Source: Lepisosteus oculatus (lineage: Eukaryota; Chordata; Actinopteri; Semionotiformes; Lepisosteidae). Taken from it: a stretch of 64,000 bases of DNA. A program made the translations under genes and the position numbers. The stretch lies in NCBI RefSeq assembly GCF_040954835.1, contig NC_090699.1:14811817-14875816 (forward strand), written 5' to 3'. The notes under the pieces were generated by a model. It saw only the letters and a program-made list of their open reading frames with translations, was not told the DNA's origin and ran no database searches. Positions 1 to 64,000 of the stretch are shown in pieces; the stretch's first letter is position 1; the number at the start of each line of letters is the position of its first letter.

Positions 1-639
1 AAGCGCTAGTATAGTATATTAACAATGAATTATATTATAATACATAGGCTACAAATATGTTATTGTCATAAATATATATTATGTTAGATAATAAGATAAG
101 ATCTTTTATCTTGTGCTAGATTTCCGAGATTTGTGCTATGAATTGTTCCAGTCTTTTTTGTCGACTAATGGCCGCGAATTGTTATTGAATCCCAACACGG
201 TGTTCTCAGGCGGTTCCTGTGATGTACAGAGTGGACTTTCGGACAAGTGAATGATGTTCGGCAGATCCTGCTACCTACGGGAGAAATTAATCAGACTTAA
301 TCGCCCGCTGTTTGAAAAAAAAGTGCATATTTTTCATTACTAGGATTCACGAAGTTTTCAATTATTTAAAAAAAACACAAAAAGAGGAGCGAGATTCTGG
401 AAGACATTTGTAAAAGAATCTCTTATGTTTTGCTGTGCCTCTACCGTTAAAGCGTAGAATGCCGTAAACGCGATGAATTCAGAAAAAGTCGGTACAGAAC
501 AAAAAAGTTCGTATACGCACTGCAAAAGAAGTTGATTTGAAAAGGTGCGTTTAAATCGATCACTTCCGAAAGCTTACGGTGTAAATCCGTTCGCTAGTGT
601 CTATTTTCATGTTAATGCAGAGCAATGCAGTGGAGGACT
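1..639. other. Non-genic AT-rich stretch
   Basis: I see no gene, RNA or recognisable mobile element here. The sequence is AT-rich at the left end (many short TA and AT runs up to about position 110) and becomes mixed in composition further right. Short poly-A tracts lie near 316 and 368. It may be intergenic or the inside of an intron. Confidence 0.5.
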
Positions 640-905
640 TTCCTCGCCTCTGATTGTCTGACTCGCTCTGATCCCCGCGGCAGGGAAGCGCAGGTGAGGG
701 TGTGACTACCTCACCTTTAAAACTTGATCTCGGCAGGTGCGGCGCCAGAAACAGACCGGCCCGTTATTCTGTCATAGCAAGGGACGATCAGCTCGCTTTT
801 TAACCGGGACCCGCGCTTACCGACAGATACAGCGTCCGACGTAAATTTCACCCGCCTTTCGGACAGGAGGAAAGGCGACAGAAAGAGCCGGGTAAGACAC
901 CTGTT
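640..905 (+). promoter_or_regulatory. Candidate CpG-rich promoter with a non-coding first exon
   Basis: CpG dinucleotides become much denser here than in the flanks. A TATA-like TTTAAAA lies at 716-722. About 170 bp further on, GGGTAAGA places a good splice-donor match at 892-893 (exon end 891). Between them there is no ATG on the plus strand, so an exon here would be 5' untranslated. It is on the same strand as the mucin exon that begins 11.5 kb downstream, and could in principle serve that gene or an unrelated one. TATA-like and donor-like strings occur often by chance, so this is only a candidate. Confidence 0.22.
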
Positions 906-2176
906 GTCTTTTTTTTTGTGGGGTTGCTGCGATTAGAAGGTACACAACGCATACATGTACCTATTGAATATAGATCATATTCGTTGCTTCGGGTCGTCCA
1001 GACCAACGCTGGTAGTGTTTTTTTCAAGCGCTGAGAGCTCATGCGGGCCTACTCCTGTTTGCCGGAGACTGAGATAATCCCCTAGTTACGCGTCTGTTCC
1101 GTCCTGACAGGTTGAAACGACAGGTGATTGCGGTTTCTGCGATTTTCAGGCGCTGTCACACAATTTTCGATTCGCGTTCAGCTTGTGGAAATGGCACACA
1201 GGTGGAAAATGTAAGGCGCTTTTCAACTGCTGCATAATCCGTAAGTCGATAAAACGCCGTTTTTATCTCAAACGGAGAAAAAAAAACGGTCGCGTTAAAA
1301 AAAAAACTTTTTGTCTTCGGCCGTGATTAAGTCGGAGAATGTCACAGAAATTATTATCCTACGAGCTACTGAAAGTTGTTTTTTACTTCTGTACTGTGCT
1401 GTAGGTTAGTTGAAGGATGTCATCGCTACAGGCGCTCAGCAGCGCTGCAATTATCCGCTCCCGTGAACACCAGTGCGCTTACCGAGCTGGTGGTCTGCGG
1501 GCGCTATTCTACTGTATTTCAATTCAAGATGCTTTCTTGGCATGGCCAATGGATAAATCGGTGTTGCCAGAGCAAAGCAAACACAATTCACATTAAATCG
1601 ACAGACATGTACGACACAGACACAACAGAAGGCATTTCCATTCAAACACATGGAGCATTATTGAGAGACAGGCTCAGTGCTCCTCAGGCTGTGACAGGAC
1701 ACGATCTGAGCCTGCTCTCTTCCCGGTCCCCACCGTGTCTACCCTCCCGCTCCTTCTGGATAAAGCAAGTGTGGAGGAAGAGAAACATGTCCATTGTCAG
1801 GGCCAGATTCATTAAAAATGACTCCCTGGTGTCTGGTTGCCACACTCCCTTACAGCTCAGTTTGTGAAAAGCGAGAAAACTAGACAATGCAGGGTGGGAA
1901 CGGCACAGCGCGCTCTCTGGCGACTAATTCAGCCTTGAAGTTTGGTTGAACTAACCAAATGCGCGATAAAATCATCGACGTTTTTGCTCGCCTGAAATAA
2001 AAGCCTTAATCTAACGCGACGATGTAAACGCATTTAGAACGGTGCAGCAGAGTGGGCCCCTTTTCAGTCTCCAGCATTATTGCATCTTAAGAATTGATCA
2101 AAGAAAACATAAAACCACTAAGTGTATAACATTGCATAGAAAGCGGGTTATATATAATTTCCCTACGGGATTAATT
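906..2176. other. No recognisable feature
   Basis: I found no convincing coding exon, RNA or repeat in this stretch. The short open frames on both strands (for example plus 1,376-1,867) have no recognisable domain and are the length expected by chance. CpG content stays moderate up to about 1,500, continuing the CpG-rich area to the left. Confidence 0.45.
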
Positions 2177-2190
2177 ATTATCTATCTATA

Positions 2191-2424
2191 AAGGAACAAG
2201 TAATAGGTTTATTCCATGCTGAAAAAAAAGAAGAAAGAGAACACAACGTTTCGGCCGTGGAGCCTTCTTCAGGTGTCAGACCTGAAGAAGAAGGCTGAAG
2301 AAGGCCTGAAGAAGGCTCCACGGCCGAAACGTTGTGTTCTCTTTCTTCTTTTTTTCAGCATGGAATAAACCTATTGTTCCTTTGCAGCCTACGCATGCTG
2401 ACGCAGCTACCCACCTGAACTACT
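2191..2424 (+). mobile_element. Foldback retroposon, Penelope-like terminus, copy 1
   Basis: A 234-bp element with two long inverted arms. The left arm (about 2,191-2,272) is the reverse complement of the right arm (about 2,300-2,385), which is followed by a 40-bp unpaired tail ending CACCTGAACTACT. It is bounded by an exact 14-bp target duplication, ATTATCTATCTATA, at 2,177-2,190 and 2,425-2,438. Each arm carries CTGAAGA, a short GGC/GCC hairpin and GAAACGTT, a layout resembling the hammerhead motifs reported in Penelope-like elements. The long exact duplication points to target-primed retroposition rather than cut-and-paste. No protein is encoded. A second copy lies at 3,649-3,839 in the opposite orientation. 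The family name is an inference from the motif. Confidence 0.7.
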
Positions 2425-2438
2425 ATTATCTATCTATA

Positions 2439-3253
2439 TGTGAGTAGGATACGCTGTTGATTGTTAATCCCTCTGCTAATTATGATTATTATTATTGATT
2501 TACGTTGGAGATGAGATGCGCTTAACAAAAACAACTTAAATTTAAAACAAAATTATAGGAATAGTGTGCTATGAAATCGCTGGTAAAAAAAAAACGCATT
2601 GTGAGTTGTTACATTTTAAATTAAGTGTAAAAATACATCGGAAATACGAGGTGGAGACAGACCCGTGTCTGAACGTGTTAATTTCAACACAGTTCTGCAT
2701 GAAACTGAAACAATAATACTCCGCGCTTCGCTTCTGGAATAAAGTGTTCTTGCGTACCATCAGGCAAATGAGGGGAATATGACGTGAAAAAGATCCGTCA
2801 TTTAAAAAAAAAAAATCTTATTTCACGACAACGGGAATGGCTGGAATTGATTTCGAGATTTATGTATCAGACCTTTGAGTTGATCCAAGGTCGCTCGGAG
2901 GATTCCTACACCCTGCATTGTCTCGGTTTTCTGACATGAATGAATTATTAAGAGGGTGGGTGGGGTACGTCGACTTACTCAGGCCACAGGTATTTCGCCC
3001 TCCTGAGCCCTTTGTGTCGGGCGGCGCAGCGCTCATCTCACAGCTACGGTATTATATGCCGTGTTAATAATTTTGTTGCTCTGGGACTGGCTCATCTTGG
3101 GTGTCATTATTCACATTTAAGGGCGCTGTTCCGCTCGTCCAGATTTTCCTGTTGTGCGTTTTGTTGCCTTTGGTGTGCGTGTGTGTGATACAGTAAGTGG
3201 AACATGCAGTGAGAGTCTTTCCAATTGTTGTTGCTGGAATGTTGCCCTCACAC
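2439..3253. other. No recognisable feature
   Basis: AT-rich DNA without a supportable gene. A short minus-strand open frame at 2,569-2,760 has no recognisable domain. Poly-A runs lie near 2,586 and 2,803. I see no known repeat until the SINE that begins at 3,254. Confidence 0.45.
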
Positions 3254-3453
3254 GGGGCAGCATGGTGGCGCAGCTGTTAGCATGGCTGCCTGGCAGAGCT
3301 GCGGGGTACCCCGGGTTCAATTTTTGGGGTGCTATCTGTGTGGAGTTTGCATGTTCCTCCCCCGTCCGTGTGGGGTATCTCTGGGTGCTCCGGGTTTCCT
3401 CCCCACTGTCAAAAGCCATACTAGTAGGTTAAAAGATGTCTGGGGAAAACTGG

Positions 3454-3484
<31 letters not shown>

Positions 3485-3575
3485 CTTCCTTGTGATGGAC
3501 TGCCGTCCTGTCCAGTGTGCATCTTGCCTTGTGCCAGTTGGTTGCTGGCTCTGCCTCCTCCATAAAGAGAGTCAA
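3254..3575 (+). mobile_element. V-SINE (tRNA-derived SINE), 3'-truncated copy
   Basis: The 5' part is tRNA-like: GTGGCGCAGCTGTTAGCATGG fits an A box and GGGTTCAATTT a B box. It is followed by the conserved V-SINE core (CTGTGTGGAGTTTGCATGTT, then a GGTTTCCTCC-type segment). A (TG)n run occupies 3,455-3,484 inside the body. The later segment, TGATGGACTG then CTTGCCTTGTGCC, matches the family's 3' body, but the LINE-like tail with (TGGA)n is not present. Several differences from the other copies suggest moderate age. It makes no protein; RNA polymerase III transcription of the source element is family knowledge. Confidence 0.8.
3455..3484. repeat. (TG)n microsatellite
   Basis: About 15 uninterrupted TG dinucleotides, lying inside the V-SINE body where family members normally carry a shorter GTGTG tract. 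It has probably expanded by slippage since insertion and is likely to be polymorphic. Confidence 0.95.
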
Positions 3576-3648
3576 ATGCACAGGCTGCACCTGTACGCAC
3601 TTCTCCAGACTGGATCGGAAGCAGTGACTAGGAACGTATACTATAGTA

Positions 3649-3839
3649 GTTCAGATGGGTTGCTGCGTCAGCATGCGCAGGCTGCAAAGGAACAAGTAAC
3701 AGGTTTATTCCAGGCTGAAAAGAGAAGAAAACACAACGTTTCGGCCGTGGAGCCTTCCTCAGGTGCTCACACCTGAAACGTTGTGTTTTCTTCCTTCATT
3801 TTTTCAGCATGGAATAAACCTATTACCTGTTCCTTTGAA
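3649..3839 (-). mobile_element. Foldback retroposon, Penelope-like terminus, copy 2
   Basis: A 191-bp relative of the element at 2,191-2,424, inserted the other way round: the tail that follows the right arm in copy 1 here precedes the left arm (GTTGCTGCGTCAGCATGCGC). It is bounded by an exact 13-bp target duplication, GTATACTATAGTA, at 3,636-3,648 and 3,840-3,852. One inverted arm is shortened in the middle compared with copy 1. The opposite end again stops at the GTTCCTTT/AAGGAAC boundary, so the two copies agree on where the element ends. Confidence 0.7.
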
Positions 3840-3852
3840 GTATACTATAGTA

Positions 3853-4909
3853 CACTGTATCACTGGTGTCACCAGCTCTCTTCATCATTTGCGCACTGCT
3901 GGCTCCACAGTTCTTTGAAGTGCCTTCCATGGCAAGGCATGACAAGTATCATCTGAGCTGAAACCTAAAAGGATCCAAGGAGTGGGCTTTCCTGATGTCT
4001 TTGGGAGGGCCTGTGGACACAGGGACAGAAGTCTCCGTCGCACAAATGGTGTGGCACTGTATGGCTCGTACACGCGCCCGCAGGTCCACGGCTGAATAAT
4101 TAGACACGAGATCAGTGATTGTGTGGAGGGCTGATGCCACCGAAGCTTAGCAGACGTATTTGACATTAGACACGGGAGCCAGCTGGGAGCAGATGCTGAG
4201 GTGTCAGGACAAGAGCAACAGGATCCAGAAGTCCAAAATCTCTGCGGTGTGTAAATGACAATGGAGTGATCAGCCGCACACAGGAAATACCGTGAGTCCC
4301 CAGCAAAAAGCAAGGAGAATCTCTGCCTGTTCCTGTTCAGCTGCAGGCATTAATACCAGAGCCACACATCTCCTTCAACAGCTTCATATAACAAGTGTAG
4401 CTTGTTTGGAAAAATTCAAGCTATTTGACAATGACACCTCCAATTTAGCTCATGTTGTACTAAGCCATTGCGAGGTGAAATATCTATTGAGCAAACTGAC
4501 TGGGTGGAGCAAAGAAAGTGCCCTCCAGCAAAAGCTTTGCCCCCCTGCAGTGCAGTTCAGGCTCCTAAGCATGAGATCTGTCATGTTCAGGGTGTGTGTT
4601 GTGATTATTCTCTGCTGTGACATTAGCAAGGCTTCTGAGCTCACAAATGTAGGTGTTGTGCTCCGACCACATCCCTTGACCAGTGATCTGGGTGTGTTTT
4701 GTGCTGTCCTGTCCTGACCCCGTGCATAGTGACAGAAAACACAGCAAGCTGTTGCCCAAGTGACAGCAGGAGATGGCGAGCTGTTGTTTGATATTATGGC
4801 GGGGAGTTTCTGTAATGCAGAGTCCCTGAGCCGAGCGATTGCTCCAGTGTCGAGGGTGTGTTGTCCTCCTCGGAGTCTGTGGACAGGGCAGTCCTCCAGG
4901 ATGTAAGAG
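3853..4909. other. No recognisable feature
   Basis: About 1 kb with no supportable gene. The longest frames (minus 3,885-4,313 and plus 4,292-4,717) show no recognisable domain, signal peptide or splice context. Base composition is close to average. The stretch may hold old mobile-element debris that I cannot name. Confidence 0.4.
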
Positions 4910-5180
4910 AGATCAGATCACCTTATTGGCCATATACAATCTCTTGCACTAGGAATGTGACTTTTCCCAGACCACGGCTTGCTCTCCATGAGACACACAG
5001 ACAGGGAGAGAGAAGCTGGGGGTCAGAGCGCAGGGTCAGCCATTTATACAGCATCCCTGGAGCAGCTGGGGTGAAGGGCCTTGCCAATGGAATAGGATTC
5101 CCCTGCCGGCCGCGGGATTCAAACCGGAACATTCCAGCCACAGGTGCAGATCCTGAGCCACAGAGCCACCACTCCGCCCC
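4910..5180 (-). mobile_element. tRNA-derived SINE (second family), copy 1
   Basis: Read on the minus strand, it starts GGGGCGGAGTGGTGGCTCTG and continues with an A-box-like TGGCTCTGTGGC and a B-box-like GGTTTGAATCCC. A shared body follows (TATAAATGGCTGACCC, then GGGAGAGAGAAGC on the other strand), ending near AAGGTGATCTGATCT. The same layout recurs at 10,917-11,170. The tRNA-like head places its 5' end at the right side. No coding capacity. Confidence 0.72.
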
Positions 5181-5267
5181 ATAGTCTGCTCCATCGCCCC
5201 AGGAACAGGACTGACACTGAGTCCCCATCTACAGACATGGGCCAGGACAGCAGAGTGGAGCACAGAG

Positions 5268-5335
5268 AGTCTTAATTGTCCCCAGGGGACAGTACATTTT
5301 TCAGCAGCAGACAATATGAAGAAAAACACAAAAAT
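5268..5335. repeat. Possible short retroposon remnant
   Basis: CTTAATTGTCCCCAGGGGAC followed by a CAGCAGCAGACA-type segment resembles the 3' part of a dispersed fish repeat with a TTTATTGTCCCC-like signature. Only one short piece is present and no ends can be set, so this is tentative. Confidence 0.25.
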
Positions 5336-5353
5336 AAGCAACACACATACACA

Positions 5354-5683
5354 CAGTGCTGGATTTCCCATTAGGCACTGTGCCTGGGGCCTACGGAGGA
5401 GAGAAACACTAGTGACTAACGAAAAACGAGCGTCAAACAACATGCTTGCGCTCGACTCTAGGTGCTCCAAATCAGCAACCATTCCCTCTCTGGCGGCTGT
5501 TCTAGAAACTAGAAGTGTCGAAGTGACGGACGCTCGACTCGCTCCATCAATCACGCGGTTTAGCCTGAGAATAGTTTGAAGTGCCTCATGCCATTTGACG
5601 TCATTCAATTGACGTTCACCCCTCTTTTTGCGCATTTCCAAGTGAAAGTGCCTCGGGCCTACGAGCACCAACATCCGGCCCCT
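5354..5683. mobile_element. Probable hAT-type non-autonomous DNA transposon
   Basis: The left end reads CAGTGCTGGATTTCCC and goes on to GTGCCTGGGGCCTACG. The right end, reverse-complemented, reads AGGGGCCGGATGTTGG and goes on to CGTAGGCCCGAGGCAC. The two subterminal segments are related, and the CAGTG(c)GGAT-type start is typical of hAT elements. The flanking 8-mers are CATACACA and CACACACA (seven of eight match), compatible with the 8-bp duplication hAT elements make, though the CA-rich context weakens this. The 330-bp length leaves no room for a transposase. Confidence 0.45.
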
Positions 5684-5829
5684 CACACACAGGCGCAGGA
5701 GAGTCATCTGTGGAGCAGGGTTCAGGCCGCACGTATAATTGAGAACTCAAACCTGTTTGTTGTCAGATTGGGAAGTCAGTGTCTGTGCTCTGCGGGGATT
5801 CACTGGAATTCATTAAAGGAAGGGCGCGG

Positions 5830-6479
5830 AGGGCCCTCAAGGACTCGTACCGTGACTGATACATGTGGGATAGGCCTGAGAGATCAGCTCCAATGGCTTC
5901 CTGACTTCCTGGCGGGAGAGATGCAGAGTGGGCCGCTCTTGTCTGGGGAGGTGAAAGCCAGGAGGCCGGTGGGTGGGGCGTGTGATGACCCGCTCGTTGG
6001 CGACGCCCAGCGATGGCCGTTCTCGGGCCCAGGTGAAGCCGTGCTGGGGAGGCTGTGTCCGGCTGGGCTTTCCTGGGGGATTAAACGTGACCTGGTGCGG
6101 TGGCGGGAGAGGGGCGTTTGGGGACCCTTTCGAGCAGGTTTTGGGGGGACTCCGAGTCGCCGGGGGAGTGCAGGGGCTGATATTTGCGAGGCCAGGGAGC
6201 CAGGGGAAACGGGGGTGGAGAGTAGGGCTCCCGTGACGATGAGTGTGTTGGCATTCAGCTGGCTGTCGGCTCTGTGAGCACGTGATGATCTTGACCAGAC
6301 GGGCGCAGTGTCCTGCTGCTGAGAAAGACCGCGGCGGGGTAGTGACACAGCCCCATGCCACCCCAGTCTGGGGATCAGCTTGTTCCTCGTCTTGGCCATG
6401 ACTGGTGGTGTCTTTAAGTACTCCTGGAAGGTAAGTGTCCATAAGCAAAAGCAGAGCCGGTTCTGACTCCCGCCAAGCG
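5830..6479 (-). mobile_element. Probable internal remnant of an LTR element (fossil)
   Basis: This lies directly inside the LTR-like segment at 6,480-7,002, on the side where the leader and gag region of a minus-strand element would be. The boundary next to the LTR carries a TGG-starting stretch that would suit a primer-binding site. The sequence is GC-rich with long proline-rich minus-strand frames that I cannot match to a named gag family. The element is clearly incomplete: no pol region or second LTR is seen. The left limit is approximate. Confidence 0.3.
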
Positions 6480-7002
6480 TGTTATGACAGACCCTATGCG
6501 TGACGGTATAATCCGGACGTGGCTGGAGAAGGACATCAGGGAGGACACGGCGAGGAATGGACGAGATGGCGGACAGGGGGGCGGTGAAGACAGGGTAGTG
6601 CAGGCGAACAAATCAGAAAGGAAGTCCGATGGGGGAAATCAGGGCGCAGTCCAAAGGTCCAGGTGCCGGGAGATCCAACAGAGACGAAGAGGATTAAAAA
6701 CAGGAACAGGGAACTGGGACCAGGAACACGAAGGGTTAAAACAATAACGGGACAAGGCGCTCCGAGCCCCGGACTCAGTAGGTCAGGACATCTGGGGAAA
6801 AGGCCTTGCCCCCGGACTGCTCCTGAGCCCGGTGGATAGGTGGGCCTTCAGAGGTCTGTCTCCCGAAGGTGAGCCCAGAACTACGGAGACGCCGGACTTA
6901 AATAGGGAAACGGGGATAGGAAACAGCTGGGATACATAAGGCTGGGGAACAGAATGAAAAAGGTAGGAGCGCCCTCTAAAAAGAGGGATGACGATCGTGA
7001 CA
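6480..7002 (-). mobile_element. LTR of a Ty3/gypsy-like element (fossil)
   Basis: On the minus strand it begins TGTCACGATCGTCATCC and ends CTGTCATAACA, the TG...CA form of LTRs, over 523 bp. A TATA-like CCCTATTTAAGTC lies roughly 100 bp in from its 5' end, similar in place and sequence to the solo LTR at 7,311-7,658. I found no matching target duplication, as expected if this is the surviving 5' LTR of a larger, deleted copy. The family assignment rests on the end motifs only. Confidence 0.4.
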
Positions 7003-7305
7003 ACTTAGCCAGACTGTTATTTTGGAAGAAATGAGACCCTACAGCTTATGCAGAGTGAATTGCTTATTGATCACCAGATTCCTGGTGAGCAACTGTCCTG
7101 TCACTCGTGTGTCCCTCTTTCCTGGGATGGGTTCTGCAGCGCATCTGGATTCTCAGCCCTGGACAGATGGATGTGTTTATTCCACGATTGTTCCTTTAAA
7201 GTCACAGGGCTTGCTCTGACCTGGCCCGGCAGCGGGTATATAACTCTTGCTCATATACGATCTCCCTGCCCGGCCAGAGGCGTGTGTGTCCCGACGAAGG
7301 CTTGC
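7003..7305. other. No recognisable feature
   Basis: A 300-bp gap between two LTR-like segments. It contains a TATA-like GGGTATATAACTC near 7,218-7,230, but no open frame with recognisable content and no splice pair that I trust. Confidence 0.4.
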
Positions 7306-7310
7306 GTGTG

Positions 7311-7658
7311 TGTTACGGCCTAGTAGCCGAAATCAAAGCAGGACCCTGTGCGGCGAACGGAAAAACCGAAACACAGGTTTTGTGCGAGCCCAGGGTACTT
7401 AACCAGTAAGTAGAATCCAAAGTCGTCTTCGTAACAGGCGGAGGTCAATAAGCCGGAGATTCAGGGAACAGGGAGCACACAGAGAGCAAGGAAAGACTAA
7501 GGTTGCTCCAGTGGGATACCCAATACGGAGCAATGTGTTGACGGGAGAGGAGTCCTTAAATACTCTGGTGTGGTATTGACGGATTGGATGATTAGTTATT
7601 AAGCTGCCATTTGCAGGAATTAGAGGAGGCTTGTGTCTGATTGTGCGTGGGCGTGACA
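7311..7658 (-). mobile_element. Solo LTR (Ty3/gypsy-like fossil)
   Basis: A 348-bp segment. On the minus strand it starts TGTCACGCCCACGC and ends CCTAGTAGGC...AACA-style with TG...CA termini (TGTTACGGCC at the plus-strand left edge, GGGCGTGACA at the right). It is flanked by an exact 5-bp target duplication GTGTG at 7,306-7,310 and 7,659-7,663, typical of LTR integration. A TATA-like GTATTTAAGG lies about 100 bp from its 5' end. No internal region remains, so LTR-LTR recombination is the simplest explanation. Confidence 0.6.
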
Positions 7659-7663
7659 GTGTG

Positions 7664-8075
7664 CTAAAATGTGAATACATTTTGGAGTAGAGAAAACGTG
7701 CGTCCAGCTGATTTTGCTATTTTTACTGAACGCCACCTTGATAACCTCTAGGCGTACTTTCTTGTTCTCCTTTACCGTCTGGATATACCTGCAGGGAAGG
7801 CTGTAGATGTGCGAACAGTCGAAATAATCTTTTAGATCAACCCTCCTGACAGAAATGAGTTTCCTGAGTGGTTGTTGATACTTTTGCTGAAACCTTCTCG
7901 CTGTTGAACCTTGCGCAGCAAATTGGAGACATTGTTTTAAGATGCGATTTTATCACCTAAAAAGGTAACCACTGATGGCATGTTTTTTTGCAGTATTTGA
8001 CCTTTTTGTCTCTTCAAATTGGGCTGCGCTGAAAGAAGATGCCTGCGTTCAGAGCAGTAGTAGGTATTTCTTTCA
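7664..8075. other. No recognisable feature
   Basis: About 400 bp without a supportable gene or repeat. Composition is mixed and the short frames present are chance-length. Confidence 0.4.
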
Positions 8076-8310
8076 GGGTGACACAGTGGGATGTCTGGGC
8101 TACCTGTTTGAGGAGCCCTTATATGTGGAGTACGCATGTTCTGCCCATGCTCTTCACCCAACGAAGATGGGCTGGCTAGGTTTGATTGGCTATTCTAAAT
8201 GATCTATTCCTCCATGACGGACTAGTGTCCAATACAAGGAATAAGCAGCCTGGCCTAGGTCTAGGACTCAAGGGGTTCTGGGATAGGGTCAGGCTTGACA
8301 TGACTTTCAC
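8076..8310 (+). mobile_element. Highly degenerate V-SINE
   Basis: Scattered but ordered matches to the V-SINE body: GGGTGACACAGTGGGATG at the head, GTGGAGTACGCATGTTCTGC for the core, TTGATTGGCTATTCTAAAT, then CCTCCATGACGGACTAGTGTCC and GGTTCTGGGATAGG in the 3' part. The order and spacing match the good copies at 8,751 and 10,111, but point differences are many. It is the oldest of the four V-SINEs in the window. Ends are approximate. Confidence 0.6.
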
Positions 8311-8750
8311 CAAGAAAAGGATATTTCTAATGATGAATGGGCAGATACGTGCTGAGTCTTCAGAAGACAGTCAGAGTTCTCTTGGGACCTATTCATAAAG
8401 AACACTCTATGATACCTCCTGCTAAAAAATCCCTGTCAACGAGCCTTTAGTTTGAACTACACAGCTAAGTGCCTTGTTTATTTGAAGAGGGCGGGCACCT
8501 GCATGGGGGTATAGTTCTGGTAATGAGGACATCAGAGGCAGGGACTGCATCTAGCAACCGGAGGTGGCACAGTCTGATATGTGGAAGAAGAGATTCTAAG
8601 CCAATCCAATAGCTACAGAAGAAAACGATCTTTTGCTCTGTCTGGTCTTTGAGAAGAAACTATCGGGTCAGTGAAGGAACCCAAGTGGCCCACTGTATTC
8701 ATGAAATAAACCGTTTCCATTATTTAACCGTTAAGGGCAGTGTACTGTGA
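8311..8750. other. No recognisable feature
   Basis: I see no gene, RNA or recognisable element in these 440 bp. Confidence 0.4.
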
Positions 8751-9078
8751 GCGGCACGGCGGTGCAGTGGTTATCACTGGGGCCTCGACTCTGGAGCTGG
8801 TGGAGCTATCTGTGTGGAGTTTGCATGTTCTCCCTGGGTTTGTGTGGGTTTCCTCCAGTTGCTCCGGTTTCCTCCCACGGTCCAAAGACGTGCTGGTAGG
8901 TGAATTGGCTTCTGGGAAAATTGGCCCTGGTGAGAGTGTGTGCGTCTGTGTGATCCTGCGGTGGACTGGCGTCCCATCCAGCCTGTATCCTGCCTTGCAC
9001 CTGTGGCTTGCCGGGGCAGACTCCGGCTGCGCCACAGCCCTGAATTGGATGAAGTGTTTAGAAAATGGATGGATGGCA
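8751..9078 (+). mobile_element. V-SINE, near full length
   Basis: The tRNA-like head (GCGGCACGGCGGTGCAGTGG) has lost much of the B-box region. The body holds the core GTGTGGAGTTTGCATGTTCT, GGTTTCCTCC twice, CCAAAGACGTGCTGGTAGG, and the 3' body TGGACTGGCGTCCCATCC. The tail, GAATTGGATGAAGTG then GAAAATGGATGGATGG, is LINE-like with a (TGGA)n end, as in full-length family members. It is the best preserved 3' end of the four copies. Confidence 0.85.
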
Positions 9079-9217
9079 GTCCCCTGTATATATAAAGATG
9101 CAAATGGAAATTGTCTGGACGGCATGGGAATGTGACTATGAGAGGAACAGTGCCTATCCTCTCTGCGAGCAGACAGAGCCAACCTCTTCATTCTTCTTGT
9201 GTGTGTGTTTTTTTCAG

Positions 9218-9281
9218 ATTTCTTCCAAGTGGCACGTCTGAGACTGGAGAATGAAGATAAAAAACCTGTGTTTTCGAGTCG
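9218..9281 (+). CDS. Candidate 64-bp coding exon (unproven)
   Basis: A strong acceptor (TGTGTGTTTTTTTCAG, AG at 9,216-9,217) and a good donor (GTATGT at 9,282) bound 64 bp that are open in one frame only. It enters in phase 1 and leaves in phase 2, reading FFQVARLRLENEDKKPVFSS. I do not recognise the peptide. The phase-2 exit (bases CG) is compatible with the mucin exon at 12,399, which supplies a single T to finish the codon (CGT, Arg). It is equally compatible with the 31-bp candidate at 10,525. The frame stays open past the donor, so the donor is not forced by a stop. A chance pair of splice signals cannot be ruled out. Confidence 0.28.
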
Positions 9282-10110
9282 GTATGTATTCCTTTACAAC
9301 ATAGTTCCATATTTTCACTCTCACATGGTTAATATAGAGCAGAGAGCCCTTTACACCTCTCTTGCGCAGTAAATACACACAACACCCAGGCTCACAACCG
9401 CGCCACTCTGTAAACTGAGCTGTTGATAAACTGAGGCTTGTAGTTCTTCCTTCGGCCATATGGGAGAACCTTTGACCTCCCTAGAGCTAGGTTTGGATTC
9501 ATCCTCCCAGCACTTCCATATTACATTAATGAGAAGGCGGGGGAGGGGAAACGCTCATTCAGGTAGAGGCCATTCGGGAATATCCTAGAAAACCGCCTCA
9601 GTCTGTGGCAGGGCTCGGTTAGAAAAGGGAACTTGAGTGGCTGAGAGCCGGAGAGTCTTGCTCTTCAACGGCAGAGCATTCATGTCCAAAAGGGGCAGCT
9701 TTTTCGCCAGTGTGTGAGCTGCAAATGGACACGAACCCGCAGGGCAGGGACCCCGGAGAGAGAAGGGGGCCGCAGAGGAGGAGAAGCTTGGCGCACGCTC
9801 TCCCACAGGGATGGCTCTGGAGGTGAGGCGAGGAGCTCCAGAGGCCCCGATGAAACGTTTGGCCAAAGCCTGGGCCAATTAAAACACCAGAAACATTTTG
9901 GAGGGCCAGGGAGCACCAGTCGCCAGGTTAGGCGACGTCATGTGTTCTGATCCCGTTGCAGTGGTCACCCATCACACACGACCACAATCGGCAATCTGGC
10001 ACGACAGTAGCGCGGGAAAAAGCACAGGAGGTTTTAGACCATAGACGCAACAGTACCAGGCAGAATCGTTCTCCAACCAGTGAAAGACAAAGATGTGCAG
10101 AGGGTCTGGG
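9282..10110. other. No recognisable feature
   Basis: Apart from the candidate exon on its left and the V-SINE on its right, nothing is supportable. Open frames near 9,585-9,950 on both strands overlap each other in a GC-rich patch and show no domain. If the flanking candidate exons are real, this is intron. Confidence 0.4.
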
Positions 10111-10431
10111 AGGTGTATGCTGGCCAGCATTGCTGCCTCGCAGCGCTGGGGCCCTGGGTTCGAGTCCGGCCCTGGGGTGCTGTCTGTGTGGAGTTTGCAT
10201 GTTCTCCCCGAGTTCTTGTGGGTTTCCTCCCCCAGTCCGAAGACATTAACCGGGTCGGTTAATTGGCTTCTGGGAGAATTGGTCCCGCTGTGAGTGTGTG
10301 TGTCGCCGTGTCTGTCTGGCCTGTGATGGAGTGGTGTCCTGTCCGGGGCGTACCCTGCCTTGCGCCCGTTGCTGGCTGGGATATTCTCCGGCTGCCGCAG
10401 GACCCTGAGCGAAGCAGTGAGAAAAGGTTTG
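10111..10431 (+). mobile_element. V-SINE, well-preserved tRNA-like head
   Basis: The head contains a clear B box, GGGTTCGAGTCCGGCC, preceded by GCATTGCTGCCTCGCAGCG. The core GTGTGGAGTTTGCATGTTCT follows, then GTCCGAAGACATTAACCGGG, TTAATTGGCTTCTGGGAG, a short GTGTGTGTG tract, TGATGGAGTGGTGTCC, CCTGCCTTGCGCCCGTTGC and a decayed LINE-like tail near CCCTGAGCGAAGCAGTGAG without a (TGGA)n end. Confidence 0.82.
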
Positions 10432-10524
10432 GGCTGGAGAGGTTTTGAGCACTTCTCTCTCCAAGATGGGTCTTATCAAGCTTTTATCTCAAATGCTCAT
10501 ACTTTTCTTTCTTTCTTTCTCCAG

Positions 10525-10555
10525 CTTGGGCCTGCTGGCTGATCACACTGCCAGT
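10525..10555 (+). CDS. Candidate 31-bp micro-exon (unproven)
   Basis: The best-looking splice pair in the left third of the window: a long pyrimidine tract (CTTTCTTTCTTTCTCCAG, AG at 10,523-10,524) and a consensus donor (CAGT then GTAAGT at 10,556). Two frames are open. Entered in phase 2 (from the 9,281 donor) it reads LGLLADHTAS and exits in phase 0. Entered in phase 1 it reads WACWLITLP and exits in phase 2, which would join the mucin exon in frame as Val. The second reading is hydrophobic like part of a signal peptide, but no upstream start exon was found. The two readings are mutually exclusive, and 31 bp is short. Confidence 0.28.
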
Positions 10556-10599
10556 GTAAGTCTTCTGTTTCATTGCTAAGATGAATTATATGTATTATA

Positions 10600-10718
10600 T
10601 GAATGATATCTTCAGTCAAGCATTTTCACTATCATACTGTAATATACTGATAGTATATTGTGCTTATATTCTATATAGTTACATATATACAGTTCTATAT
10701 ACTGTATACTGTTATATA
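10600..10718. repeat. AT-rich minisatellite, left part
   Basis: Contains a TATACTGATAGTATATTG segment and a CATATATACAGTTCTATATA segment in the same order as two further partial copies at 11,451-11,585. The unit is about 90 bp. The array is split by the mariner-like element at 10,721-11,450, so it was present before that insertion. Confidence 0.6.
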
Positions 10719-10720
10719 TA

Positions 10721-11450
10721 CTGATGGAAAAAAAAGAAACGCAACATTTTCTGGAATCAGAATACTATAGTTATAGCTGATGTACTTTCACAAAAAGTTG
10801 TCAATTTGTTTTAAGCCTTCCCCCTCAAGTGACCACACCAGAGCATGGCTCACACATCAGACTGGTCCATCTGAGAGATCGTTTCAGATCTGCCACCTGT
10901 ACTGCTGCTGAAACTCAGATAAGATCACTTTATTGGCCATATTGGCATGAGGAATGTGTCTTTTCCCAGACCCCAGCTTGCTCTAAATGAGACACACAGA
11001 CAGGGAGAGAGAAGCTGGGGGTCAGAGCGCAGGGTCAGCCATTTATACAGCACCCCTGGAGCAGCTGGGGTGAAGGGCCTCGCTCAGGGGCCCAATAGGG
11101 TAGGATTCCCCTGCCGGCTGTGGGATTTGAACCGGCGGAGATCCTGAGCCACAGTGCCACCGCTCCGCCCGAATGTTTGACAGAAGTGGGATATGAACAC
11201 ACACCTCCATTCGGAAACTGCCGGCAGACACACTGCCCACGTCAGTGACAGGACAGTGAGGCTCCATGCTGCTGGCCTTAGAACAAGGAGACCTGTCAGA
11301 GGTCCTCTGCTCACACCTAGACATCACACCCGACTGGCTTGGGCCAGACAGAGGCTGAGATGGACTCGTCAGCCTGTTAGATGTCCTCTTCACGCAGACG
11401 GGAGGGCCAGAGTGTGGAGGAGGGGGTGTTGCGTTTCCTTTTTCCATCAG
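10721..11450. mobile_element. Tc1/mariner-type non-autonomous transposon
   Basis: Terminal inverted repeats of about 24 bp: CTGATGGAAAAAAAAGAAAC on the left and, reverse-complemented, CTGATGGAAAAAGGAAACGC on the right. A TA dinucleotide flanks each end (10,719-10,720 and 11,451-11,452), the expected target duplication for this superfamily. The 730-bp interior includes a later SINE insertion at 10,917-11,170, so the element proper is about 475 bp. No transposase is encoded. Confidence 0.72.
10917..11170 (-). mobile_element. tRNA-derived SINE (second family), copy 2, nested
   Basis: Same family and orientation as 4,910-5,180, sharing GGGAGAGAGAAGCTGGGGGT, GGGTCAGCCATTTATACAGC and the minus-strand B-box region GGGATTTGAACCGG (as read on plus). 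The part between the B box and A box is shorter than in copy 1. It sits inside the mariner-like element and is therefore younger than it. Confidence 0.75.
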
Positions 11451-11585
11451 TATATATTGATATTATATACTGATAGGACATTGCACTGTTATATCATATA
11501 TAGTTACATATATACAGTTCTATATACAGTATATACCGTGATATATATTGATATTATATCCTGATAGTACATTGTACTGCTCATG
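11451..11585. repeat. AT-rich minisatellite, right part
   Basis: About one and a half units of roughly 91 bp. TATATATTGATATTATATAC starts one unit at 11,451 and a close copy starts the next at 11,542. The TATAGTTACATATATACAGT segment is shared with the left part at 10,600-10,718. Confidence 0.65.
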
Positions 11586-11599
11586 CACTTCAATTCCTA

Positions 11600-12398
11600 T
11601 CACGCCCTACATTATTTCTGTTTGCAAAAGACAACACAAGTGAATGCATTGTCCCAGGTGGTTTCGAACCAGCTCCTTACGACGGGAGCCTGGGGGTGTT
11701 AGGAATTGTTGGAAAACAGACACAGGAGCGTCTCGACACCCACGAGCGCCGCACGCGCCAGGTCGCTCCCTCGGGCTCTGGGTCGGTTGGGGGTCGGTGG
11801 GGTGAGGACCGACAGGCCGGAGCGGGGCGTTAGACGCCCTCTGACTCCACCGCATCACAGCCCGTTTCAAGACGGCGGGCTTTGATCATCACCGCGCGTG
11901 GGGGAGGGATTCATGTTGTTGGTCTCAGCTGATTACTGTTCGCCTGTCACTCGTGTGCTTTCTTCCAGCTGATCAATGTCAGTGAGATGTTATTTAAATT
12001 AAACTGAAAGTCCATGTATTTGTACTTTAAATATCAAACCGAGGGAGAGCTACAGAAGTCTTTTAACTATACAACTGACACATTGCAGTGCATTATGTGA
12101 CTGTATAGGGGCGGCTATTCTCTGCAGGGAATTCTGATAAATTGCGAGATCCCACTGTCACGTCCAAACCGGTCACGCGTGAACAGTATCGCAGGGAAGC
12201 AGTACAGCCCACTGCGAAGGTGAAACTAAGAAAAAACAATGAGCTTAAAGAATACTAAAACATTAAAAATACTGCCGGGAGTGAAGAAGTGAAAGCCGTC
12301 ACCAAAGTAATACTGTACATTCTAGCTTGCTGTCAAAAACACTGAGAAAAACAAAAGTGGATAACACACAATTTAATTGTATGTTTCTCCCAATTTAG
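11600..12398. other. Intron-like DNA with a CpG-rich patch
   Basis: A GC- and CpG-rich patch lies at about 11,690-11,910 (CGAGCGCCGCACGCGCC and neighbours) and could be a small regulatory island, with no supporting TATA box or start codon. A pyrimidine-rich acceptor (GTGCTTTCTTCCAG, AG at 11,967-11,968) opens a frame from 11,969 that reads LINVSEMLFKLN before a stop. It could be a terminal exon of the short-exon chain to the left, or noise. The rest is AT-rich and ends at the acceptor of the mucin exon. Confidence 0.35.
12384..12398 (+). other. Splice acceptor of the mucin exon
   Basis: TTTCTCCCAATTTAG ends at 12,398. It has a moderate pyrimidine tract, with a plausible branch region (CACACAATTTAATTG) just upstream. 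The mucin frame is open only from 12,346 (an in-frame stop lies at 12,343-12,345), so an acceptor must lie between there and the repeats, and this is the best one. It leaves one base (T, 12,399) to complete a split codon, i.e. a phase-2 intron. Confidence 0.6.
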
Positions 12399-15300
12399 TA
12401 CAATGTCGGCAACGTCAGTGGTAAGTGAGGCTACAACCACAATTTCCCCAGTGTCGACGGATGTGAATGACTCAGTAACACTTACAACACATAATCTACC
12501 CTCCACAACGACAATGGGCCCAACTACGACAAGTGGCACGATTTCTAATGAACAAACCACAACACCAACCCAAACAACGCAAGCACCCACGACAACAACT
12601 GCAGCTGACCCTACCACAGCAATGGGTACAACAACAACACTCCCTACAACAACTATGAGCAGCCAAAGTACCACAACAACAGCTCCCCAAGACGTCACAA
12701 CAATGAATGTCCCAACTACAACCACAACGCTTCCGCAAATTACCACAACAGCAAATTCTCCATCCACAAGCAAAACGACAACAACTACAACATTAGCACA
12801 GACTACCACCACAACTGCCCCCACCACCACAACAACTCCTGAAACTGCTACACCTGCCCCAACTACCACAACTACTCCACCAAGCACAACAACAGCCCCA
12901 ACAACTACAACACCTGCCCCTACTACCACAACAACTGCCCCCACCACCACAACAACTCCTGAAACTACTACACCTGCCCCAACTACCACAACTACTCCAC
13001 CAAGCACAACAACAGCCCCAACAACTACAACACCTGCCCCAACTACCACAACAACTGCCCCCACCACCACAACAGCTCCTGAAACTACTACACCTGCCCC
13101 AACTACCACAACAACTGCCCCCACCACCACAACAACTCCTGAAACTACTACAACACCTGCCCCTACTACCACAACAACTGCCCCCACCACCACAACAACT
13201 CCTGAAACTACTACACCTGCCCCAACTACCACAACTACTCCACCAAGCACAACTACAGCCCCAACAACTACAACACCTGCCCCTACTACCACAACAACTG
13301 CCCCCACCACCACAACAACTCCTGAAACTACTACAACACCTGCCCCAACTACCACAACTACTCCACCAAGCACAACTCCAGCCCCAACAACTACAACAAC
13401 TGCCCCCACCACCACAACTCCCGAAACTACTACAACACCTGCCCCTACTACCACAACAACTGCCCCCACCACCACAACAACTCCTGAAACTACAACACCT
13501 GCCCCAACTACCACAACTACTCCACCAAGCACAACTACAGCCCAAACAACTACAACACCTGCCCCTACTACCACAACAACTGCCCCAACCACCACAACAA
13601 CTCCTGAAACTACTACACCTGCCCCAACTACCACCACTACTCCACAAAGCACAACAACAGCCCCAACAACCACAACACCTGCCCCTACTACCACAACAAC
13701 TGTCCCCACCACCACAACAACTCCTGAAACTACTACACCTCCCCCAACTACCACAACTACTCCACCAAGCACAACTACAGCCTCAACAACTACAACACCT
13801 GTCCCTACTACCACAACAACTGCCCCCGCAACAACAACTCCTGAAACTACTACACCTGCCCCAACTACCACCACTACTCCAACAAGCACAACTACAGCCC
13901 CAACAACTACAACACCTGCCCCTACTACCACAACAACTGCCCCCACCACCACAACAACTCCTGAAACTACTACACCTGCCCCAACTACCACAACTACTCC
14001 ACCAAGCACAACTACAGCCCCAAGAACCACAACACCGGCCCCTACTACCACAACAACTGCCCCCACCACCACAACAACTCCTGAAACTACTACACCTGCC
14101 CCAACTACCACAACTACTCCACCAAGCACAACAACAGCCCCAACAACTACAACACCTGCCCCTACTACCATAACAACTGCCCCCACCACCACAACAACTC
14201 CTGAAACTACTACACCTGCCCCAACTACCACAACTACTCCACCAAGCACAACTACAGCCCCAACAACTACAACACCTGCCCCTACTACCACAACAACTGC
14301 CCCCACCACCACAACAACTCCTGAAACTACTACACCTGCCCCAACTACCACAACTACTCCACCAAGCACAACAACAGCCCCAACAACTACAACGACTGCC
14401 CCCACCACCACAACTCCCGAAACTACAACACCTGCCCCAACTACCACCAGTACTCCACCAAGCACAACTACAGCCCCAACAGCTACAACACCTGCCCCTA
14501 CTACCACAACAACTGCCCCCACCACCACAAACACTCCTGAAACTACTACACCTGCCCCAAGTACCACAACTACTCCACCAAGCACAACTACAGCCCCAAC
14601 AACTACAACACCTGCCCCTACTACCACAACAACTGCCCCCACCACCACAACAACTCCTGAAACTACTACACCTGCCCCAAGTACCACAACTACTCCACCA
14701 AGCACAACTACAGCCCCAACAACTACAACACCTGCCCCTACTACCACAACAACTGCCCCCACCACCACAACAACTCCTGAAACTACTACACCTGCCCCAA
14801 CTACCACAACTACTCCACCAAGCACAACTACAGCCCCAACAACTACAACACCTGCCCTTACTACCACAACAACTGCCCCCACCACCACAACAACTCCTGA
14901 AACTACTACACCTGCCCCAACTACCACAACTACTCCACCAAGCACAACTACAGCCCCACCAACTACAACACCTGCCCCAACTACCACAACTACTCCACCA
15001 AGCACAACAACAGCCCCAACAACTACAACAGCTGCCCCCACCACCACAACTCCCGAAACTACTACAACACCTGCCCCAACTACCATCACTACTCCACCAA
15101 GCACAACAACAGCCCCAACAACCACAACACCTGCCACTACTACCACAACAACTGCCCCCACCACCACAACAACTCCTGAAACTACTACACCTGCCCCAAC
15201 TACCACAACTACTCCACCAAGCACAACTACAGCCCCAACAACCACAACACCTGCCACTACTACCACAACAACTGCCCCCACCACCACCACAACTCCTGAA

Positions 15301-18300
15301 ACTACTACACCTGCCCCAACTACCAGCACTACTCCACCAAGCACAACAACAGCCCCAACAACTACAACGACTGCCCCCACCACCACAACTCCCGAAACTA
15401 CTACAACACCTGCCCCTAGTACCACAACAACTGCCCCCACCACAACAACAACTCCTGAAACTACTACACCTGCCCCAACTACCACAACTACTCCACCAAG
15501 CACAACTACAGCCCCAACAACTACAACACCTGCCTCTACTACCACAACAACTGCCCCCACCACCACAACAACTCCTGAAACTACTACACCTGCCCCAACT
15601 ACCACAACTACTCCACCAAGCACAACTACAGCCCCAACAACCACAACACCTGCCACTACTACCACAACAACTGCCCCCACCACCACCACAACTCCTGAAA
15701 CTACAACACCTGCCCCTACTACCACAACAACTGCCCCCACCACCACAACAACTCCTGAAACTACTACACCTGCCCCAACTACCACAACTACTCCACCAAG
15801 CACAACTACAGCCCCAACAACTACAACACCTGCCCCTACTACCACAACAACTGCCCCCACCACCACAACAACTCCTGAAACTACTACACCTGCCCCAACT
15901 ACCACAACTACTCCACCAAGCACAACTACAGCCCAAACAACTACAACACCTGCCCCAACTACCACAACTACTCCACCAAGCACAACAACAGCCCCAACAA
16001 CTACAACAACTGCCCCCACCACCACAACTCCCGAAACTACTACAACACCTGCCCCAACTACCACCACTTCTCCACCAAGCACAACAACAGCCCCAACAAC
16101 TACAACACCTGCCCCTACTACCATAACAACTGCCCCCACCACCACAACAACTCCTGAAACTACTACAACAGCTGCCCCAACTACCACAACTACTCCACCA
16201 AGCACAACTACAGCCCCAACAACTACAACACCTGCCCCTACTACCACAACAACTGCCCCCACCACCACAACAACTCCTGAAACTACTACACCTGCCCCAA
16301 CTACCACCACTACTCCACCAAGCACAACTTCAGCCCCAACAACCACAACACCTGCCCCTACTACCACAACAACTGCCCCCACCACCACAACAACTCCTGA
16401 AACTACTACACCTGCCCCAACTACCACAACTACTCCACCAAGCACAACTTCAACCCCAACAACCACAACACCTGCCCCTACTACCACAACAACTGCCCCC
16501 ACCACCACAACAACTCCTGAAACTACTACACCTGCCCCAAGTACCACAACTACTCCACCAAGCACAACTACAGCCCCAACAACCACAACACCTGCCCCTA
16601 CTACCACAACAACTGCCCCCACCACCACAACAACTCCTGAAACTACTACACCTGCCCCAACTACCACAACTACTCCACCAAGCACAACTACAGCCCCAAC
16701 AACTACAACACCTGCCCCTACTACCACAACAACTGCCCCCACCTCCACAACAACTCCTGAAGCTACTACACCTGCCCCAACTACCACAACTACTCCACCA
16801 AGCACAACTACAGCCCCAACAACTACAACACCTGCCCCTACTACCACAACAACTGCCCCCACCACCACAACAACTCCTGAAACTACTACACCTGCCCCAA
16901 CTACCACAACTACTCCACCAAGCACAACAACAGCCCCAACAACTACAACAACTGCCCCCACCACCACAACTCCCGAAACTACTACAACACCTACCCCAAC
17001 TACCACCACTTCTTCACCAAGCACAACAACAGCCCCAACAACTACAACACCTGCCCCTACTACCATAACAACTGCCCCCACCACCACAACAACTCCTGAA
17101 ACTACTACAACACCTGCCCAAACTACCACCACTACTCCACCAAGCACAACTACAGCCCCAACAACTACAACACCTGCCCCTACTACCACAACAACTGCCC
17201 CCACCACCACAACAACCCCTGAAACTACTACACCTGCCCCAAGTACCACAACTACTCCACCAAGCACAACTACAGCCCCAAAAACTACAACACCTGCCCC
17301 TACTACCACAACAACTGCCCCCACCACCACAACAACTCCTGAAACTACTACACCTGCCCCAACTACCACAACTACTCCACCAAGCACAACTCCAGCCCCA
17401 ACAACTACAACACCTGCCCCTACTACCACAACAACTGCCCCCACCACCACAATAACTCCTGAAACTACTACACCTGCCCCAACTACCACAACTACTCCAC
17501 CAAGCACAACTACAGCCCCAACAACTACAACACCTGCCCCTACTACCACAACAACTGCCCCCACCACCACAACAACTCCTGAAACTACTACACCTGCCCC
17601 AACTACCACAACTACTCCACCAAGCACAACTACAGCCCCAACAACTACAACAACTGCCCCCACCACAACAACTGCCCCCACCACCACAACAACTCCTGAA
17701 ACTACTACACCTGCCCCAACTACCACAACTACTCCACCAAGCACAACTACAGCCCAAACAACTACAACACCTGCCCCTACTACCACAACAACTGTCCCCA
17801 CCACCACAACAACTCCTGAAACTACTACACCTGCCCCAAGTACCACAACTACTCCACCAAGCACAACAACAGCCCCAACAACTACAACTAGTACCCCCAC
17901 CACAACAACAACTCCTGAAACTACAACAACACCTTCCCCAACTACCACAACTACTCCACCAAGCACAACTACAGCCCCAACAACTACATCAGCTGCCCCT
18001 ACTACCACAACAACTGCCCCCACCACCACAACAACTCCTGAAACTACTACAACGCCTGCCCCAACTACCACAACAACTGCCCCCACCACCACAACAACTC
18101 CTGAAACTACAACAACACCTGCCCAAACTACCACCACTACTCCAGCAAGCACAACAACAGCCCCAACAACTACAACACCTGGCCCTACTACCACAACAAC
18201 TGCCCCCACCACCACAACAAGTCCTGAAACTACTACACCTGGCCTAACTACCACCACTACTCCACCAAGCACAACAACAGCCCCAACAACTACAACACCT

Positions 18301-21300
18301 GCCCCTACTACCACAACAACTGCCCCCACCACCACAACAACTCCTGAAACTACTACACCTGCCCCAACTACCACAACTACTCCACCAAGCACAACTACAG
18401 CCCCAACAACTACAACAACTGCCCCCACCACAACAACTGCCCCCACCACCACAACAACTCCTGAAACTACTACACCTGCCCCAACTACCACAACTACTCC
18501 ACCAAGCACAACTACAGCCCCACCAACTACAACACCTGCCCCAACTACCACAACTACTCCACCAAGCACAACAACAGCCCCAACAACTACAACAACTGCC
18601 CCCACCACCACAACTCCCGAAACTACTACAACACCTGCCCCAACTACCATCACTACTCCACCAAGCACAACAACAGCCCCAACAACCACAACACCTGCCC
18701 CTACTACCACAACAACTGCCCCCACCACCACAACAACTCCTGAAACTACTACACCTGCCCCAACTACCACAACTACTCCACCAAGCACAACTACAGCCCC
18801 AACAACTACAACACCTGCCCCTACTACCACAACAACTGCCCCCACCACCACAACAACTCCTGAAACTACTACACCTGCCCCAACTACCACAACTACTCCA
18901 CCAAGCACAACTACAGCCCCAACAACCACAACACCTGCCCCTACTACCACAACAACTGCCCCCACCACCACAACAACTCCTGAAACTTCTACACCTGCCT
19001 CAACTACCACAACTACTCCACCAAGCACAACTACAGCCCCAACAACTACAACACCTGCCCCTACTACCACAACAAGTACCCCCACCACCACAACAACTCC
19101 TGAAACTACTACACCTTCCTCAACTACCACAACTACTCCACCAAGCACAACTACAGCCCAAAAAACTACAACACCTTCCCCTACTACCACAACAACTGCC
19201 CCCACCACCACAACAACTCCTGAAACTACTACACCTGCCCCAAGTACCACAACTACTCCACCAAGCACAACTACAGCCCCAACAACCACAACACCTGCCC
19301 CTACTACCACAACAACTGCCCCCACCACCACAACAACTCCTGAAACTACTACACCTGCCCCAACTACCACAACTACTCCACCAAGCACAACTACAGCCCC
19401 AACAACTACAACACCTGCCCCTACTACCACAACAACTGCCCCCACCACCACAACAACTCCTGAAACTACTACACCTGCCCCAACTACCACAACTACTCCA
19501 CCAAGCACAACATCAGCCCCAACAACTACAACAACTGCCTCCACCACCACAACTCCCGAAACTACTACAACACCTGCCCCAACTACCACCACTACTCCAC
19601 CAAGCACAACAACAGCCCCAACAACTACAACACCTGCCCCTACTACCATAACAACTGCCCCCACCACCACAACAACTCCTGAAACTACTACAACACCTGC
19701 CCAAACTACCACCACTACTCCACCAAGCACAACTACAGCCCCAACAACTACAACACCTGCCCCTACTACCACAACAACTGCCCCAACCACCACAACAACT
19801 CCTGAAACTACTACACCTGCCCCAAGTACCACAACTACTCCACCAAGCACAACTACAGCCCCAACAACCACAACACCTGCCCCTACTACCACAACAACTG
19901 CCCCCACCACCACAACAATTCCTGAAACTACTACACCTGCCCCAATTACCACAACTACTCCACCAAGCACAACTACAGCCCCAACAACTACAACACCTGC
20001 CCCTACTACCACAACAACTGCCCCCATCACCACAACAACTCCTGAAACTACTACACCTGCCCCAAGTACCACAACTACTCCACCAAGCACAACTACAGCC
20101 CCAACAACTACAACACCTGCCCCTACTACCACAACAACTGCCCCCACCACCACAACAACTCCTGAAACTACTACACCTGCCCCAACTACCACAACTACTC
20201 CACCAAGCACAACTACAGCCCCAACAACTACAACACCTGCTCCTACTACCACAACAACTGCCCCCACCACCACAACAACTCCTGAAACTACTACACCTGC
20301 CTCAACTACCACAACTACTCCACCAAGCACAACTACAGCCCAAACAACTACAACACCTGCCCCTACTACCACAACAACTGTCCCCACCACCACAACAACT
20401 CCTGAAACTACTACACCTGCCCCAAGTACCACAACTACTCCACCAAGCACAACAACAGCCCCAACAACTACAACTAGTACCCCCACCACAACAACAACTC
20501 CTGAAACTACAACAACACCTTCCCCAACTACCACAACTACTCCACCAAGCACAACTACAGCCCCAACAACTACAACAGCTGCCCCTACTACCACAACAAC
20601 TGCCCCCACCACCACAACAACTTCTGAAACTACTACACCTGCCCCAAGTACCACAACTACTCCACCAAGCACAACTACAGCCCCAACAACTACAACACCT
20701 GCCCCTACTACCACAACAACTGCCCCCACCACCACAACAACTCCTGAAACTACTACACCTGCCCCAACTACCACAACTACTCCACCAAGCACAACTACAG
20801 CCCCAACAACCACAACACCTGCCCCTACTACCACAACAAGTACCCCCACCACCACAACAACTCCTGAAACTACTACACCTTCCTCAACTACCACAACTAC
20901 TCCACCAAGCACAACTACAGCCCCAACAACTACAACACCTTCCCCTACTACCACAACAACTGCCCCCACCACCACAACAACTCCTGAAACTACTACACCT
21001 GCCCCAAGTACCACAACTACTCCACCAAGCACAACTACAGCCCCAACAACCACAACACCTGCCCCTACTACCACAACAACTGCCCCCACCACCACAACAA
21101 CTCCTGAAACTACTACACCTGCCCCAACTACCACAACTACTCCACCAAGCACAACTACAGCCCCAACAACTACAACACCTGCCCCTACTACCACAACAAC
21201 TGCCCCCACCACCACAACAACTCCTGAAACTACTACACCTGCCCCAACTACCACAACTACTCCACCAAGCACAACTACAGCCCCAACAACTACAACACCT

Positions 21301-24300
21301 GCCCCTACTACCACAACAACTGCCCCCACCACCACAACAACTCCTGAAACTACTACACCTGCCCCAACTACCACAACTACTCCACCAAGCACAACTACAG
21401 CCCCAACAACTACAACACCTGCCCCTACTACCACAACAACTGCCCCCACCACCACAACAACTCCTGAAACTACTACACCTGCCCCAACTACCACAACTAC
21501 TCCACCAAGCACAACTACAGCCCCAACAACTACAACACCTGCCCTTACTACCACAACAACTGCCCCCACCACCACAACAACTCCTGAAACTACTACACCT
21601 GCCCCAACTACCACAACTACTCCACCAAGCACAACTACAACCCCAACAACCACAACACCTGAAACTACTACCACAACAACTGCCCCCACCACCACAACAA
21701 CTCCTGAAACTACTACACCTGCCCCAACTACCACAACTACTCCACCAAGCACAACTACAGCCCCAACAACTACAACACCTGCCCTTACTACCACAACAAC
21801 TGCCCCCACCACCACAACAACTCCTGAAACTACTACACCTGCCCCAACTACCACAACTACTCCACCAAGCACAACTACAGCCCCACCAACTACAACACCT
21901 GCCCCAACTACTCCACCAAGCACAACAACAGCCCCAACAACTACAACAACTGCCCCCACCACCACAACTCCCGAAACTACTACAACACCTGCCCCAACTA
22001 CCACCACTACTCCACCAAGCACAACAACAGCCCCAACAACCACAACACCTGCCCCTACTACCACAACAACTGCCCCCACCACCACAACAACTCCTGAAAC
22101 TACTACACCTGCCCCAACTACCACAACTACTCCACCAAGCACAACTACAGCCCCAACAACCACAACACCTGCCACTACTACCACAACAACTGCCCCCACC
22201 ACCACCACAACTCCTGAAACTACAACACCTGCCCCTACTACCACAACAACTGCCCCCACCACCACAACAACTCCTGAAACTACTACACCTGCCCCAACTA
22301 CCACAACTACTCCACCAAGCACAACTACAGCCCCAACAACTACAACACCTGCCCCTACTACCACAACAACTGCCCCCACCACCACAACAACTCCTGAAAC
22401 TACTACACCTGCCCCAACTACCACAACTACTCCACCAAGCACAACTACAGCCCCAACAACTACAACACCTGCCCCAACTACCACAACTACTCCACCAAGC
22501 ACAACAACAGCCCCAACAACTACAACAACTGCCCCCACCACCACAACTCCCGAAACTACTACAACACCTGCCCCAACTACCACCACTTCTACACCAAGCA
22601 CAACGACAGCCCCAACAACTACAACACCTGCCCCTACTACCATAACAACTGCCCCCACCACCACAACAACTCCTGAAACTACTACAACAGCTGCCCCAAC
22701 TACCACAACTACTCCACCAAGCACAACTACAGCCCCAACAACTACAACACCTGCCCCTACTACCACAACAACTGCCCCCACCACCACAACAACTCCTGAA
22801 ACTACTACACCTGCCCCAACTACCACCACTACTCCACCAAGCACAACTTCAGCCCCAACAACCACAACACCTGCCCCTACTACCACAACAACTGCCCCCA
22901 CCACCACAACAACTCCTGAAACTACTACACCTGCCCCAACTACCACAACTACTCCACCAAGCACAACTACAGCCCCAACAACTACAACACCTGCCCCTAC
23001 TACCACAACAACTGCCCCCACCACCACAACAACTCCTGAAACTACTACACCTGCCCCAACTACCACAACTACTCCACCAAGCACAACAACAGCCCCAACA
23101 ACTACAACACCTGCCCCTACTACCACAACAACTGCCCCCACCACCACAACAACTCCTGAAACTACTACACCTGCCCCAACTACCACAACTACTCCACCAA
23201 GCACAACTCCAGCCCCAACAACTACAACACCTGCCCCTACTACCACAACAACTGCCCCCACCACCACAACAACTCCTGAAACTACTACACCTGCCCCAAT
23301 TACCACCACTACTCCACCAAGCACAACTTCAACCCCAACAACCACAACACCTGCCCCTACTACCACAACAACTGCCCCCACCACCACAACAACTCCTGAA
23401 AATACTACACCTGCCCCAAGTACCACAACTACTCCACCAAGCACAACTACAGCCCCAACAACCACAACACCTGCCCCTACTACCACAACAACTGCCCCCA
23501 CCACCACAACAACTCCTGAAACTACTACACCTGCCCCAACTACCACAACTACTCCACCAAGCACAACTACAGCCCCAACAACTACAACACCTGCCCCTAC
23601 TACCACAACAACTGCCCCCACCTCCACAACAACTCCTGAAACTACTACACCTGCCCCAACTACCACAACTACTCCACCAAGCACAACAACAGCCCCAACA
23701 ACTACAACAACTGCCCCCACCACCACAACTCCCGAAACTACTACAACACCTACCCCAACTACCACCACTTCTTCACCAAGCACAACAACAGCCCCAACAA
23801 CTACAACACCTGCCCCTACTACCATAACAACTGCCCCCACCACCACAACAACTCCTGAAACTACTACAACACCTGCCCAAACTACCACCACTACTCCACC
23901 AAGCACAACTACAGCCCCAACAACTACAACACCTGCCCCTACTACCACAACAACTGCCCCCACCACCACAACAACCCCTGAAACTACTACACCTGCCCCA
24001 AGTACCACAACTACTCCACCAAGCACAACTCCAGCCCCAACAACTACAACACCTGCCCCTACTACCACAACAACTGCCCCCACCACCACAATAACTCCTG
24101 AAACTACTACACCTGCCCCAACTACCACAACTACTCCACCAAGCACAACTACAGCCCCAACAACTACAACACCTGCCCCTACTACCACAACAACTGCCCC
24201 CACCACCACAACAACTCCTGAAACTACTACACCTGCCCCAACTACCACCACTACTCCACCAAGCACAACTTCAGCCCCAACAACTACAACACCTGCCCCT

Positions 24301-27300
24301 ACTACCACAACAACTGCCCCCACCACCACACCAACTCCTGAAACTACTACACCTGCCCCAACTACCACAACTACTCCACCAAGCACAACAACAGCCCCAA
24401 CAACTACAACACCTGCCCCTACTACCACAACAACTGCCCCCACCACCACAACAACTCCTGAAACTACTACACCTGCCCCAACTACCACAACTACTCCACC
24501 AAGCACAACAACAGCCCCAACAACTACAACAACTGCCCCCACCACCACAACAACTCCTGAAACTACTACACCTGCCCCAACTACCACAACTACTCCACCA
24601 AGCACAACTACAGCCCCAACAACTACATCAGCTGCCCCTACTACCACAACAACTGCCCCCACCACCACAACAAGTCCTGAAACTACTACACCTGCCCCAA
24701 CTACCACCACTACTCCACCAAGCACAACAACAGCCCCAACAACTACAACACCTGCCCCTACTACCACAACAACTGCCCCCACCACCACAACAACTCCTGA
24801 AACTACTACACCTGCCCCAAGTACCACAACTACTCCACCAAGCACAACTACAGCCCCAACAACCACAACACCTGCCCCTACTACCACAACAACTGCCCCC
24901 ACCACCACAACAACTCCTGAAACTACTACACCTGCCCCAACTACCACAACTACTCCACCAAGCACAACTACAGCCCCAACAACTACAACACCTGCCCCTA
25001 CTACCACAACAACTGCCCCCACCTCCACAACAACTCCTGAAACTACTACACCTGCCCCAACTACCACAACTACTCCACCAAGCACAACTACAGCCCCAAC
25101 AACTACAACACCTGCCCCTACTACCACAACAACTGCCCCCACCACCACAACAACTCCGGAAACTACTACACCTGCCCCAACTACCACAACTACTCCACCA
25201 AGCACAACAACAGCCCCAACAACTACAACAACTGCCCCCACCACCACAACAACTCCTGAAACTACTACACCTGCCCCAACTACCACAACTACTCCACCAA
25301 GCACAACTACAGCCCCAACAACTACATCAGCTGCCCCTACTACCACAACAACTGCCCCCACCACCACAACAACTCCTGAAACTACTACAACGCCTGCCCC
25401 AACTACCACAACAACTGCCCCCACCACCACAACAACTCCTGAAACTACAACAACACCTGCCCAAACTACCACCACTACTCCAGCAAGCACAACAACAGCC
25501 CCAACAACTACAACACCTGGACCTACTACCACAACAACTGCCCCCACCACCACAACAAGTCCTGAAACTACTACACCTGGCCTAACTACCACCACTACTC
25601 CACCAAGCACAACAACAGCCCCAACAACTACAACACCTGCCCCTACTTCCACAACAACTGCCCCCACCACCACAACAACTCCTGAAACTACTACACCTGC
25701 CCCAACTACCACAACTACTCCACCAAGCACAACTACAGCCCCAACAACTACAACAACTGCCCCCACCACCACAACAACTCCTGAAACTACTACACCTGCC
25801 CCAACTACCACCACTACTCCACTAAGCACAACAACAGCCCCATCAACTACAACACCTGCCCCTACTACCACAACAACTGCCCCCACCACCACAACAACTC
25901 CTGAAACTACTACACCTGCCCCAACTACCACAACTACTCCACCAAGCACAACTACAGCCTCAACAACTACAACAACTGCCCCCACCACAACAACTGTCCC
26001 CACCACAACAACTCCTGAAAATACTACAACGCCTGCCCCAACTACCACAACAACTGCCCCCACCACCACAACAACTCCTGAAACTACAACTACACCTGCC
26101 CCAACTACCACCACTACTCCACCAAGCACAACAACAGCCCCAACAACTACAACACCTGGCCCTACTACCACAACAACTGCCCCCACCACAACAACTCTCG
26201 AAAATACTACAACTCCTGCCCCAACTACAACCACTACTCCACCAAGCACAACAACAGCACCAACAATCACAACACCTGCCCCTACTACCACAACAACTGC
26301 CCCCACCACCACAACAACTCCTGAAACTACTACAAAGCCTGCCCCAACTACCACAACAACTGCCCCCACCACCACAACAACTCCTGAAACTACAACAACA
26401 CCTGCCCAAACTACCACCACTACTCCACTAAGCACAACAACAGCACCAACAATCACAACACCTGCCCCTACTACCACAACAACTGCCCCCACCACCACAA
26501 CAAGTCCTGAAACTACTACACCTGGCCTAACTACAACCACTACTCCACCAAGCACAACAACAGCCCCAACAACTACAACACCTGCCCCTACTACCACAAC
26601 AACTGCCCCCACCACCACAACAACTCCTGAAACTACTACACCTGCCCCAACTACCACAACTACTCCACCAAGCACAACTACAGCCCCAACAACTACAACA
26701 ACTGCCCCCACCACAACAACTGCCCCCACCACCACAACAACTCCTGAAACTACTACACCTGCCCCAACTACCACAACTACTCCACCAAGCACAACTACAG
26801 CCCCAACAACTACAACACCTGCCCCTACTACCACAACAACTGCCCCCACCACCACAACAACTCCTGAAACTACTACACCTGCCCCAACTACCACAACTAC
26901 TCCACCAAGCACAACTACAGCCCCAACAACTACAACACCTGCCCCTACTACCACAACAACTGCCCCCACCACCACAACAGCTCCTGAAACTACTACACCT
27001 GCCCTAACTACCACCACTACTCCACCAAGCACAACAACAGCCCCAACAACTACAACACCTGCCCCTACTACCACAACAACTGCCCCCACCACCACAACAA
27101 CTCCTGAAACTACTACACCTGCCCCAACTACCACAACTACTCCACCAAGCACAACTACAGCCCCAACAACTACAACAATTGCCCCCACCACAACAACTGC
27201 CCCCACCACCACAACAACTCCTGAAACTACTACACCTGCCCCAACTACCACAACTACTCCACCAAGCACAACTACAGCCCCAACAACTACATCAGCTGCC

Positions 27301-30300
27301 CCTACTACCACAACAACTGCCCCCACCACCACAACAACTCCTGAAACTACTACAACGCCTGCCCCAACTACCACAACAACTTCCCCCACCACCACAACAA
27401 CTCTTGAAACTACAACAACACCTGCCCAAACTACCACCACTACTCCACTAAGCACAACAACAGCACCAACAATCACAACACCTGCCCCTACTACCACAAC
27501 AACTGCCCCCACCACCACAACAAGTCCTGAAACTACTACACCTGCCCCAACTACCACCACTACTCCACCAAGCACAACAACAGCCCCAACAACTACAACA
27601 CCTGCCCCTACTACCACAACAACTGCCCCCACCACCACAACAACTCCTGAAACTACTACACCTGCCCCAAGTACCACAACTACTCCACCAAGCACAACTA
27701 CAGCCCCAACAACCACAACACCTGCCCCTACTACCACAACAACTGCCCCCACCACCACAACAACTCCTGAAACTACTACACCTGCCCCAACTACCACAAC
27801 TACTCCACCAAGCACAACTACAGCCCCAACAACTACAACACCTGCCCCTACTACCACAACAACTGCCCCCACCTCCACAACAACTCCTGAAACTACTACA
27901 CCTGCCCCAACTACCACAACTACTCCACCAAGCACAACTACAGCCCCAACAACTACAACACCTGCCCCTACTACCACAACAACTGCCCCCACCACCACAA
28001 CAACTCCTGAAACTACTACACCTGCCCCAACTACCACAACTACTCCACCAAGCACAACAACAGCCCCAACAACTACAACAACTGCCCCCACCACCACAAC
28101 AACTCCTGAAACTACTACACCTGCCCCAACTACCACAACTACTCCACCAAGCACAACTACAGCCCCAACAACTACATCAGCTGCCCCTACTACCACAACA
28201 ACTGCCCCCACCACCACAACAACTCCTGAAACTACTACAACACCTGGCCCTACTACCACAACAACTGCCCCCACCACCACAACAAGTCCTGAAACTACTA
28301 CACCTGGCCTAACTACCACCACTACTCCACCAAGCACAACAACAGCCCCAACAACTACAACACCTGCCCCTACTACCACAACAACTGCCCCCACCACCAC
28401 AACAACTCCTGAAACTACTACACCTGCCCCAACTACCACAACTACTCCACCAAGCACAACTACAGCCCCAACAACTACAACAACTGCCCCCACCACAACA
28501 ACTGCCCCCACCACCACAACAACTCCTGAAACTACTACACCTGCCCCAACTACCACCACTACTCCACTAAGCACAACAACAGCCCCATCAACTACAACAC
28601 CTGCCCCTACTACCACAACAACTGCCCCCACCACCACAACAACTCCTGAAACTACTACACCTGCCCCAACTACCACAACTACTCCACCAAGCACAACTAC
28701 AGCCTCAACAACTACAAGAACTGCCCCCACCACAACAACTGTCCCCACCACAACAACTCCTGAAAATACTACAACGCCTGCCCCAACTACCACAACAACT
28801 GCCCCCACCACCACAACAACTCCAGAAACTACAACTACACCTGCCCCAACTACCACCACTACTCCACCAAGCACAACAACAGCCCCAACAACTACAACAC
28901 CTGGCCCTACTACCACAACAACTGCCCCCACCACAACAACTCCCGAAAATACTACAACTCCTGCCCCAACTACAACCACTACTCCACCAAGCACAACAAC
29001 AGCACCAACAATCACAACACCTGCCCCTACTACCACAACAACTGCCCCCACCACCACAACAACTCCTGAAACTACTACAACGCCTGCCCCAACTACCACA
29101 ACAACTGCCCCCACCACCACAACAACTCCTGAAACTACAACAACACCTGCCCAAACTACCACCACTACTCCACTAAGCACAACAACAGCACCAACAATCA
29201 CAACACCTGCCCCTACTACCACAACAACTGCCCCCACCACCACAACAAGTCCTGAAACTACTACACCTGGCCTAACTACAACCACTACTCCACCAAGCAC
29301 AACAACAGCCCCAACAACTACAACACCTGCCCCTACTACCACAACAACTGCCCCCACCACCACAACAACTCCTGAAACTACTACACCTGCCCCAACTACC
29401 ACAACTACTCCACCAAGCACAACTACAGCCCCAACAACTACAACAACTGCCCCCACCACAACAACTGCCCCCACCACCACAACAACTCCTGAAACTACTA
29501 CACCTGCCCCAACTACCACAACTACTCCACCAAGCACAACTACAGCCCCAACAACTACAACACCTGCCCCTACTACCACAACAACTGCCCCCACCACCAC
29601 AACAACTCCTGAAACTACTACACCTGCCCCAACTACCACAACTACTCCACCAAGCACAACTACAGCCCCAACAACTACAATAACTGCCCCCACCACAATA
29701 ACAACTCCTGAAACTACTACACCTGCCCCTACTACCACCACTACTCCACTAAGCACAACAACAGCCCCAACAACTACCACACCTGCCCCTACTACCACAA
29801 CAACTGTCCCCACCACAACAACTCCTGAAAATACTACAACGCCTGCCCCAACTACCACAACAACTGCCCCCACCACCACAACAACTCCTGAAACTACAAC
29901 AACACCTGCCCCAACTACCACCACTACTCCACCAAGCACAACAACAGCCCCAACAACTACAACACCTGCCCCTACTACCACAACAACTGCCCCCACCACC
30001 ACAACTCCTGAAAATACTACAACGCCTGCCCCTACTACCACAACAACTGCCCCCACCACAACAACTCCTGAAAATACTACAACGCCTGCCCCAACTACAA
30101 CCACTACTCCACCAAGCACAACAACAGCACCAACAATCACAACACCTGCCCCTACTACCACAACAACTGCCCCCACCACCACAACAACTCCTGAAACTAC
30201 TACAACAGCTGCCCCTACTACCACAACAACTGCCCCCACCACCACAACAACTGCTGAAACTACTACACCTGCCCCAACTACCACAACTACTCCACCAAGC

Positions 30301-33300
30301 ACAACTACAGCCCCAACAACTACAACACCTGCCCCTACTACCACAACAACTGCCCCCACCACCACAACCACTCCTGAAACTAGTACACCTGCCCCAAGTA
30401 CCACAACTACTCCACCAAGCACAACTACAGCCCCAACAACCATAACACCTGCCCCTACTACCACAACAACTGCCCCCACCACCACAACAACTCCTGAAAC
30501 TACTACACCTGCCCCAACTACCACAACTACTCCACGAAGCACAACTACAGCCCCAACAACTACAACACCTGCCCCTACTACCACAACAACTGCCCCCACC
30601 TCCACAACAACTCCTGAAACTACTACACCTGCCCCAACTACCACAACTACTCCACCAAATACAACTACAGCCCCAACAACTACAACACCTGCCCCTACTA
30701 CCACAACAACTGCCCCCACCACCACAACAACTCCTGAAACTACTACACCTGCCCCAACTACCACAACTACTCCACCAAGCACAACAACAGCCCCAACAAC
30801 TACAACAACTGCCCCCACCACCACAACTCCCGAAACTACTACAACACCTACCCCAACTACCACCACTTCTTCACCAAGCACAACAACAGCCCCAACAACT
30901 ACAACACCTGCCCCTACTACCATAACAACTGCCTCCACCACCACAACAACTCCTGAAACTACTACAACACCTGCCCAAACTACCACCACTACTCCACCAA
31001 GCACAACTACAGCCCCAACAACTACAACACCTGCCCCTACTACCACAACAACTGCCCCCACCACCACAACAACCCCTGAAACTACTACACCTGCCCCAAG
31101 TACCACAACTACTCCACCAAGCACAACTACAGCCCCAACAACTACAACACCTGCCCCTACTACCACAACAACTGCCCCCACCACCACAACAACTCCTGAA
31201 ACTACTACACCTGCCCCAACTACCACAACTACTCCACCAAGCACAACTCCAGCCCCAACAACTACAACACCTGCCCCTACTACCACAACAACTGCCCCCA
31301 CCACCACAATAACTCCTGAAACTACTACACCTGCCCCAACTACCACAACTACTCCACCAAGCACAACTACAGCCCCAACAACTACAACACCTGCCCCTAC
31401 TACCACAACAACTGCCCCCACCACCACAACAACTCCTGAAACTACTACACCTGGCCCAACTACCACCACTACTCCACCAAGCACAACTTCAGCCCCAACA
31501 ACTACAACACCTGCCCCTACTACCACAACAACTGCCCCCACCACCACACCAACTCCTGAAACTACTACACCTGCCCCAACTACCACAACTACTCCACCAA
31601 GCACAACAACAGCCCCAACAACTACAACACCTGCCCCTACTACCACAACAACTGCCCCCACCACCACAACAACTCCTGAAACTACTACACCTGCCCCAAC
31701 TACCACAACTACTCCACCAAGCACAACTACAGCCCCAACAACTACAACACCTGCCCCTACTACCACAACAACTGCCCCCACCACCACAACAGCTCCTGAA
31801 ACTACTACACCTGCCCTAACTACCACCACTACTCCACCAAGCACAACAACAGCCCCAACAACTACAACACCTGCCCCTACTACCACAACAACTGCCCCCA
31901 CCACCACAACAACTCCTGAAACTACTACACCTGCCCCAACTACCACAACTACTCCACCAAGCACAACTACAGCCCCAACAACTACAACAACTGCCCCCAC
32001 CACAACAACTGCCCCCACCACCACAACAACTCCTGAAACTACTACACCTGCCCCAACTACCACAACTACTCCACCAAGCACAACTACAGCCCCAACAACT
32101 ACATCAGCTGCCCCTACTACCACAACAACTGCCCCCACCACCACAACAACTCCTGAAACTACTACAACGCCTGCCCCAACTACCACAACAACTTCCCCCA
32201 CCACCACAACAACTCTTGAAACTACAACAACACCTGCCCAAACTACCACCACTACTCCACTAAGCACAACAACAGCACCAACAATCACAACACCTGCCCC
32301 TACTACCACAACAACTGCCCCCACCACCACAACAAGTCCTGAAACTACTACACCTGGCCTAACTACCACCACTACTCCACCAAGCACAACAACAGCCCCA
32401 ACAACTACAACACCTGCCCCTACTACCACAACAACTGCCCCCACCACCACAACAACTCCTGAAACTACTACACCTGCCCCAAGTACCACAACTACTCCAC
32501 CAAGCACAACTACAGCCCCAACAACCACAACACCTGCCCCTACTACCACAACAACTGCCCCCACCACCACAACAACTCCTGAAACTACTACACCTGCCCC
32601 AACTACCACAACTACTCCACCAAGCACAACTACAGCCCCAACAACTACAACACCTGCCCCTACTACCACAACAACTGCCCCCACCTCCACAACAACTCCT
32701 GAAACTACTACACCTGCCCCAACTACCACAACTACTCCACCAAGCACAACTACAGCCCCAACAACTACAACACCTGCCCCTACTACCACAACAACTGCCC
32801 CCACCACCACAACTACTCCTGAAACTACTACACCTGCCCCAACTACCACAACTACTCCACCAAGCACAACAACAGCCCCAACAACTACAACAACTGCCCC
32901 CACCACCACAACAACTCCTGAAACTACTACACCTGCCCCAACTACCACAACTACTCCACCAAGCACAACTACAGCCCCAACAACTACATCAGCTGCCCCT
33001 ACTACCACAACAACTGCCCCCACCACCACAACAACTCCTGAAACTACTACAACGCCTGCCCCAACTACCACAACAACTGCCCCCACCACCACAACAACTC
33101 CTGAAACTACAACAACACCTGCCCAAACTACCACCACTACTCCAGCAAGCACAACAACAGCCCCAACAACTACAACACCTGGCCCTACTACCACAACAAC
33201 TGCCCCCACCACCACAACAAGTCCTGAAACTACTACACCTGGCCTAACTACCACCACTACTCCACCAAGCACAACAACAGCCCCAACAACTACAACACCT

Positions 33301-36300
33301 GCCCCTACTACCACAACAACTGCCCCCACCACCACAACAACTCCTGAAACTACTACACCTGCCCCAACTACCACAACTACTCCACCAAGCACAACTACAG
33401 CCCCAACAACTACAACAACTGCCCCCACCACAACAACTGCCCCCACCACCACAACAACTCCTGAAACTACTACACCTGCCCCAACTACCACCACTACTCC
33501 ACTAAGCACAACAACAGCCCCATCAACTACAACACCTGCCCCTACTACCACAACAACTGCCCCCACCACCACAACAACTCCTGAAACTAGTACACCTGCC
33601 CCAACTACCACAACTACTCCACCAAGCACAACTACAGCCTCAACAACTACAACAACTGCCCCCACCACAACAACTGTCCCCACCACAACAACTCCTGAAA
33701 ATACTACAACGCCTGCCCCAACTACCACAACAACTGCCCCCACCACCACAACAACTCCAGAAACTACAACTACACCTGCCCCAACTACCACCACTACTCC
33801 ACCAAGCACAACAACAGCCCCAACAACTACAACACCTGGCCCTACTACCACAACAACTGCCCCCACCACCACAACAAGTCCTGAAACTACTACACCTGGC
33901 CTAACTACCACCACTACTCCACCAAGCACAACAACAGCCCCAACAACTACAACACCTGCCCCTACTACCACAACAACTGCCCCCACCACCACAACAACTC
34001 CTGAAACTACTACACCTGCCCCAACTACCACAACTACTCCACCAAGCACAACTACAGCCCCAACAACTACAACAACTGCCCCCACCACAACAACTGCCCC
34101 CACCACCACAACAACTCCTGAAACTACTACACCTGCCCCAACTACCACCACTACTCCACTAAGCACAACAACAGCCCCATCAACTACAACACCTGCCCCT
34201 ACTACCACAACAACTGCCCCCACCACCACAACAACTCCTGAAACTACTACACCTGCCCCAACTACCACAACTACTCCACCAAGCACAACTACAGCCTCAA
34301 CAACTACAACAACTGCCCCCACCACAACAACTGTCCCCACCACAACAACTCCTGAAAATACTACAACGCCTGCCCCAACTACCACAACAACTGCCCCCAC
34401 CACCACAACAACTCCAGAAACTACAACTACACCTGCCCCAACTACCACCACTACTCCACCAAGCACAACAACAGCCCCATCAACTACAACACCTGGCCCT
34501 ACTACCACAACAACTGCCCCCACCACAACAACTCCCGAAAATACTACAACTCCTGCCCCAACTACAACCACTACTCCACCAAGCACAACAACAGCACCAA
34601 CAATCACAACACCTGCCCCTACTACCACAACAACTGCCCCCACCACCACAACAACTCCTGAAACTACTACAACGCCTGCCCCAACTACCACAACAACTGC
34701 CCCCACCACCACAACAACTCCTGAAACTACAACAACACCTGCCCAAACTACCACCACTACTCCACTAAGCACAACAACAGCACCAACAATCACAACACCT
34801 GCCCCTACTACCACAACAACTGCCCCCACCACCACAACAAGTCCTGAAACTACTACACCTGGCCTAACTACAACCACTACTCCACCAAGCACAACAACAG
34901 CCCCAACAACTACAACACCTGCCCCTACTACCACAACAACTGCCCCCACCACCACAACAACTCCTGAAACTACTACACCTGCCCCAACTACCACAACTAC
35001 TCCACCAAGCACAACTACAGCCCCAACAACTACAACAACTGCCCCCACCACAACAACTGCCCCCACCACCACAACAACTCCTGACACTACTACACCTGCC
35101 CCAACTACCACAACTACTCCACCAAGCACAACTACAGCCCCAACAACTACAACACCTGCCCCTACTACCACAACAACTGCCCCCACCACCACAACAACTC
35201 CTGAAACTACTACACCTGCCCGAACTACCACAACTACTCCACCAAGCACAACTACAGCCCCAACAACTACAACAACTGCCCCCACCACAATAACAACTCC
35301 TGAAACTACTACACCTGCCCCAACTACCACCACTACTCCACTAAGCACAACAACAGCCCCAACAACTACCACACCTGCCCCTACTACCACAACAACTGTC
35401 CCCACCACAACAACTCCTGAAAATACTACAACGCCTGCCCCAACTACCACAACAACTGCCCCCACCACCACAACAACTCCTGAAACTACAACAACACCTG
35501 CCCCAACTACCACCACTACTCCACCAAGCACAACAACAGCCCCAACAACTACAACACCTGCCCCTACTACCACAACAACTGCCCCCACCACCACAACTCC
35601 TGAAAATACTACAACGCCTGCCCCTACTACCACAACAACTGCCCCCACCACAACAACTCCTGAAAATACTACAACGCCTGCCCCAACTACAACCACTACT
35701 CCACCAAGCACAACAACAGCACCAACAATCACAACACCTGCCCCTACTACCACAACAACTGCCCCCACCACCACAACAACTCCTGAAACTACTACAACAG
35801 CTGCCCCTACTACCACAACAACTGCCCCCACCACCACAACAACTGCTGAAACTACTACACCTGCCCCAACTACCACAACTACTCCACCAAGCACAACTAC
35901 AGCCCCAACAACTACAACACCTGCCCCTACTACCACAACAACTGCCCCCACCACCACAACCACTCCTGAAACTACTACACCTGCCCAAAGTACCACAACT
36001 ACTCCACCAAGCACAACTACAGCCCCAACAACCATAACACCTGCCCCTACTACCACAACAACTGCCCCCACCACCACAACAACTCCTGAAACTACTACAC
36101 CTGCCCCAACTACCACAACTACTCCACGAAGCACAACTACAGCCCCAACAACTACAACACCTGCCCCTACTACCACAACAACTGCCCCCACCTCCACAAC
36201 AACTCCTGAAACTACTACACCTGCCCCAACTACCACAACTACTCCACCAAATACAACTACAGCCCCAACAACTACAACACCGTCCCCTACTACCACAACA

Positions 36301-39300
36301 ACTGCCCCCACCACCACAACACCTCCTGAAACTACTACACCTGCCCCAACTACCACAACTACTCCACCAAGCACAACAACAGCCCCAACAACTACAACAA
36401 CTGCCCCCACCACCACAACTCCCGAAACTACTACAACACCTACCCCAACTACCACCACTTCTTCACCAAGCACAACAACAGCCCCAACAACTACAACACC
36501 TGCCCCTACTACCATAACAACTGCCCCCACCACCACAACAACTCCTGAAACTACTACAACACCTGCCCAAACTACCACCACTACCCCACCAAGCACAACT
36601 ACAGCCCCAACAACTACAACACCTGCCCCTACTACCACAACAACTGCCCCCACCACCACAACAACCCCTGAAACTACTACACCTGCCCCAAGTACCACAA
36701 CTACTCCACCAAGCACAACTACAGCCCCAACAACTACAACACCTGCCCCTACTACCACAACAACTGCCCCCACCACCACAACAACTCCTGAAACTACTAC
36801 ACCTTCCCCAACTACCACAACAACTACCCCCACCTCCACAACAACTCCTGAAACTACTACACCTGCCCCAACTACCACAACTACTCCACCAAGCACAACT
36901 ACAGCCCCAACAACTACAACAACTGCCCCCACCACAACAACAACTCCAGAAACTACTACACCTGCCCCAACTACCACAACTACTCCAACAAGCACAACTA
37001 CAGCCCCAACAACTACAACACCTGCCCCTACTACCACAACAACTGCCCCCACCACCAAAACAACTCCTGAAAATACTACACCTGCCCCAACTACCACAAC
37101 TACTCCACCAAGCACAACTACAGCCCCAACAACTACAACACCTGCCCCTACTACCACAACAACTGCCCCCACCACCACAACTCCTGAAACTACTACACCT
37201 GCCCCAACTACCACAACTACTCCACCAAGCACAACTACAGCCCCAACAACTACAACACCTGCCCCTACTACCACAACAACTGCCCCCACCACCACAACAA
37301 CTCCTGAAAATACTACACCTGCCCCAACTACCACCACTACTCCACCAAGCACAACAACAGCCCCAACAACTACAACACCTGCCCCTACTACCACAACAAC
37401 TGCCCCCACCACCACAACTCCTGAAAATACTACAACGCCTGCCCCTACTACCACAACAACTGCCCCCACCACAACAACTCCTGAAAATACTACAACGCCT
37501 GCCCCAACTACAACCACTACTCCACCAAGCACAACAACAGCACCAACAATCACAACACCTGCCCCTACTACCACAACAACTGCCCCCACCACCACAACAA
37601 CTCCTGAAACTACTACAACAGCTGCCCCTACTACCACAACAACTGCCCCCACCACCACAACAACTGCTGAAACTACTACACCTGCCCCAACTACCACAAC
37701 TACTCCACCAAGCACAACTACAGCCCCAACAACTACAACACCTGCCCCTACTACCACAACAACTGCCCCCACCACCACAACCACTCCTGAAACTACTACA
37801 CCTGCCCCAAGTACCACAACTACTCCACCAAGCACAACTACAGCCCCAACAACCATAACACCTGCCCCTACTACCACAACAACTGCCCCCACCACCACAA
37901 CAACTCCTGAAACTACTACACCTGCCCCAACTACCACAACTACTCCACGAAGCACAACTACAGCCCCAACAACTACAACACCTGCCCCTACTACCACAAC
38001 AACTGCCCCCACCTCCACAACAACTCCTGAAACTACTACACCTGCCCCAACTACCACAACTACTCCACCAAATACAACTACAGCCCCAACAACTACAACA
38101 CCTGCCCCTACTACCACAACAACTGCCCCCACCACCACAACAACTCCTGAAACTACTACACCTGCCCCAACTACCACAACTACTCCACCAAGCACAACAA
38201 CAGCCCCAACAACTACAACAACTGCCCCCACCACCACAACTCCCGAAACTACTACAACACCTACCCCAACTACCACCACTTCTTCACCAAGCACAACAAC
38301 AGCCCCAACAACTACAACACCTGCCCCTACTACCATAACAACTGCCCCCACCACCACAACAACCCCTGAAAATACTACACCTGCCCCAAGTACCACAACT
38401 ACTCCACCAAGCACAACTACAGCCCCAACAACTACAACACCTGCCCCTACTACCACAACAACTGCCCCCACCACCACAACAACTCCTGAAACTACTACAC
38501 CTGCCCCAACTACCACAACTACTCCACCAAGCACAACTACAGCCCCAACAACTACAACAACTGCCCCCACCACAACAACAACTCCAGAAACTACTACACC
38601 TGCCCCAACTACCACAACTACTCCAACAAGCACAACTACAGCCCCAACAACTACAACACCTGCCCCTACTACCACAACAACTGCCCCCACCACCAAAACA
38701 ACTCCTGAAAATACTACACCTGCCCCAACTACCACAACTACTCCACCAAGCACAACTACAGCCCCAACAACTACAACACCTGCCCCTACTACCACAACAA
38801 CTGCCCCCACCACCACAACTCCTGAAACTACTACACCTGCCCCAACTACCACAACTACTCCACCAAGCACAACTACAGCCCCAACAACTACAACACCTGC
38901 CCCTACTACCACAACAACTGCCCCCACCACCACAACAACTCCTGAAACTACTACACCTGCCCCAACTACCACAACTACTCCACCAAGCACAACTACAGCC
39001 CCAACAACTACAACACCTGCTCCTACTACCACAACAACTACCCCCACCACCACAACAACTCCTGAAACTACTACACCTGCCCCAACTACCACAACTACTC
39101 CACCAAGCACAACTACAGCCCCAACAACTACAACACCTGCTCCTACTACCACAACAACTACCCCCACCACCACAACAACTCCTGAAACTACTACAACGCC
39201 TGCCCCAACTACCACAACAACTGCCCCCACCACCACAACAACTCCTGAAACTACAACAACACCTGCCCAAACTACCACCACTACTCCACTAAGCACAACA

Positions 39301-42300
39301 ACAGCACCAACAATCACAACACCTGCCCCTACTACCACAACAACTGCCCCCACCACCACAACAAGTCCTGAAACTACTACACCTGCCCCAACTACCACAA
39401 CTACTCCAACAAGCACAACTACAGCCCCATCAACTACAACACCTGCCCCTACTACCACAACAACTGCCCCCACCACCACAACAACTCCTGAAACTACTAC
39501 ACCTGCCCCAACTACCACAACTACTCCACCAAGCACAACTACAGCCCCAACAACTACAACACCTGCTCCTACTACCACAACAACTACCCCCACCACCACA
39601 ACAACTCCTGAAACTACTACAACGCCTGCCCCAACTACCACAACAACTGCCCCCACCACCACAACAACTCCTGAAACTACAACAACACCTGCCCAAACAA
39701 CCACCACTACTCCACTAAGCACAACAACAGCACCAACAATCACAACACCTGCCCCTACTACCACAACAACTGCCCCCACCACCACAACAAGTCCTGAAAC
39801 TACTACACCTGCCCCAACTACCACAACTACTCCAACAAGCACAACTACAGCCCCATCAACTACAACACCTGCCCCTACTACCACAACAACTGCCCCCACC
39901 ACCACAACAACTCCTGAAACTACTACACCTGCCCCAACTACCACAACTACTCCACCAAGCACAACTACAGCCCCAACAACTACAACAACTGCCCCTACTA
40001 CCACAACAACTGCCCCCACCACCACAACAACTCCTGAAACTACTACACCTGCCCCAACTACCACAACTACTCCACCAAGCACAACTACAGCCCCAACAAC
40101 TACAACACCTGCCCCTACTACCACAACAACTGCCCCCACCACCACAACAACTCCTGAAACTACTACACCTGCCCCAACTACCACAACTACTCCACCAAGC
40201 ACAACTACAGCCCCAACAACTACAACACCTGCCCCTACTACCACAACAACTGCCCCCACCACCACAACAACTCCTGAAAGTACTACAACAGCTGCCCCTA
40301 CTACCACAACAACTGCCCCCACCACCACAACAACTCCTGAAACTACTACACCTGCCCCAACTACCACAACTACTCCACCAAGCACAACTACAGCCCCAAC
40401 AACTACAACAACTGCCCCCACCACAACAACAACTCCAGAAACTACTACACCTGCCCCAACTACCACAACTACTCCAACAAGCACAACTACAGCCCCAACA
40501 ACTACAACACCTGCCCCTACTACCACAACAACTGCCCCCACCACCACAACAACTCCTGAAACTACTACACCTGCCCCAACTACCACAACTACTCCACCAA
40601 GTACAACTACAGCCCCAACAACTACAACACCTGCCCCTACTACCACAACAACTGCCCCCACCACCACAACAACTCCTGAAACTACTACACCTGCCTCAAC
40701 TACCACAACTACTCCACCAAGCACAACAACAGCCCCAACAACTACAACTAGTACCCCCACCACAACAACAACAACTCCTGAAACTACTACACCTGCCCCA
40801 ACTACCACAACTACTCCACCAAGCACAACAACAGCCCCAACAACTACAACAACTGCCCCCACCACCACAACTCCTGAAACAACTACAACAACTGCCCCTA
40901 GTACCACAACAACTGCCCCCACCACCACAACAACTTCTGAAACGACTACACCTGCCCCAACTACCTCAACTACTCCACCAAGCAACACTACAGCCCCAAC
41001 AACTACATCAGCTGCCCCTACTACCACAACAACTGCCCCCACCACCACAACAACTCCTGAAACTACTACAACGCCTGCCCCAACTACAACAACAACTGCC
41101 CCCACCACCACAACAACTCCTGAAACTACAACAACACCTGCCCAAACTACCACCACTACTCCACTAAGCACAACAACAGCACCAACAATCACAACACCTG
41201 CCCCTACTACCACAACAACTGCCCCCACCACCACAACAAGTCCTGAAACTACTACACCTGCCCCAACTACCACAACTACTCCAACAAGCACAACTACAGC
41301 CCCAACAACTACAACAGCTGCCCCTACTACCACAACAACTGCCCCCACCACAACAACAACTCCTGAAACTACTACACCTGCCCCAACTACCACAACTACT
41401 CCACCAAGCACAACTACAGCCCCAACAACTACAACAACTGCCCCCACCACAACAACAGCTCCTGAAACTACTACACCTGCCCCAACTACCACAACTACTC
41501 CAACAAGCACAACTACAGCCCCAACAACTACAACACCTGCCCCTACTACCACAACAACTGCCCCCACCACCACAACAACTCCTGAAACTACTACAACAGC
41601 TGCCCCTACTACCACAACAACTGCCCCCACCACCACAACAACTCCTGAAACTACTACACCTGCCCCAACTACCACAACTACTCCACCAAGCACAACTACA
41701 TCCCCAACAACTACAACAACTGCCCCCACCACAACAACAACTCCAGAAACTACTACACCTGCCCCAACTACCACAACTACTCCAACAAGCACAACTACAG
41801 CCCCAACAACTACAACACCTGCCCCTACTACCACAACAACTGCCCCCACCACCACAACAACTCCTGAAACTACTACACCTGCCCCAACTACCACAACTAC
41901 TCCACCAAGTACAACTACAGCCCCAACAACTACAACACCTGCCCCTACTACCACAACAACTGCCCCCACCACCACAACAACTCCTGAAACTACTACACCT
42001 GCCTCAACTACCACAACTACTCCACCAAGCACAACAACAGCCCCAACAACTACAACAACTGCCCCCACCACCACAACTCCTGAAACAACTACAACAACTG
42101 CCCCTAGTACCACAACAACTGCCCCCACCACCACAACAACTTCTGAAACTACTACACCTGCCCCAACTACCACAACTACTCCACCAAGCACAACTACAGC
42201 CCCAACAACTACATCAGCTGCCCCTACTACCACAACATCTGCCCCCACCACCACAACAACTCCTGAAACTCCTACAATGCCTGCCCCAACTACCACAACA

Positions 42301-45300
42301 ACTGCCCCCACCACCACAACAACTCCTGAAACTACAACAACACCTGCCCAAACTACCACCACTACTCCACTAAGCACAACAACAGCACCAACAATCACAA
42401 CACCTGCCCCTACTACCACAACAACTGCCCCCACCACCACAACAAGTCCTGAAACTACTACACCTGCCCCAACTACCACAACTACTCCACCAAGCACAAC
42501 AACAGCCCCAACAACTACAACACCTGCCCCTACTACCACAACAACTGCCCCCACCACCACAACAACTCCTGAAACTACTACACCTGCCCCAACTACCACA
42601 ACTACTCCACCAAGCACAACTACAGCCCCAACAACTACAACACCTGCCCCTACTACCACAACAACTGCCCCCACCACCACAACAACTCCTGAAACTACTA
42701 CACCTGCCCCAACTACCACAACTACTCCACCAAGCACAACTACAGCCCCAACAACTACATCAGCTGCCCCTACTACCACAACAACTGCCCCCACCACCAC
42801 AACAACTCCTGAAACTACTACAACGCCTGCCCCAACTACCACAACAACTGCCCCCACCACCACAACAACTCCTGAAACTACTACACCTGCCCCAACTACC
42901 ACAACTACTCCACCAAGCACAACTACAGCCCCAACAACTACAACACCTGCCCCTACTACCACAACAACTGCCCCCACCACCACAACAACTCCTGAAACTA
43001 CTACACCTGCCCCAACTACCACAACTACTCCACCAAGCACAACAACAGCCCCAACAACTACAACACCTGCCCCTACTACCACAACATCTGCCCCCACCAC
43101 CACAACAACTCCTGAAACTACTACACCTGCCCCAACTACCACAACTACTCCACCAAGCACAACTACAGCCCCAACAACTACAACACCTGCCCCTACTACC
43201 ACAACAACTGCCCCCACCACCACAACAACTCCTGAAACTACTACACCTGCCCCAACTACCACAACTACTCCACCAAGCACAACTACAGCCCCAACAACTA
43301 CAACATCTGCCCCTACTACCACAACAACTGCCCCCACCACCACAACAACTCCTGAAACTACTACACCTGCCCCAACTACCACAACTACTCCACCAAGCAC
43401 AACTACAGCCCCAACAACTACAACACCTGCCCCTACTACCACAACAACTGCCCCCACCACCACAACAACTCCTGAAACTACTACACCTGCCCCAACTACC
43501 ACAACTACTCCACCAAGCACAACAACAGCCCCAACAACTACAACACCTGCCCCTACTACCACAACATCTGCCCCCACCACCACAACAACTCCTGAAACTA
43601 CTACACCTGCCCCAACTACCACAACTACTCCACCAAGCACAACTACAGCCCCAACAACTACAACACCTGCCCCTACTACCACAACAACTGCCCCCACCAC
43701 CACAACAACTCCTGAAACTACTACACCTGCCCCAACTACCACAACTACTCCACCAAGCACAACTACAGCCCCAACAACTACAACATCTGCCCCTACTACC
43801 ACAACAACTGCCCCCACCACCACAACAACTCCTGAAACTACTACACCTGCCCCAACTACCACAACTACTCCAACAAGCACAACTACAGCCCCAACAACTA
43901 CAACACCTGCCCCTACTACCACAACAACTGCCCCCACCACCACAACAACTCCTGAAACTACTACACCTGCCCCAACTACCACAACTACTCCACCAAGCAC
44001 AACTACAGCCCCAACAACTACAACACCTGCCCCTACTACCACAACAACTGCCCCCACCACCACAACAACTCCTGAAACTACTACACCTGCCCCAACTACC
44101 ACAACTACTCCACCAAGCACAACAACAGCCCCAACAACTACAACACCTGCCCCTACTACCACAACATCTGCCCCCACCACCACAACAACTCCTGAAACTA
44201 CTACACCTGCCCCAACTACCACAACTACTCCACCAAGCACAACTACAGCCCCAACAACAACAACACCTGCCCAAACTACCACCACTACTCCACCAAGCAC
44301 AACAACAGCACCAACAATCACTACACCTGCCCCTACTACCACAACAACTGCCCCCACCACCACAACAAGTCCTGAAACTACTACACCTGCCCCAACTACC
44401 ACAACTACTCCAACAAGCACAACTACAGTCCCAACAACTACAACACCTGCCCCAACAACTACAACAACTACCCCCACCACAACAACAACTCCTGAAACTA
44501 CTACACCTGCCCCGACTACCACAACTACTCCACCAAGCACAACAACAGTCCCAACAACTACAACACCTGCCCCTACTACCACAAGAAATGCCCCAACCAC
44601 CACAACAACTCCTGAAACTACTACACCTGCCCCAAGTACCACAACAACTGCCCCCACCACCACAACAACTCCTGAAACTACTACACCTGCCCCAACTACC
44701 ACAACTACTCCACCAAGCACAACTACAGCCCCAACAACTACAACACCTGCCCCTACTACCACAACAACTGCCCCCACCACCACAACAACTCCTGAAACTA
44801 CTACACCTGCCCCAACTACCACAACTACTCCAACAAGCACAACTACAGCCCCAACAACTACAACACCTGCCCCTACTACCACAACAACTGCCCCCACCAC
44901 CACAACAACTCCTGAAACTACTACACCTGCCCCAACTACCACAACTACTCCACCAAGCACAACTACAGCCCCAACAACTACAACACCTGCCCCTACTACC
45001 ACAACAACTGCCCCCACCACCACAACAACTCCTGAAACTACTACACCTGCCCCAACTACCACAACTACTCCACGAAGCACAACAACAGCCCCAACAACTA
45101 CAACACCTGCCCCTACTACCACAACATCTGCCCCCACCACCACAACAACTCCTGAAACTACTACACCTGCCCCAACTACCACAACTACTCCACCAAGCAC
45201 AACTACAGCTCCAACAACAACAACACCTGCCCAAACTACCACCACTACTCCACCAAGCACAACAACAGCACCAACAATCACTACACCTGCCCCTACTACC

Positions 45301-48300
45301 ACAACAACTGCCCCCACCACCACAACAAGTCCTGAAACTACTACACCTGCCCCAACTACCACAACTACTCCAACAAGCACAACTACAGTCCCAACAACTA
45401 CAACACCTGCCCCAACAACTACAACAACTACCCCCACCACAACAACAACTCCTGAAACTACTACACCTGCCCCGACTACCACAACTACTCCACCAAGCAC
45501 AACAACAGTCCCAACAACTACAACACCTGCCCCTACTACCACAAGAAATGCCCCAACCACCACAACAACTCCTGAAACTACTACACCTGCCCCAAGTACC
45601 ACAACAACTGCCCCCACCACCACAACAACTCCTGAAACTACTACACCTGCCCCAACTACCACAACTACTCCACCAAGCACAACTACAGCCCCAACAACTA
45701 CAACACCTGCCCCTACTACCACAACAACTGCCCCCACCACCACAACAACTCCTGAAACTACTACACCTGCCCCAACTACCACAACTACTCCAACAAGCAC
45801 AACTACAGCCCCAACAACTACAACACCTGCCCCTACTACCACAACAACTGCCCCCACCACCACAACAACTCCTGAAACTACTACACCTGCCCCAACTACC
45901 ACAACTACTCCACCAAGCACAACTACAGCCCCAACAACTACAACACCTGCCCCTACTACCACAACAACTGCCCCCACCACCACAACAACTCCTGAAACTA
46001 CTACACCTGCCCCAACTACCACAACTACTCCACCAAGCACAACTACAGCCCCAACAACTACAACACCTGCCCCTACTACCACAACAACTGCCCCCACCAC
46101 CACAACAACTCCTGAAACTACTACACCTGCCCCAACTACCACAACTACTCCACCGAGCACAACAACAGCCCCAACAACTACAACACCTGCCCCTACTACC
46201 ACAACAACTGCCCCCACCACCACAACAACTCCTGAAACTACTACACCTGCCCCAACTACCACAACTACTCCACCAAGCACAACTACAGCCCCAACAACTA
46301 CAACACCTGCCCCTACTACCACAACAACTGCCCCCACCACCACAACAACTCCTGAAACTACTACACCTGCCCCAACTACCACAACTACTCCACCAAGCAC
46401 AACTACAGCCCCAACAACTACAACACCTGCCCCTTCTACCACAATAACTGCCCCCACCACCACAACAACTCCTGAAACTACTACACCTGCCCCAACTACC
46501 ACAACTACTCCACCAAGTACAACTACAGCCCCAACAACTACAACACCTGCCCCTACTACCACAACAACTGCCCCCACCACCACAACAACTCCTGAAACTA
46601 CTACACCTGCCTCAACTACCACAACTACTCCACCAAGCACAACTACAGCCCCAACAACTACAACAGCTGCCCCTACTACCACAACAACTGCCCCCACCAC
46701 CACAACAACTTCTGAAACTACTACACCTGCCCCAACTACATCAACTACTCCACCAAGCACAACTCCAGCCCCAACAACTACAACAGCTGCCCCTACTACC
46801 ACAACAACTGCCCCCACCACCACAACAACTTCTGAAACTACTACACCTGCCCCAACTACCTCAACTACTCCACCAAGCACAACTCCAGCCCCAACAACTA
46901 CAACACCTGCCCCTACTACCACAACAACTGCCCCCACCACCACAACAACTCCTGAACCTACTACACCTGCCCCAACTACCACAACTACTCCATCAAGCAC
47001 AACAACAGCCCCAACAACTACAACAACTGCCCCCACCACCACAACTCCTGAAACAACTACAACACCTGCCCCTAGTACCACAACAACTGCCCCCACCACC
47101 ACAACAACTTCTGAAACTACTACACCTGCCCCAACTACCTCAACTACTCCACCAAGCACAACAACTGCCCCCACCACAACAACAACTCCAGAAACTACTA
47201 CACCTGCCCCAACTACCACAACTACTCCACCAAGCACAACTACAGCCCCAACAACTACAACACCTGCCCCTACTACCACAACAACTGCCCCAACCACCAC
47301 AACAACTCCTGAAACTACTACACCTGCCCCAACTACCACAACTACTCCACCAAGCACAACTACAGCCCCAACAACTACAACAACTGCCCCCACCACAACA
47401 ACAACTCCTGAAACTACTACACCTGCCCCAACTACCACCACTACTCCACCAAGCACAACAGCCCCAACACCTACAACACCTGCCCCTACTACCACAACAA
47501 CAGCCCCCACCACCACAACAACTCCTGAAACTACTACACCTGCCCCAACTACCACAACTACTCCACCAAGCACAACAACAGCCCCAACAACTACAACAGC
47601 TGCCGCTACTACCACAACAACTGCCCCCACCACCACAACAACTTCTGAAACTACTACACCTGCCCCAACTACATCAACTACTCCACCAAGCACAACTCCA
47701 GCCCCAACAACTACAACAGCTGCCCCTACTACCACAACAACTGCCCCCACCACCACAACAACTTCTGAAACTACTACACCTGCCCCAACTACCTCAACTA
47801 CTCCACCAAGCACAACTCCAGCCCCAACAACTACAACACCTGCCCCTACTACCACAACAACTGCCCCCACCACCACAACAACTCCTGAACCTACTACACC
47901 TGCCCCAACTACCACAACTACTCCATCAAGCACAACAACAGCCCCAACAACTACAACAACTGCCCCCACCACCACAACTCCTGAAACAACTACAACACCT
48001 GCCCCTAGTACCACAACAACTGCCCCCACCACCACAACAACTTCTGAAACTACTACACCTGCCCCAACTACCTCAACTACTCCACCAAGCACAACAACTG
48101 CCCCCACCACAACAACAACTCCAGAAACTACTACACCTGCCCCAACTACCACAACTACTCCACCAAGCACAACTACAGCCCCAACAACTACAACACCTGC
48201 CCCTACTACCACAACAACTGCCCCAACCACCACAACAACTCCTGAAACTACTACACCTGCCCCAACTACCACAACTACTCCACCAAGCACAACTACAGCC

Positions 48301-51300
48301 CCAACAACTACAACAACTGCCCCCACCACAACAACAACTCCTGAAACTACTACACCTGCCCCAACTACCACCACTACTCCACCAAGCACAACAGCCCCAA
48401 CACCTACAACACCTGCCCCTACTACCACAACAACAGCCCCCACCACCACAACAACTCCTGAAACTACTACACCTGCCCCAACTACCACAACTACTCCACC
48501 AAGCACAACAACAGCCCCAACAACTACCACACCTGCCCCTACTACCACAACAACTGTCCCCACCACAACAACTCCTGAAACTACTACAACGCCTGCCCCA
48601 ACTACCACCACTACTCCAGCAAGCACAACAACAGCCCCAACAACTACAACACCTGGCCCTACTACCACAACAACTGCCCCCACCACAACAACTCCTGAAA
48701 CTACTACAACGCCTGCCCCAGCTACCACCACTACTCCAGCAAGCACAACAACACCCCCACCAACTACAACACCTGGCCCTACTACCACAACAACTGGCCC
48801 CACCACCACAACAACTCCTGAAACTACTACAACAGCTGCCCCTACTACCACAACAACTGCCCCCACCACCACAACAACTCCTGAAACTACTACACCTGCC
48901 CCAACTACCACAACTACTCCACCAAGCACAACTACAGCCCCAACAACTACAACACCTGCCCCTACTACCACAACAACTGCCCCCACCACCACAACAACTC
49001 CTGAAACTACTACACTTGCCCCAACTACCACAACTACTCCACCAAGCACAACTACAGCCCCAACAACTACAACATCTGCCCCTACTACCACAACAACTGC
49101 CCCCACCACCACAACAACTCCTGAAACTACTACACCTGCCCCAACTACCACAACTACTCCAACAAGCACAACTACAGCCCCAACAACTACAACACCTGCC
49201 CCTACTACCACAACAACTGCCCCCACCACCACAACAACTCCTGAAACTACTACACCTGCCCCAACTACCACAACTACTCCACCAAGCACAACTACAGCCC
49301 CAACAACTACAACACCTGCCCCTACTACCACAACAACTGCCCCCACCACCACAACAACTCCTGAAACTACTACACCTGCCCCAATTACCACAACTACTCC
49401 ACCAAGCACAACTACAGCCCCAACAACTACAACAACTGCCCCCACCACAACAACAACTCCAGAAACTACTACACCTGCCCCAACTACCACAACTACTCCA
49501 ACAAGCACAACTACAGCCCCAACAACTACAACACCTGCCCCTACTACCACAACAACTGCCCCCACCACCACAACAACTCCTGAAACTACTACACCTGCCC
49601 CAACTACCACAACTACTCCACCAAGCACAACTACAGCCCCAACAACTACAACACCTGCCCCTACTACCACAACAACTGCCCCCACCACCACAACAACTCC
49701 TGAAACTACTACACCTGCCCCAACTACCACAACTACTTCACCAAGTACAACTACAGCCCCAACAATTACAACACCTGCCCCTACTACCACAACAACTGCC
49801 CCCACCACCACAACAACTCCTGAAACTACTACACCTGCCCCAACTACCACCACTACTCCACCAAGCACAACAACAGCCCCAACAACTACAACAGCTGCCC
49901 CTACTACCACAACAACTGCCCCCACCACCACAACAACTTCTGAAACTACTACACCTGCCCCAACTACCTCAACTACTCCACCAAGCACAACTCCAGCCCC
50001 AACAACTACAACACCTGCCCCTACTACCACAACAACTGCCCCCACCACCACAACAACTCCTGAACCTACTACACCTGCCCCAACTACCACAACTACTCCA
50101 CCAAGCACAACAACAGCCCCAACAACTACAACAACTGCCCCCACCACCACAACTCCTGAAACAACTACAACACCTGCCCCTAGTACCACAACAACTGCCC
50201 CCACCACAACAACAACTCCAGAAACTACTACACCTGCCCCAACTACCACAACTACTCCACCAAGCACAACTACAGCCCCAACAACTACAACACCTGCCCC
50301 TACTACCACAACAACTGCCCCAACCACCACAACAACTCCTGAAACTACTACACCTGCCCCAACTACCACAACTACTCCACCAAGCACAACTACAGCCCCA
50401 ACAACTACAACAACTGCCCCCACCACAACAACAACTCCTGAAACTACTACACCTGCCCCAACTACCACCACTACTCCACCAAGCACAACAGCCCCAACAC
50501 CTACAACACCTGCCCCTACTACCACAACAACTGCCCCCACCACCACAACAACTCCTGAAACTACTACACCTGCCCCAACTACCACAACTACTCCACCAAG
50601 CACAACAACAGCCCCAACAACTACCACACCTGCCCCTACTACCACAACAACTGTCCCCACCACAACAACTCCTGAAACTACTACAACGCCTGCCCCAACT
50701 ACCACCACTACTCCAGCAAGCACAACAACAGCCCCAACAACTACAACACCTGGCCCTACTACCACAACAACTGCCCCCACCACAACAACTCCTGAAACTA
50801 CTACAACGCCTGCCCCAGCTACCACCACTACTCCAGCAAGCACAACAACACCCCCACCAACTACAACACCTGCCCCTACTACCACAACAACTGCCCCCAC
50901 CACCACAACAACTCCTGAAACTACTACACCTGCCCCAACTACCACAACTACTCCACCAAGCACAACTACAGCCCCAACAACTACATCAGCTGCCCCTACT
51001 ACCACAACAACTGCCCCCACCACCACAACAACTCCTGAAACTACTACAACGCCTGCCCCAACTACCACAACAACTGCCCCCACCACCACAACAACTCCTG
51101 AAACTACTACACCTGCCCCAACTACCACAACTACTCCACCAAGCACAACTACAGCCCCAACAACTACAACACCTGCCCCTACTACCACAACAACTGCCCC
51201 CACCACCACAACAACTCCTGAAACTACTACACCTGCCCCAACTACCACAACTACTCCACCAAGCACAACAACAGCCCCAACAACTACAACACCTGCCCCT

Positions 51301-54300
51301 ACTACCACAACATCTGCCCCCACCACCACAACAACTCCTGAAACTACTACACCTGCCCCAACTACCACAACTACTCCACCAAGCACAACTACAGCCCCAA
51401 CAACTACAACACCTGCCCCTACTACCACAACAACTGCCCCCACCACCACAAATACTCCTGAAACTACTACACCTGCCCCAACTACCACAACTACTCCACC
51501 AAGCACAACTACAGCCCCAACAACTACAACATCTGCCCCTACTACCACAACAACTGCCCCCACCACCACAACAACTCCTGAAACTACTACACCTGCCCCA
51601 ACTACCACAACTACTCCACCAAGCACAACTACAGCCCCAACAACTACAACACCTGCCCCTACTACCACAACAACTGCCCCCACCACCACAACAACTCCTG
51701 AAACTACTACACCTGCCCCAACTACCACAACTACTCCACCAAGCACAACAACAGCCCCAACAACTACAACACCTGCCCCTACTACCACAACATCTGCCCC
51801 CACCACCACAACAACTCCTGAAACTACTACACCTGCCCCAACTACCACAACTACTCCACCAAGCACAACTACAGCCCCAACAACTACAACACCTGCCCCT
51901 ACTACCACAACAACTGCCCCCACCACCACAACAACTCCTGAAACTACTACACCTGCCCCAACTACCACAACTACTCCACCAAGCACAACTACAGCCCCAA
52001 CAACTACAACATCTGCCCCTACTACCACAACAACTGCCCCCACCACCACAACAACTCCTGAAACTACTACACCTGCCCCAACTACCACAACTACTCCAAC
52101 AAGCACAACTACAGCCCCAACAACTACAACACCTGCCCCTACTACCACAACAACTGCCCCCACCACCACAACAACTCCTGAAACTACTACACCTGCCCCA
52201 ACTACCACAACTACTCCACCAAGCACAACTACAGCCCCAACAACTACAACACCTGCCCCTACTACCACAACAACTGCCCCCACCACCACAACAACTCCTG
52301 AAACTACTACACCTGCCCCAACTACCACAACTACTCCACCAAGCACAACAACAGCCCCAACAACTACAACACCTGCCCCTACTACCACAACATCTGCCCC
52401 CACCACCACAACAACTCCTGAAACTACTACACCTGCCCCAACTACCACAACTACTCCACCAAGCACAACTACAGCCCCAACAACAACAACACCTGCCCAA
52501 ACTACCACCACTACTCCACCAAGCACAACAACAGCACCAACAATCACTACACCTGCCCCTACTACCACAACAACTGCCCCCACCACCACAACAAGTCCTG
52601 AAACTACTACACCTGCCCCAACTACCACAACTACTCCAACAAGCACAACTACAGTCCCAACAACTACAACACCTGCCCCAACAACTACAACAACTACCCC
52701 CACCACAACAACAACTCCTGAAACTACTACACCTGCCCCGACTACCACAACTACTCCACCAAGCACAACAACAGTCCCAACAACTACAACACCTGCCCCT
52801 ACTACCACAAGAAATGCCCCAACCACCACAACAACTCCTGAAACTACTACACCTGCCCCAAGTACCACAACAACTGCCCCCACCACCACAACAACTCCTG
52901 AAACTACTACACCTGCCCCAACTACCACAACTACTCCACCAAGCACAACTACAGCCCCAACAACTACAACACCTGCCCCTACTACCACAACAACTGCCCC
53001 CACCACCACAACAACTCCTGAAACTACTACACCTGCCCCAACTACCACAACTACTCCAACAAGCACAACTACAGCCCCAACAACTACAACACCTGCCCCT
53101 ACTACCACAACAACTGCCCCCACCACCACAACAACTCCTGAAACTACTACACCTGCCCCAACTACCACAACTACTCCACCAAGCACAACTACAGCCCCAA
53201 CAACTACAACACCTGCCCCTACTACCACAACAACTGCCCCCACCACCACAACAACTCCTGAAACTACTACACCTGCCCCAACTACCACAACTACTCCACC
53301 AAGCACAACAACAGCCCCAACAACTACAACACCTGCCCCTACTACCACAACATCTGCCCCCACCACCACAACAACTCCTGAAACTACTACACCTGCCCCA
53401 ACTACCACAACTACTCCACCAAGCACAACTACAGCTCCAACAACAACAACACCTGCCCAAACTACCACCACTACTCCACCAAGCACAACAACAGCACCAA
53501 CAATCACTACACCTGCCCCTACTACCACAACAACTGCCCCCACCACCACAACAAGTCCTGAAACTACTACACCTGCCCCAACTACCACAACTACTCCAAC
53601 AAGCACAACTACAGTCCCAACAACTACAACACCTGCCCCAACAACTACAACAACTACCCCCACCACAACAACAACTCCTGAAACTACTACACCTGCCCCG
53701 ACTACCACAACTACTCCACCAAGCACAACAACAGTCCCAACAACTACAACACCTGCCCCTACTACCACAAGAAATGCCCCAACCACCACAACAACTCCTG
53801 AAACTACTACACCTGCCCCAAGTACCACAACAACTGCCCCCACCACCACAACAACTCCTGAAACTACTACACCTGCCCCAACTACCACAACTACTCCACC
53901 AAGCACAACTACAGCCCCAACAACTACAACACCTGCCCCTACTACCACAACAACTGCCCCCACCACCACAACAACTCCTGAAACTACTACACCTGCCCCA
54001 ACTACCACAACTACTCCAACAAGCACAACTACAGCCCCAACAACTACAACACCTGCCCCTACTACCACAACAACTGCCCCCACCACCACAACAACTCCTG
54101 AAACTACTACACCTGCCCCAACTACCACAACTACTCCACCAAGCACAACTACAGCCCCAACAACTACAACACCTGCCCCTACTACCACAACAACTGCCCC
54201 CACCACCACAACAACTCCTGAAACTACTACACCTGCCCCAACTACCACAACTACTCCACCAAGCACAACTACAGCCCCAACAACTACAACACCTGCCCCT

Positions 54301-57300
54301 ACTACCACAACAACTGCCCCCACCACCACAACAACTCCTGAAACTACTACACCTGCCCCAACTACCACAACTACTCCACCGAGCACAACAACAGCCCCAA
54401 CAACTACAACACCTGCCCCTACTACCACAACAACTGCCCCCACCACCACAACAACTCCTGAAACTACTACACCTGCCCCAACTACCACAACTACTCCACC
54501 AAGCACAACTACAGCCCCAACAACTACAACACCTGCCCCTACTACCACAACAACTGCCCCCACCACCACAACAACTCCTGAAACTACTACACCTGCCCCA
54601 ACTACCACAACTACTCCACCAAGCACAACTACAGCCCCAACAACTACAACACCTGCCCCTTCTACCACAATAACTGCCCCCACCACCACAACAACTCCTG
54701 AAACTACTACACCTGCCCCAACTACCACAACTACTCCACCAAGTACAACTACAGCCCCAACAACTACAACACCTGCCCCTACTACCACAACAACTGCCCC
54801 CACCACCACAACAACTCCTGAAACTACTACACCTGCCTCAACTACCACAACTACTCCACCAAGCACAACTACAGCCCCAACAACTACAACAGCTGCCCCT
54901 ACTACCACAACAACTGCCCCCACCACCACAACAACTTCTGAAACTACTACACCTGCCCCAACTACATCAACTACTCCACCAAGCACAACTCCAGCCCCAA
55001 CAACTACAACAGCTGCCCCTACTACCACAACAACTGCCCCCACCACCACAACAACTTCTGAAACTACTACACCTGCCCCAACTACCTCAACTACTCCACC
55101 AAGCACAACTCCAGCCCCAACAACTACAACACCTGCCCCTACTACCACAACAACTGCCCCCACCACCACAACAACTCCTGAACCTACTACACCTGCCCCA
55201 ACTACCACAACTACTCCATCAAGCACAACAACAGCCCCAACAACTACAACAACTGCCCCCACCACCACAACTCCTGAAACAACTACAACACCTGCCCCTA
55301 GTACCACAACAACTGCCCCCACCACCACAACAACTTCTGAAACTACTACACCTGCCCCAACTACCTCAACTACTCCACCAAGCACAACAACTGCCCCCAC
55401 CACAACAACAACTCCAGAAACTACTACACCTGCCCCAACTACCACAACTACTCCACCAAGCACAACTACAGCCCCAACAACTACAACACCTGCCCCTACT
55501 ACCACAACAACTGCCCCAACCACCACAACAACTCCTGAAACTACTACACCTGCCCCAACTACCACAACTACTCCACCAAGCACAACTACAGCCCCAACAA
55601 CTACAACAACTGCCCCCACCACAACAACAACTCCTGAAACTACTACACCTGCCCCAACTACCACCACTACTCCACCAAGCACAACAGCCCCAACACCTAC
55701 AACACCTGCCCCTACTACCACAACAACAGCCCCCACCACCACAACAACTCCTGAAACTACTACACCTGCCCCAACTACCACAACTACTCCACCAAGCACA
55801 ACAACAGCCCCAACAACTACCACACCTGCCCCTACTACCACAACAACTGTCCCCACCACAACAACTCCTGAAACTACTACAACGCCTGCCCCAACTACCA
55901 CCACTACTCCAGCAAGCACAACAACAGCCCCAACAACTACAACACCTGGCCCTACTACCACAACAACTGCCCCCACCACAACAACTCCTGAAACTACTAC
56001 AACGCCTGCCCCAGCTACCACCACTACTCCAGCAAGCACAACAACACCCCCACCAACTACAACACCTGGCCCTACTACCACAACAACTGGCCCCACCACC
56101 ACAACAACTCCTGAAACTACTACAACAGCTGCCCCTACTACCACAACAACTGCCCCCACCACCACAACAACTCCTGAAACTACTACACCTGCCCCAACTA
56201 CCACAACTACTCCACCAAGCACAACTACAGCCCCAACAACTACAACACCTGCCCCTACTACCACAACAACTGCCCCCACCACCACAACAACTCCTGAAAC
56301 TACTACACCTGCCCCAACTACCACAACTACTCCACCAAGCACAACTACAGCCCCAACAACTACAACATCTGCCCCTACTACCACAACAACTGCCCCCACC
56401 ACCACAACAACTCCTGAAACTACTACACCTGCCCCAACTACCACAACTACTCCAACAAGCACAACTACAGCCCCAACAACTACAACACCTGCCCCTACTA
56501 CCACAACAACTGCCCCCACCACCACAACAACTCCTGAAACTACTACACCTGCCCCAACTACCACAACTACTCCACCAAGCACAACTACAGCCCCAACAAC
56601 TACAACACCTGCCCCTACTACCACAACAACTGCCCCCACCACCACAACAACTCCTGAAACTACTACACCTGCCCCAATTACCAGAACTACTCCACCAAGC
56701 ACAACTACAGCCCCAACAACTACAACAACTGCCCCCACCACAACAACAACTCCAGAAACTACTACACCTGCCCCAACTACCACAACTACTCCAACAAGCA
56801 CAACTACAGCCCCAACAACTACAACACCTGCCCCTACTACCACAACAACTGCCCCCACCACCACAACAACTCCTGAAACTACTACACCTGCCCCAACTAC
56901 CACAACTACTCCACCAAGCACAACTACAGCCCCAACAACTACAACACCTGCCCCTACTACCACAACAACTGCCCCCACCACCACAACAACTCCTGAAACT
57001 ACTACACCTGCCCCAACTACCACAACTACTTCACCAAGTACAACTACAGCCCCAACAATTACAACACCTGCCCCTACTACCACAACAACTGCCCCCACCA
57101 CCACAACAACTCCTGAAACTACTACACCTGCCCCAACTACCACCACTACTCCACCAAGCACAACAACAGCCCCAACAACTACAACAGCTGCCCCTACTAC
57201 CACAACAACTGCCCCCACCACCACAACAACTTCTGAAACTACTACACCTGCCCCAACTACCTCAACTACTCCACCAAGCACAACTCCAGCCCCAACAACT

Positions 57301-60300
57301 ACAACACCTGCCCCTACTACCACAACAACTGCCCCCACCACCACAACAACTCCTGAACCTACTACACCTGCCCCAACTACCACAACTACTCCACCAAGCA
57401 CAACAACAGCCCCAACAACTACAACAACTGCCCCCACCACCACAACTCCTGAAACAACTACAACACCTGCCCCTAGTACCACAACAACTGCCCCCACCAC
57501 AACAACAACTCCAGAAACTACTACACCTGCCCCAACTACCACAACTACTCCACCAAGCACAACTACAGCCCCAACAACTACAACACCTGCCCCTACTACC
57601 ACAACAACTGCCCCAACCACCACAACAACTCCTGAAACTACTACACCTGCCCCAACTACCACAACTACTCCACCAAGCACAACTACAGCCCCAACAACTA
57701 CAACAACTGCCCCCACCACAACAACAACTCCTGAAACTACTACACCTGCCCCAACTACCACCACTACTCCACCAAGCACAACAGCCCCAACACCTACAAC
57801 ACCTGCCCCTACTACCACAACAACTGCCCCCACCACCACAACAACTCCTGAAACTACTACACCTGCCCCAACTACCACAACTACTCCACCAAGCACAACA
57901 ACAGCCCCAACAACTACCACACCTGCCCCTACTACCACAACAACTGTCCCCACCACAACAACTCCTGAAACTACTACAACGCCTGCCCCAACTACCACCA
58001 CTACTCCAGCAAGCACAACAACAGCCCCAACAACTACAACACCTGGCCCTACTACCACAACAACTGCCCCCACCACAACAACTCCTGAAACTACTACAAC
58101 GCCTGCCCCAGCTACCACCACTACTCCAGCAAGCACAACAACACCCCCACCAACTACAACACCTGGCCCTACTACCACAACAACTGGCCCCACCACCACA
58201 ACAACTCCTGAAACTACTACAACAGCTGCCCCAACTACCACAACAACTGCCCCCACCACCACAACAACTCCTGAAACTACTACACCTGCCCCAACTACCA
58301 CAACTACTCCACCAAGCACAACTACAGCCCCAACAACTACCACACCTGCCCCTACTACCACAACAACTGTCCCCACCACAACAACTCCTGAAACTACTAC
58401 AACGCCTGCCCCAACTACCACCACTACTCCAGCAAGCACAACAACAGCCCCAACAACTACAACACCTGGCCCTACTACCACAACAACTGCCCCCACCACA
58501 ACAACTCCTGAAACTACTACAACGCCTGCCCCAGCTACCACCACTACTCCAGCAAGCACAACAACACCCCCACCAACTACAACACCTGGCCCTACTACCA
58601 CAACAACTGGCCCCACCACCACAACAACTCCTGAAACTACTACAACAGCTGCCCCAACTACCACAACAACTGCCCCCACCACCACAACAACTCCTGAAAC
58701 TACTACACCTGCCCCAACTACCACAACTACTCCACCAAGCACAACTACAGCCCCAACAACTACAACACCTGCCCCTACTACCACAACAACTGCCCCCACC
58801 ACCACAACAACTCCTGAAACTACTACACCTGCCCCAACTACCACAACTACTCCACCAAGCACAACTACAGCCCCAACAACTACAACACCTGCCCCTACTA
58901 CCACAACAACTGCCCCCACCACCACAACAACTCCTGAAACTACTACACCTGCCCCAACTACCACAACTACTCCACCAAGCACAACTACAGCCCCAATAAC
59001 TACATCAGCTGCCCCTACTACCACAACAACTGCCCCCACCACCACAACAACTCCTGAAACTACTACAACGCCTGCCCCAACTACCACAACAACTGCCCCC
59101 ACCACCACAACAACTCCTGAAACTACTACACCTGCCCCAACTACCACAACTACTCCACCAAGCACAACTACAGCCCCAACAACTACAACACCTGCCCCTA
59201 CTACCACAACAACTGCCCCCACCACCACAACAACTCCTGAAACTACTACACCTGCCCCAACTACCACAACTACTTCACCAAGTACAACTACAGCCCCAAC
59301 AACTACAACACCTGCCCCTACTACCACAACAACTGCCCCCACCACCACAACAACTCCTGAAACTACTACACCTGCCCCAACTACCACCACTACTCCACCA
59401 AGCACAACAACAGCCCCAACAACTACAACAGCTGCCCCTACTACCACAACAACTGCCCCCACCACCACAACAACTTCTGAAACTACTACACCTGCCCCAA
59501 CTACCTCAACTACTCCACCAAGCACAACTCCAGCCCCAACAACTGCAACACCTGCCCCTACTACCACAACAACTGCCCCCACCACCACAACAACTCCTGA
59601 ACCTACTACACCTGCCCCAACTACCACAACTACTCCACCAAGCACAACAACAGCCCCAACAACTACAACAACTGCCCCCACCACCACAACTCCTGAAACA
59701 ACTACAACACCTGCCCCTAGTACCACAAGAATTGCCCCCACCACCACAACTACTTCTGAAACATCTACACCTGCCCCAACTACCTCAACTACTCCACCAA
59801 GCACAACAACTGCCCCCACCACAACAACAACTCCAGAAACTACTACACCTGCCCCAACTACCACAACTACTCCACCAAGCACAACTACAGCCCCAACAAC
59901 TACAACACCTGCCCCTACTACCACAACAACTGCCCCAACCACCACAACAACTCCTGAAACTACTACACCTGCCCCAACTACCACAACTACTCCACCAATC
60001 ACAACTACAGCCCCAACAACTACAACAACTGCCCCCACCACAACAACAACTCCTGAAACTACTACACCTGCCCCAACTACAACCACTACTCCACCAAGCA
60101 CAACAGCCCCAACACCTACAACACCTGCCCCTACTACCACAACAACTGCCCCCACCACCACAACAACTCCTGAAACTACTACACCTGCCCCAACTACCAC
60201 AACTACTCCACCAAGCACAACAACAGCCCCAACAACTACCACACCTGCCCCTACTACCACAACAACTGTCCCCACCACAACAACTCCTGAAACTACTACA

Positions 60301-63300
60301 ACGCCTGCCCCAACTACCACCACTACTCCAGCAAGCACAACAACAGCCCCAACAACTACAACACCTGGCCCTACTACCACAACAACTGCCCCCACCACAA
60401 CAACTCCTGAAACTACTACAACGCCTGCCCCAGCTACCACCACTACTCCAGCAAGCACAACAACACCCCCACCAACTACAACACCTGGCCCTACTACCAC
60501 AACAACTGGCCCCACCACCACAACAACTCCTGAAACTACTACAACAGCTGCCCCTACTACCACAACAACTGCCCCCACCACCACAACAACTCCTGAAACT
60601 ACTACACCTGCCCCAACTACCACAACTACTCCACCAAGCACAACTACAGCCCCAACAACTACAACACCTGCCCCTACTACCACAACAACTACCCCCAACA
60701 CCACAACTCTTGAAACTACTACAACGCCTGCCCCAACTACCACAACAACTGCCGCCACCACCACAACAACTCCTGAAACTACAACAACACCTGCCCCAAC
60801 TACCACCACTACTCCAGCAAGCACAACAACAGCCCCAACAACTACAACACCTGGCCCTACTACCACAACAACTGCCCCCACCACAACAACTCCTGAAACT
60901 ACTACAACACCTGCCCCAACTACCACCACTACTCCAGCAAGCACAACAACAGCCCCAACAACTACAACACCTGCCCCTACTACCACAACAACTGGCCCCA
61001 CCACCACAACAACTCCTGAAACTACTACAACAGCTGCCCCTACTACCACAACAACTGCCCCCACCACCACAACAACTCCTGAAACTACTACACCTGCCCT
61101 AACTACCACCACTACTCCACCAAGCACAACAACAGCCCCAACAACCACAACACCTGCCCCTACTACCACAACAACTGCCCCCACCACCACAACAACTCCT
61201 GAAACTACTACACCTGCCCCAACTACCACAACTACTCCACCAAGCACAACTACAGCCCCAACAACTACAACTCCTGCCCCTACTACCACAACAACTGCCC
61301 CCACCACCACAACAACTCCTGAAACTACTACACCTGCCCCAACTACCACCACTACTCCACCAAGCACAACAACAGCCCCAACAACTACAACACCTGCTGC
61401 TACTACCACAACAACTGCCCCCACCACCACAACAACTCCTGAAACTACTACACCTGCCCGAACTACCACAACTACTCCACCAAGCACAACTACAGCCCCA
61501 ACAACTACAACACCTGCCCCTACTACCACAACAACTGCCCCCACCACCACAACAACTCCTGAAACTACTACACCTGCCCCAACTACCACAACTACTCCAC
61601 CAAGCACAACTACAGCCCCAACAACTACAACACCTGGCCCTACTACCACAACAACTGCCCCCGCAACAACAACTCCTGAAACTTCTACAACGCCTGCCCC
61701 AACTACCACCACTACTCCATCAAGCACAACAACAGCCCCAACAACCACAACAGCTGCCCCAACTACCACAACAACTGCCCCCACCACCACAATAACTCCT
61801 GAAACTACTACACCTGCCCCAACTACCACAACTACTCCACCAAGCACAACTACAGCCCCAACAACTACAACACCTGCCCCTACTACCACAACAACTGCCC
61901 CCACCACCACAACAACTCCTGAAACTACTACACCTGCCCCAACTACCACAACTACTCCACCAAGCACAACTACAGCCTCAACAACTACAACAACTGCCCC
62001 CACCACAACAACAACTCCTGAAACTACTACACCTGCCCCAACTACCACCACTACTCCACCAAGCACAACAGCCCCAACACCTACAACACCTGCCCCTACT
62101 ACCACAACAACTGCCCCCACCACCACAACTCCTGAAACTACTACAACGCCTGCCCCAACTACCACAACAACTGCCCCCACCACCACAACAACTCCTGAAA
62201 CTACTACACCTGCCCCAACTACCACAACTACTCCACCAAGCACAACAACAGCCCCAACAACTACCACACCTGCCCCTACTACCACAACAACTGTCCCCAC
62301 CACAACAACTCCTGAAACTACTACAACGCCTGCCCCAACTACCACCACTACTCCAGCAAGCACAACAACAGCCCCAACAACTACAACACCTGGCCCTACT
62401 ACCACAACAACTGCCCCCACCACAACAACTCCTGAAACTACTACAACGCCTGCCCCAGCTACCACCACTACTCCAGCAAGCACAACAACACCCCCACCAA
62501 CTACAACACCTGGCCCTACTACCACAACAACTGGCCCCACCACCACAACAACTCCTGAAACTACTACAACAGCTGCCCCTACTACCACAACAACTGCCCC
62601 CACCACCACAACAACTCCTGAAACTACTACACCTGCCCCAACTACCACAACTACTCCACCAAGCACAACTACAGCCCCAACAACTACAACACCTGCCCCT
62701 ACTACCACAACAACTACCCCCAACACCACAACTCTTGAAACTACTACAACGCCTGCCCCAACTACCACAACAACTGCCCCCACCACCACAACAACTCCTG
62801 AAACTACAACAACACCTGCCCCAACTACCACCACTACTCCAGCAAGCACAACAACAGCCCCAACAACTACAACACCTGGCCCTACTACCACAACAACTGC
62901 CCCCACCACAACAACTCCTGAAACTACTACAACACCTGCCCCAACTACCACCACTACTCCAGCAAGCACAACAACAGCCCCAACAACTACAACACCTGCC
63001 CCTACTACCACAACAACTGGCCCCACCACCACAACAACTCCTGAAACTACTACAACAGCTGCCCCTACTACCACAACAACTGCCCCCACCACCACAACAA
63101 CTCCTGAAACTACTACACCTGCCCTAACTACCACCACTACTCCACCAAGCACAACAACAGCCCCAACAACCACAACACCTGCCCCTACTACCACAACAAC
63201 TGCCCCCACCACCACAACAACTCCTGAAACTACTACACCTGCCCCAACTACCACAACTACTCCACCAAGCACAACTTCAGCCCCAACAACTACAACTCCT

Positions 63301-64000
63301 GCCCCTACTACCACAACAACTGCCCCCACCACCACAACAACTCCTGAAACTACTACACCTGCCCCAACTACCACCACTACTCCACCAAGCACAACAACAG
63401 CCCCAACAACTACAACACCTGCTGCTACTACCACAACAACTGCCCCCACCACCACAACAACTCCTGAAACTACTACACCTGCCCGAACTACCACAACTAC
63501 TCCACCAAGCACAACTACAGCCCCAACAACTACAACACCTGCCCCTACTACCACAACAACTGCCCCCACCACCACAACAACTCCTGAAACTACTACACCT
63601 GCCCCAACTACCACAACTACTCCACCAAGCACAACTACAGCCCCAACAACTACAACACCTGGCCCTACTACCACAACAAATGCCCCCGCAACAACAACTC
63701 CTGAAACTTCTACAACGCCTGCCCCAACTACCACCACTACTCCATCAAGCACAACAACAGCCCCAACAACCACAACAGCTGCCCCAACTACCACAACAAC
63801 TGCCCCCACCACCACAATAACTCCTGAAACTACTACACCTGCCCCAACTACCACAACTACTCCACCAAGCACAACTACAGCCCCAACAACTACAACACCT
63901 GCCCCTACTACCACAACAACTGCCCCCACCACCACAACAACTCCTGAAACTACTACACCTGCCCCAACTACCACAACTACTCCACCAAGCACAACTACAG
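12399..64000 (+). CDS. Giant mucin PTS-domain exon (partial, runs off the window)
   Basis: Encodes the Pro/Thr/Ser domain of a secreted or membrane mucin, the part that carries dense O-glycans. The frame (codons starting at 12,400) is open for about 17,200 codons. The first 137 residues are non-repetitive, Thr/Ser-rich, with one N-glycosylation sequon (NDS). From 12,811 a 40-residue unit repeats: Thr runs of 2-5 separated by AP, PE, PAP, PPS, AP and PAP, with 25 Thr, 9 Pro, 4 Ala, 1 Glu and 1 Ser. I saw no Cys or aromatic residue in the repeats. ATG at 12,403 has a poor start context and no signal peptide follows, so this is an internal exon. No VWD, C8, TIL, CysD, SEA, EGF or cystine-knot domain is visible, so gel-forming and membrane types cannot be separated. 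Its 3' end is beyond the window. Confidence 0.85.
14938..20500 (+). repeat. Higher-order duplication with a 2,586-bp offset
   Basis: A rare marker, ACTAGTACCCCCACC followed by TTCCCCAACTACC, occurs at 17,887 and again at 20,473, an offset of 2,586 bp (862 codons). A pair of ACCATCACTACTCC variants near 15,080 and 18,645 belongs to the same area but with another spacing, so boundaries are blurred by further rearrangement. Confidence 0.5.
25960..36500 (+). repeat. Higher-order duplications of 2,745 and 5,592 bp
   Basis: Marker GCCCAAACTACC followed by CCACTAAGC occurs at 26,404, 29,149 and 34,741 (offsets 2,745 and 5,592). The CCACCAAATACAAC variant occurs at 30,652 and 36,244, again 5,592 apart, then at 38,065 (1,821 later). 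An earlier segment (ACATCAGCTGCC at 27,289/32,101 and 28,174/32,986) is offset by 4,812, so one copy holds 780 extra bases. All offsets are multiples of three. Confidence 0.7.
42756..50981 (+). repeat. 8.2-kb higher-order repeat, block 1
   Basis: Begins at TACATCAGCTGCCCC (42,756) and runs to the same landmark at 50,982. It contains two 480-bp tandem copies (from about 43,021), two 960-bp tandem copies (landmark at 44,221 and 45,181) and two 933-bp tandem copies (ACATCAACTACTCC at 46,738 and 47,671). Where comparable with block 2, only a handful of single-base differences are visible over several kilobases. Confidence 0.85.
50982..58274 (+). repeat. 8.2-kb higher-order repeat, block 2 (933 bp shorter)
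   Basis: Matches block 1 at an offset of 8,226 bp up to about 55,800 (for example 46,738 to 54,964; 47,461 to 55,687), then at 7,293 bp from there on (48,394 to 55,687; 49,381 to 56,674; 50,491 to 57,784). The 933-bp change equals one copy of the tandem pair in block 1. Right end approximate. Confidence 0.85.
58155..58680 (+). repeat. Local 420-bp tandem duplication
   Basis: The ACAACTGGCCCCACC variant (Thr-Gly-Pro in place of Thr-Ala-Pro) occurs at about 58,176 and 58,596 with matching flanks, giving a 420-bp step. It sits between block 2 and the third, shortened block. Confidence 0.6.
59001..60190 (+). repeat. Third, internally shortened copy of the 8.2-kb block
   Basis: Starts with the same TACATCAGCTGCCCC landmark at 59,001 (offset 8,019 from block 2). 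After about 260 bp the match jumps to the later part of block 2: TCACCAAGTACAAC at 59,275 corresponds to 57,031 (offset 2,244). The jump removes 5,775 bp, exactly 1,925 codons. Confidence 0.7.
60150..64000 (+). repeat. 2,025-bp tandem duplication running off the window
   Basis: Landmarks repeat at 2,025 bp: GCCCCAACAACTACCACACC at 60,226 and 62,251, ACCCCCAACACCAC at 60,691 and 62,716, and GGCCCTACTACC with CCCCCGCAACAAC at 61,636 and 63,661. The second copy is still matching at the window end, so at least a full second copy, and perhaps more, lies there. Confidence 0.8.

Follow-up and report, generated by a model that had tools for sequence, protein, structure and literature searches.

A candidate gene for a giant membrane-tethered mucin with a 68-kb open exon in Lepisosteus oculatus

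The genes MUC3A, MUC3B and MUC12 of the human 7q22 cluster possess, close to their 5′ end, a single enormous PTS exon with extreme repeat expansion, and small exons after it for the membrane-proximal domains, the transmembrane segment and the tail. The same layout is found at the locus described here. Mucins of the MUC3, MUC12, MUC13 and MUC17 type carry EGF domains. In MUC16 a long PTS region is followed by several membrane-proximal modules in tandem, then by a transmembrane segment and a short basic tail, all of which have counterparts in our gene model, and the gel-forming mucins MUC2, MUC5AC, MUC5B and MUC6 resemble the locus in their large central PTS exon. A large single-exon array is also known from porcine submaxillary mucin. 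According to PMC9578598, exon 2 of human MUC3B is a single PTS exon of 39,267 bp. For human MUC12 a preprint (PMC13345508) predicts a longest allele of 23,080 amino acids, which corresponds to 69,240 bases for the entire MUC12 coding sequence. In the sequence-only reading of our locus the MUC16 exon (21.7 kb) had been taken as the largest human coding exon; the MUC3B and MUC12 figures make this view outdated. The lateral-line mucin of PMC11765562 and the salmon mucins of PMC5728529 were considered as comparisons and set aside, being of a different type. Within the open-licence literature we found no larger exon beyond the human cases and no report on this gene.

Here we describe a locus of Lepisosteus oculatus that, judged from its sequence, very probably encodes a membrane-tethered mucin of very large size. 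The window, by which we mean the whole stretch of 64,000 nucleotides that was analysed, lies on contig C4 (14811817-14875816) of a 1.2-Gb genome in 813 contigs. Coordinates above 64,000 refer to an extension into the adjoining assembly sequence, 184 kb being joined in total. It had been claimed from the letters of the window that a single coding exon begins at a splice acceptor at 12399 and reaches the window edge without requiring an intron. The sequence supports this: the AG lies at 12397-12398, no stop interrupts the plus-strand frame between 12346 and the last base of the window, and the 17,200 codons from 12399 to the edge include no stop. The proposed plus-strand exon of at least 51.6 kb stands as well, but the exon is longer. 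Its frame stays open for another 16.7 kb beyond the window, up to a GTAAGT donor that starts at 80709 and contains the first in-frame stop (80710), so that the exon measures 68,310 bp and occupies 14824215-14892524 of C4. In the assembly sequence it holds 22,769 complete codons, no N and no Cys, and it is symmetric (68,310 = 3 x 22,770, phase 2 at either side). A separate genome search returned an open frame of 22,788 amino acids at the same place. The codons translate into 60.6% Thr, 20.9% Pro, 9.8% Ala, 3.9% Ser and 2.7% Glu, a long PTS tandem-repeat region as in mucins, and this region appears to be contained in one large exon. One uninterrupted 68-kb exon thus appears to encode about 22,770 amino acids of a candidate sugar-coated brush. 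The minus strand is open too, over 17,221 codons at 12333-63998 and, across the whole exon, over a longest stretch of 22,420 codons rich in Val, Gly and Ala. This antisense frame is due to the codon set of the giant exon, and a gene annotation on it would be wrong.

The first part of the exon is unique: a query of 12399-12800 had one match genome-wide. The array that follows (Table 1) has a period of 240 bp, or 2 x 120 bp, with the 40-residue consensus unit ETTTPAPTTTTTPPSTTTAPTTTTPAPTTTTTAPTTTTTP; in the window TRF reports 216.7 copies of 240 bp at 12779-63986. The final kilobase of the exon consists of a different PTS repeat, HLSSASPSAPSVIPTSPAAAPV....

Table 1. Positions of the main features of the locus; coordinates above 64,000 lie in the extension
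Feature	Coordinates	Strand	Basis and remarks
First coding exon	9218..9281	+	Sequence and phases; acceptor TTTTTTTCAG, donor GTATGT; encodes MKIKNLCFRV
Second coding exon, 31 bp	10525..10555	+	AG/GT borders; phase 1 in, phase 2 out
Giant PTS exon	12399..80708 (window part 12399..64000)	+	Open frame, AG and GT borders
Unique N-terminal part of giant exon, Thr/Ser-rich, non-repetitive	12399..12778	+	Translation
Strong alternative 5′ splice site GTG/GTAAGT (candidate), 22 bp into exon	12418..12426 (intron from 12421)	+	Donor score, with caveat
Tandem array	12779..64000, on to ~79,635 outside the window	+	TRF, repeat units
Transmembrane exon (predicted)	99017-99201 (extended coordinates)	+	Splice motifs, phase
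Tail exon (predicted)	from 99744 (extended coordinates)	+	Splice motifs, phase

A hand-built in-frame model of the gene comprises 49 exons and 24,464 amino acids, is closed by a stop codon and has a predicted chain mass of 2.4 MDa before sugars. Its start codon, ATG at 9251 in exon 9218-9281, is preceded by an in-frame TGA, and before position 9218 there must be a further, non-coding 5′ exon. The 31-bp exon completes the leader (...AWACWLITLPV), and 9218-9281 and 10525-10555 together join 12399 in phase, which yields MKIKNLCFRVAWACWLITLPVTMSATSVVSEA.... The leader, MKIKNLCFRVAWACWLITLPVTMSA, was read by eye as a candidate signal peptide; it is only moderately hydrophobic, with 1.45 in the best 19-residue hydropathy window, which counts against the model. 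On the 3′ side the giant exon is also joined in phase, by an exon that starts at 81241. Nine tandem membrane-proximal modules are built from exons a, b, c, e and f (module 9 without f), and the starts of copies 2 to 7 are spaced 1,653 bp. The downstream exons were hand-picked with splice motifs, homology between modules and phase as guide; two f exons need GC donors, and a model with two f exons missing or misplaced loses the frame. Hydropathy reaches 2.8 at residue 24,421, the sole cluster above 1.6 in the model, and the cytoplasmic tail has 31 residues and is basic and Cys-rich at its start. From residue 26 to the transmembrane helix there is no Cys. A single C-terminal transmembrane helix with a cytoplasmic tail, as expected of a membrane-tethered mucin, is present in the model.

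Between exons c and e a coding-looking segment, QSESNSVLLNFVYLDNNLLTTPENMN, is seen at 82095-82176 (extended coordinates) and at the equivalent place in modules 2-7. We excluded it from the model because it does not fit the frame and is absent from modules 8 and 9; it is possibly a dead or alternative exon. Directly before the tail exon the intron carries a minisatellite with a period of about 40 bp (99220-99740, extended coordinates). Upstream of the giant exon a repeat whose halves are inverted, GAAGGCTCCACGGCCGAAACG..., occurs twice (2221-2400 and 3680-3835), and 3′ ends of SINE-like type are seen near 3300, 8800 and 10100; we take these repeats to be typical of fish. Further downstream, again in extended coordinates, an open segment at 119312-119602 resembles by eye the PRY-SPRY (B30.2) domain found in genes of the TRIM or NLR type, and a recent tandem duplication spans about 136000-184000 (shift 26,053 bp, 258 seed matches). 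A search of 1-14000 against Rfam gave no match.

The SEA domain of membrane mucins was not recognised: Pfam gave no SEA match with the modules, and two PDB profile searches gave no SEA either (best E 0.22, unrelated, in one and nothing in the other). A whole-genome search with PF01390, a type of search that split exons limit, had one match on another contig and none at the locus. When the modules are aligned by hhalign with two human SEA sequences, the N-terminal half of SEA falls weakly into register (probability 4.6%, E 0.0088), and it is possible that the modules are a divergent SEA fold. Nothing was obtained by hhalign for exon a against SEA or for the two module parts against each other. 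The modules match no Pfam or PDB family convincingly, all hits being below cut-off and chance-like. The strongest, Band_7 (E 6.3e-05), was rejected; a query of two modules brought it to 23.5 bits where 23.6 is the cut-off, and with one module it was absent. In the first 321 residues Pfam found no family. EGF-like domains are lacking in the Cys-free stretch between residue 26 and the helix, and so are the VWD, CysD and cysteine-knot domains of gel-forming mucins in the ectodomain.

With the last module, helix and tail as query, the genome gave at least 43 matches at E up to 1. Helix and tail recur on the minus strand of contig C6 at three sites, 45.37, 45.44 and 45.50 Mb, each surrounded by matches to the modules. 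These at least three paralogues (45370000-45520000) have a nearly identical transmembrane helix and tail and PTS repeats of a different type. Over the 58 codons of helix and tail our gene and gene B differ by 14 synonymous and 4 nonsynonymous changes, a dN/dS of 0.07 from this single pair, and the position of the stop is common to both. Upstream of the paralogue module clusters lie open PTS stretches of 1,741 codons in A, at least 3,069 in B and at least 3,085 in C; from their order we infer that each belongs to the adjoining helix. Paralogue C has an ordinary base composition, and in 100 shuffles of it the longest ORF was 314 codons. As read from the sequence, a GT donor in phase 2 closes the PTS exon of our gene and of each of A, B and C.

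Could the open frame be the mere appearance of a minisatellite that is noncoding and has a period divisible by three? When the giant exon was shuffled 30 times with its dinucleotides preserved, the longest ORF was 364 codons, a null that ignores the repeat structure. However, the absence of stops alone is weak evidence, because the codon set is stop-resistant and only about 2.9 nonsense changes (sum over five length classes) are expected in 504 repeat units. Only 826 of the 22,769 codons (3.6%, 602 of them GAA) are one base from a stop, compared with 327 of 1,673 in the C-terminal exons. These 504 units were taken from 599; left out were 31 of the 535 units in the five length classes, which deviate by more than 15% from the consensus, and 64 units of other length classes. 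It also speaks for a noncoding repeat that the antisense frame is open and that nonsynonymous variants are common in the array. The dN/dS-like ratios range from 0.37 to 0.76 for all deviations from the consensus, from 0.86 to 1.35 for distinct variants and from 0.49 to 1.19 for nearest-neighbour pairs. Since for recent variants most unit classes have a ratio close to 1 or higher, the exact repeat sequence seems barely constrained. Such a pattern would fit an array whose composition and frame count for more than its sequence, and a near-neutral array would look alike; the weak constraint therefore counts against the coding claim. Conservation of the frame is stronger evidence than the mere lack of stops. 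In the giant exon each of the 58,383 pairs of neighbouring suffixes with 30 or more shared bases is spaced by a multiple of three. Over 300 bp the highest self-identity is 1.00 when the shift is a multiple of three and 0.357 at other shifts (60 to 19,999), so that by neither measure was a frame-shifted repeat copy found. Few frameshifts would be expected in the array even under neutrality, because seven module copies show one indel (2 bp) against 43 variable columns out of 750 in their introns; in their exons 17 of 482 columns vary, with no indel. Applied to the array, with at least 284 site-base variants in its unit classes (the classes overlap and the counts are not independent), this ratio from a small control would lead one to expect a few indels that break the frame, whereas the array shows none. 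The minisatellite in the pre-tail intron is a small control as well. Of its 10 spacings eight are 40, one is 82 and one 42, and a similar minisatellite in paralogue B has spacings of 168, 167, 164, 39, 42, 77, 39 and 75; steps are few, of 1-3 bp, and break the phase as expected of noncoding repeats. A noncoding array would further leave unexplained that one frame runs from the leader exons through the downstream exons to helix and tail, that these last two are under purifying selection, and that the PTS stretch of paralogue C is open far beyond its shuffles. We consider a noncoding minisatellite extremely improbable.

A coding locus might still deliver a much smaller product. If the array were mostly removed from the mature mRNA, through the donor at 12421 or by exon skipping, a short membrane protein would result and the array would be an intron or optional exon. 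The 12421 donor outscores the giant exon's own (9.7 against 9.2), and skipping of the symmetric exon would preserve the frame. Good donors in the giant exon are confined to 12421 and 12425, both within the first 30 bases; GT dinucleotides are scarce (196 in 68 kb), and the exon has two donors scoring 5 or more where codon-reshuffled versions have a mean of 0.6. We found no evidence in the giant exon for donor avoidance by codon choice, nor for avoidance of the poly(A) signals AATAAA and ATTAAA (0 observed, 0.0 expected). In-frame use of 12421 needs an acceptor after a NAG codon, because this donor ends at a codon boundary. Candidate acceptors exist at 13 in-frame NAG codons, of which the last PTS block (79,747-80,490) contains 10, and the strong donor leaves room for a shorter isoform. 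However, splicing from 12421 straight to 81241 breaks the frame, the paralogues share the layout of one long exon, and a frame conserved over 68 kb is unexpected for a usually intronic array. Removal of the array as the rule seems unlikely to us. The length of the array is a statement of the assembly, and the gene could be real with an array that is much shorter or different in the animal, the assembler having wrongly doubled blocks. Adjacent near-identical blocks are indeed present: 42,699-47,598 (4,900 bp) is duplicated at a shift of 8,226 with 99.92% identity, and 47,499-50,898 (3,400 bp) at a shift of 7,293 with 99.76%. Together they amount to about 8.2 kb of near-identical sequence, within the span of ordinary long reads. 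These blocks are not exact copies, being set apart by substitutions and an offset of 933 bp, the joined 184 kb contain no N, and with a longest exact repeat of 2,520 bp and a median match of 210 bp, reads of 10-20 kb should resolve the array. An inflated assembly is thus very unlikely as well, and a coding gene with its giant exon is the reading we carry forward.

Compared with described mucins, the giant exon is real and extreme, yet of an already known kind, with human MUC3B and MUC12 as precedents. As far as can be told from the preprint, it is about the same size as the largest human MUC12 exon. Unlike MUC3A, MUC3B and MUC12, our gene has an ectodomain without cysteine and hence without an EGF-type domain, nine tandem modules instead of one SEA domain, no recognised SEA and another repeat unit. 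MUC16 differs in that our modules lack a SEA match in Pfam or PDB sequence searches. Its VNTR is described as the most degenerate in the preprint (PMC13345508), whereas our array is almost homogeneous and Thr-rich. In contrast to the gel-forming mucins, the leader joins the PTS region directly, the ectodomain has no Cys and a transmembrane segment is present, which leaves no room for VWD, CysD or cysteine-knot domains. The gene would work like a membrane mucin, and we would file it neither as MUC16 nor as a member of the MUC3 cluster.

The product would enter the secretory pathway, and most of the approximately 14,700 Ser/Thr residues of the giant exon would be candidate O-glycosylation sites. 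Mucin brushes measure about 0.25-0.3 nm per residue. On the cell surface the chain might stand as a stiff, cysteine-free brush several micrometres long that could serve as a barrier, lubricant or spacer. The exon itself may have grown as 120-bp units and multi-kilobase blocks were duplicated and unequally exchanged. Its frame would have survived this growth because unit lengths are multiples of three, because codons that a single base change would turn into a stop are almost lacking, and because selection would remove frameshifts, which would lose the membrane anchor. A more far-reaching reading, which we offer as doubtful, is that of a lineage-specific membrane-mucin family of at least four genes with modules that are neither SEA nor in Pfam, one gene having the longest single coding exon so far seen outside humans, translated whole into a cysteine-free brush on the micrometre scale.

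If it is translated whole, a 68-kb exon and a chain of about 24,460 residues would probe the limits of splicing, translation and secretion in animal cells. The locus shows how a giant exon can stay open, with units divisible by three and few codons next to a stop. It suggests that giant exons go unseen until assemblies resolve long repeats, and that exons of this size might recur in separate mucin families, beyond the oddity of human MUC12.
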